DNA from: Catellatospora sp. TT07R-123 | GTDB taxonomy: Bacteria; Actinomycetota; Actinomycetes; Mycobacteriales; Micromonosporaceae | Assembly (NCBI RefSeq): GCF_018327705.1 | Contig: NZ_BNEM01000001.1 | Span: 248,001-312,000 of the forward strand | Reading direction: 5' to 3' | DNA length: 64,000 nucleotides | Shown: piece after piece, positions 1-64,000 of the stretch | Position numbering within the stretch: the first letter of the stretch is position 1 | Layout of the letters: each line of letters starts with the position of its first letter | Translations under genes and position numbers: made by a program | The notes under the pieces: model-generated | Told to the model about the DNA's origin: nothing | Databases searched by the model: none | The model's input: only the letters and a program-made list of their open reading frames with translations

Positions 1-356
1 TCCGGCTGCCACGGCCGACCGGTGAACCAGACGGCATCGCCGGTTGGCCGGAACGTCGCGGTCGCATCGTGCAGCCGCCGAAGCCACGCACCGACCTGCC
101 GGAGCGCCTCGTCGGAACGCAGCCAGTCCGGCCAGGGCGAGGTCTCGCCAAGGGTCTCACCGGGCAGGTACGTCAGGCGTTCGCGGCCCTGGTCGTCGAC
201 GCCACGGGCGCGCGGGGCGCCGCCGAAGCCGACGTCCTCCAGATGCCGCAGCACCGAGTGGACCGTCGCGGTCCACGGTTGCCCGGGGCGACGGACCTCT
301 TCGCCGACGCGTACAGCTCCGAAACTGCGCCCGCCGGGCAGCCGTTGTTCAGTCAT
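1..356 (-). CDS. Phosphotransferase (APH-like), N-terminal part
   Basis: The frame starts at ATG 356-354 and runs off the window edge, so only about 118 residues are visible. They begin MTEQRLPGGRSFGAVRVG and include a LTYLPGE stretch followed by a W-L-R-R-L-H-D segment. That is the usual N-lobe and hinge of actinobacterial aminoglycoside-phosphotransferase-family kinases (ATP-dependent small-molecule kinases, substrate usually unknown). The catalytic HGD and DFD motifs would lie beyond the window, so activity cannot be judged. It reads the same way as the rRNA operon, about 870 bases downstream of the rRNA terminator, and its start overlaps the end of a possible small membrane-protein frame. 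Family assignment is good; the substrate is unknown. Confidence 0.75.
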   Translation of the reverse strand, partial: MTEQRLPGGRSFGAVRVGEEVRRPGQPWTATVHSVLRHLEDVGFGGAPRARGVDDQGRERLTYLPGETLGETSPWPDWLRSDEALRQVGAWLRRLHDATATFRPTGDAVWFTGRPWQP

Positions 357-546
357 CCCCAGGTTCTACCGCGATCACCCTTCCGGGGCGACCGAATACT
401 CGACCCCGCCGACATCCTGGGAACTCAGCTGAGACAGTGTCGCCAAGCCACCGTACGCAGAGCACGGCCACAGCGCACATGACGATCGCCAGGACCGCCG
501 TCGCTACGGCCGAGATCGATGACCGGCGAGATGCCGCCACAGCCAC
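349..546 (-). CDS. Possible small membrane protein (65 aa)
   Basis: A 65-residue frame with a GTG start has a basic N-terminus followed by one hydrophobic segment (about residues 13-32) and a basic tail. Its TGA overlaps the start of the phosphotransferase gene (GATGACTGA), an arrangement typical of translational coupling. I recognise no family and see no clear ribosome binding site. It may be real or chance; the main support is the membrane segment and the overlap. Confidence 0.3.
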   Translation of the reverse strand: MAVAASRRSSISAVATAVLAIVMCAVAVLCVRWLGDTVSAEFPGCRRGRVFGRPGRVIAVEPGDD

Positions 547-1226
547 GCGGCGGTTCCAAAAAGCTCCGTGACGAGGCCCGAGCCTCCGACAAGGCTCGAG
601 ACTCTGCAGTTTCGGGGAAAGTGCTGGAATCAGGCTTCGGATTCCAGCACTTTCCCCGAAACTGCACGCTGCCCGTGGGGAGGCACGCTTCCCGTTTGGG
701 GAGGCAGGGTGCGGTGATTTGGTGCATCGTGGTTGTGCTGGCGGTGTCGCGGTGGTGTGTCGGCGGTCCTGGGCTCGTGATCGCTGGTTGCGGTCGGGAT
801 CTGGCCTGAGGCGTGAGATTGTGACCGAGGACGGCGATCACATCCCGGACTTCAGGTCCCCGTGACCCGCATCCACCGCAGCTGGTGCCGTGTCTGTGGT
901 GTTGCGCTATCGGGTCGGTGGCCGGTGGTTGATCACGGTGGTGGGGTGGGGACACGCCGCCGAACACGTCCACAAGTTCATGATCGACGCGGAAGAGCGG
1001 GCCGGGCTGGCAGCAGACCCCGGCCCCGGAGGCCCTGGAGGCCAGCCGGTGCTGGCAGCAGGCCAGGACCCGGGGGCCGGCCAGTCGGCTGGTGCTGGCA
1101 GCAGGCCCAGGCCGAGGGGGCTGGCCTGAGCCGGCCCGGGGTCGGCTTGGTGCCGGCCGGTTGCCGGGGCGGTGTGGGCGGGGTGGCTGGTGTTGTCCGG
1201 CGGTGGGAAAGGGGGGCCGGAAACGC
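357..1226. other. Gene-poor stretch upstream of the phosphotransferase gene
   Basis: Apart from the doubtful 65-codon frame at 349-546, I find no convincing gene here. Long open frames exist on both strands but are Arg/Pro/His-rich and match no family. The stretch holds a perfect 27-bp inverted repeat (605-666). A CTGGCAGCAG core recurs three times (1007-1016, 1052-1061, 1095-1104) about 43-45 bases apart in very GC-rich sequence. It may carry the promoter of the leftward gene. Confidence 0.5.
605..666. repeat. Perfect 27-bp inverted repeat, 8-base loop
   Basis: Arms 605-631 and 640-666 are exact reverse complements, with loop 632-639. The arm core is GGGGAAAGTGCTGGAATC. It would form a very stable hairpin in RNA from either strand, but no T-run follows on either side. 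It could be a bidirectional terminator, an insulator after the rRNA operon or a dispersed palindromic repeat. Confidence 0.8.
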
Positions 1227-1259
1227 GTCAAGGCCCACCCCTGGGGGGTGGGCCTTGAC
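1227..1259 (-). terminator. rRNA operon terminator
   Basis: A perfect 14-bp stem (1227-1240 with 1246-1259) and 5-base loop lie 12 bases past the 3' end of the 5S rRNA, read on the minus strand. Arm sequence is GTCAAGGCCCACCC. Only a short, imperfect T-rich tail (GCGTTTCC) follows, as is usual in actinobacteria. Confidence 0.8.
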
Positions 1260-1270
1260 AGCGATGTTTG

Positions 1271-1387
1271 TCCGGCGGTGTCCTACTCTCCCACAACGTC
1301 CCCGTTGCAGTACCATCGGCGCTGGAGGGCTTAGCTTCCGGGTTCGGAATGTTTCCGGGCGTTTCCCCTCCGCCATGACCGCCGTAA
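1271..1387 (-). rRNA. rrf: 5S ribosomal RNA
   Basis: The minus strand reads as a typical actinobacterial 5S: it opens TTACGGCGGTCATGGCGGAG, has the internal CCGAACCCGGAAGCTAAGCC loop region, and closes with GGGAGAGTAGGACACCGCCG. Length is about 117 bases, and the terminal helix pairs both ends. It is the last gene of the rRNA operon. The ends are placed by that helix and could shift by one or two bases. Confidence 0.95.
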
Positions 1388-1447
1388 CACTATCAACATA
1401 TCAACCCTTGCCTACGACACCGAACGGTGGAGGCGGTTGCATGCCGT

Positions 1448-1469
1448 GATGTGCATGGTGGACGCGAGC
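1448..1469 (-). other. 3' strand of the pre-23S processing stem
   Basis: Just downstream of the 23S 3' end, 1448-1469 is complementary to 4637-4658 just upstream of its 5' end (21 of 22 positions). The two would pair in the primary transcript to close off 23S, the standard arrangement cut by RNase III. Confidence 0.75.
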
Positions 1470-1507
1470 GTTTCTTTGCGCAGCTTCTGACGTAAAGATA
1501 GTTAGGT

Positions 1508-6479
<4,972 letters not shown>

Positions 6480-6595
6480 AAAGAATTCAAAAACCCGGCA
6501 AAAAACAACCACCGACATAAAAAATGTCCGAATGTTTGCTTAATACCAAAGGAATGACCACGACGAGGTGATCAATAAATTGGCACTGGCATATC

Positions 6596-6625
6596 TAGCA
6601 CCCTGTTGAGTTCTCAAAGAACAAG
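6596..6625 (-). other. 5' strand of the pre-16S processing stem in the leader
   Basis: The minus-strand leader segment reads CTTGTTCTTTGAGAACTCAA and continues CAGGGTGCTA, a conserved actinobacterial rRNA leader element. It is complementary to 4769-4798 in the spacer, with one of the three differences a G-U wobble, so both would pair around 16S. Confidence 0.8.
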
Positions 6626-6804
6626 CACACACCGAAACCCACCACATCTCTGCGGGAAGTTCGCGGGGCAACTCGTCAAAGCTTACCCGACCGGTTTCGC
6701 GTCCCCCTAACCGGGGTCCGCACCACTCGGGGCGGCTCAGCGATCCGGCCTCCGCCCGAGCTATCCGCTCCGGCGTTTCTGTCCGTTCCTCGCTGGCAGA
6801 GAGA

Positions 6805-6834
6805 ACATTACGCGGCCCCACCCGCCGGACACAA
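6805..6834 (-). promoter_or_regulatory. Candidate rRNA promoter
   Basis: On the minus strand TTGTGT (6834-6829), an 18-base spacer and TAATGT (6810-6805) resemble a sigma-70 promoter about 325 bases upstream of mature 16S. Actinobacterial rRNA operons usually have several promoters; I could not place others with any certainty. Confidence 0.45.
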
Positions 6835-6971
6835 ATCGGGGTGGGTTGTCGCCGGTCACACGATCGATGACGGCCACACTCCAGCGTGACCCGCGCGGAA
6901 TCCGCCCCGACGACGCCGGATGGTGGCTTCATTCCCCGGTCGCCGACCGCCGCCGTGCTACATTGACCGCC

Positions 6972-7355
6972 GTGATCGAGAAGATCCACAGTGAACAGAT
7001 CGCGTCCTCCGCGGCCCCGCTGTCGCACGGGATCCGCGCCGGCGACTACGTGTTCATCTCGGGCCAGATCCCGATACGCCCCGACGGTGTCATCGTCCTC
7101 GGCGACTTCGAGGAAGAGGTGCGCACCGTCCTGGACAACGTGCGCGCGGTGTGCCGCGCCGCGGGCGGCGACCTCAGCGACGTGTGCAAGGTGAACGCGT
7201 TCCTGGTCAACGCCGCGCTGTTCGACCGGTTCAACGCGGTCTACCGCGAATACTTCACCGACCCGTTCCCGGCCCGGTCCACGGTCCTGGCGTCGCTGGC
7301 CAACCCCGACCTGCGGGTCGAGGTCGAGGCGATCGCGTATCTCCCCCGGCGTTAG
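6972..7355 (+). CDS. RidA family protein (enamine/imine deaminase)
   Basis: A 127-residue protein of normal RidA (YjgF/YER057c/UK114) length. RidA hydrolyses reactive enamine/imine intermediates released by PLP enzymes such as threonine dehydratase. The family pattern is clear: a Y-V-F-I-S-G-Q-I-P stretch near residue 25-33, then V-C-K-V-N-A-F-L and F-P-A-R-S-T-V near residues 100-107, where the Arg that binds the substrate carboxylate sits. I chose GTG 6972 because the protein aligns from there and a TACATT -10 box lies only 7 bases upstream (6959-6964), which implies a leaderless transcript. An upstream in-frame extension is possible but looks non-coding. It diverges from the rRNA operon. 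Confidence 0.9.
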   Translation: MIEKIHSEQIASSAAPLSHGIRAGDYVFISGQIPIRPDGVIVLGDFEEEVRTVLDNVRAVCRAAGGDLSDVCKVNAFLVNAALFDRFNAVYREYFTDPFPARSTVLASLANPDLRVEVEAIAYLPRR

Positions 7356-7373
7356 CGCACCCGTCCGGCGCGA

Positions 7374-8963
7374 TCACCCGCGCCGGATCCTCGCGGCCGC
7401 GGCCGCGAGCTCGCTCATGACGCGCCCTGGAAGTGCCGGGTTCGCGGCGGCTCGGGCTGCCACCCCGAGGTCGTCGTCGGCGAGCAGCGCGATGACGGTC
7501 TCGGCGCGAAGGGCAGGATGACCGGCGGCCAGCCATCGGGCCCGCTCGTCGGTGAGGCAGGCGAGCAGCGCGTCGGCCGGGGCGCCGTCGTGTACCGCGA
7601 TGTTGCGCAGGGCCTTGGACACGGCTGGTGTGCGCCGGGCGATGTCGGTCAGCACCGACGGCGGGCAGGCCGGGTTGCGGGCGACCGCCGCCGCGACCCG
7701 CGGCCCGTGCTCGGTGAGCATGGCGCGTAACTGGAGTTCGGTGAGCGCCGGGTTGGGCGCGACCGCCTTGACGACCCTGGCGTCGCGATCCGTGGCGAAC
7801 CGGTCGACGAGGTCGTGGGGCAGGCCGGGGTGGGCAGCGGCCAGCATCCGGGCCCCGCCGGCTGCCGAGGCGGCGAGTTCGCGCAGCTCTGCCGGGGTCG
7901 CGGCGGCGATACGCGGCAGCATGGCAGCCCCGACCTTCACGACTTCGGCGAGCCGGATGAGGACGTCGAGGGGGACGGCGGGGTTGTGGGCGAGCCGGCG
8001 GCGTACGTCGTGGGTGTCGTCCTCGGCCATCGCCCGCATGAGGTCTTCACCGATCGCGGGGTTCTCGGCGAGGTCGCCGCGCACGCCGGCGACGGGGTCC
8101 TGGGCCAGAGCCAGGTAGGTCGCCCGGGGCAGGTCCTGGCGACCGGCGAGCGCCCACCGCACCTGGAGCAAGGGGTGGGCGGCATGCTCGCGGAGCAGGT
8201 AGGGCGGGGTGCTCGGGTTGCCTGCCAGCGAGCCGTCGAGGGCGAGCAGCGCGTCGGCATGGGTGCCGTCGCAGCTCCAGTCGTGGAACTGCCAGGCGGG
8301 GGTGCCGGCGCAGGCCGCGCAGTGGCGGGCGGCGGGCTGGCGGCGCCCGGCCAGGGCGACGAGGACGTGTGGGGGCGTGTACTCGTTGACCGCTACGCAG
8401 CTGCGCACGGTCAGGTGCGGGTGTGCGGCCAGACGCTCGGCCTGCGCGGCGGTGAGCCGTGCCCACCGGGCGGTCTCGGTGACGACGTCGAGGTCGGGGT
8501 CGTCGGCCAGGGTGTCCAGCGCGTCGGCGGGCACGTGGTCGGCGGTGGCGAACGCCGCCCGGGTGGCCGGGTCGGGGTCGGTGGCCAGACGGCGGGCCCA
8601 GTCGGGGTGGATGGGGCCGAGGTCGGCGAGGACGAGGGCGACCGCCGGGTCGAAGTCGGTGACGGTGCCGGGTGGCAGCCGCCCGTCCCGGAGCAGCCGG
8701 CCGACTGCCAGGGTGTCGCCGGTGGCGGCGAGACGGTGGATCTGGCCGTCGCCGAGGTCGTCGCGGGAGGCCAGCTGCCACCGTATGTCGTGGTCGTCGA
8801 GGGCGATGAGCTGATCGACGACGGCCGGTGGCAGCGCGGGGTTGGCTGCCAGTCCCCGGCACAGCTCGGCGATGCGGTTCGCCTGCGCCGGGGCTGCGGC
8901 GTTCCACCAGTCGTGCGGCTGCTGCATGGAGTGAGGCTGCCCTGCCGGACGGGTCGGCGCCAC
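7374..8963 (-). CDS. HEAT/LRV-like repeat protein
   Basis: A 529-residue protein made almost entirely of short degenerate helical repeats with a recurring 'L-A-x-N-P-A-L-P' core, as in leucine-rich-repeat-variant and HEAT-like proteins. Near residue 230-255 there is a Cys cluster (H-C-A-A-C-A-G-T-P, then W-S-C), reminiscent of the small metal-binding domain of some LRV proteins. No signal peptide or membrane segment is seen, so it is probably a cytosolic binding scaffold of unknown partner. The GTG at 8963 gives the full frame; an ATG at 8927 would lose 12 residues and is equally plausible. It converges with the RidA gene. Confidence 0.65.
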   Translation of the reverse strand: MAPTRPAGQPHSMQQPHDWWNAAAPAQANRIAELCRGLAANPALPPAVVDQLIALDDHDIRWQLASRDDLGDGQIHRLAATGDTLAVGRLLRDGRLPPGTVTDFDPAVALVLADLGPIHPDWARRLATDPDPATRAAFATADHVPADALDTLADDPDLDVVTETARWARLTAAQAERLAAHPHLTVRSCVAVNEYTPPHVLVALAGRRQPAARHCAACAGTPAWQFHDWSCDGTHADALLALDGSLAGNPSTPPYLLREHAAHPLLQVRWALAGRQDLPRATYLALAQDPVAGVRGDLAENPAIGEDLMRAMAEDDTHDVRRRLAHNPAVPLDVLIRLAEVVKVGAAMLPRIAAATPAELRELAASAAGGARMLAAAHPGLPHDLVDRFATDRDARVVKAVAPNPALTELQLRAMLTEHGPRVAAAVARNPACPPSVLTDIARRTPAVSKALRNIAVHDGAPADALLACLTDERARWLAAGHPALRAETVIALLADDDLGVAARAAANPALPGRVMSELAAAAARIRRG

Positions 8964-9088
8964 CGGGTTTCGTCCGGCTCGCCGGGACCGGACCGCAGCC
9001 CTGCCTGTGCCGTCGCAGGGGCATGGCTCCGGTCGGGCGGGGTCAAGCCGGCACGTGGGGCGTACCCCCGCGCGCTTGAGCAGAGTGA

Positions 9089-9116
9089 AGGCCGCCCGGT
9101 CGGCACCGGGCGGCCT
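9089..9116 (-). terminator. Terminator after the delta-60 repeat gene
   Basis: A perfect 12-bp stem (9089-9100 with 9105-9116) with a CGGC loop lies 10 bases past the stop of the minus-strand gene at 9126. Confidence 0.7.
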
Positions 9117-9125
9117 CCGGAGTGC

Positions 9126-10574
9126 CTACCGGGACACCGTCGACGGGGCCGCGGCCGGGCACAGCGCCGCCGACGACGCCGCGGCGGTGCCGGGCGCCAC
9201 GCCGGGTCCGGCGAAGTACCGGGCCAGCGCGAAGCCGCCGCTGGTCAGCGTGGAGTTGTACGTCGACCCCACGAGCACCAGCCCTCCCTTGCCCTGCAGC
9301 AGGGCCTTGGCCGCGCCTGAGTTCTCGCCGATCGGCGTGGTGGTGCGCCCGCAGGTGCCGAACGCCGGGTCGAGGCTGCCGTCGGCCAGGTAGCCGGCGA
9401 GGGCGAACCGGGACGGGAAGCCCGCGCTGCCGGCGGCGACGATGCGCCCGTCGCGCCGCAGCACCAGGCTGGCGGCGCCGGAATCGCCCTCGGCGAACTC
9501 GGTGAGCACCTTGCCGGTGCCGCCGCCGAACGACGGGTCGAGCGTGCCGGCGGGCAGGAACCGCATGAGCCCGAACGCGCCCTTGCCGGCGGCGGTCTGG
9601 CCGAGCCCGGCGACCACGATCCGGCCCAGCGCGTCGATCACGACGTCCTGGGCGCCGCCCTTGCCCTGCTCGGGCACGTTCTGGGCGACGACGATCCCGG
9701 TGCCGCCGCCGAAGTCCGGGTCGGGTCGGCCGGTGTCGGTGAGCCGTACGACCGCGAACTGCTGACCGGTGTCGCCAGGCCCGATCGCGGTGCCCGCCAG
9801 GACGATCTTCCCGTCGGCCTGGAGGGCGACGGCGGTGGCCATGGCGTCGCCGCCGGAGATGTTGATCAGGACGGTGCCGCCGGTGCCGAACGCCGGGTCG
9901 AGGGCACCGCCGGGCAGGTACCGCGCGGCGGCGAAGACCGCGTCGCCCGAGCCGTCCTTGGCCCCGCCCACCACGACGATCCTGCCGTCGCGCTGGATCA
10001 CCACGTCGTCGGCCCCGGCGTCGCCGTCCACCCCGACGGGGGTGACCACGACGCCGTCGCCACCGAACGTCTGGTCGAGCCGGCCGTCGGCCCGGTACCG
10101 CACCACCGCGAACCCGATGTCGCTGTCGGTGCCGAGACCGGCGGTGCCGACCGCGACGATGCGCCGGTCGGGCTGGACCGCCACGGCTTCGGCACCGTCT
10201 GCCCCCTGGACGTCGTTGAACGGGGTCACGACCTGTCCCCCGGTGCCGAAGGTGCGGTCGAGCCGGCCGTCGGCGCGGTAGCGGGCGAGCAGGAAGTCGG
10301 CGTTGGCGCCGGACAGCGCGCCGCCCGCGGCGATGATCGCGTCACCCTGCCGCGCGGCACCGCTGGCACCGGAGGCGACGTCCGGGAACAGGGTCACCAC
10401 GGTGCCGCCGGTGCCGAAGGCCGGGTCCAGGGTGCCCGCGCCGACCTGGGGCCGTGGCGGTGGTGCCGCGCCGGCCGGGGTGTCCATCGCGGCGGTGAAC
10501 AGGGCGAGCGCGGACAGGCCCGCTGCCGCGAGGGTCTTGCGTACCGGCGACCACGTCGTCGCGGTGGGTGTCAT
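9126..10574 (-). CDS. Secreted delta-60 repeat protein
   Basis: A 482-residue protein with a signal peptide (basic MTPTATTWSPVRK, hydrophobic core, cut near A-G-A-A) followed by tandem units of about 50-60 residues, each with 'LD-x-x-F-G-x-G-G-x-V-x-T' and 'D-G-R-I-V-V-A-G'. This is the pattern of the bacterial delta-60 repeat family, thought to fold as a beta-propeller on or outside the cell. The specific role is unknown. The ATG at 10574 is preceded by GGAGG at good distance; the open frame continues upstream for 160 codons but that part looks non-coding. A hairpin terminator follows the stop. Confidence 0.85.
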   Translation of the reverse strand: MTPTATTWSPVRKTLAAAGLSALALFTAAMDTPAGAAPPPRPQVGAGTLDPAFGTGGTVVTLFPDVASGASGAARQGDAIIAAGGALSGANADFLLARYRADGRLDRTFGTGGQVVTPFNDVQGADGAEAVAVQPDRRIVAVGTAGLGTDSDIGFAVVRYRADGRLDQTFGGDGVVVTPVGVDGDAGADDVVIQRDGRIVVVGGAKDGSGDAVFAAARYLPGGALDPAFGTGGTVLINISGGDAMATAVALQADGKIVLAGTAIGPGDTGQQFAVVRLTDTGRPDPDFGGGTGIVVAQNVPEQGKGGAQDVVIDALGRIVVAGLGQTAAGKGAFGLMRFLPAGTLDPSFGGGTGKVLTEFAEGDSGAASLVLRRDGRIVAAGSAGFPSRFALAGYLADGSLDPAFGTCGRTTTPIGENSGAAKALLQGKGGLVLVGSTYNSTLTSGGFALARYFAGPGVAPGTAAASSAALCPAAAPSTVSR

Positions 10575-10710
10575 GGGAAGCCTCCTGGGTCGGGACGGCC
10601 TCATCGTGTCAAAATTCGGACATACAAGTACGATTTTGTACGAACGTGATCGCGCTTCGCAACGGCGCCACATGGACCGACGGACCTCGACCGCCGGATA
10701 TATTGACCCG

Positions 10711-11232
10711 ATGCGGGAGACGCGCCACGAGCTCGACGAACTCCAGGCCCTGCTGGACGCCTCGCTGTCCGGCTCGACCGCCCACCTGCGATCGATAGTC
10801 ACCGGCCGCACCGTCACGGCGCCCGAGCTCACGCAGATCCTCACCGGCATGTGCGTCCTCTCGCTGGCCACGGTCACGGCCAAGGGCGAGCCGCGCATCA
10901 GCGGCGCCGACGGCCACTTCCTGCACGGCAGCTGGCACTTCGGCACCGCGCGCACCGCCGCCAAGGCCCGCCACCTGGCCGCCCGGCCCGCTGCCAGCGT
11001 CTCGCACCTGCGCGGCGAGGACCTGGGCGTCTTCACCCACGGCACCGTGGAGATCCTCAACCCGGCCGACGGCCCGGCCGCCGCGGACTGGCCGGACCTG
11101 CTCGCCTACTTCAAGGACTGCTACGGCGCCGACGCGTTCGACTGGGACCGCGACGTGGTCTACTACCGGCTGCGTCCACACTGGATGACGGTGTACGCAC
11201 CGGACCCCGCGAAGCTGCTGGCCGGCCAGTAG
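10711..11232 (+). CDS. Pyridoxamine 5'-phosphate oxidase-fold protein
   Basis: A 173-residue protein. The C-terminal two thirds has the split-barrel pattern of the PNPOx-like flavin-binding family (M-C-V-L-S-L-A-T-V-T-A-K-G-E-P-R-I-S-G, then a W-H-F-G-T strand and A-R-P-A-A-S-V-S). Such proteins bind FMN, F420 or haem; the cofactor cannot be told here. I chose ATG 10711 because TATATT lies 6 bases upstream (10699-10704), suggesting a leaderless mRNA; an ATG 48 bases further upstream is also in frame. The next gene starts 11 bases after its stop, so the two are probably cotranscribed. Confidence 0.8.
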   Translation: MRETRHELDELQALLDASLSGSTAHLRSIVTGRTVTAPELTQILTGMCVLSLATVTAKGEPRISGADGHFLHGSWHFGTARTAAKARHLAARPAASVSHLRGEDLGVFTHGTVEILNPADGPAAADWPDLLAYFKDCYGADAFDWDRDVVYYRLRPHWMTVYAPDPAKLLAGQ

Positions 11233-11242
11233 GATCGCCTGC

Positions 11243-12187
11243 GTGGATCTGGACGACACCGCCGCCAGGCTCGGGGTATCCGTCGAGGACGTCGAGCGCG
11301 TGCACCGGCTCGCCGGCGACCGGCCGTCGGCGCCGCTGCCCGCCAAAGCCGACGCGCCCGCGATCCTCCAGCGGCTCGCGGTGCGGCCCGACGACGCCGC
11401 CGAGATCATGGCGGGCTGGCCCGATCCCGGCTCTCCGCTGTGGACGCCGGAGCTGCGCTGGCTGCTCGACCGCTCGATCGCCCTGGTCCGCGCCGATCTC
11501 GGCGGGTACGGCTGGCTGTCCCCCGGTCCGGAGCTGCCGCGCGAACGCGGCCCCGCCTGGCGGCACCTCTACGTGTACGCGTACCTGGCGCTGGTCGACG
11601 TCGCCACGGGATACCACCGCGACCACGGCATCGCCGCTGACGTGACCTGGGTGACCCTCGCGGACCTGGGCCGCAATCTGGCGGTGGACCGGCGGATGAA
11701 CCGCGAGGGCTGGCCGGTCATGCAGAGCTGGCTGACCCTGCACGCGCGCGGCGGCCTGTACGAGCTGGGCCGGTTGCAGCACCACCGCGGCGACACCGCC
11801 ATCAACCTGCACATCCCCGAATCCGGGCCGCTGACCCCGCAGGCGATCGACGCCTCGCTCGACCAGGCCCGCGCGTTCTTCCCCCGCCACTTCCCCGACG
11901 AGCGGTACACGGCGTTCTCCTGCGGCTCGTGGCTGCTCGACCCGCAGCTGCTGGAATACCTGCCCGAGGACTCCAACATCGCCCGCTTCCAGCGGCGGTT
12001 CGAGCTGGAGCCGTACGAGGAGCCGGAAGGGCTGGACCCCGACGTCGAGGCGCTGCGGTTCGTGTTCCGCAGCCTGACCACGCCGCTGGACCAGCTGCCG
12101 CGCCGCACCGTGCTCGAACGCGCGATCGCCGACCACCTGAGGGCCGGGCGCCACTGGCGCTGGTGCCGCGGCAGCTTCCCGATCTGA
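11243..12187 (+). CDS. Acyltransferase domain-containing protein (GNAT-like)
   Basis: A 314-residue protein beginning with GTG at 11243. It resembles actinobacterial 'acyltransferase domain-containing' proteins with an N-terminal helical domain and a C-terminal GNAT-like domain: an L-P-A-K-A-D-A-P segment, a central W-L-P/W-L-S region and a C-terminal D-E-R-Y-T-A-F-S-C-G-S-W-L-L-D-P-Q-L stretch that is highly characteristic. Acceptor and acyl donor are unknown. No membrane segment or signal peptide. It follows the PNPOx-like gene by 10 bases and is probably in the same unit. Confidence 0.65.
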   Translation: MDLDDTAARLGVSVEDVERVHRLAGDRPSAPLPAKADAPAILQRLAVRPDDAAEIMAGWPDPGSPLWTPELRWLLDRSIALVRADLGGYGWLSPGPELPRERGPAWRHLYVYAYLALVDVATGYHRDHGIAADVTWVTLADLGRNLAVDRRMNREGWPVMQSWLTLHARGGLYELGRLQHHRGDTAINLHIPESGPLTPQAIDASLDQARAFFPRHFPDERYTAFSCGSWLLDPQLLEYLPEDSNIARFQRRFELEPYEEPEGLDPDVEALRFVFRSLTTPLDQLPRRTVLERAIADHLRAGRHWRWCRGSFPI

Positions 12188-12221
12188 ACCTGGCCGCGCC
12201 GCCCACCGGTACGATCCACCG

Positions 12222-12587
12222 ATGACCGAGCAGCGCCTCCTCCTCTGCTTCTCCTACCACGAGCACGACTGGGACGACGAGCTCGACTGGGCGGTGGAGG
12301 CGGAGGCGGAACTGCTGCGCCGGGCCACCTACGGCCAGTGGGAGGAGGCCCCGGACGCCGCCGAACCCGACGAGTTCGACACGGTCGAAGCCCTGGCCCA
12401 GCAGGTCGAAGACGTCCTGGTCGGCGAATGGGAGATGCCTGCGGCCGCCGCCCGGCTGCCCATCGACAAACTGCGCGCGGTCATCGCCGACGGCGGCTGG
12501 ACCTTCGCCGCAGGCGGGTTCTCGGAGTACGAGGGCCACCACAACGACACGGAGCTGCTGGTCAAGCTCGTCCGACCGCAGCGCTGA
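12222..12587 (+). CDS. Hypothetical protein (121 aa, acidic)
   Basis: A small acidic protein starting MTEQRLLLCFSYHEHDWDDE, rich in Glu and Asp, with no membrane segment, signal peptide or motif I recognise. It starts 35 bases after the acyltransferase gene on the same strand, so cotranscription is possible. Third-position GC is high like its neighbours, which supports it being a real gene. It converges with the next gene, with 8 bases between the stops. Confidence 0.6.
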   Translation: MTEQRLLLCFSYHEHDWDDELDWAVEAEAELLRRATYGQWEEAPDAAEPDEFDTVEALAQQVEDVLVGEWEMPAAAARLPIDKLRAVIADGGWTFAAGGFSEYEGHHNDTELLVKLVRPQR

Positions 12588-12595
12588 CGCGGCGG

Positions 12596-13666
12596 TCATG
12601 AGCGCCGGACACCCGCCAGCGCCAGCCGAACCCTCTTCCTGGTGCCCGCGTGAGTGACCTGCTTCGACAACCGGGACAACTCCGCCAACGCGGTGTCGGA
12701 GCCGATCCGGGCCAGCGCCCTGGCCGCCGCCACCGCCGTCTTCGGGCTGCGCGGCCCCGCCCCCGCGATCCAGTGCAGAGACCGGTCGGCCACGGCGCCG
12801 AGCAGCCGGTCGGTGTCCGGGTGCTGCGGCAGCAGTGCGAGCAACCGGATCAGCCCCCGGACGGCGATCGCGTTGTACGGGTCGAACGCCGCGTTGACGT
12901 CCAGGCGGATCCTCGGCGGCAGCAACCGCTGGGTGCGCGGCTCGCCGACCTTGGCGAGCCAGTCGGTCAGCACAGCACGGGCCGGACCCTCGCCCGCTTC
13001 GGACAGCAGATGCCGGCCACGGGCCTCCCACTCCTCGGCCGAGCCGCTCGCGCTGGAGCCGAGCACGTGGATGACGACCTCAGGCCACGGCCTGCCCAAC
13101 CGGGGCAGGTCGGCCAGGGCGTGCTCGCTCCAGGACTCGCCGACGTTGAGTGCGGGCCCGCCGAGTTCCGCAACGAGCTGGATCAGGCCGCCCTCGCCGG
13201 ACCGGGGCGTGGTGGCAGTGCGGCGGATCAGGGCGACCACCTCGGGCGGCAGGGTGAGCCCGGCGCCGGTCACCGTGGCGACCTGTTCGGGCAGCGTCGG
13301 CCGCCAGCCCTGCCAGGTCCAGCCGTAGGCCTGCAACCGCAGCTGCCGCAGCACCGCCTCGGCTTCGCTGGCCGAGTCCAGGTCTTCCACGAGCCGGTGT
13401 GCCAGCCGGCCGAGGCTGGCCGCGGTCCGCTCGGCCGGGGTCGCGGCGGCGAGTTCGGCCAGTCCGAAGGCGAACCGCTCCCGGTCGGCTGCCGTGAACC
13501 TGGCGATGATGTCGGGCACGGATCCGGCGAATCCCCAGGCACCATTGTTCACCAGCGCCATCGTCGCCGCGCAGTCGATGGCGCCGGGCAGGTCGCTGGC
13601 GGCGACGCGGCCGGACAGGCGGTCCAGCCAGTACGGGACGTCGGCGAGCGTCAGCGCGGCGGTCAC
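12596..13666 (-). CDS. Hypothetical protein with HEAT-like C-terminus
   Basis: A 356-residue protein with no signal peptide. The sequence is largely alpha-helical; the last 90 residues (A-V-R-G-L-I-R-L-L-A-L-L, then K-T-A-V-A-A-A-R-A-L-A-R-I-G-S-D-T-A-L-A-E-L) look like two HEAT-type helix pairs. I do not recognise the N-terminal two thirds. It lies 22 bases past the end of the divergently grouped DinB gene on the same strand, so the two may share a transcript. Confidence 0.55.
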   Translation of the reverse strand: MTAALTLADVPYWLDRLSGRVAASDLPGAIDCAATMALVNNGAWGFAGSVPDIIARFTAADRERFAFGLAELAAATPAERTAASLGRLAHRLVEDLDSASEAEAVLRQLRLQAYGWTWQGWRPTLPEQVATVTGAGLTLPPEVVALIRRTATTPRSGEGGLIQLVAELGGPALNVGESWSEHALADLPRLGRPWPEVVIHVLGSSASGSAEEWEARGRHLLSEAGEGPARAVLTDWLAKVGEPRTQRLLPPRIRLDVNAAFDPYNAIAVRGLIRLLALLPQHPDTDRLLGAVADRSLHWIAGAGPRSPKTAVAAARALARIGSDTALAELSRLSKQVTHAGTRKRVRLALAGVRRS

Positions 13667-13688
13667 GGCCCGGCCGGGGACCTGCGGG

Positions 13689-14249
13689 CTACTGGCCGGT
13701 GCGGCCGTCGATGCATTCGCGCAGCAGGTCTGCGTGGCCGCAGTGGCGGGCGTACTCCTCGACCATGTGGATGAGGATGTCGCGGACGCCGGCCTCGTCG
13801 CCCCAGGGCGTCACGATCACGGCACCGAGGTCGGTGAGCTCGTCCAGCCACGCGTCGGCGGCGGCGATCTGCGCCTTCCAGGCGGTGAAGGCGTCGGCGA
13901 CCACGGCCGGGTCCGCGACCGCCTCGGTGAAGTCGAGATCGTGGTCGTCGACCGACCAGTACAGGCGCGGGACCTCCCGGTTGCCCTGCAACGTGCGGTG
14001 GAACCAGTTGTGCTCCACCCGCGCCATGTGGCGCACCAGCCCGAGCAGGCTCATCGTCGACGGCGGCACCGAGCGCGTGGCCAGCTGCTCCGGCGTGAGG
14101 CCGTCGCACTTCATCCCGAGGGTGAGCCGGTAGTTGCTGAGGTACTCGCGGATGGTCGCGAGCTCGCCGACGGGGCTGCCCACCGTACGCGGGTCGTCTT
14201 CGGGCTTCGCCCACATGCCGTCGAAGCCGACGGGCTGCTGACCGGTCAT
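13689..14249 (-). CDS. DinB family protein (DUF664-like)
   Basis: A 186-residue protein with the four-helix DinB/DUF664 layout: L-S-N-Y-R near residue 38, the S-L-L-G-L-V-R-H-M-A-R-V-E-H-N-W helix (residues about 66-81), which contributes metal ligands, and a C-terminal M-V-E-E-Y-A-R-H-C-G-H-A-D-L-L-R-E helix carrying the last His ligands. Members bind a divalent metal and many act as thiol-dependent transferases with mycothiol or bacillithiol; the substrate here is unknown. ATG 14249 is used because the family starts there; the upstream frame overlaps the divergent PIG-L gene. Confidence 0.85.
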   Translation of the reverse strand: MTGQQPVGFDGMWAKPEDDPRTVGSPVGELATIREYLSNYRLTLGMKCDGLTPEQLATRSVPPSTMSLLGLVRHMARVEHNWFHRTLQGNREVPRLYWSVDDHDLDFTEAVADPAVVADAFTAWKAQIAAADAWLDELTDLGAVIVTPWGDEAGVRDILIHMVEEYARHCGHADLLRECIDGRTGQ

Positions 14250-14339
14250 GGCCGACAGCCTTACCGACCGCGCGGTGTCTGGCAACCGGATTCGGCTCGC
14301 CGACGGTGCGGCGCGGCGGGGCCGGACTATGGTCGGCTG

Positions 14340-15065
14340 GTGGAGCAGCTGGAGCCGATGCCGCAGGACTGGACCCGGGCGCTGGCGATCGCCGCGCACC
14401 CCGACGACCTGGAGTACGGCGTGGCCGGTGCGGTCGCGGCCTGGACCGAGGCGGGCAAGCAGGTGTCGTACCTGCTGGTGACGCGCGGTGAGGCCGGGAT
14501 CGACACGGTGCCGCCGCAGGAGTGCGGGCCGCTGCGCGAGGCCGAGCAGCGCGCCGCGGCCGCCGAGGTCGGAGTGTCGCAGGTGGAGTTCCTCGACCAC
14601 CGCGACGGTGTCCTCGAGTACGGGCTGGACCTGCGCCGGGATCTGGCCGCCGCGATCCGCCGCCATACGCCGCAGCTGGTCGTCACCACCAATCTCCACG
14701 ACAGCTGGCCCGGTGGCGGCTGGAACTCCCCCGACCACCGCCATGTCGGCCGGGCCGTGCTGGACGCGGTCGGCGACGCGGGCAACCGGTGGATCTTCCC
14801 CGAGCTGGCGGAGCAGGGCCTGGCCCCGTGGAACGGGGTGCGGTACGTGGCGATCGGTGGGTCGCCGCAGCCCACCCATGCCGTCGACGTGACCGGCAGC
14901 CTCGACCGCGCCGTCGCCTCGCTCAGCGCGCACCGCGCCTACCTGGAGGCGCTGGGCACGCAGCCGATGGCGTCGGCACGCGAGTTCCTGGAGTGGATGG
15001 CCGACACGGTCGCGCCCCGGTTCGGCGGCCGCCGCGCCACGGCGTTCGAGCTGTACCGGTCGTAG
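14340..15065 (+). CDS. PIG-L family deacetylase
   Basis: A 241-residue zinc-dependent LmbE/PIG-L deacetylase. The A-H-P-D-D motif at residues 19-23 provides zinc ligands and the catalytic Asp; the S-P-D-H-R-H-V-G-R-A motif near 130 gives the third His. This family removes acetyl groups from GlcNAc-type sugars (MshB in mycothiol, MCA in detoxification, glycopeptide deacetylases); which one applies here is not clear. GTG 14340 is chosen because it lies just before the conserved N-terminus and a TAT-rich -10-like element sits directly upstream. Confidence 0.85.
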   Translation: MEQLEPMPQDWTRALAIAAHPDDLEYGVAGAVAAWTEAGKQVSYLLVTRGEAGIDTVPPQECGPLREAEQRAAAAEVGVSQVEFLDHRDGVLEYGLDLRRDLAAAIRRHTPQLVVTTNLHDSWPGGGWNSPDHRHVGRAVLDAVGDAGNRWIFPELAEQGLAPWNGVRYVAIGGSPQPTHAVDVTGSLDRAVASLSAHRAYLEALGTQPMASAREFLEWMADTVAPRFGGRRATAFELYRS

Positions 15066-15116
15066 CACCGGGGCAAGCGGATCGCGGCCGGGAACACCTC
15101 GCCGACCAGGTTCGGG

Positions 15117-16049
15117 TCATGACCTGGCTGCGGTGGCCACCGCGTACTCGGTGAAGATCTCGTCGAGGACGTGCCTGGCGACTGCGTGCTCATCGGCTTC
15201 GCCGAGCGTGTGCGCGCAGGTGGTCAGGGTCTTCCACAGGGCCCAGCCGCGCCCGCGCCGCCAGGTCGCCGCGTCGGTCGGCAGCCGGGAACGCAACGCC
15301 CGGCGGCCCGGCGCGTCCAGCAGGGTCCACGCGATCGCCAGGTCGCAGGCCGGGTCGCCGACGCCGCAGGTCCCGAAGTCGATGACGGCGGCCAGCCTGC
15401 CCCCGTCGTCGAGCAGCAGGTTGCCCGGGGCGACGTCGCCGTGGAACCAGGTGGGCGTGCCGTTCCAGGGCGCGTCCAGGGCGTCCTGCCAGATCTGTCG
15501 GGCCAGGGCGACGTCGACGTGCCCGTCCAGCTTCGCCAGTGCCGCCTGGGCCAGCCCGTCGTAGGTGCGCAGCGTGCCGCCCCGGAACCAGTTGTGCAGG
15601 CCGGGGCCGGGGCCGTCGGCGGGGTCGACGCTCCATAGCGCGGCCAGGAAACCGGCCAGGTCGAGGGCGAACCCGACCGGGTCGCCGATCCGATCGGCGG
15701 TGGCCGGATCGCCGTCGAGCCACGCGTAGACCGACCAGCGGAACGGGTAGCCCGCGCCGGGTTCCCCGGTGGCCAGGGGGACGGGCACGGGCAGCGGGAG
15801 CCGCCGGGCCAGTTCCGGCAGCCACCGTTGCTCCTTGTCGACCGCCAGGGCGTACTCGGCGGCGCTGGGCAGCCGTACCGACATCTCCGGACCGAGGTGG
15901 AAGGTCTGGTTGTCCCAGCCGCCACCGGCCACCGGCCGGATCGGCAGGCCGGCCCACCGGGGAAACTGCTCCGCCACGAGCTGGTGCACCACCTCGACCG
16001 GCACGGTGACGCGCTCGGGCGGGGGGCCCAGCTGCGGGGTGTCGCTCAA
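15117..16049 (-). CDS. Aminoglycoside phosphotransferase family protein
   Basis: A 310-residue kinase-fold protein. The W-F-H-G-D-V-A-P-G-N-L-L-L catalytic loop (HGD with Asn) and the V-I-D-F-G-T-C-G-V-G-D-P-A-C-D-L-A metal-binding motif are intact, as is an N-terminal G-G-G-W-D-N-Q-T-F nucleotide loop. It is like the common actinobacterial 'aminoglycoside phosphotransferase' enzymes that phosphorylate small molecules, often antibiotics, though a resistance role cannot be claimed. It is convergent with the PIG-L gene. ATG at 16049. Confidence 0.88.
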   Translation of the reverse strand: MSDTPQLGPPPERVTVPVEVVHQLVAEQFPRWAGLPIRPVAGGGWDNQTFHLGPEMSVRLPSAAEYALAVDKEQRWLPELARRLPLPVPVPLATGEPGAGYPFRWSVYAWLDGDPATADRIGDPVGFALDLAGFLAALWSVDPADGPGPGLHNWFRGGTLRTYDGLAQAALAKLDGHVDVALARQIWQDALDAPWNGTPTWFHGDVAPGNLLLDDGGRLAAVIDFGTCGVGDPACDLAIAWTLLDAPGRRALRSRLPTDAATWRRGRGWALWKTLTTCAHTLGEADEHAVARHVLDEIFTEYAVATAARS

Positions 16050-16184
16050 CGTGTGCTCCTGTCCTGCCGCTGGCGGCCGTCACCTGATCGGGTCGCAGGC
16101 CGGTGACGGTGTTGCCCGGGTGCGCTATCTACAAAGGATGCCTGAGAACACCCGGTCGCTCGGCCCCCGTTTCACCCCCGCCCA

Positions 16185-16511
16185 GTGGGGCTTCCTCCCG
16201 CCACGGTGGCGCAGTGCTCCGACATCACCGGGCGCGAGGTCGGCATGTTCGTGCAGGTCCCGGGCGATCCGAAGTACTTCTGGGAGCGGACGCTCAGCTT
16301 CGAGGGTTCCGGCTGGCGGGTGCAGCGGGTCGTGATCGGCGAACCGGCAGACGTGGGCAGGACCTTCCACCTGGTGCTGGTGCCGCTGTCCGCGCAGGCG
16401 GTGGCCGAGTTCCAGAAGCACGACGGAACGGCCTACTTCGTCACGGCTCCTCCCGTGCAACCCCTGGCCACGCTCGTCGTCACCCGCAGCGACCAGCTCG
16501 GCAACTGCTGA
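16185..16511 (+). CDS. Hypothetical protein, possibly a remnant
   Basis: A 108-residue frame beginning at GTG 16185. The sequence (D-I-T-G-R-E-V-G-M-F-V-Q-V-P-G-D, then W-R-V-Q-R-V-V-I-G and F-H-L-V-L-V-P-L) resembles the C-terminal beta-sandwich-like module found at the end of larger actinobacterial proteins. A stop lies just upstream in the same frame, and no clear ribosome binding site precedes the GTG. It may be the decayed end of a longer gene or an independent small gene. Confidence 0.4.
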   Translation: MGLPPATVAQCSDITGREVGMFVQVPGDPKYFWERTLSFEGSGWRVQRVVIGEPADVGRTFHLVLVPLSAQAVAEFQKHDGTAYFVTAPPVQPLATLVVTRSDQLGNC

Positions 16512-16682
16512 GCGCGCGGGTACGGGCGGTTTCGCGCCGCCACGTCCTGACCCGCCCGAGGCCGGACGCGGCCGGCCTCGGGCGGGGGCCCGGCCACCGA
16601 CCGAATTCTGCGCTTTCCGCCCAGTATGCCGCCGACGATGCGACATTCGACGTGAATGCTCGCCCGCCGGAAGGCCCCGAAT

Positions 16683-17441
16683 GTGACAGCGTCGCTGGTG
16701 TTCCTGGGACATTCGACGGTCCTGCTCGACCTCGGCGGGGTACGGGTGCTCACCGACCCGGTCCTGCGCGGACGGCTGCTGTTCCTGCGCCGGGTGGTCG
16801 CGCCACCGGCCCCGGGCAACTACGGCGGCGTCGACGCCGTCGTGCTGTCGCACCTGCACCACGACCACTGCGACCTGCCGTCGCTGGCCCTGCTCGGCCG
16901 CGACATCCCGCTCATCGCGCCCGACGGCTCCGGCGACTTCCTGCGGCGGCGCGGCTTCCGCCAGGTGGTCACGCTGGCGGCCGGGCAGTCCCACCGGGTC
17001 GGCGCGGTCACCGTCACCGCGACCCCCGCCGTCCACGACGGCCGCCGCGAGCCGTTCGGCCCCCGGGCCGCGGCCGTGGGCTACCGCATCGCGTCCCCGC
17101 GCACGGCGGTCTACTTCGCCGGGGACACCGACCTGTTCCCCGGGATGGCCGATCTGGGCCCGGACCTGGACCTGGCTCTGGTCCCGGTATGGGGCTGGGG
17201 GCCGAACCTCGGCCCCGGACACCTCGACCCCGGCCGCGCCGCCGAGGCCGTCGCCCTGCTGCGGCCCCGCCTCGCCGTGCCGATCCACTGGGGCACCCTG
17301 TTCCCGTACGGGCTGAGCGGCCTCTACCGGCACCGGCTGCGGACACCGGCCCGTGCGTTCGCCGACGCCGTCGCGGCCAGGGCGCTGCCCACCCGGGTGA
17401 CCGTGCTGGCACCCGGCCGGGGCATGGCGTGGCAGCCATGA
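16683..17441 (+). CDS. MBL-fold metallo-hydrolase
   Basis: A 252-residue metallo-beta-lactamase-fold protein of the UlaG/RNase Z-like branch. The zinc motif H-L-H-H-D-H-C-D is intact near residue 57, followed by later metal ligands in A-V-H-D-G and A-G-D-T-D and the C-terminal I-H-W-G-T. Such enzymes hydrolyse phosphodiesters, lactones or N-acyl phospholipids; the substrate is unknown. I prefer GTG 16683, which has GGAAGG upstream; ATG 16656 would add 9 residues. Its stop overlaps the next gene's start (ATGA), so the two are translationally coupled. Confidence 0.82.
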   Translation: MTASLVFLGHSTVLLDLGGVRVLTDPVLRGRLLFLRRVVAPPAPGNYGGVDAVVLSHLHHDHCDLPSLALLGRDIPLIAPDGSGDFLRRRGFRQVVTLAAGQSHRVGAVTVTATPAVHDGRREPFGPRAAAVGYRIASPRTAVYFAGDTDLFPGMADLGPDLDLALVPVWGWGPNLGPGHLDPGRAAEAVALLRPRLAVPIHWGTLFPYGLSGLYRHRLRTPARAFADAVAARALPTRVTVLAPGRGMAWQP

Positions 17442-19456
17442 GCGACCGCGGCGCCCGGCTGCGCCTGGCGCTGCCCGTCCTGCTGGTGGGCTGGGCGGCG
17501 CTGAGCATCGCCATCGCGCTCACGCCGGGCCTGTCCGCCGCCACCGGCTGGGACGTGCTGCTCGCCGCCGTCCTGCTCGCGGTCGCCGCCGCGCTGCTGC
17601 GCCCGCTGCTGGCGGCATTCGCCGCCCGGCTCGGCTGGGCCGGTGTCGTGGCGGGCTGGCTGCTGACCCAGGCGACGCTGGTCTACCTGGCCCTGTCGGT
17701 CACCCCGCACATCCACGTCAGCGGCTTCTGGCCCGCGTTCTGGGCCTCGTGGCTCTACTCGATCCTGGTCAGCGCCGGTATGTGGGTCGTCACCGCGGGC
17801 GACGACAGCGCGGTGCTGGCGCATCTACTGCGGACCACCCGGCACAGCCGCCGCCAGGCGGCCGCCACCACCGCCCCCGGCGTCGTGATGATCCAGATCG
17901 ACGGGTTGTCGGCACCGCTGGCGCGATGGGCGATCCAGGCCGGGAACCTGCCGACGCTGACCCGCTGGATCCGCTCGGGCAGCCACACCCTGCGCGAGTG
18001 GCACGCCTGCCTGCCCGCGACCACCCCGGCCAGCCAGGCCGGGCTGCTGCACGGCGCCAGCGGGCACGTGCCCGCGTTCCGCTGGCTGGAGAAGGAGACC
18101 GGCCGCCTCGTCGTCACCAACCACCCCCGCGACGCCGAGTACGTCGAGCGCGGGTTCAGCGACGGCCGGGGCCTGCTCGCCGACGGCGGGGTCAGCCTGA
18201 GCAACGTCTTCTCCGGCGACGCGCCGATCAGCCTGCTGACCATGAGCACCGCCGACCGCAAGGGCACCCGGCGCGGCCCGTCCCGGCAGGTCAGCACGTA
18301 TCTCGTCGACCCGTTCGGCCTCACCCGGTCCCTGGTGCTGACGGTCGGGGAGATGGTCAAGGAGGTGTTCCAGGCACGGCGGCAGCGGGTCCGCGGCATC
18401 GAACCCCGGGTGCACCGGCCCGCGTCGTACGTCGCGCTGCGCGGGGTCACCAACGTGCTGCTGCGCGACCTCAACCTCAACCTGGTCGCCGAGCACATGA
18501 TGCGCGGCGCACCCGCCGTCTACTGCGACTTCGTCGACTACGACGAGATCGCCCACCACGCCGGACCCACCCGAGCCGAATCGCTGGCGTCGCTGGACGG
18601 CATCGACTGGGTGCTGGGCACCCTGGAGCAGCTCGCGGCGGGCGCGGCCCGCCCGTACCACTTCGTGGTCCTGTCCGACCACGGGCAGAGCCAGGGCGCG
18701 ACCTTCCGGCAGCGGTACGGGACGACCCTGGAGGCCCTGGTCCGCCGCCTCATGTCGGCCGATGGCGGCGATGTCGTCACCGAACACGACGGCGAGCAGT
18801 GGGGCCGCGTCCGCACCCTGCTCGCCGAGGTGAGCGGTGAGCAGCAGGCCGTCGGCAGGCTGACCGGCGCCGTGCTGGACGCCCGCGACAGACCGGACGC
18901 GACCCGGCCGCCCCAAAGCGACGACCTGGTCGTCGTCGCGTCCGGGAACCTGGGCATGGTCTACCTGCCGGGCGAGCGCCGCCGGCTGACGCTGGAGGAG
19001 ATCGAGTCCCGGCACCCGCGCCTGCTGACCGGCCTGGTCACCCACCCGGGCGTCGGATTCGCGCTGGTGCGCTCGCGGGCGGGCGGTCCGGTCGTGCTGG
19101 GCCGCGACGGCGTGCACCACCTGGCCGACGGGCGGATCGACGGCACGGACCCGCTCGCGGGGTTCGGGCCGCACGCGGCCGCCGACCTGCGGCGCCATGA
19201 CACGCTGCCGCACGTCGGCGACATCGTGCTCAACAGCCTGCTGGACGCCTCGACCGGGGAGGTGGCGGCGTTCGAGGAGCTGGTCGGCTGCCACGGCGGC
19301 CTGGGCGGCTGGCAGACCCGGCCCGTGCTGATCCATCCGGCGGGCTGGTCGGCGCCGGGGCCGCTGGTCGGCGCGGACGCGGTGCACGGGCAGCTCGTAC
19401 GCTGGCTGGAAGAGCTCGGGCAGCGCACCGGTCTCACGCCGCCGGACCAGCCCTGA
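17438..19456 (+). CDS. Membrane protein with alkaline phosphatase/NPP-like domain
   Basis: A 672-residue protein. Residues 1-130 hold about four membrane segments resembling the holin-like N-terminus of actinobacterial 'phage holin family' proteins. Residues about 150-560 form a nucleotide pyrophosphatase/phosphodiesterase-type domain of the alkaline phosphatase superfamily: V-V-M-I-Q-I-D-G-L-S (first metal Asp), an A-T-T-P-A-S-Q segment where the nucleophile Thr would sit, D-F-V-D-Y-D-E-I-A-H-H and L-S-D-H-G-Q-S-Q-G (DH metal motif). It probably acts on an envelope lipid or polymer with its catalytic domain on one face of the membrane. It overlaps the MBL gene by 4 bases. Confidence 0.8.
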   Translation: MSDRGARLRLALPVLLVGWAALSIAIALTPGLSAATGWDVLLAAVLLAVAAALLRPLLAAFAARLGWAGVVAGWLLTQATLVYLALSVTPHIHVSGFWPAFWASWLYSILVSAGMWVVTAGDDSAVLAHLLRTTRHSRRQAAATTAPGVVMIQIDGLSAPLARWAIQAGNLPTLTRWIRSGSHTLREWHACLPATTPASQAGLLHGASGHVPAFRWLEKETGRLVVTNHPRDAEYVERGFSDGRGLLADGGVSLSNVFSGDAPISLLTMSTADRKGTRRGPSRQVSTYLVDPFGLTRSLVLTVGEMVKEVFQARRQRVRGIEPRVHRPASYVALRGVTNVLLRDLNLNLVAEHMMRGAPAVYCDFVDYDEIAHHAGPTRAESLASLDGIDWVLGTLEQLAAGAARPYHFVVLSDHGQSQGATFRQRYGTTLEALVRRLMSADGGDVVTEHDGEQWGRVRTLLAEVSGEQQAVGRLTGAVLDARDRPDATRPPQSDDLVVVASGNLGMVYLPGERRRLTLEEIESRHPRLLTGLVTHPGVGFALVRSRAGGPVVLGRDGVHHLADGRIDGTDPLAGFGPHAAADLRRHDTLPHVGDIVLNSLLDASTGEVAAFEELVGCHGGLGGWQTRPVLIHPAGWSAPGPLVGADAVHGQLVRWLEELGQRTGLTPPDQP

Positions 19457-19477
19457 CCCCGCGGGGCCGGGCGGGGC

Positions 19478-20614
19478 TCAGCGGGGCCGCTGGGTGAACT
19501 CGGCGTCCGCCAGGGTGTAGACCGTCGTCGCGGTGGTGATGACGATCTTCGTTGCTTTGTCGAAGTCGACCCCTTGTGCCACGTAGACCCCGTCGCCGAG
19601 CTGCGCCTGCACGACGGTGCCGTCGCTGCCGACGACCGCCACGCGCTCGGTGTGCGCCGGGACGGGGCCGACGATCCAGGATCCGCCGCCGGGCCAGCTG
19701 CTCGACAGGGTCATGCCGACCCCGGTGCCGTCGGCGGACGACAGGTCGAGCACCGGGCTGCGGTAGGAGATCCCCTTGGCCGGATCGCCCGACCGCGCCG
19801 CCCAGGAGCAGAGCGCGAAGCCGTGCGCGGACCGGTAGACGCGCACCACCTCGCTGTTCCCGTAGGACGCGGTCGTCCGCAGCGTCGCGCCGGACAGCGC
19901 CGGTTGCCTGTCGAGATGCCGCTGGCAGTAGGCCGCGAACTCCTCCTCCTGATAGGTCGCGGTGACCGTCAGGTCGTCGCGGGCCAGGTCCAGGGTGGCA
20001 CCGTCGGCGGTCAGCTTCGCGGTGGTCAGGGCGGACCGCTCGCCCCACAGCACGACCAGGTCGTCGTGCCGCGAGTACTTCAGGGCCCCGCCGGTTACGG
20101 TCATCTGCACCTCGACATGCGGGTCGCGCAGCCGCGCCACGACCACGACGGTCCCGTCCGGCAGCCAGTCCCGGTATGCTGCGACAGGCTGCGGGACCTC
20201 GGACCTACTGGTCATTCCGTACGCAAGGCGACCGGTGACCACGCCCCCGGCCGTACGCGAGCAGTCGAAGGTCATCGACCGCAGCGGGCCGGGCGGGGCG
20301 GAGTAGACCCGGAACCGCGCGTCGCCGCCGCCGCTCACGTCGATGAACGGCGCACCGAGGGTGGTCGGCAGCTGCTCCACGTGCAGCGTCCTGGCCGCCT
20401 CGGCCGTGTAGGCCGCCTGGCAGGCGCGGTGAAGGGTGTCGACCCTGGCGACCTGCCCGAACCGGTCGGCCGCATAGGCGGCGACGTTGGACAGCAGCAC
20501 CAGCAGCGCCGAGGCGGCCGCAGACCACGCCAACCAGCGCCGGTGCCGCCGCCTGCGTTCCGCGTCGGCCGGCGGCTCGGCGGGCGAGGGCGCCCTCGGT
20601 GGCAAAACGAACAT
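19478..20614 (-). CDS. Membrane-anchored hypothetical protein
   Basis: A 378-residue protein: a short Pro-rich cytosolic tail, a basic stretch (E-R-R-R-R-H-R-R), one hydrophobic segment (about residues 32-52) and a large extracytoplasmic part that I do not recognise. The outer part is predicted beta-rich and contains few Cys. ATG 20614 is preceded by GGGGAA and gives a sensible membrane topology; an upstream extension to 20695 looks non-coding. It is convergent with the phosphodiesterase-like gene. Confidence 0.65.
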   Translation of the reverse strand: MFVLPPRAPSPAEPPADAERRRRHRRWLAWSAAASALLVLLSNVAAYAADRFGQVARVDTLHRACQAAYTAEAARTLHVEQLPTTLGAPFIDVSGGGDARFRVYSAPPGPLRSMTFDCSRTAGGVVTGRLAYGMTSRSEVPQPVAAYRDWLPDGTVVVVARLRDPHVEVQMTVTGGALKYSRHDDLVVLWGERSALTTAKLTADGATLDLARDDLTVTATYQEEEFAAYCQRHLDRQPALSGATLRTTASYGNSEVVRVYRSAHGFALCSWAARSGDPAKGISYRSPVLDLSSADGTGVGMTLSSSWPGGGSWIVGPVPAHTERVAVVGSDGTVVQAQLGDGVYVAQGVDFDKATKIVITTATTVYTLADAEFTQRPR

Positions 20615-20764
20615 GAGCAGTTCCCCGTGGTCCGTACGCGCAAGACAGCCCTGGCCGCCGTGTTCCGGCGCCCGGTCCGTCTGCCACCGCCACACCTGGA
20701 CGGTGGCCGCACACGGTAGCAGGCGGCACCCAGCCGCACCTTCCGTCGGCCTGGGCGCTGCCCA

Positions 20765-20808
20765 GGGCGGACGGGGCTGGTGACGAGTGCGTCCCAGCCC
20801 GTCCGCCC
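20765..20808 (-). terminator. Hairpin after the S1 protease gene
   Basis: GGGCGGACGGGGCTGG (20765-20780) pairs with a downstream strand ending near 20808, with one bulge and a 12-base loop, starting about 27 bases after the protease stop. It is a likely GC-type terminator. Confidence 0.55.
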
Positions 20809-20834
20809 CGGGCAGCGTGCAAGCGGTCTGTGCC

Positions 20835-22343
20835 TCAGCCGCGCCACCACTTCTGGTTGGCGCCGCCGGTGCAGTCCCACAGTTCCAGGGGCGTGCCGGT
20901 GCCGCCCCAGCCGGTGACGTCGACGCACTTGTTCGCCTGCGGGTTCACCAGGTCACCGGCGCCGCTGAGGACGAACTGCTGGGCCGGGTTGCCGCTGCAC
21001 GTGGCGAGCTGGATGGCCGCGCCGTTGGCGGTCGACCCCCACGCGACGTCGATGCACAGCCCGGTGACGGTCCGGATGGTGCCGTCGCCGGGGAAGTTCC
21101 AGCTCTGCGCGTTGGTGCCGTTGCAGTCCCACAGCTGGAGCCGCTGGCCGTCGACGAAGTTGGAGTTGGGCACGTCGATGCACTTGTTCTGGTACCCGAT
21201 GATCCGGCTGGTGCCGCCGCCGGTCGTGGTCAGGGTGAGGCCGTAGGCGCCGAGGATCTCGTTGACGGGCTGGAAGAAGGTCGTGCCGCCGGTCGAGCAG
21301 TTGCCGGAGCCGCCGGAGGTGACACCCTGGGCCTGGTTGCCGCTCATCCAGGCGCCGCCGGAGTCGCCGCCCTCGGCGCAGGCGTTGGTCTGGGTCAGGC
21401 CGTACACCAGCGAGCCGGAGTAGTTGACCGTGACGTTCTTGGCCTGGACGACGCCGCAGCGCCAGCCGGTGGTGCGACCGGACCGGCAGATGGAGCTGCC
21501 GACCGCGGCCTCGGTGGAGCCGGCCACGACCACGTTGCCGCCGGCGTAGTTGTTGACCCACGGGCGCGGGGTCCAGTTGCCGTTGGTGCGGACCCAGGCG
21601 TAGTCGTTGCCGGGGAACGACGATCCGGCGAAGGTGCCCTGGCTGACGTTGTTGTAGCCGAGGGTGGGGCTGCCGGCGCCGCCGCAGTGCCCGGCGGTGA
21701 CGAAGCCGCCGTTGTTGACCGAGAAGCCGATGGAGCACAGGGTGTTGCCGTTGATGACGTACTGGTCGCCGCCGCGGATGTCGTAGAGCGGGCGGGGCGC
21801 CTGGGCGCCGGTGACGATGCGGACGGCCGACCGGTCGATCGCGCCCGCGGCGATGAGCCGCTCGGCGGTGGCCGTGTCGGGCGCCGACACGACGACGCTG
21901 TTGGTGGCGGCGTCGACGTACCAGCCGTAGGCGCCGGTGCGGGCGCGGGCCGCGCGGTCCAGGGCGTTCTTCGCGTCGGTCAGCTGCTTCTCGCTGCGCG
22001 CCACGACGGCCGGGACCGCGCCCGCGGCCCGGACGACGTCGGCGTCGCGGCCGGTCAGCACGCCGACGGTGAGGCGGCTGTCGGCCGTGGAGTACCAGGC
22101 TCCGGCGAACCGGTCGCCCAGGCTCACGCGCAGGCGCTGCTCGGTGCTGGCGGCGGCGGCCTCGTGGGCCTGGCGCAGGCGCGCCTGGGTCTCGGTCAGG
22201 GCCAGGTCGCGGCGCAGCGCCTGGTCCATGGTGGTCGCGGTCGGCGCCGCCGGGGGTACGGGCACAGGCGCGGCCGCCGCAGGGGCGGGGATGACCAGCG
22301 CAGCGGCGAGCAGCGCCGCGCCGGTCAGGGCGGGGAGTCTCAC
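20835..22343 (-). CDS. Secreted S1 serine protease with ricin-B lectin module
   Basis: A 502-residue exported enzyme. Order: signal peptide (about 1-25), alpha-lytic-type propeptide (about 40-170), chymotrypsin-fold protease of the streptogrisin type, then a ricin-B beta-trefoil carbohydrate-binding module (about 375-502) with Q-x-W repeats. The triad is visible: His in V-T-A-G-H-C, Asp in N-D-Y-A-W, Ser in G-D-S-G-G; paired Cys flank the His and Ser. The propeptide acts as a folding chaperone and inhibitor in this family. The lectin probably directs the protease to polysaccharide. A strong promoter and a GAGAGCGCTCTC palindrome upstream suggest sugar-responsive LacI-type repression. Confidence 0.93.
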   Translation of the reverse strand: MRLPALTGAALLAAALVIPAPAAAAPVPVPPAAPTATTMDQALRRDLALTETQARLRQAHEAAAASTEQRLRVSLGDRFAGAWYSTADSRLTVGVLTGRDADVVRAAGAVPAVVARSEKQLTDAKNALDRAARARTGAYGWYVDAATNSVVVSAPDTATAERLIAAGAIDRSAVRIVTGAQAPRPLYDIRGGDQYVINGNTLCSIGFSVNNGGFVTAGHCGGAGSPTLGYNNVSQGTFAGSSFPGNDYAWVRTNGNWTPRPWVNNYAGGNVVVAGSTEAAVGSSICRSGRTTGWRCGVVQAKNVTVNYSGSLVYGLTQTNACAEGGDSGGAWMSGNQAQGVTSGGSGNCSTGGTTFFQPVNEILGAYGLTLTTTGGGTSRIIGYQNKCIDVPNSNFVDGQRLQLWDCNGTNAQSWNFPGDGTIRTVTGLCIDVAWGSTANGAAIQLATCSGNPAQQFVLSGAGDLVNPQANKCVDVTGWGGTGTPLELWDCTGGANQKWWRG

Positions 22344-22377
22344 GTCGATCCTCTTTCAGGGGGACGGAACGATGCGT

Positions 22378-22389
22378 GAGAGCGCTCTC
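22378..22389. promoter_or_regulatory. LacI-type operator GAGAGCGCTCTC
   Basis: A perfect 12-base palindrome lies 8 bases downstream of the -10 box of the protease promoter and 35 bases before its start codon. It resembles CebR-type boxes (GGGAGCGCTCCC core) of cellulose/sugar regulators. The same 12-mer recurs at 58714-58725 before another secreted-protein gene. Confidence 0.7.
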
Positions 22390-22396
22390 TGAAGAG

Positions 22397-22424
22397 ACTT
22401 TACAGTTACGCACACATATGTCAA
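22397..22424 (-). promoter_or_regulatory. Sigma-70 promoter of the protease gene
   Basis: On the minus strand TTGACA (22424-22419), a 16-base spacer and TAAAGT (22402-22397) form a near-consensus promoter. The operator palindrome follows immediately, so a bound repressor would block transcription. Confidence 0.7.
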
Positions 22425-22458
22425 TAGGTGTTCATGTATATGCGGGGCTGCGGCGCGG

Positions 22459-23196
22459 TCAGCCGTACGCGGGCTGCGGCACCGACACCCGCAGCGCCGT
22501 CTGCGCCTTCGTGTGCCGCGACTGCCTCGGAACCACCTGGTGGCGCGCCAGGAACGACGGCCATCGCGCCACCGCGGCGGCCGCGTGGGCCGAGGCGATC
22601 TTGCTGGACAGCTCCAGCACCGGCTCGGTCGGGAACTCCCACAGCTGCGCTGCCAGCGGGTGCCGCCAGCCGGGGGCGGCGCCCAGCGCCCGGCGTACGA
22701 GCACCGGCCCGAACAGCGACAACCCGTCCAGCGTGACGTCCTGCGGCGCGTGGGCCTGGAACAGCCGCCGCTGCCACGGCGAGAAGAGGACACCGGGCGG
22801 CATCCGGCGGGCCACCACCGCGGCGGCGGCCGTGTCGGCGGGCCGGGCCTTCAGCGAGGCCGTACAGACGAACGCGTCACCGAACATGTCCAGTTCGACC
22901 GCGAACCCCTTGCGGCGGCGCAGCCCCGGGTCCAGCGTGGCGGGGTCGGCCGGGCGCAGCCGCACCGTCGCGTCGGCCCGGCCGTCGCCCGTGCGGCGGA
23001 TCCGGACGATCAGCCCGGCCGCCTCCAGCTTCAGGCACGGAGTGTCCAGGTAGTACACCTGCCGGGTCCGCGCCGCGCCCAGATCGAGGCCCAGTGCCGC
23101 CGCCGCGTCGCGCCCCTCCCCCTCGGCCAGGGCCGCCTTCAGCTCGACGGTGTCGCAGGCGACGAGGAACGCCGGGTCGGCGGGTGCGTCGGTCAT
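22459..23196 (-). CDS. CYTH domain-containing protein
   Basis: A 245-residue protein with features of the CYTH/triphosphate-tunnel family: an acidic E-L-K-A start, then Y-Y-L-D-T-P-C-L-K-L-E-A-A-G-L-I-V-R-I-R-R and A-T-V-R-L-R strands whose charged side chains line the tunnel, and R-R-R-K-G-F-A-V-E-L-D. Members cleave triphosphates (thiamine triphosphate, tripolyphosphate) or form cAMP. The usual ExExK signature is partial here, so the activity is uncertain. I prefer ATG 23196 at the start of the conserved domain; an in-frame start at 23289 would add 31 poorly conserved residues. Confidence 0.65.
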   Translation of the reverse strand: MTDAPADPAFLVACDTVELKAALAEGEGRDAAAALGLDLGAARTRQVYYLDTPCLKLEAAGLIVRIRRTGDGRADATVRLRPADPATLDPGLRRRKGFAVELDMFGDAFVCTASLKARPADTAAAAVVARRMPPGVLFSPWQRRLFQAHAPQDVTLDGLSLFGPVLVRRALGAAPGWRHPLAAQLWEFPTEPVLELSSKIASAHAAAAVARWPSFLARHQVVPRQSRHTKAQTALRVSVPQPAYG

Positions 23197-23439
23197 CAGC
23201 TGTCCGGAGTCAGGGGTCACATGTGGTCGCAACGAGCGTTCGCCGAGCGCGGTCACCACCCGGTGGCCCGTTGCACTTCTGCTGTTCATCCTAGGACCCT
23301 GCTCTGGTGTCGATCACGCGGCGGAACCGACGGGTTTACGACTGAACGCCCGGCCGGGCGGCCGCGCGGGCACGGTCGGCTGGCGTGGCGCGCGGCGGAT
23401 TCCCAGCCTGTGCCCAGTCTCGCTGGCTAACGTGGGCAC

Positions 23440-23811
23440 ATGGACGAGAACCGAGCCCGGCGCGTGGTGGACGTGCTGCGCGAGCGCGGCGTGCCCGCCC
23501 ACCTGTCCCTGGCCGGCGGGCACCGCCGGGTCGGTGTCCGCATCGCGCTGCCCGACGGCCGCGAGGCGCTGTGGGACACCGACGGCACCGCCGGGCTGGA
23601 GGCCCAGGTGCTGCGCGACGGCATGCTGGTCGGCTTCGTGCCGCACATCCCGGGCTCGGAGGACTTCACCGAGGAGCAGGTCGTCGACGCCATCGCGCGC
23701 ACCGACTACGACCAGCCGATCGCCCGGCAGCGCAGTGCGGCGCCCCCGCCGGCCGCCCCGCTGCCGATGGAGGGCGGCTTCTTCCGCCGGCTGCGCGACG
23801 GCTTCCGCTGA
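23440..23811 (+). CDS. Hypothetical protein (123 aa)
   Basis: A small soluble protein (MDENRARRVVDVLRERGVPA) with an alternating beta-strand pattern in the middle (R-V-G-V-R-I-A-L-P-D-G-R-E-A-L-W-D) and a Pro/Ala-rich linker before a basic tail (F-F-R-R-L-R-D-G-F-R). No recognised domain, signal peptide or membrane segment. A TAACGT element lies about 8 bases before the ATG, suggesting a leaderless mRNA. Its stop is 9 bases from that of the convergent deaminase gene. Confidence 0.6.
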   Translation: MDENRARRVVDVLRERGVPAHLSLAGGHRRVGVRIALPDGREALWDTDGTAGLEAQVLRDGMLVGFVPHIPGSEDFTEEQVVDAIARTDYDQPIARQRSAAPPPAAPLPMEGGFFRRLRDGFR

Positions 23812-23820
23812 TCCGGGCCG

Positions 23821-24303
23821 CTAGGGCCGGCGGCCGTGCCGCCGGCGGTGCAGCGCGCGGATCTCGTCGGCCAGGTCGGGAACGGGTCCGTCCACCGGCA
23901 CCCCCGGCGCGACCTGCTGGACGGCCAGCGGCCGGACCGGCCCCGGCGGCAGCCCCAGTTCGTCGCGCCACGCGGTGAGCTGCTGCGACGAGCTGGCGTA
24001 CACGATGCGGCCCAGGCCGACCCAGGCGTGCGCCGCCGCGCACATCGGGCAGTGCTCGCCCGAGGTGTAGACGGTGGCGGCCGCCCGCTGCTCCGGCGAC
24101 AGGTGCGCGGCGGCCCAGCGGGCGATCTCGAACTCCGGATGCCGGGTCTCGTCGCCCGACGCGACGTGGTTGTGGTCCTCGAACAGCACCTCGCCGTCCG
24201 CGCCGGCCAGCACCGATCCGAACGGCTCGTCGCCGACCGAAAGCGCCAGCTCGGCCAGCTGCACGCAGCGGCGCAGGTGCGCGAGGTCCATCTCGTCGAT
24301 CAC
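23821..24303 (-). CDS. Nucleoside/cytidine deaminase family protein
   Basis: A 160-residue zinc deaminase of the cytidine/deoxycytidylate deaminase superfamily. The R-H-P-E-F-E motif supplies the His ligand and the catalytic Glu; S-G-E-H-C-P-M-C supplies the two Cys ligands. It resembles the nucleoside deaminases (guanine deaminase, TadA-like) of actinomycetes; the base it acts on is unknown. I chose GTG 24303 because a GGGGGA ribosome binding site precedes it; the internal ATG 24291 lacks one. It diverges from the next gene with 60 bases between the starts. Confidence 0.85.
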   Translation of the reverse strand: MIDEMDLAHLRRCVQLAELALSVGDEPFGSVLAGADGEVLFEDHNHVASGDETRHPEFEIARWAAAHLSPEQRAAATVYTSGEHCPMCAAAHAWVGLGRIVYASSSQQLTAWRDELGLPPGPVRPLAVQQVAPGVPVDGPVPDLADEIRALHRRRHGRRP

Positions 24304-24363
24304 GGCAGTCTCCCCCGGTTCCCACGCCCCCACGGCGAGGGTACAGACACTAGCCTTGCCCGG

Positions 24364-24714
24364 ATGACACATTGGCATGTGGTGATGCTGCGTGTGGTGC
24401 GCGACGGCAGCGGCCGCACCTACCGGGTGCGGCAGGTCGACATCGACTACCCGACCGCCGAAGCCGCCGCCGAGGTGCTCGTCGACCTGTACGAGCAGCA
24501 GCTGCGCATGCGCTTCGGCCCCGAGCGGCGCCCCGGCGTCGTCGGCATGTACGCCGGGAGTCCGGGCATGAGCACCGACCCGATGACCCCCGACGGCGAC
24601 GGCGATCACCTGACCGTGCTGCGCTGCGACGAGTCGGGCGAGGCCTGCATCGGCACCGGCAACGCCTGGGGCGAGCAGAAGATCGCCATGCGCAAGGCCC
24701 TCGGCATGTGGTGA
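24364..24714 (+). CDS. Hypothetical protein (116 aa)
   Basis: Begins MTHWHVVMLRVVRDGSGRTY. A short soluble protein with an H-V-V/R-V-R-Q-V-D-I-D-Y-P strand pair, a long helix (A-E-A-A-A-E-V-L-V-D-L-Y-E-Q-Q-L-R-M-R) and a C-terminal D-E-S-G-E-A-C-I-G-T-G-N-A-W-G-E-Q-K segment. I do not recognise the family. A TAGCCT element lies about 10 bases upstream of the ATG. It ends 10 bases from the stop of the convergent 14-gene cluster, marking that cluster's boundary. Confidence 0.6.
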   Translation: MTHWHVVMLRVVRDGSGRTYRVRQVDIDYPTAEAAAEVLVDLYEQQLRMRFGPERRPGVVGMYAGSPGMSTDPMTPDGDGDHLTVLRCDESGEACIGTGNAWGEQKIAMRKALGMW

Positions 24715-24724
24715 GCGGGCGGGT

Positions 24725-25606
24725 TCACAGCAGCTGGCGGGCGGTCGCCTGCTCGGCGAAGCCCAGCACCTCCAGCAGCACCGCGGCGTCGGCCGGGCGC
24801 AGCCGGCCCGCGGCGATGGCGCGGTCGGCGGTGCGGTGCGCCAGGGCCACGTACGCGGCCAGCGTCGGCGTGCCCGCCAGCGCCCGCAGGTGGCGGGCGA
24901 TCGTGCCCGCGTCGCCGCGCGACACCGGTCCGGTCAGCGCACCGTCGCCCATGGACAGCGCGTTGGCCAGCCCGGCCGTCAGCAGCGGCCGCAGCACCAG
25001 CCCGGGGTCGCGCAGCCCCGCCTCGCGCAGCCGGTCGGCGGCCTCGTTCACGAGCGTGACCAGGTGGTTGGCGCCGTGCGCGAGCGCGGCGTGGTAGAGG
25101 GCGCGGGCCTCGTCGGCGATCCACTCGGCGGTGCCGCCGAGGTCGGCCACCAGCCGGGCCGCGACCTCGCGGACCCCGTCGGGGGCGGTGACCCCGTAGG
25201 AGATCCCCGGCAGCCGGCCGAGGTCGGCCGGGGTGCCGGTGAACGTCATCGCCGGGTGCAGCGCCACGGGACGGCAGCCGACCGCCGCGGCGGGAGCGAG
25301 CACGCCCAGCCCGTGGGCGCCGGAGGTGTGCGCGACGACCTGGCCGGGGCGCAGGACGCCCATCTTGGCCAGTCCGGACACGACACCGGCCAGGGCGTCG
25401 TCGGGCACGGCCACCACCAGCAGGTCCGTCGCGGCGGTGGCGACCTCGTCGGTGGGCAGGTGCCGGGTGCCGGGCAGCATGGTGTGGATGCGATGGCGGG
25501 CCTGGTCGGAGGCGCCGGAGGCGGCCCCGACGTCGTATCCGGCCGCGGCCAGGGCGGCCCCGAGCACGGCGCCGACACGGCCGGCGGCGATCACCCCTGT
25601 TCTCAA
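24725..25606 (-). CDS. Rossmann-like DUF2520 protein, candidate ketopantoate reductase
   Basis: A 293-residue protein with an N-terminal NAD(P)-binding Rossmann fold (G-V-I-A-A-G-R-V-G-A-V-L-G) and a C-terminal helical DUF2520 domain (A-L-Y-H-A-A-L-A-H-G-A-N-H, then a Leu-rich helix bundle). In many actinobacteria a DUF2520 gene sits beside panC/panD in the housekeeping pantothenate operon and is thought to reduce ketopantoate to pantoate. The same role here would follow PanB, encoded three genes upstream. I chose TTG 25606: GAGGAG lies 6 bases upstream and the codon overlaps the preceding stop (TTGA). GTG 25594 is the alternative. It is the last gene of the cluster. The reaction is inference from context. 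Confidence 0.75.
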   Translation of the reverse strand: MRTGVIAAGRVGAVLGAALAAAGYDVGAASGASDQARHRIHTMLPGTRHLPTDEVATAATDLLVVAVPDDALAGVVSGLAKMGVLRPGQVVAHTSGAHGLGVLAPAAAVGCRPVALHPAMTFTGTPADLGRLPGISYGVTAPDGVREVAARLVADLGGTAEWIADEARALYHAALAHGANHLVTLVNEAADRLREAGLRDPGLVLRPLLTAGLANALSMGDGALTGPVSRGDAGTIARHLRALAGTPTLAAYVALAHRTADRAIAAGRLRPADAAVLLEVLGFAEQATARQLL

Positions 25607-26400
25607 CGTCTGCTCCTCATCGGTAGTGCGGCATCCACCGGCACCCGGTGCCAGGTGCCGGTGGCCGGGGCGGCGGTGAAGTCGTAGCGGACGGTGCCGT
25701 CGCCGATCGCCAGCAGCGACACCGACTGGGAGCGGAAGACCCGCCGCTCGCGGTCGGTCCGGCGGATGAGCAGGGCGCGGGGGTCCGCCGGGGCCAGGCC
25801 GCCGCCCTCGACGACGGGCAGCCACCCGGCCCAGGCCTCGGCGGTGGTGCCGTCGTCGGGGTCCGGTCGCGGCGCGGCCAGCAGCAGCGGCCGGAAGTGG
25901 GCGACGCGGGCGGCCATGTCGGCGGGTGAGGTCGGGTTGCCGGGATGCTGGTCGTCGCGGCCTTCGAGACCGCTGTTGACGATCAGGTGCAATCCCGCGC
26001 CCAGCCGCCGGGTGCGCAGGGCGGCGCCGTCCCAGGAGCTGAGCACGACGGTGTCGGTGTCGGCGGTGACCAGGTGGAACGGGTCGTAGCAGGGCAGCCG
26101 GGCACGGTCGAGGCCCTCCCCCGCCGCGACTGCCAGCGGCAGCTCCCCGCGCGAGCGCCGGGCCGCGCCGGGGCAGCCGCGGCCGAAGCCGTTGAGCAGG
26201 CACGCGACCCGGCCGTCGGCAGCCTGGACGGCGAGCCAGGTGCCGCCGGCCGCGCGGTCGCGGCCGGCGACGATCCCGGGCCGGTCGGGCCAGTGGGCGC
26301 CGGGCAGGTCCCAGGCGCGCCCGGCCAGCTCGTCGCGTACGGCGGCGAGCAGGACCGGCACCCGCGCCCCGGGATCAACGCTGATGATCGCGGTGCACAT
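25603..26400 (-). CDS. NRDE (TANGO2-like) family protein 1
   Basis: A 265-residue protein starting MCTAIISVDP, with the family hallmarks: Cys at position 2, a V-A-G-R-D-R-A-A-G-G-T-W-L-A-V block near residues 43-58, and an L-L-N-G-F-G stretch after it. NRDE/TANGO2 proteins have an Ntn-hydrolase-like fold in which Cys2 would become the N-terminal nucleophile; their reaction is not settled, but human TANGO2 has been linked to acyl-CoA/CoA metabolism. Its 5' end overlaps the ATP-grasp gene by 26 bases and its stop overlaps the DUF2520 start, so it is firmly part of the cluster. A second, divergent NRDE protein is encoded at 38724-39773. Confidence 0.8.
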   Translation of the reverse strand: MCTAIISVDPGARVPVLLAAVRDELAGRAWDLPGAHWPDRPGIVAGRDRAAGGTWLAVQAADGRVACLLNGFGRGCPGAARRSRGELPLAVAAGEGLDRARLPCYDPFHLVTADTDTVVLSSWDGAALRTRRLGAGLHLIVNSGLEGRDDQHPGNPTSPADMAARVAHFRPLLLAAPRPDPDDGTTAEAWAGWLPVVEGGGLAPADPRALLIRRTDRERRVFRSQSVSLLAIGDGTVRYDFTAAPATGTWHRVPVDAALPMRSRR

Positions 26401-27604
26401 CGGTCCCGTCCGGGTGCTCGTAGGTGAAGGTCAGCGCGTCGCAGGCCCGTGCGATGACGGCGAGCATCTCGGCGTGGTCGGCGGCGACGCCGAAGATCGC
26501 GTCGACGAGTTCGGTCATGACGCCGCCGACGAGCTCCGCGGGCGGCCGTAGAAACAGGTTGTAGGCGGCCACGCCGGGCACGGCGCGGGCCTGGCGGGCG
26601 CCGTCGACGCGCAGCAGCCGGGTCGCGCCGAGCGGGGGGATGTTGTGGTACTGGAAGACCACCCGCCCGGCCACGTCGAGCGGCTCCGGCCGCACGTCCT
26701 CGCCGAGCGCGAGCCGGGCTGCCAGGGTGACGAGGTTGACGCCGCAGCCGCGTACGGCGAGGGCGTTGATCTGGCCGCCCACACGGCCGTTGACCTCGAT
26801 GACGCGCGGTCCGTCGGCGGTCAGCTTGATCTCGGTATGGGTGATGCCCGTGGTGACGCCCAGCGCCCCCAGCGCGGCCGTGGCCAGGTCGCGGACCTGC
26901 TGGTCCTCGTCGGCGGCCAGCGGCGCGGGCCAGAAGTGCCCGCTCTCGCGAAACGGCGGCTGGAGCGGGTACTTGCCGGTGACCGCGAGGTGGGTGACCG
27001 TGCCGCCGCTGACGGCGCTCTCGACCGAGACGAAGTCGCCGAAGGGCAGGCTGGGACGGCCCCGCAGGTACTCCTCGACGACGGCCTCCCCGGTCCACGG
27101 CAGTGCCGCGAGCTGCTCGGGGCTCTCGACGAGGTAGGTGTGGCGGCTGCCCTCGCCCCGGCGGGGCTTGACGACGACGGGCAGCCCGACGGCGTGCGCG
27201 TGCGCGGCGAGCTCGGCCGGGTCGCGGGCGAGCAGGCTGGCGGTGGCCTGCACGCCCGCCTCGGCCAGCCGGCGGCGCTGGGCGTGCTTGTCGCGCAGCA
27301 GGGTGACCGTGGCGAGGTCGTGGTAGGGCAGTCCGAGGGCGGCGGCCAGGTCGGCGGTGTCGGCGACGAGGCTCTCGGCGTAGGTGACGATGCCGTCGGG
27401 GCGCCACCGCTTGAGCGCGGCGAGCAGGTTCTCGCGGGGCTGGGCCAGGGGCTCGATCCGCGTGGACCCGGCCAGCAGCGGCTCGTACTCGGCGGCGTGA
27501 TCGGAGTCGCCGAGCACGACGAGGACCTCGTACCCGGCCAGGCCGACGAGCAGTTCGCCGGGGGTGACCGCGCCGCGGTCGAACAGCACGACGATGCGGG
27601 ACAC
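26375..27604 (-). CDS. ATP-grasp ligase
   Basis: A 409-residue ATP-grasp enzyme. N-terminal Rossmann-like domain to about residue 100, then the ATP-binding part with V-V-V-K-P-R-R-G-E-G-S and V-V-E-E-Y-L-R-G, and the Mg-binding E-V-N-G-R-V-G-G near residue 290. It resembles amino-acid or carboxylate-amine ligases that join a carboxylate to an amine through an acyl-phosphate. Next to panB, panD and a likely ketopantoate reductase, but with no panC in the window, it is a candidate for joining pantoate (or an analogue) to beta-alanine or another amine. That is inference. GTG 27604 is chosen for its AGGAG site 7 bases upstream. It starts 10 bases after panB. Confidence 0.82.
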   Translation of the reverse strand: MSRIVVLFDRGAVTPGELLVGLAGYEVLVVLGDSDHAAEYEPLLAGSTRIEPLAQPRENLLAALKRWRPDGIVTYAESLVADTADLAAALGLPYHDLATVTLLRDKHAQRRRLAEAGVQATASLLARDPAELAAHAHAVGLPVVVKPRRGEGSRHTYLVESPEQLAALPWTGEAVVEEYLRGRPSLPFGDFVSVESAVSGGTVTHLAVTGKYPLQPPFRESGHFWPAPLAADEDQQVRDLATAALGALGVTTGITHTEIKLTADGPRVIEVNGRVGGQINALAVRGCGVNLVTLAARLALGEDVRPEPLDVAGRVVFQYHNIPPLGATRLLRVDGARQARAVPGVAAYNLFLRPPAELVGGVMTELVDAIFGVAADHAEMLAVIARACDALTFTYEHPDGTDVHRDHQR

Positions 27605-27614
27605 GATGCGGCTC

Positions 27615-28448
<834 letters not shown>

Positions 28449-28449
28449 G

Positions 28450-29694
28450 TCAGCTCCTCGCGGGTGCGGGTTCGAGCACGGATTCGGGGACGGCCAGCCG
28501 CTGCTGCGACCAGGCCGACAGGGGGACGGTGGCCAGCCCGGCCACGGCGAACAGCGCGCCGATGCCGAGCCAGGCGGGCAGGCCCAGGCCGAGCAGCGGC
28601 ATGGCGAACAGGACGGGCCCGAGCGCCTGCATGAACTGGACCGCGAGGCTCCACGCGCCGAGGTACTCGCCCTGGGCGTGCTCGGGCGCCAGGGCGTAGG
28701 ACAGGCCCCAGTTGGCGGCCGAGCAGTAGATCTCGCCGAGGGTGATCAGCAGCATCCCGGCGAACAGCAGGATCGCGGTGGGCAGCGCGGGCCGCCCGGA
28801 CGACAGGCCCCACAGCAGGCAGCCGCCGAGCAGCGCGAACCCGGCGCGGCGGCTGAGCTGCGCCGATCCACCGACGGTGTCGGCGCCGCGGCTCAGCCGG
28901 ACCTGCAGCACGATGACCAGCACCGTGTTGCTGATCATGAGGGCGGCCAGCAGTGACGGCGGGGCGCTGGTGCGTTGCAGCACCCACAGCGGCAGGCCGA
29001 CGTTGAGCAGCTGGGTGTGCATGTAGACCGCCCCGGCCACCAGCGCCATCGCCATGAACGGGGCGTTGCGCAGCGCGGCCCGGGGTGCGGCCTGCCCGGC
29101 CGCGACGGGGACCCGGGCGGCGGGCAGGCGCAGCAGCACCAGGGTCGACACGGCGTACGCGGCCGCGCAGGCCACGGCCAGCAGCGCGTACAGGCGGGGG
29201 TCGCGCAGGGCCAGGACGACCCCCGCCCCGGCGGAGCCGAGCGCGAACCCGATGTTGAAGACGGTCCGGTTGTACGCGTTGGCGCGGACCCGGTCCTCCT
29301 TGGACGAGATCGCCGACAGGTACGCCCGCCGGTTCGGCGACTCGCTGCAATCGGCCAGCGCGATCACCGTCACCAGCGCGAAGAAGCTCCAGAACGAGCC
29401 GGCCAGCAGGTACCCGGCGAAGCCCGCGGCACGGACCAGGTTGAGCACGATCAGGACCCGCTGGTGGCCGAACCGGTCGCCGAGCACGCCCGCCGGGACG
29501 GAGGCGACCAGCCCGGCCAGGCCGGCGGCGGTGAGACCCGCGCCGACCTGGCCCGCGGACAGGCCCACGTAGTTGATGAAGAACGCGGCACTGCCGGTGA
29601 CGAACGCGCCGGTGCCGATCGCGGCGACCAGGCTGATCACCGAGTAGCCCCGCAGCGGCCCCGGCGGCGGCAGCAGCTTGCGCAGCCAGGTCAC
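28450..29694 (-). CDS. MFS transporter
   Basis: A 414-residue major facilitator with about 12 hydrophobic segments. The loop after the second segment carries the MFS signature in [11 protein letters not shown]. It resembles drug-efflux type MFS proteins and is the only transporter in the cluster, so it probably exports the product (or protects the producer). GTG 29694 is the start: it overlaps the preceding PCP-thioesterase stop (GTGA), an arrangement for coupled translation. A longer frame upstream lies inside the neighbouring gene. Confidence 0.88.
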
Positions 29695-30749
29695 CGGGCA
29701 CCGTCGGAGGTCTTGCCCAGCGCCTCCCAGAACCCGGCGTCCTTGACGATGTCCCAGGTGTCGGCGTGCGGGTAGACGTGCTCGACCAGGTCGGCGGCCA
29801 GCGGCGCCCAGGAGAGGCGGGGGTCGGCGGCGTACTCGGCCTGCTGGAAGACCCGGGTCGGGCCGGTGTAGGGGCGGGCCTCGTAGTGGATCTGCGCGAA
29901 GGCCAGCGACGCCCACACCAGGTGCAGCCAGTTCCAGTCCTCGACCTTGGCGTCCTGGTCGTACCAGTCCCACGACGTCAGCTCCGGCATGATCGTGGGC
30001 GCGGCCGCGGACAGGTCCTCGACGCCGTACCGCTTGCTCAGCCAGGCCAGCCGGAACCGGTAGAAGTCGGCCAGGCCCCAGCCGAAGTCGAACCCGTGCG
30101 GGGCCGTCGCCGGGGCGCAGTTGATCAGAGCCAGGTCGGCGACGGTCTCACCCTGCGCGGTCAGCCGCTGGGCGATCTCGTAGGCGACCAGGCCGCCGGA
30201 GCACAGGCCGCCCAGGTGGTAGGGGCCGTGCGGCTGGATCGCGCGGATCTCGGCCAGGTGCCGTTCGGCACGGTCGCCGATGGTCAGCAGCGGGCGCTCG
30301 CGGCGGGCCAGCATGCCGGAGCGGATGCCGTACAGCGGGCGGCGGTAGCCGAACTGCTCGGCGAACCGGCCCAGGAACTCGATGTTGCCGCTGCCCCAGT
30401 GCACGCAGAAGAACGGCGCGCCCTCGCCCTCGGTGAGCGGCAGGACGGTCTGGGCCGGCGGCTGCTGCCACGGGCTGACCGTGTTCTTCCACAGGTCGTC
30501 GAAGGTCTCGTCGGCGGTGGCGGCCGCGGTCGCCGTGCCGGCCAGGGCCGCGGCGATGCCGGTGAAGGTCTGGTGCTCGAAGACGATGCTGGCGGCCAGG
30601 TCGATGCCGGCCTTGCGGGCCTCGCTGACCAGCTTGACGACCAGCAGCGAGTATCCGCCGACGTCGAAGAAGTTGTCCTCGGGCTCGACGTCGTAGTCGA
30701 GCAGGTCGGCGGCGATCTGGGCGAGTCTGGCGGCGATCGGGTCGGTCAT
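29691..30749 (-). CDS. PCP-thioesterase didomain protein
   Basis: A 352-residue NRPS fragment. Residues 1-75 are a peptidyl carrier domain; D-V-G-G-Y-S-L-L places the phosphopantetheine Ser at 34. Residues about 100-352 form an alpha/beta-hydrolase thioesterase. In the nucleophile elbow (G-G-L-C-S-G-G, residues 180-186) Cys183 occupies the position normally held by Ser. Cys thioesterases of this kind are known from beta-lactone and beta-lactam forming NRPSs, but also occur elsewhere. The didomain lacks adenylation and condensation domains; the stand-alone adenylating enzyme at 33354-34880 is the likely partner. The start overlaps the coaX stop by one base (TGATG). Confidence 0.88.
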   Translation of the reverse strand: MTDPIAARLAQIAADLLDYDVEPEDNFFDVGGYSLLVVKLVSEARKAGIDLAASIVFEHQTFTGIAAALAGTATAAATADETFDDLWKNTVSPWQQPPAQTVLPLTEGEGAPFFCVHWGSGNIEFLGRFAEQFGYRRPLYGIRSGMLARRERPLLTIGDRAERHLAEIRAIQPHGPYHLGGLCSGGLVAYEIAQRLTAQGETVADLALINCAPATAPHGFDFGWGLADFYRFRLAWLSKRYGVEDLSAAAPTIMPELTSWDWYDQDAKVEDWNWLHLVWASLAFAQIHYEARPYTGPTRVFQQAEYAADPRLSWAPLAADLVEHVYPHADTWDIVKDAGFWEALGKTSDGAR

Positions 30750-31522
30750 CACTGTCCTACCAGGGCGGAGTGGGCGAACGCGGTCTGCAGTCCGATGAGG
30801 GTCAGGTGCGGTTCGTGGTGGGTGACGGTCTTGCACTCGGCGGTGACCAGGGGCGCGAGCCCGCCGGTGGCGACGACGGCCTGCACGCTGCCGCCGAGCT
30901 CGTCGAGGATGCGCGAGACGATCCCGTCGACCTGCCCGGCGAAGCCGTAGACCAGGCCGGACTGCAGGCAGTGCATGGTGTTCTTGCCGATGACGGTGGC
31001 GGGGCGGCGGGCCTCGACCTTGCGCAGCTGCGCGGCGTACGTGGCCAGCGCGTCCATGGAGATCTGGATGCCGGGGGCGAGCACCCCGCCCAGGAACGCG
31101 CCGTCGTCGCCGACCACGTCGAAGTTGGTCGAGGTGCCGAAGTCGACCACGATCGCGGCGCCGCCGTAGAGGCGGTGGGCGGCCAGGGCGTTGGCGACGC
31201 GGTCGGCGCCGACCTCGTGCGGGTGGTCCACGCGCAGGGCCAGCCCGCCGGTGACCCCCGACTCGATGACCAGCGCCGGCAGGTCGCCGTGGTAGCGGGC
31301 GAGCATGGTGCGCAGCTCGCGCTTGACGTCGGGCACGGTCGAGCAGGCGGCCACGCCGCTGATGTCCGCCAGTCGCGGGCCGAGCAGCCCGGCCAGCTTC
31401 AGGTGCAGCTCGTCGGCGGTGGTGCGCCGGTCGGTGCCGATGCGCCAGGTGTGGTGCACCCGGTCGCCGTCGAAGAGCGCCAGCACCGTGTTGGTGTTGC
31501 CGATGTCAACGGTGAGCAGCAT
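30749..31522 (-). CDS. coaX: Type III pantothenate kinase
   Basis: A 257-residue CoaX, normal length. It phosphorylates pantothenate to 4'-phosphopantothenate. The nucleotide-binding D-I-G-N-T-N-T at residues 6-12, the H-E-V-G-A-D-R-V-A-N-A substrate/catalytic block near 105 and the V-D-F-G-T-S-T-N-F-D-V-V phosphate loop near 125 are all present. Type III kinases are not inhibited by CoA and do not use many pantothenamide antimetabolites, which matters if this operon deals with pantothenate analogues. It starts 2 bases after panD ends and overlaps the next gene by one base. Confidence 0.94.
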   Translation of the reverse strand: MLLTVDIGNTNTVLALFDGDRVHHTWRIGTDRRTTADELHLKLAGLLGPRLADISGVAACSTVPDVKRELRTMLARYHGDLPALVIESGVTGGLALRVDHPHEVGADRVANALAAHRLYGGAAIVVDFGTSTNFDVVGDDGAFLGGVLAPGIQISMDALATYAAQLRKVEARRPATVIGKNTMHCLQSGLVYGFAGQVDGIVSRILDELGGSVQAVVATGGLAPLVTAECKTVTHHEPHLTLIGLQTAFAHSALVGQ

Positions 31523-31524
31523 GG

Positions 31525-31929
31525 TCAGCGGCCCGCCGACAGGACGACGCCGGGCGCGGCGTGGCTGGGGTCGGCGTCGACGTGCACGATCCGGTTGTCG
31601 GTGTTCACGTGGACGACCCTCGGTTCGAAGACCTTCGCCTCGGCGTCGGCGAGGATCGCGTACGCGATGATGATGACCATGTCGCCGGGGTGCACCAGGT
31701 GCGCGGCGGCCCCGTTGATGCCGATGACGCCCGAACCGCGCTCGCCCTCGATGACGTAGGTCTCCAGGCGGGCGCCGTTGGTGATGTCGACGATGGCGAC
31801 CTGCTCGCCGGGCAGCAGGTCGGCGGCGTCCATGAGGTCGGCGTCGATGGTGACCGAGCCGACGTAGTGCAGGTCCGCCTGGGTGACGACGGCACGGTGG
31901 ATCTTGGACTTGAACATGGTGCGCAGCAT
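31525..31929 (-). CDS. panD: Aspartate 1-decarboxylase
   Basis: A 134-residue pyruvoyl enzyme that decarboxylates aspartate to beta-alanine. It begins [20 protein letters not shown], with the self-cleavage site G-S in H-Y-V-G-S-V-T-I-D (the Ser becomes the pyruvoyl group), and the Arg and Tyr of N-G-A-R-L-E-T-Y that bind substrate and help processing. Length is normal. It lies 30 bases after the aminotransferase gene and 2 bases before coaX. It would supply beta-alanine for a pantothenate-type amide. Confidence 0.96.
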
Positions 31930-31959
31930 GGATGTCTCTCCTGGATCAGTGCGGTGTGG

Positions 31960-33327
31960 TCAGGCGGCGGTGGTCAGCAGCGTCGTGCCGTGTGCGGCGC
32001 CGACGGCCTCGGCCAGCGACGCGACGAGGATGTCGAGGGCGTCGCGGCACTCCTGCTCGGACAGCGTCAGCGGCGGCAGCAGCCGGATGACGACGTCGTC
32101 GCGCCCGCCCAGCTCGATAATCAGGCCCCGGCGCAGCGCGGCGGCCTGCACGGCCCGCGCCAATGCCGGGTCGGTCAGCTCGATGCCCCACATGAGCCCG
32201 ATCCCGCGCACGTCGGCGACGTACGGGTGGCAGTCCAGCGCCGCGGCCAGGTGCGCGGTGATCTGGGCGTGGCGGGCCTGGACGTTGTCGAGCACCCGCT
32301 GCTCGCGCACCACCTTGACGGCGGCGACCCCGGCGGCGAAGGCGAGCTGGTTGCCGCGGAACGTGCCGATGTGCGCGCCGGGGTTCCAGCGGTCCAGCTC
32401 GCGGCGGTAGAACAGCAGCGAGATGGGCAGGCCGGCACCGCTGAGCGCCTTGGACGCGATGACGATGTCGGGCTCGATGTCGTACTGCTCGAAGGCGAAC
32501 CAGGTGCCGGTGCGCCCGCAGCCGGTCTGCACCTCGTCCACGATCAGCGGGATGTCCAGCGCCTCGGTGATCTCGCGGACGCGGCGGACGAAGGCCCGGG
32601 TGGCCGGGATGGTGCCGCCCTCGCCCTGCACCAGCTCCAGCAGCACCGCGGCCGGTTTCGCGATGCCGCCGTTGGCGTCGTTGAGCACGCGCTCCAGGTA
32701 GGTGGCGCAGTTGGTCTCGCAGCTGTCCGGGCGCAGGCCCAGCGGGCAGCGGCGGCAGTGCGAGAACGGGAAGAAGTGCACGCCGGGCATGCCGTTGGCC
32801 ACCGGGGTCTTGGGGCCGAGGTTGCCGGTGACCGCCATGGCCCCGGCGGTGCTGCCGTGGAAGCCGCCGGAGAACGCGACGACGTCGCCGCGCCCGGTGG
32901 CGATCTTCGCGAGCTTGAGCGCGGCCTCGACGCCGTTGGCGCCGGTCGGGCCGCAGAAGTGCACCTTGTACCGCTGGCCCATGTCGCCGGGCAGCATGCC
33001 CAGCTGGGCGCTGGTGAACTCGTCCTTGGCGACGGTCGGGAAGTCCAGGCCGTGCACGAACTCGCCGAGCTGCGCGCTGATCGCCGCGACCACGTCGGGG
33101 TGGTTGTGGCCCAGCGACAGCACGCCGGCGCCGGCGAGGAAGTCGAGGAAGACGTTGCCGTCGACGTCCTCGACGAAGCTGCCCTGCGCCCGCCTGATCG
33201 CGATCGGCAGGTTGCGCGGGTAGGTGCGCGCGTTGGATTCCCGCCGCTCCTGCCGGTCGAGGTAGGCGGCGCTGCGGGGACCCGGGATCGGTGTGTGCAC
33301 CGAGGGCCCGGTCAGGTTGGCGTTCAC
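31960..33327 (-). CDS. Class III aminotransferase, 2,4-diaminobutyrate type
   Basis: A 455-residue PLP enzyme of the EctB/DABA-aminotransferase branch. Marks are the F-L-A-G-A-G-V-L-S-L-G-H-N-H-P start, F-C-G-P-T-G-A-N-G-V-E-A-A, the branch-specific F-S-H-C-R-R-C-P-L-G insert, V-D-E-V-Q-T-G-C-G-R-T-G and the PLP lysine in I-A-S-K-A-L-S-G. Such enzymes convert aspartate-semialdehyde and glutamate to 2,4-diaminobutyrate. In the cluster it would make a diamine building block; other omega-amine substrates are possible. GTG 33327 has GAAAGG upstream. It starts 26 bases after the adenylation gene. Confidence 0.88.
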   Translation of the reverse strand: MNANLTGPSVHTPIPGPRSAAYLDRQERRESNARTYPRNLPIAIRRAQGSFVEDVDGNVFLDFLAGAGVLSLGHNHPDVVAAISAQLGEFVHGLDFPTVAKDEFTSAQLGMLPGDMGQRYKVHFCGPTGANGVEAALKLAKIATGRGDVVAFSGGFHGSTAGAMAVTGNLGPKTPVANGMPGVHFFPFSHCRRCPLGLRPDSCETNCATYLERVLNDANGGIAKPAAVLLELVQGEGGTIPATRAFVRRVREITEALDIPLIVDEVQTGCGRTGTWFAFEQYDIEPDIVIASKALSGAGLPISLLFYRRELDRWNPGAHIGTFRGNQLAFAAGVAAVKVVREQRVLDNVQARHAQITAHLAAALDCHPYVADVRGIGLMWGIELTDPALARAVQAAALRRGLIIELGGRDDVVIRLLPPLTLSEQECRDALDILVASLAEAVGAAHGTTLLTTAA

Positions 33328-33353
33328 TGGTTGGCCTTTCGCCGTGGTTGCGG

Positions 33354-34880
33354 TCAGGAGCGGCGGCGCACGATCGCGGCCGCGCAGAGGTCGTCCAGCG
33401 CGGAGCGGTCGAGCTTGCCGGAGGGGGTCAGCGGGAGGGCCCCGATCGCGGCGAAGCGGTCGGGGACCATGTATCCGGGCAGCCGGGTGCGGGCGTGGTC
33501 GCGCAGCTCGTCGAGGGTGACCTCGCCCGCAGGCACGTAGCAGGCGACCAGCTGCTGCACGCCGTGGCGGTTGACGACCACGCCCGTGCCCGCGTCGCGT
33601 ACGCCGGGGTGGGCGCGCAGCACGGCCTCGACCTCGGCCAGCTCGATGCGGTATCCGCGCAGCTTCACCTGGGCGTCGCAGCGCCCCTGGTAGTCCAGCT
33701 CCCCGTCGGGCAGGCGGCGGGCCAGGTCGCCGGCGCGGTACCAGCGCAGGCCGTCGCGCTCGGTGAACCGCTGCGCGGTGAGGTCGGGCCGGTTGAGGTA
33801 GCCCAGCGCGACGCCGGTGCCGCCCACCCAGATCTCGCCGGTCTGCCCGTCGGGCACCGGGATGCCGTCCTCGTCGAGCAGGTCGATGCGCAGGTGCGGC
33901 AGCGGGCGCCCGATCGGCGAGCGGGCCGGTCCGGCCAGGTCGGCGGCGGTGAGCACCTTGATCGTGGCGTGCACGGTGATCTCGGTGATGCCGTACATGT
34001 TGATCATCACGGGTGGGGTGTCGGGGACCGCGGCGACGAAGTCGGCCACCACGTCGAGGTCGACGCTCTCGCCGCCGAAGACGACGTGGCGCACCGGCAG
34101 CGGCGGCGTGCCCGCCTCGCGGTAGTGCTCGGCCAGGTAGCGGAAGACCGAGGGCACCTGGTTGAGCACGGTGACCTCCTGCTTGCACAGGAAGACCAGG
34201 AAGTCCGCGGGCGACTGCGCCACCGCGCGCGGCACCATCACCACGGTCCCGCCGGTGGCCAGCGCCCCCCACATCTCCCACACCGAGAAGTCGAAGTTGT
34301 ACGAGTGGAACAGGCTCCACACGTCGCCCGGCCCGACGTCGAACAGCGGCAGGGTGTGCCGCAGCAGTTCCAGCACGTTGCCGTGGCTGACCAGGCAGCC
34401 CTTCGGGGTGCCGGTGGACCCGGAGGTGTAGATGACGTACGCCGCCTCGGCCGGGGCGGCCGCGGGCGCGGTGCCCGGCGGGACCCGCGCGGGGTCGACC
34501 AGCTGCACGCCGTCCAGCGCGAACCCCCCGGCCAGCGCCGGATCGCCGACCAGGGTGCCGATCCCGGCGTCGGCCAGCATGAACGCCAGCCGCTGCGCCG
34601 GGTAGGCCGGGTCCAGCGGCACGTACACGGCACCGGCGCGCAGCACGCCCAGGATCGCCGCGACGACGTCGACGGTACGGTCCAGCAGCAGCCCGACCCG
34701 CTCGCCTGGCCGCACCCCGCGGGCGGCCAGATGGGCGGCGAGCGCGTCGGCGCGGGCGGCCAGCCCGGCGTAGGTCAGCGTGGTGGACTCGTCGCGGCAG
34801 GCGACGGCGTCGGGCCACCGGCGGGCGGCCTCGTCGAACAGCCGCGTCAGCGACTGCGCTGCGGCAAGGGGTGTGCTCAT
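33354..34880 (-). CDS. Stand-alone NRPS adenylation domain, threonine-type code
   Basis: A 508-residue amino-acid adenylating enzyme without carrier or condensation domains. A3 (Y-T-S-G-S-T-G-T-P-K-G), A5 (N-M-Y-G-I-T-E), A7 (Y-R-A-G-D-L), A8 (L-R-G-Y-R-I-E-L-A-E) and A10 (P-L-T-P-S-G-K-L-D-R) are intact. Aligning by eye to GrsA, the specificity residues read D-F-W-N-V-G-M-V-H plus the A10 Lys, essentially the established threonine code. It would activate L-threonine and load the carrier at 29691-30749 or one elsewhere. Its ATG overlaps the stop of the FAD gene (ATGA). No MbtH-like gene is seen. Confidence 0.9.
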   Translation of the reverse strand: MSTPLAAAQSLTRLFDEAARRWPDAVACRDESTTLTYAGLAARADALAAHLAARGVRPGERVGLLLDRTVDVVAAILGVLRAGAVYVPLDPAYPAQRLAFMLADAGIGTLVGDPALAGGFALDGVQLVDPARVPPGTAPAAAPAEAAYVIYTSGSTGTPKGCLVSHGNVLELLRHTLPLFDVGPGDVWSLFHSYNFDFSVWEMWGALATGGTVVMVPRAVAQSPADFLVFLCKQEVTVLNQVPSVFRYLAEHYREAGTPPLPVRHVVFGGESVDLDVVADFVAAVPDTPPVMINMYGITEITVHATIKVLTAADLAGPARSPIGRPLPHLRIDLLDEDGIPVPDGQTGEIWVGGTGVALGYLNRPDLTAQRFTERDGLRWYRAGDLARRLPDGELDYQGRCDAQVKLRGYRIELAEVEAVLRAHPGVRDAGTGVVVNRHGVQQLVACYVPAGEVTLDELRDHARTRLPGYMVPDRFAAIGALPLTPSGKLDRSALDDLCAAAIVRRRS

Positions 34881-36502
34881 CTCGTCTCTCCTGTCGTGGG
34901 CGCGACCCGCAGGTCGGCCGTCCATGCGCGGACCAGCGCCGTGGCCCGCTTCACGCAGCTGCTGACGGCGCTGGCGCCGATGTGGGAGCCCATGGTGAGC
35001 TGCCCGAGGACCCCGACCCGGCCGTAGGTGCCCCCGTCGTCGGTCAGCGCCAGCGACGTCTCCGGGTCGACGCCGATCCCGGCCACCGGGTCGGCGACCA
35101 GCACCCCGGCGGCCAGCGCGGCCCGCGCGAAGCCGGTGCCCTCGCCCAGCCCGGTCTCCCGCCCGATGGCGTTGACCAGGTATGCGGTGTGCAGCGGTGC
35201 ACCGTCGGCGAAGGTGACGGCGAACCCGCGCTCCTGCGGCCGCACCCCGGTCGCGCCGGAGCGCACCCGCAGCACCCCGGCGTCGAGCAGGGCCTCGATC
35301 CGGGCGGCGTTCTCGATCGGGATCGCCGCGGAGTCCACCAGGTACGGCGTCATGAACTCGCGCCACACGGCGCGCCGCTCGGCAGCCGGCAGCTGCTTGT
35401 AGATCCACCACAGCGTGCCGAAGAAGACCCGGGCGAGCTCCTGCCCGGTGGCCGTCGCCGGGTCGCGGTGGCGCCAGGCGTCGATGGAGCGTCGCAGGGC
35501 CAGGTGCTCGCGACCGGTGACGTCGCCGTCCTCGCCGTCGGCCGCGGCGGGCCCCGGGCTCGGCCGCAGCCACCGGCGGGCCGCCTCGTAGCGGCGGGCG
35601 ACGGCGTCGGCGGTGAATCGCCCGGCCCCCTCCCCCAGCTCCGCCAGCGGTTCGGTCACCAGGTACGGGTTGTCCTCACACGAGCGGGCCGCGGCGCGGT
35701 CGACCTGGACCGCGGGCAGCAGGCCGCGCCGCGAGCAGGCGGTGATCGTGAACGGTTCGCGCGGGTGGTACCGGTACCGGCCCGGTTCGATCCGCTCGAA
35801 CTCGCCGAACCGGGCGGCGATGGTCAGCGCCGCGTCGACGGCGGTCAGCGACGTTCCCAGCAGCCCGATGGCACCGGGCTGCACGGACGCGGCCAGCCGC
35901 GCGGCGGGCCAGGGGAACAGCAGCGCGCCGCTGCCGTCGGCCGCGAGGCGCTCGCCCAGGTCACGGCAGTGGTCGGTGCTGGACGGATGCCAGTGGCCGG
36001 TGGCCGTCACCAGGCGGTCGGCCCACAGGATCGAGCCGGAGGCCAGGCTCACCCGCAGCGTCCCGGCCGCCTCGGCCACGACACCCGTCGCGGTGTCGGA
36101 CAGCAGGTGGACCGAGGCGCCGAGCATCCGGGCGCGGCCGGTGTACTCGGCCAGCCGCTGCCGGGCGTACACGCCGAAGCGGTGGCGGGAGGCGAGCATG
36201 TCCTCGGGCGCCCGCGGGTAGGTCTCGGGGACCGGGCCCTGGCCGGCGAGCCAGCCGGTGAAGTCGGCGGGCTCGTCGGCGATCAGCGACATCGTCGCGG
36301 CGCGCATGTTCAGCAGGTGCAGCGGGTCGGTGCCGGCTCCGTACGGCAGGCCGGGGCCGAAGTCGCCGCTGCGTTCCACGATGCTGACCACGGTGCGGGC
36401 GGCCACCCCCGCGGGCAGCCGCTCCAGTTCCCGGACCAGGGCGATGAACGCGGCCGTGCCGCTGGCGCCCGCGCCGACGATGACGTAGTGGTCGCTGGTC
36501 AT
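34877..36502 (-). CDS. FAD/NAD(P)-binding oxidoreductase
   Basis: A 541-residue flavoprotein. The N-terminus has the dinucleotide fold G-A-G-A-S-G (10-15) followed by G-P-G-L-P-Y-G; a second motif D-R-L-V-T-A-T-G-H-W-H-P lies mid-protein, and G-L-L-G-T-S-L-T-A-V-D marks a second Rossmann segment. This is the 'FAD-NAD(P)-binding' family related to N-hydroxylating and Baeyer-Villiger-type flavin monooxygenases. It may oxidise a cluster intermediate, possibly an amine such as diaminobutyrate. That is inference. It overlaps both neighbours by 4 bases. Confidence 0.82.
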   Translation of the reverse strand: MTSDHYVIVGAGASGTAAFIALVRELERLPAGVAARTVVSIVERSGDFGPGLPYGAGTDPLHLLNMRAATMSLIADEPADFTGWLAGQGPVPETYPRAPEDMLASRHRFGVYARQRLAEYTGRARMLGASVHLLSDTATGVVAEAAGTLRVSLASGSILWADRLVTATGHWHPSSTDHCRDLGERLAADGSGALLFPWPAARLAASVQPGAIGLLGTSLTAVDAALTIAARFGEFERIEPGRYRYHPREPFTITACSRRGLLPAVQVDRAAARSCEDNPYLVTEPLAELGEGAGRFTADAVARRYEAARRWLRPSPGPAAADGEDGDVTGREHLALRRSIDAWRHRDPATATGQELARVFFGTLWWIYKQLPAAERRAVWREFMTPYLVDSAAIPIENAARIEALLDAGVLRVRSGATGVRPQERGFAVTFADGAPLHTAYLVNAIGRETGLGEGTGFARAALAAGVLVADPVAGIGVDPETSLALTDDGGTYGRVGVLGQLTMGSHIGASAVSSCVKRATALVRAWTADLRVAPTTGETR

Positions 36503-38727
36503 CGCTCGCCCCGGGCACGTTCGGCCGCCTCGGCGCAGCGGGCCGTCTCCGGGGACGGGTTCGCGGCGAGCACGTCGGCGGCGAGCCCCGGCAGTTGCGG
36601 GCAGGCCGCGCCGCTGACGACGTACGCCCGGGACGCCGGGGCGGCGGGGTGGGTGCCGGCGGGCAGCGCGGCCCGGGTGACCTGGTCCAGCAGTGTGGGC
36701 AGTGCGGTGGCGTGCCGCCGCAGCGGGTGCGCCGCGACGGCCGCGGTGACCCGCTCGGTGAACCGGCCCGGTCCGTCTGCGGCGAGCTGCTGGAGCAGGC
36801 GGGCGCCGGCGCTGGCGGCACCGGCCCGCTCCGGGCGCAGCCCGGTGTCCAGGGCGATGAGCAGCTGGGCGAGGTCGGCGGCCGCCAGGGTCACCGGGTG
36901 CAGGTCGACGGCGGCACCGGCCAGCAGGGGCAGCGCGCCGGGGGCCATCTGCGGCTGGGCCAGGCCGTTGATGGCCCTGGGCCAGTCGACCTCGACCGCG
37001 TGCCCGGCGTCGCGGGCGGCCAGGCCCGCGGGCAGGCAGGGCGCGGCGGCGTCGTACACGGCGCTGAGCGAGCGCACGGCGGTGGCGGCGCCGTGGCCGT
37101 GCAGCGCGGTGCAGGCGGCGAACGTGGCTCCGCCGGAGGTGGGTATCCGCAGCTCGTCGACTGACGGGCCGGGCAGGCCGAGTTCGGTCCAGTGGTGGCG
37201 CAGCCGCTCGCACACGTCCAGCAGCAGGGTGGCGAACCCGGCCGCGCCGTCCATCCCCGACAGCCCGAACTGGGCGTTGAGCTGCTCGTCGGGGTCGCAG
37301 GCGAGGAACACAGCGCGCAGCCCGCGCCCGGCCAGTTCCCGCTCGCGCCGGTGGGCGGCGGCGGTGGCGTCGTTGAAGTCGGCGCAGCGGATGACGGGTC
37401 CGGCGGCCACCAGCGTGGCCAGCTTGCCGTCCGGTATGTCGCGCGAGACGAAGAACTCGCAGGTGACCTGGGCGTTGTGCTTGGTGGCGAGCAGCTCGGC
37501 CAGGGCGGCGACGGCGCGGGCGTGGCTCCCGGTGGACGCCGCCAGCAGCGTCACCCCGTCGAACAGCTCCCGCAGGTCGCCGACCGGGCGGCCGGTGCGT
37601 GCCGTGTGCGCCTCCGCCGCGGCCTGCACCAGACCGGCGACGACGCGAGCCTTGCTGGAGCCGCCCAGCGGCAGGGCCGCGTCGACGACCAGCAGCGACG
37701 GTTCGCCGAACACGGTGCCCAGCAGCCCGGCGGGCACGATCGGGGGCCGGTTGACGTCGAGCATGGTGTCCATCAGGGCGCGTACCCGCGGGGCGCGCAG
37801 CGCGAGGTCGGCGGCGGCGTCCCGGGTCGGGCGCCACCGGGCCCGCTCCTGGCGGCGCTCGACGAGTGCCGCGCGCAGGCGGGCGGCGGTGCCGTAGCGG
37901 GTGCGCAGCGCGGCGACGGCCGCTCCGGCCAGCCCGAACAGTTCCCAGCGCCGTCCGTCGGGATCGGTGACGGTGACCGTGGGCGAGTCGAACCAGCCGA
38001 CATAGCGCGGGGTGCGGCCGGGGCCCAGGCCCACCCGCAGGTGCGGCCGGACGGCCAGGGGCGCGGCGAAGACGTCGTCGAGGGCGAGCCGGCCGATCGC
38101 GGCGACCTCCTGGGCCTGCGGGCGCATCCCGTCGGCGGCGCCGTCGGCGACGGCCACCACGTGCGCGGACGCGCGGTGCCCGCTCTCGGTCGTCCAGCGG
38201 GTCAGCACCGGCCAGGCGTCGAAACGGGTGTCGGTCAGGTCCGCCGCCCGCGGCAGACCGGCCTCCTCGCCGAACTCCCGCAGCGCCGCGGCGGTCGTGG
38301 TCTCGCCCGGCTCGACGCCGCCGCCGAACAGGACCACCTCACCGGCGTGCAGCATCGGCCCGCCGGTGTGACCGTTGACGGTGGTGCGGGCGCTGACCAG
38401 CAGCGTGTCGCCGACGATCGGCAGGGCGACCGCGGCCGTCCGCGGCTGCGGGTGGTGCCCGGCCAGGAACCGGTCGCGGTCGGCCAGGCTGACGTGCGCG
38501 GCGTACGGCACGTCGTCGGTGCCCCCGAGGGCCGCGACCAGCGCGCGGGTCCACGCGTAGGCCGCCTCGTCGCGGACCTGGCCGTCATGGCTTCGCAGCT
38601 CCCGTGCGGCCAGGGTGAGCAGCTCCGGCGCGCGGTCCCCGCCCGCGGCGACCGCGGCGGCCAGCGCCGGGTGCAGCGGGCGGTTGCGCAGCGCGTCGAG
38701 GATCTGCGCCGGCGATGGCTGGTTCAT
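36499..38727 (-). CDS. Nudix hydrolase-PLP (fold type II) fusion protein
   Basis: A 742-residue protein of unusual architecture. Residues 1-90 are helical and unrecognised. Residues about 95-250 form a Nudix domain with a complete box (G136 through Leu158, matching GX5EX7REUXEEXGU). Residues about 320-640 look like a fold type II PLP enzyme (tryptophan-synthase-beta family): S-S-K-A-R with the PLP lysine at 358, A-S-T-G-S-H-A-R-A near 397, and a P-T-S-G-G-A-T-F phosphate-like loop. Fold type II enzymes run beta-replacement or elimination on Ser, Thr or Cys; Nudix enzymes cut nucleoside diphosphate linkages such as in CoA or ADP-ribose. I know no standard family with this fusion. Overlaps both neighbours (ATGA). 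Confidence 0.78.
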   Translation of the reverse strand: MNQPSPAQILDALRNRPLHPALAAAVAAGGDRAPELLTLAARELRSHDGQVRDEAAYAWTRALVAALGGTDDVPYAAHVSLADRDRFLAGHHPQPRTAAVALPIVGDTLLVSARTTVNGHTGGPMLHAGEVVLFGGGVEPGETTTAAALREFGEEAGLPRAADLTDTRFDAWPVLTRWTTESGHRASAHVVAVADGAADGMRPQAQEVAAIGRLALDDVFAAPLAVRPHLRVGLGPGRTPRYVGWFDSPTVTVTDPDGRRWELFGLAGAAVAALRTRYGTAARLRAALVERRQERARWRPTRDAAADLALRAPRVRALMDTMLDVNRPPIVPAGLLGTVFGEPSLLVVDAALPLGGSSKARVVAGLVQAAAEAHTARTGRPVGDLRELFDGVTLLAASTGSHARAVAALAELLATKHNAQVTCEFFVSRDIPDGKLATLVAAGPVIRCADFNDATAAAHRRERELAGRGLRAVFLACDPDEQLNAQFGLSGMDGAAGFATLLLDVCERLRHHWTELGLPGPSVDELRIPTSGGATFAACTALHGHGAATAVRSLSAVYDAAAPCLPAGLAARDAGHAVEVDWPRAINGLAQPQMAPGALPLLAGAAVDLHPVTLAAADLAQLLIALDTGLRPERAGAASAGARLLQQLAADGPGRFTERVTAAVAAHPLRRHATALPTLLDQVTRAALPAGTHPAAPASRAYVVSGAACPQLPGLAADVLAANPSPETARCAEAAERARGER

Positions 38728-39773
38728 CGCGCGGCCAGCTCCGTGACCAGTGTGTAGTCGGCGGAGCTGGCCGGGAAGGCCGCTGCCGAGATCGTCTGCG
38801 GCCACGGCTGACCGGGCGTGACGTGGCGCTCCTCGTACAGGAAGGTGCGCAGGCCGTCCTGGCCGATGACGACGCAGGTGGTGCTCTTGGTCCATTCGAC
38901 CTCGCCCGCGTCCGCCTGCGACGGCCACGGGGCGCGCTGGTGGCGGGTCTGGCCGAGGGTGTTGAGGTACGGCGGTTGCAGCGCGGTGCTGCGGTGGGCG
39001 CGCCAGGACGGGTCGCGGTAGTCGTCGTCGCTGATGCGCCCGTCGATGGCGAACGCGCTCAGCCAGCCGTCCCAGCTGGCCGGGTCGGTGTCGGGGCGCG
39101 GCTGCTCCGCCAGCCGGTCGAGCAGGATCTGGCTGAGGGCGGCGGCCGGGGTGTCGAGCCCCCGGACGGTCAGCACGTGCGTGCCGCAGTCGGTGATCGG
39201 GGTGACCTCGACCCGGCCGTCCTCGTGCAGGCGCACGACGTACGCGTCGGAGGCGTCGGCCAGGAGCAGGAACAGCGGCAGCATGAGCTTGCGGTCGCGG
39301 TCGAGCGCGGCGGGCAGGTCGGTCTGGAGCCCCTTCGCGGCCGCGGCGGCGCTGGGGTAGCTGACCGCGTCCAGGCACAGCCCGCTGCGGGTGACGTAGC
39401 CGAGCGAGGCGCGCCGGGCCCGCAGCTCGTCGGAGGCGCTCTCGCCCAGCTCGCCGGAGGCCATGGGCGCGATGAGGATGCGGGCGTACACGCCGGTGCG
39501 CTGGTTGACGGCCATCCAGGTGCCGCCGCCGGCGTCGAGGCCACCGATGATCGGCTCGGCGAGCAGGTCCCGGTCGTGTCCGATGCGGAACGTCCACACG
39601 CGGTCGAGCAGCTGCGGGTTGTCCCGCCAGTGGCAGGCGTACGACGCGGTGTCGATGCCGAAGCCGGCGGCGGCCGGACGGCCGTGGGGCAGGTGGATGG
39701 ACTGGTCGCGGGTCTCGTAGACGACGAGCGCGGCGTCGCGCTGCGGGCAGAAGGAGAACACGGCGAGGCACAC
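38724..39773 (-). CDS. NRDE (TANGO2-like) family protein 2
   Basis: A 349-residue protein starting MCLAVFSFCPQRDAALVV. Cys2, the I-I-G-G-L-D-A-G-G-G-T-W-M-A-V-N block near residue 75-90 and the following G-V-Y-A-R-I strand match the NRDE/TANGO2 family. The C-terminal 120 residues extend beyond the usual family length and are unrecognised. Cys2 is placed to be an N-terminal nucleophile as in Ntn hydrolases. The GTG start is 82 bases after the CoaB-like gene, the largest gap in the cluster, and a secondary promoter could lie there (sequence is more AT-rich). It shares only weak similarity with NRDE protein 1, so the two are probably not a recent duplication. Confidence 0.72.
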   Translation of the reverse strand: MCLAVFSFCPQRDAALVVYETRDQSIHLPHGRPAAAGFGIDTASYACHWRDNPQLLDRVWTFRIGHDRDLLAEPIIGGLDAGGGTWMAVNQRTGVYARILIAPMASGELGESASDELRARRASLGYVTRSGLCLDAVSYPSAAAAAKGLQTDLPAALDRDRKLMLPLFLLLADASDAYVVRLHEDGRVEVTPITDCGTHVLTVRGLDTPAAALSQILLDRLAEQPRPDTDPASWDGWLSAFAIDGRISDDDYRDPSWRAHRSTALQPPYLNTLGQTRHQRAPWPSQADAGEVEWTKSTTCVVIGQDGLRTFLYEERHVTPGQPWPQTISAAAFPASSADYTLVTELAAR

Positions 39774-39855
39774 GGCAGATCAACCCCGTAATCGATTGGT
39801 GGGAGCGAAGTGGACGGTAGGTGAATTACTCAAGATGGGGCAAGAGTGGCAAACT

Positions 39856-40896
39856 TCACAAAGTCGCATCTACATGAAGGAAAGCTTCAACTTCGTCGAG
39901 GATGCGGTGGGCGACGGCGCTCTTGGGCAGGACGTCTGTCTCGACCCGGACACCGGTGCCGTCGAGGATCCACACCTTGTTGGTGTCCACCTCGAAACCG
40001 ACGCCGGGACGTGACACGTCGTTGAGGCACAGCAGGTCGAAGCCGCGCTGGCGCATCTTGGCCGCGGCCCGGTCGAGGTCGCTGTCCGTCTCGGCGGCGA
40101 ACCCCACCCGCAGCACGCCCGCGGGCACCTCGGGCACGAAGTTGGCGACCGTCTCCAGCGCCAGGGACATCCCGGACGGGCCTTTTTTGATCTTGCCGCT
40201 GGCGACCGCCGCGGGCCGGAAGTCCGACACCGCCGCCGCCATCACCAGCACGTGCGCCGAGCCGGTCGCCTCCAGCACGGCCGCACGCAGCTGCGCCACC
40301 GACGGGGCCAGCACGACCCGGACTCCGGCCGGGGCCGGGACCTGAGCCGACGTGGCGATGTAGGTGACCTCGGCACCCCGGTCACGGGCCGCCGACGCCA
40401 GCGCGAAACCCATCTTCCCGGAGGAGCGGTTGGTGATGAACCGCACCGGGTCCATCGGTTCACGGGTGCCGCCCGAGGTCACCACGATCCGCCGCCCGGC
40501 CAGGCCGCCGACGCGGCGACCGTACGCGGCGACCACGGCGTCCAGGACCGCCTCGACGAAGGGCAGGCCGTCCTCGGCCGGCTCCAGCCGCGCCGAGCCG
40601 CCGTCGAGCCGCAGCGCCAGCCGCTGCCCGGGCCCGGTCTCCGGTACGGCGACCAGGACGCCGGGGACCTCGGGACCCCCACCGGCCAGGTGCACCGCGG
40701 GCGCGTCGACCGGGCGGCCGTCCGGGGTGCGGCAGCCCGCCAGCACCCAGGCGCTCTCGGCGATCAGTCCGCGAGCCTGCGGTCCGATGTGGACATGCAC
40801 TTCGCAGCCCTGGCCGGACAGCCCTCGCGCCAATTCGAGTCCAAGGTGAACAGTTGATGCACTGTCCATTAACAACAGGATCCGACCAGGCAACAT
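39856..40896 (-). CDS. CoaB-like phosphopantothenate-cysteine ligase, vestigial CoaC domain
   Basis: A 346-residue relative of CoaBC. Residues about 130-346 are a CoaB domain: I-V-V-T-S-G-G-T-R-E-P-M-D-P-V-R-F, N-R-S-S-G-K-M-G, A-A-A-V-S-D-F-R-P and the K-I-K-K loop, all needed for the CTP-dependent ligation of phosphopantothenate with cysteine. The N-terminal 128 residues look like a shrunken CoaC flavodoxin: the catalytic H-I-x-L-A stretch and the P-A-M-N motif are missing, so decarboxylation is unlikely. Housekeeping CoaBC is about 400 residues. It is the first gene of the 14-gene operon and has TTA at codon 9; both ends of the gene use less GC-biased codons than the middle. Confidence 0.85.
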   Translation of the reverse strand: MLPGRILLLMDSASTVHLGLELARGLSGQGCEVHVHIGPQARGLIAESAWVLAGCRTPDGRPVDAPAVHLAGGGPEVPGVLVAVPETGPGQRLALRLDGGSARLEPAEDGLPFVEAVLDAVVAAYGRRVGGLAGRRIVVTSGGTREPMDPVRFITNRSSGKMGFALASAARDRGAEVTYIATSAQVPAPAGVRVVLAPSVAQLRAAVLEATGSAHVLVMAAAVSDFRPAAVASGKIKKGPSGMSLALETVANFVPEVPAGVLRVGFAAETDSDLDRAAAKMRQRGFDLLCLNDVSRPGVGFEVDTNKVWILDGTGVRVETDVLPKSAVAHRILDEVEAFLHVDATL

Positions 40897-41121
40897 GTCC
40901 GCGATGATGCCAGCGCCAGCAACCGCTTGTGTGCCCTTTTCCGGGCGGCCCGAGGCCGCCGAGCGGTCGGCTCATTCCACCGCGCCGCAGGCCAGGGCAT
41001 ACGACACCAGGCTCTGAACCCGCAGAATCGAACAGGTGTCGTAAACCCGGCTCATGGCATGCCCCACAATGCGACAACCGATCGGCTCTGTCGCATCTGC
41101 ACAGTCCAGACTGGACATACG
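40897..41121 (-). promoter_or_regulatory. Upstream region of the 14-gene cluster with two inverted repeats
   Basis: No gene is seen here. Two inverted repeats stand out: TACGACACC/GGTGTCGTA (41000-41008 with 41035-41043) and ATGCGACA/TGTCGCAT (41059-41066 with 41079-41086, 12-base gap). The second looks like a binding site for a dimeric regulator. I could not fix a confident -35/-10 pair; TCGTAT within the first repeat could be a -10. Confidence 0.4.
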
Positions 41122-41155
41122 CCGCCGCGGCCGCCGTTGCGGGCGGCCGCGGCGG
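41122..41155 (-). terminator. Terminator after the Fn3 glycosidase gene
   Basis: A perfect 14-bp GC stem (41122-41135 with 41142-41155) with a 6-base loop begins 6 bases past the stop of the minus-strand gene. It also isolates the cluster downstream from that gene's transcription. Confidence 0.7.
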
Positions 41156-41161
41156 TGCCGG

Positions 41162-44047
41162 TCAGGGCGTCGTGGTGCAGGCGTACGGCGTCCAGGCCGA
41201 GTAGCCCGCCGCGTTGTACGACCTGATCGCGAAGCACATGTAGGTGTGCGAGGCCAGCCCGGTCCGGGTGAACACGGTGCTGTTGGCCCCGAGCGTGAAC
41301 GTGTTGACGCCGTCGTACACCTGGAAGCCGGTCTCGTTGTTGGAGCGGTCCTGCCAGGTCACCCGGATCTGCGAGCTGTTGAGCGCGGTGGCGGTCTGCC
41401 CGGCGGGCGCCACCGGGACCGTCGGCGTCGTCGTGCACGCGTACGGCGTGTACGCGGAGTAGCCGGCGACGTTGTAGGCCCGGACCGCGAAGCACATGTA
41501 GGTGCCGGGGGCCAGGCCGCTCCAGGTGTAGGACGTGCTGTTGGCGCCCAGCACGACCGAGGTGACGCCGTTGTAGAGCTGGAAGCCGGTCTCGTTGGCC
41601 GACCGGTCGGTCCAGGTGACGGTGATCTGGGTGCCGTTGATCGCCACGGCCGCGCCGATGGTGGGCGTGGTCGGGATGGTCGGGGTGGTGGTGCACGCGT
41701 ACGCGGTCCAGGCCGAGTACCCGGCCAGGCTGTACGCCCGCACCCGGAAGCACATGTAGGTGCCGTTGGCCAGCCCGCCCCAGGTGTAGTACGTGCTGTT
41801 GGCGCCCACGACCTGGGAGGTGACGCCGTTGGAGATCTCGAACCCGATCTCGTTGTTCGACTTGTCGGCCCAGCTCACCTGGATGCTGGTGCCGCTGGCC
41901 ACCACGGCCGCCGGATTGGTCGGGGCGATCGGGATCGTCGGCGTGGTGTTGCACGCGTAGGCGGTCCAGGCCGAGTACCCGGCCAGGTTGTACGCCCGCA
42001 CCCGGAAGCACATGTAGGTGCCGTTGGCCAGGCCCGTCCACGTGTACGAGGTGCTGTTGGCCCCCACGACCTGCGAGGTGACGCCGTTGGAGATCTCGAA
42101 GCCCCACTCGTCGGAGGACTTGTCCGCCCAGGTCACCTGGATGCTGGTGCCGCTGGCGACGGCGGCCGCGGGGCTGGTCGGGGCGGTCGGGATCGTCGGG
42201 GTGGTGGCGCAGACGTTGCCGGTCCAGGGCGAGTAGCCGCCGAGGTTGTACGCGCGCACCCGGAAGCACCTGGTGGCGCCGTTGGCGATGCCGCCCCAGG
42301 TGTATGAGGTGGTGTTGGTGCCGACGACGTTCGAGGTGGTGCCGTCGGCGATCTCGAAGCCGGTCTCGTTGTTGGAGTTGTCGGTCCAGCTGATCTGCAC
42401 GCTGGTCCCGGTGACCACGGTGACCGCGACGTTGCTCGGCGCGGCGGGCAGGGCCGGGGTGGTGGCGCAGGTCTGCGTCGTCCAGGGCGAGGCGCCCACC
42501 GGGTTGACCGCCCGGACGGTGAAGCAGGTGGTGCTGCCCGGGGCGAGCCCGCCCCACGTGTACAGGGTGCTGTTGGGCCCGACCGAGGCCGTGCCCGAGC
42601 CGTTGGAGATCTCGAAGCCGGACTCGTTGTTGCTCTTGTCCAGCCAGCTGACGTTGATCGCGTTCGCGGTCAGCGGCGAGGCCGAGACTGCCGCGGGCCG
42701 GGCCGGGCGGCCCAGGTAGGTGAACTCCCACTGCGGGCTCGGATAGCGCACCCCGTTGCGGATGGTGGTGACCCGCCAGCGGTAGGTGTCGGCGGTCAGC
42801 ACCGGGTTGAACACGGCCAGCAGCGCGCGGGTGTCGGCCGTGGTGGTGGTCAGCGTGTAGTTGACGTCGGTGGACCGGGCCAGCGCCACCTCGTAGGTCG
42901 CCCCGGCCAGTGCGGTGCCGCCCGGGTCGGTCCAGACCAGCTGCTCGTCGGTGGGGTCGTAGTAGCCGGTCTGGGCGCCGCCGCAGCCGCCGCCGGTGTA
43001 GCCGCTCAGCGAGGCCCGGGTCGTGCCGTTCTCGGCGTAGAGGCCGTAGCGCTTGCCCGGCACGCCGGGGATGTCGCGCAGGTTGAACCAGGTGGCCGCG
43101 GCGACGATGCTGTCCGACAGGCCGTCGAGCAGGTTCACGGCGTTGACGAGGTTCTCGCACTGGGTGATGTCGTCGGGCACCTCGTTGCCTTCGAGGCTGC
43201 CGCTGTCGTCGGGCAGGCGCCAGCCGTACTCGGTGACGTACTGGGGCAGGCCGAAGGCCTTGAGCGCCCAGATGAAGTCCTTCAGCGGCTGGTGGCCGGC
43301 GGCGTTGTCGGGCTTGGGGATGACGTACGGGTGCACGCCGATGCCGTCGACCGCCGCCGCCAGCGAGCTGAAGCCGAACTGCGGCAGCGCGTCCTGGACG
43401 GCGTTGAGGTAGGTGACCGGCTGGTTCGGCGAACCCTCGTTGTCCGGTACGACGCCGGCACTGATGATCTTGTCACCGTTCGACGCGGGGCAGGCGCGGA
43501 TGGCGTTGACGGCCGCGGCCAGCTTCTCGGCGTAGGCGCTCGGCTCCATGTGGGTGCCGGAGTAGTTGGGCTCGTTGCCCACCTCCCAGACGTCCACCTG
43601 GCTGTAGGCGGAGTTGCAGGCCACGGCGCCGACGGCGGCGGCGTAGTCGGCGGTGGGCCCGTTGACGTCGGCGCCGTACACCACCTCGTGCGACAGCAGG
43701 CCGATCACCTTGATGCTGTGCGACGACAGCGCGTCCAGGATCTCCTGGTAGCGGGTGGCGATGTCGCCGCAGGCGTTGCCGCCGGCACCGCGCAGGTCCA
43801 GCCGCACCCAGCTGGTGTGCGACAGGATGTCGGCGTTGTTGAGCATCAGGTCGGTGTCGGAGTAGCGCTGGCAGGTGCCCAGATCCACCGACCAGCCCCA
43901 CTGGATGCCCTGGCTGCCCAGCGCGGCCGAGGCCGCCTGCGGGCTGACGAACACGCCCAGCAGCACGGTGAGCAGGGTGACGGCCGCGGTCGCCAGGGCG
44001 CGCGGCACGAGCCGCGCGCGTGGTCGGCGCGGGGTTGACACGGGCAT
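41162..44047 (-). CDS. Secreted clan-A glycosidase-like protein with six Fn3 modules
   Basis: A 961-residue exported protein. Signal peptide about 1-40; residues about 45-380 resemble a (beta/alpha)8 glycoside hydrolase of clan A, with the acid/base Glu in V-W-E-V-G-N-E-P-N and the probable nucleophile in Q-Y-V-T-E-Y-G-W; then a linking beta domain and six fibronectin type III modules of about 85 residues to the C-terminus, each with S-W/T-W-x-D-x-S-x-N-E and a paired-Cys strand (M-C-F-x-V-R-A-Y, then C-T-T-T-P). Modules 3 and 4 are nearly identical. Substrate polysaccharide unknown. The ATG at 44047 has AGAGGA upstream. A hairpin lies in the 5' leader and a 21-bp element shared with the M23 gene lies about 110 bases upstream. 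Confidence 0.85.
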   Translation of the reverse strand: MPVSTPRRPRARLVPRALATAAVTLLTVLLGVFVSPQAASAALGSQGIQWGWSVDLGTCQRYSDTDLMLNNADILSHTSWVRLDLRGAGGNACGDIATRYQEILDALSSHSIKVIGLLSHEVVYGADVNGPTADYAAAVGAVACNSAYSQVDVWEVGNEPNYSGTHMEPSAYAEKLAAAVNAIRACPASNGDKIISAGVVPDNEGSPNQPVTYLNAVQDALPQFGFSSLAAAVDGIGVHPYVIPKPDNAAGHQPLKDFIWALKAFGLPQYVTEYGWRLPDDSGSLEGNEVPDDITQCENLVNAVNLLDGLSDSIVAAATWFNLRDIPGVPGKRYGLYAENGTTRASLSGYTGGGCGGAQTGYYDPTDEQLVWTDPGGTALAGATYEVALARSTDVNYTLTTTTADTRALLAVFNPVLTADTYRWRVTTIRNGVRYPSPQWEFTYLGRPARPAAVSASPLTANAINVSWLDKSNNESGFEISNGSGTASVGPNSTLYTWGGLAPGSTTCFTVRAVNPVGASPWTTQTCATTPALPAAPSNVAVTVVTGTSVQISWTDNSNNETGFEIADGTTSNVVGTNTTSYTWGGIANGATRCFRVRAYNLGGYSPWTGNVCATTPTIPTAPTSPAAAVASGTSIQVTWADKSSDEWGFEISNGVTSQVVGANSTSYTWTGLANGTYMCFRVRAYNLAGYSAWTAYACNTTPTIPIAPTNPAAVVASGTSIQVSWADKSNNEIGFEISNGVTSQVVGANSTYYTWGGLANGTYMCFRVRAYSLAGYSAWTAYACTTTPTIPTTPTIGAAVAINGTQITVTWTDRSANETGFQLYNGVTSVVLGANSTSYTWSGLAPGTYMCFAVRAYNVAGYSAYTPYACTTTPTVPVAPAGQTATALNSSQIRVTWQDRSNNETGFQVYDGVNTFTLGANSTVFTRTGLASHTYMCFAIRSYNAAGYSAWTPYACTTTP

Positions 44048-44080
44048 GCGAGATGTCCTCTCGAAAAGGGTCGCGACATG

Positions 44081-44120
44081 TGTGAAGCGGTGCCCGCCGC
44101 AGGGCGGGCACCGCTTCACA
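44081..44120. terminator. Perfect 18-bp hairpin between M23 and glycosidase genes
   Basis: Arms 44081-44098 and 44103-44120 pair perfectly around a GCAG loop. It lies after the M23 gene and inside the presumed leader of the glycosidase gene, so it could terminate M23 transcripts or act as an attenuator for the glycosidase. Confidence 0.65.
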
Positions 44121-44156
44121 TCGATGAGCATCGTCGGGTTCGGATCACCGGGCGTT

Positions 44157-44177
44157 CAACCCCCGAATCTGCACCTG
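44157..44177 (-). repeat. 21-bp direct repeat, copy 1 (upstream of glycosidase)
   Basis: Identical over 21 bases to 45096-45116. On the minus strand it contains GGTGCAGATTCGGGGGTTG and ends 110 bases before the glycosidase start codon. Confidence 0.75.
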
Positions 44178-44194
44178 ACGCGGCGGGCGCCAGG

Positions 44195-44980
44195 TCAGCA
44201 GCGCGGGACCGAGGGGATGAAGCCGGAGTAGCCGGTGTAGGTGTTGACGTCCGGCACGAACTTACCGGTGTCGATGCGGTTCCAGACGTTGCTCGTCCCC
44301 CACTTGCCGGTGACGCTCTGGCCCGCGGCCTGGCACCAGATCGTCACGGCGGCGCCGTCGGGCAGGGAGCCGACCACGCTGAAGGTGGTGCCGGCGCCGG
44401 AGTACACGTTCTGCGGGCCGCTGGAGGTGGTGTCGATCCAGCCGGCGCCGGTGCGGGTGGTGCCGCCGCAGGCGTTGCTGCTCACGTAGTTCTTGCTGCC
44501 GTAGTACAGGGCGGTCACCCCGTCGAAGGCGACCTGGTTCGGGGTGCCGTTGAGGCGCTGCTCGTAGTGCAGGTGCGGGCCGGTGGAGTCACCGGTGGAA
44601 CCGACGGTGCCGATGACCGTGCCGTAGCCGACCACGGCACCGACACCCACCCACTGGCTGTTGAGGTGGGCGTAGTAGGTGGAGTTGCCGCCGCCGTGAT
44701 TGATCTTGATGTACTTGCCGTACCCGGTGGCGCCCTGGTCGGCGACGGTCTCCACGGTGCCCGGCGCGCTCGCGATCACCCAGTCGTCCACGTCGTCGGT
44801 ACGGTTGAAGTCGATGGCGTTGACCGGGCTGTGGTCGGCCCGGGTGCCCCCGCCCCAGGTCTCGCCGCACGGGAAGGGCAGCTTGTACACGGGTGCGGCC
44901 GAGGCGGGCGCCGCGGCGACGAGCACGGCCGCCGCCGCGACCGCGGCCACGACGCCGATGCGTACGGTCCTTGCGAGCAT
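44195..44980 (-). CDS. Secreted M23 family metallopeptidase
   Basis: A 261-residue exported enzyme with a clear signal peptide (1-28, ending A-S-A-A). The LytM-type domain has zinc ligands in H-S-P-V-N-A-I-D-F (HxxxxxxD) and H-L-H-Y-E (HxH), as in endopeptidases that cut peptidoglycan cross-links. The last 80 residues look like a bacterial SH3-type domain (Y-S-G-A-G-T-T-F-S-V-V-G, then W-C-Q-A) that would bind the wall. The ATG at 44980 has GGAG upstream. It shares an upstream 21-bp element at near-identical spacing with the glycosidase gene downstream. Confidence 0.92.
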   Translation of the reverse strand: MLARTVRIGVVAAVAAAAVLVAAAPASAAPVYKLPFPCGETWGGGTRADHSPVNAIDFNRTDDVDDWVIASAPGTVETVADQGATGYGKYIKINHGGGNSTYYAHLNSQWVGVGAVVGYGTVIGTVGSTGDSTGPHLHYEQRLNGTPNQVAFDGVTALYYGSKNYVSSNACGGTTRTGAGWIDTTSSGPQNVYSGAGTTFSVVGSLPDGAAVTIWCQAAGQSVTGKWGTSNVWNRIDTGKFVPDVNTYTGYSGFIPSVPRC

Positions 44981-45095
44981 GGATGCTCCTTCGAGACTCG
45001 GATCGTCGGTAGGCGAGGTGGCCACCCGCACCACGGCATACTTCGATGTTCATCGATGCCGTAGCACGATCCTCCGAGATCCGCCCGAAGCCGGA

Positions 45096-45116
45096 CAACC
45101 CCCGAATCTGCACCTG
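45096..45116 (-). repeat. 21-bp direct repeat, copy 2 (upstream of M23)
   Basis: Second copy of the element at 44157-44177. It ends 116 bases before the M23 start codon. The matching position suggests a regulatory site or part of a shared promoter, not a random repeat. Confidence 0.75.
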
Positions 45117-45122
45117 TCGCCG

Positions 45123-47579
45123 TCAGACCGGCGCGCTGTCGAGCGCGGCGGCCCGCGGATGGCCGATCTCGCGCCAGTAGCGCACCGACGCCTCCCGCAG
45201 CGCCTGCCGCCGCTGCGGCTGCTGCGCCGGATGCTCGGCCAGCAGCCAGCCGCAGTCGGCCACCGCCAGCCGGTCCCCGACCGCACCGAACCGCGCGTAC
45301 GCCGTCTCCAGCAGCGCCAGCCCCGCCTGCGGGGCACCGGCCGCCACCCGGCACTGCCCCAGCGCCCGCATCGCGCCCGCCTCGGCGTGCGGTGTGCCCG
45401 CCTGCCGGGCCAGCGCCAGCGACCGCTGGCCGTAGGCGACGCCCTGCTCGGGACGGCCGGCGGTCGGCATCAGCCGGGCGAGCTCCGCCAGGGTCAGCGC
45501 CTCACCGTGGCGGTCGCCCAGCTCGCCGCGGATCGCCAGCGCCCGCTCCAGCAGCCGCTCGGCGTCGGCCACCCGGTCCTGACCGGCCACGCACAGCGCC
45601 AGGTTGTGCAGGACCGCGGCCTCGCCGTAGCGGTCGCCCAGCACCCGTACGGCGCGCAGCGCCGCGTCCAGTTCCGCCAGCCCGCGCACCGCGTCGCCCA
45701 ACTGGGCGTACACGCCGCCGAGGTTGCAGCGCGCGATCGCCTCCCCGCGCGTGTCGCCCAGCTCCCGCACCAGCACGAGCTGGTCCAGGTGCCGCGCGGC
45801 GGCCTGGTGCGGGTCACCGCGCCGCAGGCAGGACAGCCCGAGGTTGTTCAGCGCGCGGGCCTGGCCCAGCCGATCGCCGCAGTCCCGCATGATCACCAGC
45901 TGCTCGCCGAAGGCCGCCGCGGCCTGCGCCGGTTCGCCCAGATCCAGATGCACCTGCCCGAGCCGGTTGAGCAGCACCGCCTCGTCCGGGCGGGCACCGA
46001 GCCGCCGGGCCGCGGCCAGCGCCCGCCGGATCCACGGCATGATCTCGCCGCGCCGCTGGTAGCGCAGGAACCCGAGATGGTCGGACGCGGCCACGGCCTC
46101 GGCGACGACCAGCCGGTCGCCCTCCGGGGTGCCCACCGCACCGAGCGCCCAGGCCCGAGCGGCGTCCAGATGCGGCCGCTCCAGGTCGAACCCGGCCAGC
46201 GCCGCGGCGCCGTCACCGGCCTGGAACCGCTGCTGGAGGCCCTGCACCAGCCGTACGCACGCCTCGGCATGGCGCCACCGCACCGGCTCGGCCTCGCCCG
46301 ACTCGGCGAGCAGCGACCGCGCCAGCTCGCCGACCAGGTCGTGCAGCCGCCAGCGGTCGTGGATCGGGTCGTAGCCGACCAGGTTGCGCCGCAGCAGGTG
46401 CCGCAGCGCCGGCTCCACCGGCTGGTCCCCCGGCGGCACCGCGATCTGCGCGGCCAGGTCGGCACCGAAGTCCGCGGTGAACACGCCCAGCTGCCGGAAC
46501 AGCGTGCGCACGGGCTCCTCCAGGCGGGCGTAGCTCAACCGCAGCGACGCGGGCACGTCGGCACCGAGGTCGTCGGGATCGCGCAGGTGCTGGAGCGTAC
46601 GGCTGGGCTCGGCCAGCCCGGCCAGGTAGCCGTCGACCGCCAGCGCGTGGTCGTTGGCCAGCAGGCTGCCGCTGACCCGCAGTGCCAGCGGCAGGCCGCC
46701 GCACGCCCGGGCCATCCCCCGGGCCTGCTCCTCGCCGACCCGGTCGCAGATCCCGCGCACCAGCCGCACCGACTCGTCGTCGTCGAGCTGCTCCAGGTCG
46801 AGGGTCACCATGCCGGGCAGCAGGAACCGGTGCCGGGTGGTGACCAGCAGGGCGCAGCCGGGCGGCGGCAGCAGCGGGCGCACCTGGGCCGCATCTGTGG
46901 CGTCGTCGGCCAGCACCAGCACGCGGCGGCCGCTGAGCACCGCGCAGTAGTGCCGCTGCAGCTCGTCCAGGTCCTCGCCGAGCCGGGCCCGCGGGGTGAG
47001 CGCGTGGATCACCTGGCGCAGCGCCTGCGCCGCGGGCACCGGCGCCTCCCGCATGCCGTGCAGGTTCACCATGAGCTGCACCTGCGGCCCGTCGGCCCGT
47101 ACCCGGGCGGCGGCCAGCAGGGCCAGCTCGGTCTTGCCCACCCCGGCCATGCCGCGCACGCCCACGACCGGGCCGTACGCGCCGTCCCCGGTCGGCCGCA
47201 GCGCGCCGAGCAGCAGGCCCAGCTCCCGTACGCGGCCGACGAAGTCCGGGGTCGGCGCCCGCAGCTGGCGTGGCGCCGCGGGTCCGTCGGTCCACCAGGA
47301 CAGCTCGGCGCCACGCGGATCGTCGGCTCCGACCGCCGCGGCCAGCTCGGCCACGGGGCGCTGCCCGGCCGAGCACAGCAGCGCGTCCACCTCGTCGCGC
47401 GACAGCGACAGCACCCGCGCGATGCGCAGCAGCGGCTCCCAGTGGCGCGGGCGGCGCACCGTGCCGTCCCGCCAGTTGTCGATGGCGGTACGCGGGACGC
47501 CCGTCAGCTTGCTCAGCGTCTGCGTCCCCACCCCGGCCCGTCGCATGAGCGCGCCGAGATGCTCGCTCAGCTCCGTCAC
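45123..47579 (-). CDS. XRE/NB-ARC/TPR transcriptional regulator
   Basis: An 818-residue multidomain regulator. Residues 1-70: an XRE-type helix-turn-helix (T-L-S-K-L-T-G-V-P-R-T-A-I-D-N-W). Residues about 110-400: NB-ARC ATPase with P-loop G-M-A-G-V-G-K-T-E, Walker B-like V-L-V-L-A-D-D and G-L-P-L-A-L. Residues about 440-800: tetratricopeptide repeats. Like other actinobacterial STAND regulators it probably switches on ATP binding after sensing a ligand. No target can be assigned; it is not clearly tied to the biosynthetic cluster 4 kb away. The GTG at 47579 has GGGAGG upstream, and a palindrome at 47621-47634 lies near its promoter. Confidence 0.88.
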   Translation of the reverse strand: MTELSEHLGALMRRAGVGTQTLSKLTGVPRTAIDNWRDGTVRRPRHWEPLLRIARVLSLSRDEVDALLCSAGQRPVAELAAAVGADDPRGAELSWWTDGPAAPRQLRAPTPDFVGRVRELGLLLGALRPTGDGAYGPVVGVRGMAGVGKTELALLAAARVRADGPQVQLMVNLHGMREAPVPAAQALRQVIHALTPRARLGEDLDELQRHYCAVLSGRRVLVLADDATDAAQVRPLLPPPGCALLVTTRHRFLLPGMVTLDLEQLDDDESVRLVRGICDRVGEEQARGMARACGGLPLALRVSGSLLANDHALAVDGYLAGLAEPSRTLQHLRDPDDLGADVPASLRLSYARLEEPVRTLFRQLGVFTADFGADLAAQIAVPPGDQPVEPALRHLLRRNLVGYDPIHDRWRLHDLVGELARSLLAESGEAEPVRWRHAEACVRLVQGLQQRFQAGDGAAALAGFDLERPHLDAARAWALGAVGTPEGDRLVVAEAVAASDHLGFLRYQRRGEIMPWIRRALAAARRLGARPDEAVLLNRLGQVHLDLGEPAQAAAAFGEQLVIMRDCGDRLGQARALNNLGLSCLRRGDPHQAAARHLDQLVLVRELGDTRGEAIARCNLGGVYAQLGDAVRGLAELDAALRAVRVLGDRYGEAAVLHNLALCVAGQDRVADAERLLERALAIRGELGDRHGEALTLAELARLMPTAGRPEQGVAYGQRSLALARQAGTPHAEAGAMRALGQCRVAAGAPQAGLALLETAYARFGAVGDRLAVADCGWLLAEHPAQQPQRRQALREASVRYWREIGHPRAAALDSAPV

Positions 47580-47620
47580 CGCCCGGCCTCCCGCACGGAT
47601 CTTATCGTCTCATGTGGACT

Positions 47621-47634
47621 GTTCTATGTAGAAC
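47621..47634. promoter_or_regulatory. Palindrome GTTCTATGTAGAAC
   Basis: A perfect 6+2+6 dyad, 42 bases before the start of the XRE/NB-ARC gene. Read on that gene's strand, TAAGAT is a plausible -10 (near 47599-47604) and the dyad covers the -35 area, so it is a candidate self-regulation site. Confidence 0.5.
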
Positions 47635-47757
47635 GGCGCATCGACGACACCGCCGAGCCGACGCGAACGCCGACCGTCCCGCCTCGCCGGTGGATCGGGG
47701 CTAGAATGACCGCAAATAGGGCATTTCACGTTCGGCTAACGGGGACAGGAGACCGGG

Positions 47758-48234
47758 ATGAGCGGCACACAGGCGGACCAGGCGGACATCAGGCCACCGG
47801 CGGTGGGCATGAGGCTGGAGGTCGTCGTCCTGCCGGTCGCCGACGTCGACCGGGCGCTCGCCTTCTACCGGGGGCTGGGGTGGCGGGTGGACGCCGACTA
47901 CGAGGCCGGCCCCAAGTTCCGGATCGTGCAGCTGACGCCGCCCGGCTCGGCCTGCTCGGTCCACTTCGGGCGGGGGCTCACCTCGGCCCCGCCCGGCTCG
48001 GCCCGGGGCACCTACCTCGTGGTCGACGACCTCTCGAAGGCACGCGAGGACCTGCTCGGCCGGGGCGTCGAGGTGAGCGGCGTCTACCACAACACGTACG
48101 ACAGCGGTGAGCCCGAGCGGGTCGACGGCCCCAGCCCCGACGGGCGCAGCTACGCCAGCTTCGCCACGTTCGACGACCCCGACGGCAACACCTGGCTGCT
48201 ACAGGAGGTGACGCAGCGGGCGCCCGGCCGCTGA
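47758..48234 (+). CDS. VOC family protein (glyoxalase-like)
   Basis: A 158-residue vicinal-oxygen-chelate protein with the paired beta-alpha-beta-beta-beta layout: L-E-V-V-V-L-P-V-A-D-V-D-R-A-L-A-F-Y near residue 20 and D-D-P-D-G-N-T-W-L-L-Q-E-V at the C-terminus, where the last metal-binding Glu sits. Family members include glyoxalases, dioxygenases and antibiotic-binding resistance proteins; the activity here is unknown. The ATG at 47758 has AGGAGA upstream. It is divergent from the NB-ARC regulator and 66 bases before the antiporter gene. Confidence 0.88.
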   Translation: MSGTQADQADIRPPAVGMRLEVVVLPVADVDRALAFYRGLGWRVDADYEAGPKFRIVQLTPPGSACSVHFGRGLTSAPPGSARGTYLVVDDLSKAREDLLGRGVEVSGVYHNTYDSGEPERVDGPSPDGRSYASFATFDDPDGNTWLLQEVTQRAPGR

Positions 48235-48300
48235 GGCGCAACGGGCAGCGGGCCTCTGTGGAGGGATACCGAACGCGATCTTCCACCATGCCGGGGACGT

Positions 48301-50073
48301 ATGGAACTACTGATCATCGCGGTGGCAGCGGTCGTGGCCGTCGTCGTCGTCAACGCACTGGCCCGCCGGACCGGTGTGGCCGCGCCGCTGCTGCTGGTCG
48401 CGGTCGGCGTCGCCGTCAGCTTCCTGCCGTTCGTGCCGGCCGTCGAGGTCGAGCCCGAGGTGATCCTCGCCGGGGTGCTCCCGCCGCTGCTGTACTCGGC
48501 CGCGGTGTCGCTGCCCGCGATGGACTTCCGGCGGGACTTCACCGCGATCAGCGGCCTGTCGGTGGTCCTCGTCGTCATCACCTCGCTGCTGCTCGGGCTG
48601 CTGTTCGCCGCGCTGGTGCCGGGCCTGGGGTTCGCGGGCGGCGTCGCGGTCGGCGCCATCGTCAGCCCGACCGACGCCGTGGCCACCGCCATCGCCAAAC
48701 GGCTCGGCGCACCGCCGCGGGTGATCACCGTGCTCGAAGGCGAGGGCCTGCTCAACGACGCCTCCGCGCTGGTGCTGCTGCGCTCGGCCGTCGCCGCGAC
48801 GGCCGCGGTCGTGAGCGTGGGCAGCGTGATCGGCGACTTCCTGTGGGCGGTGACCGCCGCGGTGGTATGCGGTGCCGTCGTGGGCTGGCTCGGGCTCAAG
48901 GCCCGCCGCCGCGTCGGCGGGGCGACCCTGTCGACCGCGCTGTCGTTCGTCGTCCCGTTCACGGCGTACCTGCCCGCCGAGCACCTGCACGCCTCGGGCC
49001 TGGTCGCCGTCGTCACGGCCGGCCTGGTCACGGGGGTCGGCTCGGCACGCTACCTGAGCCCGCAGGACCGGCTCTCCGAGCGGTCCAACTGGCACACCGT
49101 GGAGGTCCTGCTCGAAGGCGGCGTCTTCCTGCTCATGGGTCTCGAACTGTTCGGCCTCGTCGAGAACGTGCAGGCCGAGGGCGACAGCGCCCTGACCGCG
49201 GCCGGGCTCGGGGCGCTGGCCGCCGCCGCGGTGCTGGCCGTGCGGGCGGCGTACCTGGCGCCGCTGCTGTGGTCGCTGGCGCGGCGGGCCCGTCGGGCCG
49301 TCGGCCAGCGCGAGGCCGCGCAGGTGTACTACGACGCGGTCGGCCGGCACGTGGCCCTGGCCCAGGCCGACGGCGACGACACGGTGATGATCGAAGGCAG
49401 GTCGGGCGGGCCCCGGGCCGTGCCGGCGGCGCGGGCCGAGCGCATCGGCCACGCCGTCATGCGGCGCATCGCCGACATCGACTACCTCACCAGCAGGCCG
49501 CTGCGGCAGCAGGAGGGCATCCTGCTGGTCTGGGCGGGCATGCGCGGCGTCGTCACCCTGGCCGCCGCCCAGTCACTGCCCGTCGACTTCCCGCACCGCT
49601 CGTTCGTGGTGCTCGTCGCGTTCACCGTCGCGGCCGGGACCCTGCTGGTGCAGGGCGGCACCCTGCCGTGGCTGGTCCGGCGCCTGGGCCTGAGCGAGGC
49701 GCCCTCGGCCGTCGCCGAGGACGTGGCCGCGCTGCGGCGCACCGGTCAGGACGCGGCGCGCGAGCTGCTCGACGACGCCGGCCTGGCCCAGCCCGACGGC
49801 AGCGGGTACGACCCGCAGGTCCTGGCCCGGGTCCGGACCGACATGGTCCGCGACGACGCCGTCCAGGACCTCGACGAGCTGGAGACGGCCCGGCGGATCC
49901 GGCAGTACCGCGAGCTGAGGCTGCGGGTCATCGACCGGCAGCGGTCGGCGCTGCTGGCGGCGCGGGCGACCGGCCGCCACGACTCGCGGGAGCTGGAGAA
50001 GGTGCTCGACATCCTGGACGCGGAGCAGATCATGGTGGAGATGCGGACGGCGTCGGTCGCCGAGGACCGCTGA
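48301..50073 (+). CDS. Cation/proton antiporter (CPA1, NhaP-like)
   Basis: A 590-residue membrane protein with about 12 hydrophobic segments. The ion-binding region G-A-I-V-S-P-T-D-A-V-A-T-A and E-G-E-G-L-L-N-D-A-S-A-L-V-L are typical of Na+/H+ exchangers of the CPA1 family. A loop of about 80 residues before the last pair of segments (starting near R-R-A-V-G-Q-R-E-A) and a cytosolic C-terminal tail of about 100 residues, both charged, may regulate transport. It uses the proton gradient to expel Na+ or K+. It is probably transcribed with the VOC gene upstream. Confidence 0.92.
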   Translation: MELLIIAVAAVVAVVVVNALARRTGVAAPLLLVAVGVAVSFLPFVPAVEVEPEVILAGVLPPLLYSAAVSLPAMDFRRDFTAISGLSVVLVVITSLLLGLLFAALVPGLGFAGGVAVGAIVSPTDAVATAIAKRLGAPPRVITVLEGEGLLNDASALVLLRSAVAATAAVVSVGSVIGDFLWAVTAAVVCGAVVGWLGLKARRRVGGATLSTALSFVVPFTAYLPAEHLHASGLVAVVTAGLVTGVGSARYLSPQDRLSERSNWHTVEVLLEGGVFLLMGLELFGLVENVQAEGDSALTAAGLGALAAAAVLAVRAAYLAPLLWSLARRARRAVGQREAAQVYYDAVGRHVALAQADGDDTVMIEGRSGGPRAVPAARAERIGHAVMRRIADIDYLTSRPLRQQEGILLVWAGMRGVVTLAAAQSLPVDFPHRSFVVLVAFTVAAGTLLVQGGTLPWLVRRLGLSEAPSAVAEDVAALRRTGQDAARELLDDAGLAQPDGSGYDPQVLARVRTDMVRDDAVQDLDELETARRIRQYRELRLRVIDRQRSALLAARATGRHDSRELEKVLDILDAEQIMVEMRTASVAEDR

Positions 50074-50124
50074 CGGCCGCCCGGCCGCCCCGCTGCACCG
50101 GGCGGGCCGCTATACGATCATCGG

Positions 50125-50652
50125 ATGGCTGACCCGACCCCGCCGACGATCCGCCCTGGCCGCCTGGACGACGTCGCCGACGTGCTCGCCCTGATGGACC
50201 GGGCGACCGCGTGGCTGGTGTCGATCGGCCGTGCCGACCAGTGGGGCTCGGAGCCCCACTCGACCAACCCCAAGCGGATCGCGCAGATCGAGGGGTTCGC
50301 CCGGGGCGGCGGCCTCTGGATCGCCGAGATCGGCGGCAGCACCGTCGGCGCGCTCTCGGTCGGCCAGGCCCTGCCGTACGCGCCGCCCGTCGACGAGCCC
50401 GAGCTCTACGTCCAGCTGCTGATCTCCGACCGGTCTCCGGCCGCGCGCGGTGCCGGCGCCGTGCTGCTGGCACACGCCCGCGAACTGGCCGTACGGCAGG
50501 GCGTCGGGCTGCTGCGGCTGGACTGCTTCGCCGGTGGCGAGGGCGCGCTGGTGCGCTACTACGAGGCACAGGGGTTCACCCCGGGGCAGGCGTTCACCGT
50601 CGCGCAGCCCTTCGGCGAGTGGCCCGGCCAGGTCCTCAGCCTCCGGCTGTGA
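50125..50652 (+). CDS. GNAT family N-acetyltransferase
   Basis: A 175-residue acetyltransferase with the GNAT fold: N-terminal I-R-P-G-R-L-D-D-V-A-D-V, a central strand L-Y-V-Q-L-L-I-S-D followed by R-G-A-G-A-V-L-L (acetyl-CoA pyrophosphate loop) and C-terminal Y-Y-E-A-Q-G-F. Substrate unknown. A TATACGAT element lies about 8-15 bases before the ATG, suggesting a very short or absent leader. Confidence 0.88.
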   Translation: MADPTPPTIRPGRLDDVADVLALMDRATAWLVSIGRADQWGSEPHSTNPKRIAQIEGFARGGGLWIAEIGGSTVGALSVGQALPYAPPVDEPELYVQLLISDRSPAARGAGAVLLAHARELAVRQGVGLLRLDCFAGGEGALVRYYEAQGFTPGQAFTVAQPFGEWPGQVLSLRL

Positions 50653-50682
50653 TCCGCCGGGCCGCCTCGCCGCGGCCGGGCG

Positions 50683-51405
50683 CTACTCAGCCGGTGCCAG
50701 CAGGCAGAACTCGTTGCCGTCGGGGTCGGCCAGCGCCACCTGGCCGGACTCGCAGCGGCCGGAGCCGAGCAGGGTCGCGCCGAGCGACAGCAGGCGCTCG
50801 ATCTCGGCCTGCCGCCCCGACCCGGCGACGGCCAGGTCGAAGTGCACGCGCTGCCTGCCGTCCACGGGCATCAGGGGCGGGCCGCCCCAGGTGATCTTCG
50901 GGCCGCCGTGCGGCGAGCGGATCGCGGTCTCCTCACCCTGGTCCCAGACCAGCGGCCAGTCCAGGGCCCGGCTCCAGAAGTACCCGACCGCCTGTGATCC
51001 GTCGCAGGCCAGCGCGCCGACGAAGCCGCACTCGGCCAGGAACTTGTTGCCCGGCTCGATGACGCAGAACTCGTCGCCCTCGGGGTCGGCGAGCACGACG
51101 TGGGGATCGTCGGGCGACTGGCCGATGTCGATGTGCCGCCCGCCGAGCTCCAGTGCCCGGGCCACCGTCTGCTGCTGCTGTTCCAGGGATTGGCTGGTCA
51201 GGTCGAAGTGCATCCGGTTCTGGAGGGTCTTGGGCTGCTCGCTCGCGACGAAGCGGAGCCGGAACCCGGTGTCGTCGCCGGGCAGGAGCGCCACCCCGCC
51301 GTACGGATCGTCCGCGGCCTGCCAGCCGAGCAGCCCGGACCAGAAGCGGGCCAGCTGGTGCGGCCGGTTCGCGTCGAAGGTCACCGCGAACAGTCGTGAG
51401 GTCAT
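50683..51405 (-). CDS. VOC family protein with two glyoxalase-like domains
   Basis: A 240-residue protein with two tandem VOC modules (about 1-118 and 122-240), each ending in A-D-P-E-G-D-E-F-C-V or A-D-P-D-G-N-E-F-C-L-L. Each module starts with a beta strand and has the internal F-W/Y-F-W helix. It resembles the common actinobacterial 'VOC family/glyoxalase superfamily' proteins whose ligand is unknown. ATG 51405 is used; the frame continues upstream without family similarity. It converges with the GNAT gene. Confidence 0.85.
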   Translation of the reverse strand: MTSRLFAVTFDANRPHQLARFWSGLLGWQAADDPYGGVALLPGDDTGFRLRFVASEQPKTLQNRMHFDLTSQSLEQQQQTVARALELGGRHIDIGQSPDDPHVVLADPEGDEFCVIEPGNKFLAECGFVGALACDGSQAVGYFWSRALDWPLVWDQGEETAIRSPHGGPKITWGGPPLMPVDGRQRVHFDLAVAGSGRQAEIERLLSLGATLLGSGRCESGQVALADPDGNEFCLLAPAE

Positions 51406-51506
51406 GGTGCCGCCTGTCTCTCGTGGCGCCCCTGTCGGCGCCGCCGACTGGCAGCGTATGAGCGATCCAATTCGGTCGCACCCGAGTATCGGCAGGCAGC
51501 GCCGGT

Positions 51507-52268
51507 TCAGCCGAACGGGTCCTGGGCGCGGCCGCGGACGATGAAGGTCAGCGGGGTGCCCTGCCCGGGTGCGGCGGCGGCCAGGCCGGCCCGGGTGAGT
51601 TCCAGCGCCTTCCCGCCGACCACCACCTGGTACGGCGCCGCCCGGCCGCGCAGGGTGACGCGCTGTTCGGGCCGGACGGCGTCGCAGGCGACGACGGCGA
51701 ACCCGGCGCCGTCGCGGGCGGCGCAGCCCGGCTCCCCCCAGGACGTGACGGTGCCGGTCTTGAGGAGGTACTCCGTCGCGCCCGGGGCGAGGGGGACAAG
51801 CGCGAACAGGGCGCCGTCGGTCGCGGCACCCTGGTCCGTCACCGCCAGGGTGCCGTCGGGCAGCGCGGTGAGCAGGGGGTAGCCGTCGGTGGTGGTGGCC
51901 TGGAGCCATACCGCCTGCTGCCGGTCCGGCACGCCGTCGCCCGGCACCGCCGACGGGTCGGTCCTCGGGGTGACCTCGGGCGCGGGACCTGCCGACGGTG
52001 ACGCCGAGGCGACCGGCCGGACTGGTCGGGTCGCGGCGGGCAGGCCCGGTGCGCCGTGGCCGCGCTGGGTGGCGTACGCCCCGGCCACGACCGCGACGAG
52101 GACCAGGCCGCAGGCGGCGGTGGCCAGGCGGGTGCCGCGGCGCCGCCGGTCGCCGCGCTGCCGGGCCTGCTCGGCGGTGCCCAGCCGGCCGACGCGGGCA
52201 CCGTGGTCGGCGAGCGCGGCCAGCCGCCGGTCCAGGCCTGCCCCGTCCCGGCTGTTCTGCTCAGCCAT
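51507..52268 (-). CDS. Single-pass membrane protein, putative anti-sigma partner
   Basis: A 253-residue protein: cytosolic N-terminus of about 45 charged residues, one membrane segment (about 48-66), a Pro/Ala-rich linker and an outer domain of about 130 residues containing F-A-L-V-P-L-A-P-G-A-T-E-Y-L-L-K-T and V-A-C-D-A. The same domain occurs in the lipoprotein gene at 52796-53452, so they are paralogous modules, perhaps beta-trefoil like. The start overlaps the sigma-factor stop by 8 bases, the usual place for an anti-sigma gene, but I see no classical zinc anti-sigma HxxxCxxC motif. Confidence 0.65.
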   Translation of the reverse strand: MAEQNSRDGAGLDRRLAALADHGARVGRLGTAEQARQRGDRRRRGTRLATAACGLVLVAVVAGAYATQRGHGAPGLPAATRPVRPVASASPSAGPAPEVTPRTDPSAVPGDGVPDRQQAVWLQATTTDGYPLLTALPDGTLAVTDQGAATDGALFALVPLAPGATEYLLKTGTVTSWGEPGCAARDGAGFAVVACDAVRPEQRVTLRGRAAPYQVVVGGKALELTRAGLAAAAPGQGTPLTFIVRGRAQDPFG

Positions 52269-52791
52269 GCCTGGTCTCCTTGCCTGTCGTGTCCTGGTTC
52301 GGGGTCTGGGCGGGCGGCAGGTCGCTGAGCCAGCCGGCCAGTGCCTGGCGCCCGCGCAGCAGCCGGGCCTTGACCGTGCCCTGCGGCGAGCCGACCTCGG
52401 CGGCCACCTCGGCCACGCTCAGCCCGACCAGGTGGTGCAGCACGATGGCCCGGCGCTGCGCGGCGGGGATCTGGCGCAGCGCGTGGACCAGGGCGACGTG
52501 GTCGGGCCCGAGGCCCACCAGGTCCTGGTCCGGGGTGGCGCGGTGGTGGGCGCGGACGCGGTTGACGGCCTTGCGCCACGCGCTGATCGCGATCCGGGAC
52601 GCCGTACGGCGGACCCACGCCTCGGGGCTGTCGCACTCGCGCACCTGCCGCCAGCGCTGCCAGGCCCGGGCGTACGCCTCGGCGACCGCGTCCTCGGCTT
52701 CGGCGCGGCTGCCGGTCATGGTCCACAGCTGGCCGAGCACCCGCCACGACGTGTCGGCGTAGAAGGCGTCGAACTCCTCGGCGTCGGTCAT
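52261..52791 (-). CDS. RNA polymerase ECF-type sigma factor (SigE family)
   Basis: A 176-residue sigma factor with region 2 (F-D-A-F-Y-A-D-T-S-W-R-V, then A-E-D-A-V-A-E-A-Y-A-R-A-W) and region 4 (L-V-H-A-L-R-Q-I-P-A-A-Q-R-R-A-I-V-L-H-H-L, then V-G-S-P-Q-G-T-V-K-A-R-L-L-R-G). It directs polymerase to a small regulon in response to an outside signal. It is the middle gene of three: a lipoprotein gene ends 4 bases before it, and a membrane protein gene overlaps its end. ATG 52791. Confidence 0.92.
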   Translation of the reverse strand: MTDAEEFDAFYADTSWRVLGQLWTMTGSRAEAEDAVAEAYARAWQRWRQVRECDSPEAWVRRTASRIAISAWRKAVNRVRAHHRATPDQDLVGLGPDHVALVHALRQIPAAQRRAIVLHHLVGLSVAEVAAEVGSPQGTVKARLLRGRQALAGWLSDLPPAQTPNQDTTGKETRHG

Positions 52792-52795
52792 CAGG

Positions 52796-53452
52796 CTACG
52801 GCCACTGGCCGACGGTCCCGGCCGGGATGAACCTGAACCGGGTCCCGGCGGGGGTGCTGCCGTGCCGCTTCAGCGACACCTTGTCATCCTGGGAGACCTC
52901 CACGTCGTACGGGCCGACGACCAGGTCGAAGGTGGCGCTGCCCGAGGCGTCGGTGCCGCGGGCCACCAGCTTCACCCGCTGCCCGGTCGCGGCGGCGTCG
53001 CAGGCGACGGTGTGCAGGACGCCCGCCTGGATCCCGGCGCACAGCGGTTCGCCGCCCAGGCGCAGCCGGGCCGTCTTCAGCAGGTACACCGTCGCGCCGG
53101 GCGAGAGCGGGACCAGCTGGAACTGCTCGCGCTCGCCGGTGTCCGCGCCGCCGGGGTAGGTGCCGATCCGGCCGCTCGCCGTGACGGTCAGCACCGGGTC
53201 CTCGATCCGGTCCACGGCCTGCAACAGGAACGCCTGGCCCGGTCCGGGCACCGCGGTGCCGCCCGCGGCCGCCGTCGGGCGCGGCGAGCCGGCCGACACC
53301 GAGGGGGACGGTGCGGCCGAGGCGGCCGAGGCGGGCGTGGCCGTGACCGGCGCCGCGCCCGGCCCGCTCTGCTCCGGCCGGGCCGCGCAGCCCGCGGTCC
53401 CGGCCAGGATCACCGCACCCAGCCAGCATCCTGCGATCCACCGTGTACGCAT
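52796..53452 (-). CDS. Lipoprotein with domain paralogous to the sigma-linked membrane protein
   Basis: A 218-residue lipoprotein: signal peptide with lipobox L-A-G-T-A-G-C (Cys22), a long Ser/Ala/Pro linker to about residue 70, and a C-terminal domain with F-Q-L-V-P-L-S-P-G-A-T-V-Y-L-L-K-T and V-A-C-D-A, closely like the outer domain of the protein encoded at 51507-52268. It may be a sensor or ligand-binding partner of the sigma system. The ATG at 53452 has GGAAGG upstream. First gene of the three-gene operon. Confidence 0.78.
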   Translation of the reverse strand: MRTRWIAGCWLGAVILAGTAGCAARPEQSGPGAAPVTATPASAASAAPSPSVSAGSPRPTAAAGGTAVPGPGQAFLLQAVDRIEDPVLTVTASGRIGTYPGGADTGEREQFQLVPLSPGATVYLLKTARLRLGGEPLCAGIQAGVLHTVACDAAATGQRVKLVARGTDASGSATFDLVVGPYDVEVSQDDKVSLKRHGSTPAGTRFRFIPAGTVGQWP

Positions 53453-53586
53453 CGTGGTTCCTTCCGTCGTCAGCGAGCTCCGGTGCGGAGCGCACCACTG
53501 ACGCCCGACCGCGGGCGCCGGTTGCATCCGGCGGCAGAGAACTTACGAGGGCATGACGCCGCACCTGGTGTACGGGTGGGCGCCGC

Positions 53587-55823
<2,237 letters not shown>

Positions 55824-55886
55824 CCGGTCGTCCGCGGCCGGCGACGGGGGGCGGTCGGCGGCTGGCACCAGCCGTCGACCGCACGG

Positions 55887-56618
55887 CTAACCGGGCATCG
55901 GCCCGTACACCGCGTTCCAGGCTGTCGACATGGCCGTCCTGGCGGCGCTGTCGCACAGGTCCGGTGCGCCGTGGGCCATCGCCGCCTCGCGCAGCGCGCC
56001 GTACGCCGAGCGCCACGGCTCGGCCGCCTCCTCGTCCCCGTCGCCGTCGACGACCCACGCGTCCTGACCGCCGCGCTCCCGGGCGCTGTCGCGCACCAGG
56101 CGGTGCAGCAGCCCGAACCCGGACCCGACCGGCGAGCCGACGCCCCAGGTCTTCGGCTGCTCCGACCAGCGCCTCCAGGCGGCGCGGCAGGCGTCCTCGG
56201 CATCGCGGTGCCGGGCCTCCGCCAGCCGGTGCGCCGTCGGTTCGTCCAGGGCCAGTGCGGCCTCGACGACCCGCACCACCGCCTCGCCGTACGTCCCGAA
56301 CGGCAGCGCGGGTGACAGCTCGGCGACCACGTCCACGCAGACGGCGTTGGTGTAACCGGCGCCGGGGACGATCCTCGCCGTCACCTCGGCCAGCGCCGAG
56401 CGCTCCGCTTCGGACGCCGCGGGCACCGTTTCCACGTGCAGCAGCCGCCCCGGCCACCGGTTCACCAGGACCCGGCCCGGCGTCTCGTACACGACGAGCC
56501 ACGGCGGCCGCAGCTCCGGCAGCCGCACCCGGCCGCCGACCTCAGCCGCCCGCTCGTGCTCCGGGGCCGCGTGATCGACCCACAGGTAACCCGCCACCGT
56601 CCGCTCCTCCCGCGCCAC
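55887..56618 (-). CDS. Hypothetical protein (243 aa)
   Basis: A soluble, Ala/Glu-rich protein starting MAREERTVAGYLWVDHAAPE. It has an N-terminal beta-rich part (W-L-V-V-Y-E-T-P-G-R-V-L-V-N-R-W-P-G-R-L-L) and a helical C-terminal half with a D-G-D-G-D-E-E acidic loop. No signal peptide, membrane segment or recognised domain. High third-position GC supports it as a real gene. It converges with the enolase gene. Confidence 0.55.
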   Translation of the reverse strand: MAREERTVAGYLWVDHAAPEHERAAEVGGRVRLPELRPPWLVVYETPGRVLVNRWPGRLLHVETVPAASEAERSALAEVTARIVPGAGYTNAVCVDVVAELSPALPFGTYGEAVVRVVEAALALDEPTAHRLAEARHRDAEDACRAAWRRWSEQPKTWGVGSPVGSGFGLLHRLVRDSARERGGQDAWVVDGDGDEEAAEPWRSAYGALREAAMAHGAPDLCDSAARTAMSTAWNAVYGPMPG

Positions 56619-56674
56619 CCGCCGACCCTATGCCCGGCGCCGGACGGCGGCCGCGGCACGGGCCGGACGCAGAC

Positions 56675-56704
56675 GGCCGGCCGAGGCTGTCGCCTCGACC
56701 GGCC
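56675..56704 (-). terminator. Terminator after the beta-helix gene
   Basis: GGCCGGCCGAGG (56675-56686) pairs with 56693-56704 (one mismatch) about 20 bases past the stop of the gene at 56724. Confidence 0.55.
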
Positions 56705-56723
56705 GCGGTGTGCCGTACGGGTG

Positions 56724-58619
56724 TTACGGGGCCGGGTACTCGGTGATGAACACCGGGCTGCCGATCCGGGTGGTGTCCGCCGGGTCGCCGACGCCGTTGA
56801 CCACGTGGTCGATGGTTCCGGCGCTCAGGTTGACGGTCATGATGTGGTACAGCTTCACGCCGGGACGGTTCGGCACCTCGAAGCCGTTCTCGGTGTGGAT
56901 CGACGGGTTGTTCTGGTTGAACACGTACACGCCGCCGCCGTAGAGGTGGTGCGTGCGCACGTTGTCGCCCACCTTGTACGCGGCGAAGCCCTCGACCGCG
57001 CCGTTCATCCAGTCGGCCTGGGTCGGCGGGTCGTACGGCAGCTCGTTCTGGTACAGGATGGTGGTGCCGTCCTCACCGTTCCAGACGGTGTTGTAGCGCT
57101 GGAAGTGCTCGACGAACAGGCCGGTGGCGGTGACGTGGTCACCGTTGATGACCGCGCCGTACCGGCCGGTGTTGGTGTTCCACCGCTCGGTGTCGGTGAA
57201 GCCCTCCACGCCGTGGTCGCCGCGCCACACCCAGGTGTGGTCGATGAGCACGTTGTCGCTGTTGACCTCCAGCGCGGTGTCGGCCTTGCCGACGTGCGGG
57301 CCGCCGACGCGGAAGTACACGTCGGACAGGGTGGTCGGGTTGCTCGCCTGCGACCAGGCCAGGAAGTTGTGCTTGCGGCCGACGCGCAGCAGGACCGAGG
57401 ACTCCTGCAGGCCCGCGTCGATGGTGACGCCCGCGACGACGATGCCGGGCACGTCGGCGAGGTTGAGCGGGGTGGAGCCGTTGACCGCGGTCAGGGTCGC
57501 CTGGCCCAGGCCGAGCACCACGGTGTCGGGGCGCCACACCTCGATGCTGCGGGCGATGTCGTACACACCCGGGGTGAGCAGCAGGTTCTTGCCGAGGGCG
57601 AGCGCCAGGTTGATCTTCGTGACGGAGTCGCCCGGCTTGGCGACGTAGAAGTCGCTGAGCGGGATGGTGCGGCCCGGGGTCAGGCCGTCAGCCCACGAGA
57701 TGCCGCTGGAGTTGGTCCGGGCCGAGGGGACGCGGACCTGGTACTTGCCGTTGCCGTCCACGAACAGGTACGGCTTCTCCCGGCTGACCGGGGTGGCGTC
57801 CAGGGTGGTGTAGGTCGCGGTCGGGAAGGTGGCGTCGTCGGGTGCGCCGACCACGCCGCTGAACACCTGGTTCCACACGCCGTTGGACCAGCCGTCCACC
57901 TGGCTGTTGCGGATCAGCCACTGCTGCTGCGAGCCGTTGATGACGAACGGCAGCTTGGAGTCGGCGATGAAGCCGCCGCTGGCGTACTGCGGGCCGGCGG
58001 TGCAGTAGTCCATCAGCGACAGGTTGGCGCCGGTGACGTTGAGGCGGCGCATCGAGACCGCCTGCGACACGGCCCAGAAGTTGGCCGAGGCGCGGCAGCC
58101 GTCCTGGCCGGCGGCGTTGACGTTGATGGTCAGGTTGGCCAGGGTGCGCCAGAAGTTGACCAGGGCGAGGCAGTTGCTGGTGCCGCCGTCGGCCAGGCAG
58201 CGGTTGTAGACCTCGACCTTGCCGTTGAGCACGACGTCGGTCGGGTTGGCGCCCAGGCCCGCGATCTCGGTGTAGTAACCGATCTTGATCTGGAGCGGCT
58301 GCTCGGCGGTACCGTAGGTGCCGGGCTTGAACAGGAACGCGTACCGGGCGGTGCCCATCTCGTTGGTGACCTGGGTGGCGTTCGCCGCGTCCAGGGCGGC
58401 CTGGATCTGGCCCACCGGGGTGCTGGGGTCGAAGACGGTGACGTTCACGCCGAGGTCGGGCGAGCCGGACGACAGCGGGGTCGCGACCGCGGCGGATCCG
58501 GTGGTGCCGACGATCGCGACGGCGACAGCCGAGGCCAGGCCCAGGGTGATTCTTCGGCGAACGGCGCGCCGGTCCGGCGACGGCGCCGTGGTGGCGCCGC
58601 TGGGACTCGTGCTCATCAT
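56724..58619 (-). CDS. Secreted right-handed beta-helix protein (GH55/pectate lyase-like)
   Basis: A 631-residue exported protein with a Tat- or Sec-type signal (basic R-R-A-V-R-R-R-I-T, hydrophobic core, cut near A-V-A-T). The mature part matches a family of large actinobacterial beta-helix proteins, sometimes labelled 'adenylyl cyclase', with N-V-T-V-F-D-P-S-T-P, F-L-F-K-P-G-T-Y-G, G-Y-Y-T-E-I-A-G-L-G and later L-L-L-T-P-G-V-Y-D. Two repeats of the helix start (about residues 60-260 and 345-560) resemble the double beta-helix of GH55 beta-1,3-glucanases. The substrate is inferred, not shown. Start ATG 58619 (or 58616) is used. Two GAGAGCGCTC-type operators lie upstream. Confidence 0.82.
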   Translation of the reverse strand: MMSTSPSGATTAPSPDRRAVRRRITLGLASAVAVAIVGTTGSAAVATPLSSGSPDLGVNVTVFDPSTPVGQIQAALDAANATQVTNEMGTARYAFLFKPGTYGTAEQPLQIKIGYYTEIAGLGANPTDVVLNGKVEVYNRCLADGGTSNCLALVNFWRTLANLTINVNAAGQDGCRASANFWAVSQAVSMRRLNVTGANLSLMDYCTAGPQYASGGFIADSKLPFVINGSQQQWLIRNSQVDGWSNGVWNQVFSGVVGAPDDATFPTATYTTLDATPVSREKPYLFVDGNGKYQVRVPSARTNSSGISWADGLTPGRTIPLSDFYVAKPGDSVTKINLALALGKNLLLTPGVYDIARSIEVWRPDTVVLGLGQATLTAVNGSTPLNLADVPGIVVAGVTIDAGLQESSVLLRVGRKHNFLAWSQASNPTTLSDVYFRVGGPHVGKADTALEVNSDNVLIDHTWVWRGDHGVEGFTDTERWNTNTGRYGAVINGDHVTATGLFVEHFQRYNTVWNGEDGTTILYQNELPYDPPTQADWMNGAVEGFAAYKVGDNVRTHHLYGGGVYVFNQNNPSIHTENGFEVPNRPGVKLYHIMTVNLSAGTIDHVVNGVGDPADTTRIGSPVFITEYPAP

Positions 58620-58660
58620 TACGGGGAGGGTCCTCTCTGGTGGGGACTTCCGGGCACGGT

Positions 58661-58672
58661 GGCAGCGCTCTC
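58661..58672. promoter_or_regulatory. Second, imperfect LacI-type operator
   Basis: GGCAGCGCTCTC matches the palindrome GAGAGCGCTCTC at 10 of 12 positions and lies 53 bases from it, on the other side of the candidate promoter. Confidence 0.45.
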
Positions 58673-58713
58673 GCCCATGACAGGTAGGCGTGATCTGCTT
58701 GGCAGACAACAGA

Positions 58714-58725
58714 GAGAGCGCTCTC
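58714..58725. promoter_or_regulatory. LacI-type operator GAGAGCGCTCTC
   Basis: Perfect 12-base palindrome identical to 22378-22389, 95 bases before the beta-helix gene start, next to the candidate -35 box. Confidence 0.7.
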
Positions 58726-59013
58726 CGGCCCGGTCTCATGGAGCGTAGCCGAACGGAATCATTCTGGAAATCTCCATGGGCCCATCTCCCGACGGCGCCG
58801 AACCGTTGCCCGGCCCCGCTTTCGGCCCGTCGCAGCAGGTGCCAGGGGTGGCGGCGGGTATGCCTCATCCGTTCAGCCGAGCAACTTCCGACAGACGGCT
58901 GCACTGGTGGATCGGGCGGAACGCGTCAGGTCAGGCAGGTCGCGCCGATTCCACCGCCGCCGGGCGCGGCACGGACACGAACGTCGAGGTGAACGGCATC
59001 GGCAGCACGTCCA

Positions 59014-60645
59014 CTAAAGCCTGTTTCATAACTCGTTGGAGTTGTGTGACAGCGCCCTTCTCGGGCGTCCGCGCCTCACCGTTGGTGGGGTGGGTACGGT
59101 TCCCGCGTCGTCGGGGCCGGTTTCGCCTGCGCGGGTGCGCCGGCCAGAGCCTTCCCCTCGGCGGGCGTTGGTGACCGGGCCCCCTGCGTGGAGGTCCCGG
59201 GCCTGGGCGTGGTGCTGCTCGGCCCAGACGGCGAGGTTGACCGCGGCGTTGTGGTCCCGATCGGCCTCATACCCGCACACTGCGCAGGTGAACGTGCGCT
59301 GGTGCAGGGGCACGGTCGGGGCCACGGTCCGGCATGAGGAACAGGTCTTGGTCGACGGGTACCAGCGGTCCACGTGGGTGAGGTGCCCGCTCCGCCACTG
59401 CTGCTTGTAGGCGAGCTGACGGGCCAGTTCGCCCCACGCGGCGTCGGATATCGCCGCGGCGAGGTGCCGGTTGCCGAGCATGCCGGTGATGTTGAGGGTC
59501 TCGATGGCGAGCCGGGCGTGGGTCTTGACCAGCTTGTTGGAGACCTGGTGCAGGAAACGGTCCCGGATCGCGCGTACCCGGGCATGGTGGCGGCCCAGCC
59601 GGGCTGCGGCCTTGGCGCGGTTGCGGGAGCCCCGTTGTTTGCGGGTGACGGCGCGGGCCAGGCGCCGCTGACGCCCCATCGCGTTGCGTGACGGCCGTGG
59701 CGGGTCATCCACCCGCAGCAGCTCGGTGCCGTCGGCGCGGGCGGCCACGACGAACACGGCCAAGCCCCGATCGACACCCACCCAGTCCGCGGCGGGGTCC
59801 GGCTGGTGGCGGCGGTCGTGGTGCAGGTCGGCGGCCTCGCAGACCAGCGACACCTGCCACCGCCCGGCCCGGTGCGCAACCGTCGCCGACACGACCTTCG
59901 CCCGGCTCTTGGCCAGCATCCGCCGCAGACGGCGGGTGTCCTGCCGCACCGCCACCGTGCCGACACCGGGCAGGGTCACCGTGCGTGGCGCTTGATCACC
60001 GACCCGGATACTCGCCCGGCCCGTGGCGGAGGTCTTGCAGCGGACCCGGAACGACAGCGCCGTCCGCTTCTTCGACTTGAACCTCGGGAACCCGACCTGT
60101 CTGCCCTTCCGGCCGCCGGTCCGGGACGCTGTGAACGCGGCCAGACCGCGGCCGAGGTCGACGGCGGCCTCCTCGAACACCTGCTGGGACACCTCACCGC
60201 GCCACGCCAGGCCGGTGACCTGCACCGTCGTGGTCCCGTCAGTGGCGGCCACCAGCACCCGGCCCGCGTCACCGGACCGCTTCCACCCGTTGAACGCGTT
60301 GATCAGGTCGAAGCCCGACCACGGCACCTTGCTCGCCGTTCCACGGCGCTTGCCGTCCAGGGCCTGCTTGACCAGCCGCAGGCACTGGTTGTAGCCGAAC
60401 CGGGCCGCACCCGCATGCCGACGCAACACCGTCTCCTGCTCGGCAGACGGGTCCAGACAGAACCGGAACGTCGTGAAACGGGCCACGGCAGCACACCCTG
60501 CCACACACCACCGACAACAAACCCAACGCCGCTAATCCACGCCGAGCATCAGCAAGTCCCCTACACGCAACCCGCGACAGGTGGCAGACCAACGCTATGA
60601 CCCATTGGCAGGCAACGGTTCCCAGCCTTATGAAACGCGCTTTAG
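59014..60645 (-). mobile_element. TnpB-only insertion element (IS1341-like)
   Basis: A 1.6-kb element around a tnpB gene. The flanks carry imperfect inverted ends: CTAAAGCCTGTTTCATAACT at 59014-59033 and, inverted at 60645-60626, CTAAAGCGCGTTTCATAAGG (16 of 20 match). There is no tnpA. Exact ends are uncertain because IS200/IS605 elements normally lack terminal inverted repeats; the shared AAAGC-TTTCATAA may mark subterminal sites. Confidence 0.6.
59026..60486 (-). CDS. tnpB: RNA-guided endonuclease TnpB (IS200/IS605 family)
   Basis: A 486-residue TnpB of full length. The RuvC acidic residues are visible: Asp in V-G-V-D-R-G-L-A-V, Glu in L-A-I-E-T-L-N-I-T-G-M and Asp in E-A-D-R-D-H-N-A-A-V-N-L. 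A zinc ribbon C-S-S-C, then C-A-V-C lies between the last two. Known TnpB proteins use a guide RNA made from the element's 3' end to cut DNA, helping the element persist. GTG 60486 matches the usual V/M-x-R-F-x-F start; an in-frame ATG six codons upstream is less likely. The protein appears intact. Confidence 0.88.
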   Translation of the reverse strand: MARFTTFRFCLDPSAEQETVLRRHAGAARFGYNQCLRLVKQALDGKRRGTASKVPWSGFDLINAFNGWKRSGDAGRVLVAATDGTTTVQVTGLAWRGEVSQQVFEEAAVDLGRGLAAFTASRTGGRKGRQVGFPRFKSKKRTALSFRVRCKTSATGRASIRVGDQAPRTVTLPGVGTVAVRQDTRRLRRMLAKSRAKVVSATVAHRAGRWQVSLVCEAADLHHDRRHQPDPAADWVGVDRGLAVFVVAARADGTELLRVDDPPRPSRNAMGRQRRLARAVTRKQRGSRNRAKAAARLGRHHARVRAIRDRFLHQVSNKLVKTHARLAIETLNITGMLGNRHLAAAISDAAWGELARQLAYKQQWRSGHLTHVDRWYPSTKTCSSCRTVAPTVPLHQRTFTCAVCGYEADRDHNAAVNLAVWAEQHHAQARDLHAGGPVTNARRGEGSGRRTRAGETGPDDAGTVPTPPTVRRGRPRRALSHNSNEL

Positions 60646-60703
60646 GCTCGCCGTAAGCCCCTCCCTAGCGTGGTCTCGTTCACGATCTGAGGAGAGCAGG
60701 CAG

Positions 60704-61534
60704 ATGAGTTCTACGACCGGACCGTCCGAGGCCGACCAGGCGCTCAAGGCGCGGCATCGGGCGATGTGGGCGCTGGGCGACTATCCCAGCGTCGCCACCG
60801 AGGTGATCCCCGAGCTGGGACCGGTCCTGGTGGAAGCGTGCGGCGCGGCCGCAGGGCAGCGCGTGCTGGACGTCGCCGCCGGTTCGGGCAACGCGGCACT
60901 GGCCGCCGCGCGGGCCGGAGCCGAGGTGGTCGCCAGCGACCTGACCCCCGAACTGCTGGACACCGGGCGGCGGGCCGCGGACGAGCTGGGCCTGTCGCTG
61001 CGGTGGGAGCAGGGCGACGCCGAGCGGCTGCCCTACGGCGACGCCGAGTTCGACGTGGTGATGTCGTGCGTCGGCGTCATGTTCGCACCGCACCACCAGG
61101 CCAGCGCCGACGAACTGGTGCGGGTGTGCCGGCCGGGCGGCACGATCGGGCTGGTCAACTGGACGCCGGAGGGTTTCATCGGGCAGATGTTCGCCGTGAT
61201 GAGGCCGTACGCGGCACCGCCGCCGCCCGGGGCGCAGCCGCCGCCGCTGTGGGGCAGCGAGCAGCATGTCCGGCAGCTGTTCGGCGACCGGGTCACCGAG
61301 GTGCGGGCGCAGCGCCGGACGGTGCGCGTCGACCGGTTCCAGGATGCGGAGGCGTTCCGGGACTTCTTCAAGCGGTGCTACGGGCCGACGATCGCGGCGT
61401 ACCGCAACATCGGCGACGACCCGGACCGGGTCGCGGCGCTCGACCACGACCTGGTCGAACTGGCCATGCGCAACGACCTCGGCTGGGGCGCGATTGACTG
61501 GGAGTACCTGCTGTTCACCGCCCGCCGGGCGTGA
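60704..61534 (+). CDS. Class I SAM-dependent methyltransferase
   Basis: A 276-residue methyltransferase with motif I V-L-D-V-A-A-G-S-G-N-A-A (near residue 54), the acidic D-L-T-P after strand 2, G-D-A-E-R-L-P-Y and the post-I D-V-V-M-S-C-V-G-V-M-F-A. It resembles small-molecule methyltransferases of the UbiE/menaquinone type. Acceptor unknown. The ATG at 60704 has GGAG upstream. A strong hairpin terminator follows its stop. It lies beside the insertion element but shows no damage. Confidence 0.9.
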   Translation: MSSTTGPSEADQALKARHRAMWALGDYPSVATEVIPELGPVLVEACGAAAGQRVLDVAAGSGNAALAAARAGAEVVASDLTPELLDTGRRAADELGLSLRWEQGDAERLPYGDAEFDVVMSCVGVMFAPHHQASADELVRVCRPGGTIGLVNWTPEGFIGQMFAVMRPYAAPPPPGAQPPPLWGSEQHVRQLFGDRVTEVRAQRRTVRVDRFQDAEAFRDFFKRCYGPTIAAYRNIGDDPDRVAALDHDLVELAMRNDLGWGAIDWEYLLFTARRA

Positions 61535-61539
61535 ACCGC

Positions 61540-61573
61540 GACGCGGGTGCCGCATCGTTGCGGCACCCGCGTC
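61540..61573 (+). terminator. Terminator after the methyltransferase gene
   Basis: A perfect 15-bp stem (61540-61554 with 61559-61573), TCGT loop, starting 5 bases past the stop. Confidence 0.75.
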
Positions 61574-61680
61574 CATCCACACCTGGCGCGGCACGCGCCG
61601 GCAGCGTGTGGATGACGTACCGCTGGGGCATGATCTCGGTGTCGGCCCGACCGAACGCCGTCCAGAGGGGACTTCGAGAC

Positions 61681-62235
61681 GTGTCCAGTGCAGCTGACGA
61701 GCACCGCCGGATCGCCGCCGGTTTCACCGACCGGGTCCGGGGTGCGGCCCCCGGCACCTGGGACGACCCGGCGCCGTGTGCGGACTGGGTGGCCCGGGAC
61801 GTGGTGCGCCACCTGGTCGAATGGTTCCCCGCGTTCCTGAAGGCGGGCGCCGGGATCGACCTGCCCCAGGGGCCGCCTGTCGACGACGACCCGGTGGGGG
61901 CCTGGACCGTGCACAGCGACGGTGTGCAGGCGCTACTCGACGACCCGGCGACCGAGGGCCGGATCCTGTCGAACCCGCACCTGGGCGAGCTGCCGCTCGG
62001 CCAGGCGATCGACATGGTCTACACCAGCGACGTCTTCATGCACACCTGGGACCTGGCCCGCGCCACCGGGCAGGACGAGCGCCTCGACCCGGACAAGTGC
62101 GCGCAGCTGCTCGAAGGGATGCTGCCCATGGACGCCGCGCTGCGCACCAGCGGACACTACGGGCCGCGCGTCGAGGTGCCGCAGGACGCCGACGTGCAGA
62201 CCCGCCTGCTCGCCTTCATCGGCCGTACGCCCTGA
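61681..62235 (+). CDS. TIGR03086-type metal-binding protein (DinB/maleylpyruvate isomerase-like)
   Basis: A 184-residue protein with the four-helix layout of the mycothiol-dependent isomerase/DinB superfamily: A-D-E-H-R-R-I-A-A-G-F near the start, W-V-A-R-D-V-V-R-H-L-V-E-W-F with the first His ligand, and F-M-H-T-W-D-L-A-R-A-T-G-Q with the last. This is the common actinobacterial TIGR03086 group of unknown substrate. GTG 61681 is chosen because AGGGGA lies about 9 bases upstream and the domain starts directly after; an in-frame ATG further upstream overlaps the terminator. Confidence 0.85.
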   Translation: MSSAADEHRRIAAGFTDRVRGAAPGTWDDPAPCADWVARDVVRHLVEWFPAFLKAGAGIDLPQGPPVDDDPVGAWTVHSDGVQALLDDPATEGRILSNPHLGELPLGQAIDMVYTSDVFMHTWDLARATGQDERLDPDKCAQLLEGMLPMDAALRTSGHYGPRVEVPQDADVQTRLLAFIGRTP

Positions 62236-62251
62236 TCTGCCGGGTGGCGGA

Positions 62252-63112
62252 TCAGGGACGGCGGGCGGCCCACACCGTGCGTTCGGTGCGTACGGCGAGG
62301 TCGTCGCGGTGCAGGATGCTGTGGGCGGCGTGCACGTCGAGCAGCCGGTCGAGGGCGGCGAGGTCTTCGGCCGCGACCAGGTCGCCGACGGTGGCGCGCA
62401 GGCGGGTGAGGCCTGCCAGCGCGTATCGGCCGACCGCCGCGTCGCTCGTGCCGTCGATGTGCACGGTGATGGTGCGTTGGTCCTCGACGGTGAAGCCGGC
62501 AGCGGTGAGCCGGTGCCCCCAGTCGGCCCCGCGGTGGGGGACGTGTTCGGCGTGGCGGTGGTCGAGGGCGGCGTGGCAGCGGTCTTCGAGGCCGGGGCGG
62601 TCCGGCGGCGCGGTCGCGGGCAGGAAGCGGGGGAACCCGGCCAGCTCGACGACGGCGAACAGGCCGCCGGGCGCCAGCAGGTCGTACACGAGGCGCAGCG
62701 CCCGGTCGGGCTCGGCCAGGTGGTGTATCGACGCCGAGGCCCACACCAGTTGCGGGGTGCCGAGGTCGGGCCAGGCGGGCGCGTCGAGGTCGGCCGGGAT
62801 GAGGACCACCCGGTCGCCGACGCCGGCCGCCTCCGCCTTGTGCCGCAGGCGGTGCAGGTGCGCGTCGGAGGCGTCCACGGCCGTGACCTGAGCGTCGGGA
62901 AAGCGCCGGAGCAGGGCGAGGGTGCCGGTTCCCGTACCGCAGCCCAGATCCACGATCTGGTGCGGGCTCGCCTGGACCGGCAGCGAGGCGGTGATGGCGG
63001 CGATGTGTTCGGCGAGGACTTCGGCGTCCAGGTCCAGGATCTCCGTCTGATCGGCTGGGCCGTGACCGTGCTGGTGGGCGTGGTGGGTGCCGTGATGGGC
63101 CGGGTGGGTCAT
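62252..63112 (-). CDS. SAM-dependent methyltransferase with His-rich N-terminus
   Basis: A 286-residue methyltransferase with motif I I-V-D-L-G-C-G-T-G-T-G-T near residue 53, T-A-V-D-A-S-D, and A-S-A-S-I-H-H-L-A. The first 18 residues contain seven His (MTHPAHHGTHHAHQHGHG), a pattern that usually binds Ni, Zn or Cu; it may tie the enzyme to metal stress or be a storage tail. The methyl acceptor is unknown. Stop-to-stop distance to the TIGR03086 gene is 16 bases. Confidence 0.88.
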   Translation of the reverse strand: MTHPAHHGTHHAHQHGHGPADQTEILDLDAEVLAEHIAAITASLPVQASPHQIVDLGCGTGTGTLALLRRFPDAQVTAVDASDAHLHRLRHKAEAAGVGDRVVLIPADLDAPAWPDLGTPQLVWASASIHHLAEPDRALRLVYDLLAPGGLFAVVELAGFPRFLPATAPPDRPGLEDRCHAALDHRHAEHVPHRGADWGHRLTAAGFTVEDQRTITVHIDGTSDAAVGRYALAGLTRLRATVGDLVAAEDLAALDRLLDVHAAHSILHRDDLAVRTERTVWAARRP

Positions 63113-63216
63113 GCGGCCACGTTAGGCCGGACGCGCCGGGTCGGCCGGTTCGGTTTCCGGATGCGCAAGACGATGCCGGATCGGCTGGCGCCAGGCGCAA
63201 GCAACGGCGGCGGGGC

Positions 63217-63804
63217 TCAGCTGCGGTCCGCTCCGGCCGGGGCGTCGGCCCGCTGGTGGCTGCGGCGGGCGTCGCGGTCGAAGATGCCCAGGATCTCGCA
63301 CGGGCCGCCCTCGGCGCCGATGGCGTGCGGAAGCATGGTCGGGAACTCGGCGGCCTGGTTGGTCTCGATGCGCAGGCGCCGGTTGCCCAGCAGCAGCACG
63401 GCGGTGCCGGACAGGACGACGAGCCATTCGCGGCCGGGGTGGGCGCGCATGCGGGCCGGGTTGTCGGGCGGTGGGCCGGTCATGCGCTGGCGTACCACGG
63501 TCATCCCGGGGTCGGCCTTGACAGGCCAGCGCATCAGTCCGTGGGCCGCGTCGATCATCGGGCTGGTGATGACGTCGTCGTCGGCCGTCTCGACCAGCTG
63601 GTCGAGGGTGGTGTCCAGCGCGCGGGCCAGGGCGACGAGCTGGTCCAGGGCCAGGCGGCGCTGACCGTTCTCGATCCGGCTGAGCGTGGACTGGCTGAAC
63701 CTGGCGCGGGTGGCCAGTTCCTCCAGCGACCAGCCCTGAGCCACGCGCAGGGCGCGCAGGCGTTTGCGTACCAGGCCGTCCAGGTCGCCTTCCTTTTGCG
63801 TCAT
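63217..63804 (-). CDS. XRE family regulator with cupin domain
   Basis: A 195-residue regulator: an N-terminal helix-turn-helix (S-L-E-E-L-A-T-R-A-R-F-S-Q-S-T-L-S-R-I-E-N-G, about residues 28-50) and a C-terminal cupin barrel (H-P-G-R-E-W-L-V-V-L-S-G-T-A-V-L-L-L-G) that would bind a small ligand. ATG 63804 is likely: TATGAT lies 7 bases upstream, giving a leaderless mRNA, while ATG 63816 lies inside that -10 box. A perfect dyad covers the start codon, pointing to self-repression. Confidence 0.88.
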   Translation of the reverse strand: MTQKEGDLDGLVRKRLRALRVAQGWSLEELATRARFSQSTLSRIENGQRRLALDQLVALARALDTTLDQLVETADDDVITSPMIDAAHGLMRWPVKADPGMTVVRQRMTGPPPDNPARMRAHPGREWLVVLSGTAVLLLGNRRLRIETNQAAEFPTMLPHAIGAEGGPCEILGIFDRDARRSHQRADAPAGADRS

Positions 63805-63810
63805 ACGCAA
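63796..63810. promoter_or_regulatory. Dyad TTGCGTCATACGCAA over the XRE-cupin start codon
   Basis: TTGCGT-CAT-ACGCAA is a perfect dyad centred on the start codon and just downstream of the -10 box, a classical position for autorepression by the encoded regulator. Confidence 0.65.
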
Positions 63811-63924
63811 TATCATATGTCGCCTGCGCAAGATCAAGCGCGGCCGCCGCACGGCACCGCCCAGCGGATAGGCTGCATGTCCTTTGTGGCCGCGCGGCAG
63901 CGGGGCGAACAGACGGGAGCGGGG

Positions 63925-64000
63925 ATGACGGACCTTGACCAAGCCCTTGCCGAGGCGGTGCAGGCCGGCGACCTGGCTGCGGCCGAGCGGGCGCTGGCCG
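63925..64000 (+). CDS. Start of an unidentified gene, possibly helical repeat protein
   Basis: ATG 63925 with GGAG upstream opens a frame (MTDLDQALAEAVQAGDLAAA) that runs off the window. The A-V-Q-A-G-D-L-A-A-A-E pattern looks like the first helix pair of an ankyrin-type or TPR-like repeat, but 25 residues are too few to name it. It is divergent from the XRE-cupin gene with 120 bases between the starts. Confidence 0.5.
   Translation, partial: MTDLDQALAEAVQAGDLAAAERALA

What the first reader, a model, noticed from the sequence alone, without database searches (positions are those of the whole stretch)
24725..40896. Candidate new biosynthetic cluster built from CoA-pathway genes and NRPS parts
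Fourteen minus-strand genes, most overlapping or within 30 bases, mix panB, panD, coaX and a CoaB-like ligase with a threonine-type adenylation enzyme, a PCP-thioesterase, a diaminobutyrate-type aminotransferase, a Nudix-PLP fusion, an FAD enzyme, an ATP-grasp ligase, two NRDE proteins, a DUF2520 reductase and an exporter. Two readings fit: the pan/coa enzymes build a pantothenate-like scaffold for the product, or they are self-resistance copies protecting against a CoA-pathway inhibitor made by the rest. I recognise no described cluster of this composition. The gene calls are direct; the pathway is inference.
Basis: partly seen in the sequence, partly recalled or inferred. Interest (0 to 1): 0.92.

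Follow-up and report, generated by a model that had tools for sequence, protein, structure and literature searches.

The report
Orphan cluster with duplicated CoA-pathway genes
This bacterium carries a rare 14-gene operon that joins its own spare copies of vitamin B5 / coenzyme A enzymes to small peptide-making enzymes, so it may make an unknown natural product built from, or aimed at, the coenzyme A pathway.

Summary
Fourteen minus-strand genes (24725-40896) form one tight operon: 12 of 13 junctions overlap or are at most 30 bases. DUF2520 is probably a ketopantoate reductase, so the set is fuller than described; PanC and the CoaC decarboxylase are missing. PanD and DUF2520 stay close to family housekeeping copies (about 6 points of identity lost); CoaX and CoaB diverged far (20 and 28 points) but keep most near-invariant residues. 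That fits unchanged early steps and a changed substrate later. The A domain reads as threonine-type; the thioesterase nucleophile is Cys, as in the beta-lactone and beta-lactam formers ObiF and SulM. No sister cluster appeared in the genomes sampled. Best reading: a specialised-metabolite operon building a phosphopantothenate-derived product (0.48). Self-resistance by pathway duplication remains open (0.22). The product and all substrates are inferred.

The parts
39856..40896 (-). CoaB-like ligase, first gene; CoaC half reduced to a remnant without the PAM motif; TTA codon at codon 9
   Evidence: PF04127 196.6 bits; 41.5% identical to own CoaBC over 253 residues; CoaB motifs kept; N-terminal part and TTA
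38724..39773 (-). NRDE-a, distant TANGO2/NRDE-like protein starting Met-Cys
   Evidence: TANGO2 17.9 bits, below cut-off; 24% to NRDE-b
36499..38727 (-). NUDIX-PALP fusion, 742 aa, complete Nudix box, divergent PLP domain
   Evidence: Pfam; Nudix box; full length seen only in the own genome
34877..36502 (-). FAD enzyme of PF13454
   Evidence: 101.1 bits; own genome only among 394 class genomes at E 1e-20
33354..34880 (-). Stand-alone adenylation enzyme; specificity residues read DFWNVGMVH, threonine-type (recalled code table)
   Evidence: TIGR01733; CytC1, 5n9w, ObiF1 among solved matches; residues
31960..33327 (-). Diaminobutyrate-type class III aminotransferase
   Evidence: TIGR00709 471.5 bits; lysine-containing SKA block
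31525..31929 (-). PanD copy with the Gly-Ser self-cleavage site
   Evidence: TIGR00223; 73.4% to own housekeeping PanD
30749..31522 (-). CoaX copy (type III pantothenate kinase family)
   Evidence: PF03309; 64.7% to own CoaX; 104 of 119 near-invariant columns kept
29691..30749 (-). PCP-thioesterase; PCP Ser34; thioesterase Cys183 in place of Ser; Asn210 at the position of the EntF Asp
   Evidence: Pfam; alignment to EntF; positions
28450..29694 (-). MFS exporter-like protein
   Evidence: MFS_1 100.6 bits
27615..28448 (-). PanB copy
   Evidence: TIGR00222 293 bits; 69.4% to own housekeeping PanB
26375..27604 (-). ATP-grasp ligase resembling L-amino acid ligases
   Evidence: Pfam; 30vh and 3vot
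25603..26400 (-). NRDE-b, TANGO2/NRDE protein starting Met-Cys, VRDE in place of NRDE
   Evidence: TANGO2 55.1 bits
24725..25606 (-). DUF2520 protein, likely PanG-type ketopantoate reductase; TTG start assumed
   Evidence: PF10727 and PF10728; 74.6% to own housekeeping copy beside panC; PMC4572677 passage
40897..41161 (-). 265-base upstream gap, probable control region; contains imperfect inverted repeats
   Evidence: sequence; repeats; no sigma-70 match

Best explanation
The operon is a specialised-metabolite cluster that runs a private copy of the pantothenate / phosphopantothenate pathway and diverts it into a small product. Proposed steps: PanB and the DUF2520 reductase make pantoate and PanD makes beta-alanine. 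Housekeeping PanC, or the operon's ATP-grasp ligase, joins pantoate to beta-alanine or a variant amine. The diverged CoaX phosphorylates the result, and the diverged CoaB-like ligase activates its carboxylate and joins it to an amine, without CoaC decarboxylation by the same protein. A second branch loads threonine on the PCP with the stand-alone A enzyme; the FAD enzyme, the PLP enzymes and the aminotransferase shape it or its partner, and the Cys-type thioesterase releases it, possibly as a strained ring or by transfer to an amine. The NRDE proteins and ATP-grasp ligase trim or join the parts, and the MFS protein exports the product. Shown: the genes, the separate housekeeping set, retained motifs, the graded divergence and the Cys nucleophile motif. 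Inferred: every substrate, the order of steps and the product.
For: Tight single operon mixing pan/coa copies with A, PCP-TE, FAD, PLP, ligase and exporter genes. Complete separate housekeeping set. Several successive steps are copied (PanB, DUF2520, PanD, CoaX, CoaB), not one target. Median identity to family housekeeping genes, own housekeeping copy vs operon copy: PanD 82.0 vs 75.8, DUF2520 75.9 vs 69.5, CoaX 84.3 vs 64.3, CoaB domain 72.9 vs 44.8: the early steps stayed ordinary, the kinase and ligase changed, while CoaX keeps 104 of 119 and CoaB 53 of 66 near-invariant columns. CoaC is lost from the CoaB-like protein. TTA codon at codon 9 of the first gene.
Against: No product, substrate or activity is shown. 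PanC is missing from the operon. CoaX and CoaB keep fewer near-invariant columns (0.87 and 0.80) than any housekeeping row (minimum 0.92 and 0.94), so weakened or changed activity is possible, and M. tuberculosis CoaX, itself a conserved gene, seems inactive (PMC7770189 passage). The same divergence would also fit resistant versions of the enzymes. PanB could not be compared across the family. No sister cluster was found, so conservation of the gene set is untested.
Confidence: 0.48

Rival explanations
1. Self-resistance: the A, PCP-TE, FAD and PLP genes make a CoA-pathway inhibitor, and the extra PanB, DUF2520, PanD, CoaX and CoaB protect the producer by raising pantothenate and phosphopantothenate and by supplying insensitive kinase and ligase.
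For: The copied enzymes are distinct from, and additional to, the housekeeping set. CoaX and CoaB, the diverged ones, are the steps that pantothenate antimetabolites meet: CJ-15,801 is activated by a pantothenate kinase and then inhibits CoaB (PMC7770189 passages).
Against: Resistance usually needs one target, whereas five steps are copied; PanC is not; the CoaB copy lacks CoaC, so it cannot replace CoaBC by itself.
Confidence: 0.22
2. CoA consumption: the product takes cysteamine or phosphopantetheine from CoA, as thienamycin does; the Nudix domain and NRDE proteins break CoA down, and the pan/coa copies refill the pool.
For: Weak similarity of the Nudix part to CoA pyrophosphatases (E 5.2e-4; E 0.0033 to 1nqy); thienamycin precedent (ThnR, ThnH, ThnT; PMC6097109 passage).
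Against: The CoA pyrophosphatase equivalog cut-off is far from met (19.7 vs 134 bits). No CoaC, CoaD or CoaE gene was recognised in the operon. Pantetheine cleavage by NRDE proteins is only a guess.
Confidence: 0.13
3. Extra primary metabolism: the pan/coa copies only boost vitamin B5 / CoA supply and their neighbours are unrelated.
For: The PanD, PanB and DUF2520 copies are still 69-75% identical to the housekeeping proteins and align over nearly their whole length.
Against: One tight operon with A, PCP-TE, FAD, NUDIX-PALP and exporter genes; in the family samples only the own genome has a second CoaX (1 of 45) or CoaB (1 of 39); PanC and CoaC are missing.
Confidence: 0.05

Closest known systems
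mkp and acd clusters (alpha-methyl-KAPA, acidomycin) of the streptavidin gene nexus (PMC13336041, abstract and outline)
   Same: Actinobacterial clusters whose products mimic or block a cofactor pathway (biotin)
   Different: Biotin, not CoA; gene content not compared here; here five CoA-pathway steps are copied beside NRPS-type genes
Thienamycin cluster (PMC6097109 passage)
   Same: Specialised pathway that handles CoA pieces with dedicated hydrolases
   Different: Breaks CoA down; the passage names no pan/coa biosynthetic copies; CoA pyrophosphatase membership of the Nudix part here is not met
CJ-15,801 (PMC7770189 passages)
   Same: Natural pantothenate analogue that blocks the CoaB step after phosphorylation
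   Different: Fungal compound; nothing shows that this operon makes it
ObiF / SulM thioesterases (PMC6668435 and PMC11298585 passages)
   Same: Cys nucleophile in GxCxG; no Asp at the EntF position
   Different: There the thioesterase is part of a large NRPS with condensation domain; SulM Gln-Cys-Asn absent here; position-II Asp unverified
Dapdiamide / bacilysin-type pathways (recalled; the names came from NCBIfam and PDB hits)
   Same: ATP-grasp amino acid ligase in a small antibiotic pathway with an MFS exporter (recalled)
   Different: No pan/coa genes there (recalled); the dapdiamide A synthase and BacD cut-offs are not met here (33.3 vs 840; 38.9 vs 850)

Membership tests
PanB | TIGR00222 equivalog cut-off 207.55 bits | tested here: met
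   293 bits
PanD | TIGR00223 equivalog cut-off 106 bits and Gly-Ser cleavage site | tested here: met
   168.6 bits; VGSVT identical to own housekeeping PanD
CoaX | TIGR00671 cut-off 58.2 and PF03309 cut-off 24.7 | tested here: met
   231.1 bits and 225.7 bits; the closest equivalog model, NF009845, narrowly fails (344.3 vs 358)
CoaX | Pantothenate kinase activity | not testable with these tools
   104 of 119 near-invariant columns kept, below the minimum of housekeeping rows
CoaBC | TIGR00521 equivalog cut-off 219.7 with both CoaC and CoaB parts | tested here: not met
   178.7 bits, CoaB part only; no PAM motif in the first 140 residues
CoaB (ligase part) | PF04127 cut-off 22 and similarity to solved CoaB | tested here: met
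   196.6 bits; 4qji E 1e-40; 53 of 66 near-invariant columns kept
PanG-type ketopantoate reductase | Rossmann-like plus DUF2520 domains; reductase activity | tested here: inconclusive
   Domains met, 74.6% to the copy near panC; activity rests on PMC4572677 citing Francisella PanG
NRDE/TANGO2 | PF05742 cut-off 22.6, NRDE-b (25603-26400) | tested here: met
   55.1 bits, but VRDE in place of NRDE
NRDE/TANGO2 | PF05742 cut-off 22.6, NRDE-a (38724-39773) | tested here: not met
   17.9 bits
CoA pyrophosphatase (Nudix) | NF007980 equivalog cut-off 134 bits | tested here: not met
   19.7 bits; general Nudix box complete
ObiF/SulM-type strained-ring thioesterase | Cys nucleophile (GxCxG) | tested here: met
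   GLCSGG against EntF GYSLGG
ObiF/SulM-type strained-ring thioesterase | Catalytic Asp at position II | tested here: inconclusive
   Asn210 at position I; Asp309 is a candidate but lies 19 residues before the likely His, against 30 in ObiF and SulM
SulM-type beta-lactam thioesterase | Gln-Cys-Asn motif | tested here: not met
   Leu-Cys-Ser
CreE/HpyO-type flavin monooxygenase | PF13454 cut-off 21.8; the CreE/HpyO link of this Pfam is recalled | tested here: inconclusive
   101.1 bits; no solved relative at E 0.1
Specialised-metabolite gene cluster | Second copies of primary enzymes beside NRPS-type genes and an exporter, with separate housekeeping copies | tested here: met
   a product is not shown

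The most novel reading that the evidence does not exclude
A bacterial pathway that makes a pantothenate-type CoA antimetabolite by running a parallel PanB, ketopantoate reductase, PanD, CoaX, CoaB line and joining it to a threonine-derived warhead (for example a strained ring closed by the Cys thioesterase): a CoA counterpart of the biotin-mimic clusters, with CoaX and CoaB re-shaped both to build the product and to tolerate it.
Probability: 0.2. Interest if true: 0.92.

Novelty: new variant of a known kind. Interest (0 to 1): 0.72.

Why it matters
Clusters that mimic or block a cofactor pathway are in print for biotin; my paper searches showed none for pantothenate/CoA in bacteria, within an open-access library. 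If this operon makes a phosphopantothenate conjugate, it would give a natural CoA-pathway inhibitor or scaffold, a CoaB enzyme that may accept other amines, and a marker (extra coaX plus a CoaC-less coaB beside NRPS genes) for finding more. Even as self-resistance it would point to an unknown CoA-pathway inhibitor. The question can be tested directly with labelled precursors and single-gene deletions.

Tried and rejected
Housekeeping reading: rejected; a separate set lies elsewhere. Recent duplication in this genome: not supported; the operon copies are 41-75% identical to the own housekeeping proteins, while the same-genus genome's housekeeping copies are 92-98% for the four proteins compared. 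The CoaX placement near family genes has weak support; DUF2520 falls inside the family tree with moderate support; the origin of CoaB is undecided.

Search for a sister cluster led nowhere. NUDIX-PALP: own genome only in 397 order and 11 genus genomes; in 394 class genomes own plus three Nudix-only hits; none confirmed among 111 pattern matches in the 84,980-species collection; no match in 72,556 plasmid records. FAD enzyme: own only in 394 class genomes at E 1e-20; 97 plasmid records, all under 60% identity (22.6-30.3% in the 20 listed). NRDE-a: one 26% relative, an ordinary NRDE protein on a 4.9-kb contig. CoaB-like in family f31: 128 of 327 genomes match at E 1e-38, one match each; the other 199 have none at that cut, so their housekeeping copies fall below it too and weaker second copies are not excluded. 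CoaX in family f33: 323 of 326 genomes match at E 1e-70, one match each. Samples overlap; the large protein searches scored only 2-8 candidates per genome; the collection scans need exact 8-residue matches. Distant sisters could be missed.

B. subtilis YkpB is named PanG in PMC11487621, but that paper places it in the same orthologous group as PanE, so I do not use it as support for DUF2520.

No sigma-70 promoter match, and one terminator-like site against 2.2 expected. No Rfam element except the rRNA operon. No PADLOC match for four proteins. The Streptomyces plasmid relative of the FAD enzyme (H16) sits in an unrelated neighbourhood.
Full report
What is there. Fourteen minus-strand genes fill 24725-40896. 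In transcription order: CoaB-like, NRDE-a, NUDIX-PALP, FAD enzyme, A enzyme, diaminobutyrate-type aminotransferase, PanD, CoaX, PCP-thioesterase, MFS, PanB, ATP-grasp, NRDE-b, DUF2520. Twelve of 13 junctions overlap or are 30 bases or less; the one after the CoaB gene is 82. Upstream lie a 265-base gap, a fibronectin-III protein, an M23 peptidase and an AfsR-like NB-ARC/TPR protein; at the other end two plus-strand genes without Pfam matches. I do not count these as part of the operon.

Housekeeping set. The genome (9.17 Mb, two contigs) has a second PanB, one PanC and a second DFP/CoaB gene. Fetching those places and searching them with the operon proteins shows DUF2520 (74.6% identical to the operon copy), PanD (73.4%) and CoaX (64.7%) in the same 18-kb stretch as PanC, PanB (69.4%) elsewhere and CoaBC (41.5%) elsewhere. 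The operon therefore holds a second set, without PanC. The finding's own refutation test was run and does not refute.

DUF2520. PMC4572677 (passages) describes a DUF2520 oxidoreductase as the likely ketopantoate reductase of a Corynebacterium without panE, with homologues in Francisella, where the reaction has been shown (it cites the PanG paper, which I did not see). I take the operon's DUF2520 protein as such a reductase by family and by the position of its housekeeping counterpart near panC; its activity is not shown. PMC11487621 (passages) uses the name PanG for a B. subtilis protein of the PanE group, so it gives no support for DUF2520.

Divergence. Against family genomes, median identity of own housekeeping versus operon copy is: PanD 82.0 vs 75.8 (9 of 10 family loci; not found in one), DUF2520 75.9 vs 69.5 (10 of 10), CoaX 84.3 vs 64.3 (29 loci), CoaB domain 72.9 vs 44.8 (29 loci) (medians taken from the printed lists). 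The 29 loci are the best-scoring of 44 and of 39 matching genomes, so they favour the operon copy if anything. In the trees the operon CoaX sits on a branch of 1.8 and CoaB on 2.6-3.3 changes per column, against 0.27 for PanD and 0.34 for DUF2520; these lengths come from separate models and the place of the long rows is unsure. CoaX keeps 104 of 119 near-invariant columns (0.87) and CoaB 53 of 66 (0.80), below the minimum for housekeeping rows left out in turn (0.92 and 0.94). So both are changed more than any housekeeping copy, without loss of the catalytic blocks visible.

CoaB-like protein. It matches solved CoaB structures from residue 131, or from 95 in a full-length CoaBC chain. Its first 131 residues resemble the start of CoaC by eye, but lack the PAM motif and are shorter than in the own CoaBC (195 residues of open frame before the CoaB block, about 183 from the first Met). 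A ligase without its decarboxylase would leave a carboxylated amide, if an amino acid is the amine. The gene has a TTA codon at codon 9. TTA occurs in 1 of 14 operon genes and 2 of 27 flanking genes examined; TTA control of secondary metabolism through bldA is recalled.

NRPS parts. The A enzyme's specificity residues read DFWNVGMVH (by eye from motif blocks), which I recall as a threonine code. The top solved matches are multi-domain LgrA chains; the best stand-alone A enzyme is CytC1 (378 bits), then 5n9w (355), with ObiF1 at 340. The PCP has its serine. The thioesterase has GLCSGG where EntF has GYSLGG, and Asn where EntF has an Asp. PMC11298585 (passages) and PMC6668435 (passages) describe Cys nucleophiles and a moved Asp in SulM and ObiF, which close beta-lactam and beta-lactone rings. 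Here Asp309 is only a candidate (19 residues before the likely His, against 30), and SulM's Gln-Cys-Asn motif is absent. Strained-ring release is a possibility, not a result.

Other enzymes. NUDIX-PALP has a complete Nudix box; its Nudix part has weak similarity to CoA pyrophosphatases, far below the equivalog cut-off. The FAD enzyme is in PF13454, which I recall as the CreE/HpyO family. The ATP-grasp protein resembles L-amino acid ligases. Both NRDE proteins start Met-Cys; a catalytic Cys2 is inferred.

Distribution. In the samples searched, only the own genome has a full-length NUDIX-PALP (1 of 397 order, 1 of 11 genus, 1 of 394 class genomes), the FAD enzyme at E 1e-20 (1 of 394), a second CoaX in the family (1 of 45; G1334 also shows two matches, but they are the two parts of one gene), or a second CoaB in the family (1 of 39). 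In f33, 323 of 326 genomes have one CoaX match at E 1e-70 and none has two. In f31, 128 of 327 have one CoaB match at E 1e-38 and none has two, at a cut that most housekeeping copies there miss. The 84,980-species collection gave no NUDIX-PALP relative and one distant NRDE relative.

Literature. Ten paper searches were run; I saw listings, plus passages or abstracts of the seven papers named in this report. No listing showed a cluster with panB, panD, coaX and NRPS genes. The library is open-access only, so this is weak evidence of absence. PMC7770189 (passages) gives CJ-15,801 as a fungal pantothenate antimetabolite that blocks the CoaB step, and says M. tuberculosis CoaX seems inactive, so a conserved CoaX need not be an active kinase. 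PMC13336041 (abstract and outline) gives biotin-pathway clusters as the nearest logical precedent. PMC6097109 (passage) gives CoA breakdown in thienamycin.

Judgement. A specialised-metabolite operon with a private pantothenate/phosphopantothenate line is well supported as anatomy. That it builds the product's scaffold (0.48) is favoured over self-resistance (0.22) because several steps, not one target, are copied, and because the early steps stayed ordinary while CoaX and CoaB changed. The same change would also fit resistant enzymes, so the margin is modest. CoA consumption (0.13) rests on a weak Nudix similarity.

Noticed in passing
53625-55823 (+): One 732-aa open frame carries a MerR DNA-binding domain (1-62), a redoxin/AhpC domain (137-284) and a complete enolase (310-727): a MerR-redoxin-enolase fusion.
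   Followed up: no
59026-60504 (-): IS605 OrfB/TnpB-type protein with a Cas12f1-like TNB domain.
   Followed up: no
1270-6482 (-): rRNA operon (5S, 23S, 16S) at the window start.
   Followed up: no
20835-22343 (-): Trypsin-like protease with alpha-lytic-type prodomain and a ricin-B lectin domain.
   Followed up: no
45123-47579 (-): AfsR-like NB-ARC/TPR protein (818 aa) with only a weak N-terminal HTH_26 match (17.2 bits, cut-off 22), upstream of the operon on the same strand; possible regulator.
   Followed up: no
40995-41008 and 41035-41048; 41069-41076 and 41089-41096: Inverted repeats in the gap upstream of the operon (14 nt at 86% and 8 nt at 100%), possible operator or stem; chance level not tested.
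   Followed up: no
G1334:C1:6215318-6216063 (unnamed family genome): CoaX matches in two overlapping pieces (residues 1-142 and 141-250), which looks like a frameshift or a sequencing error.
   Followed up: no
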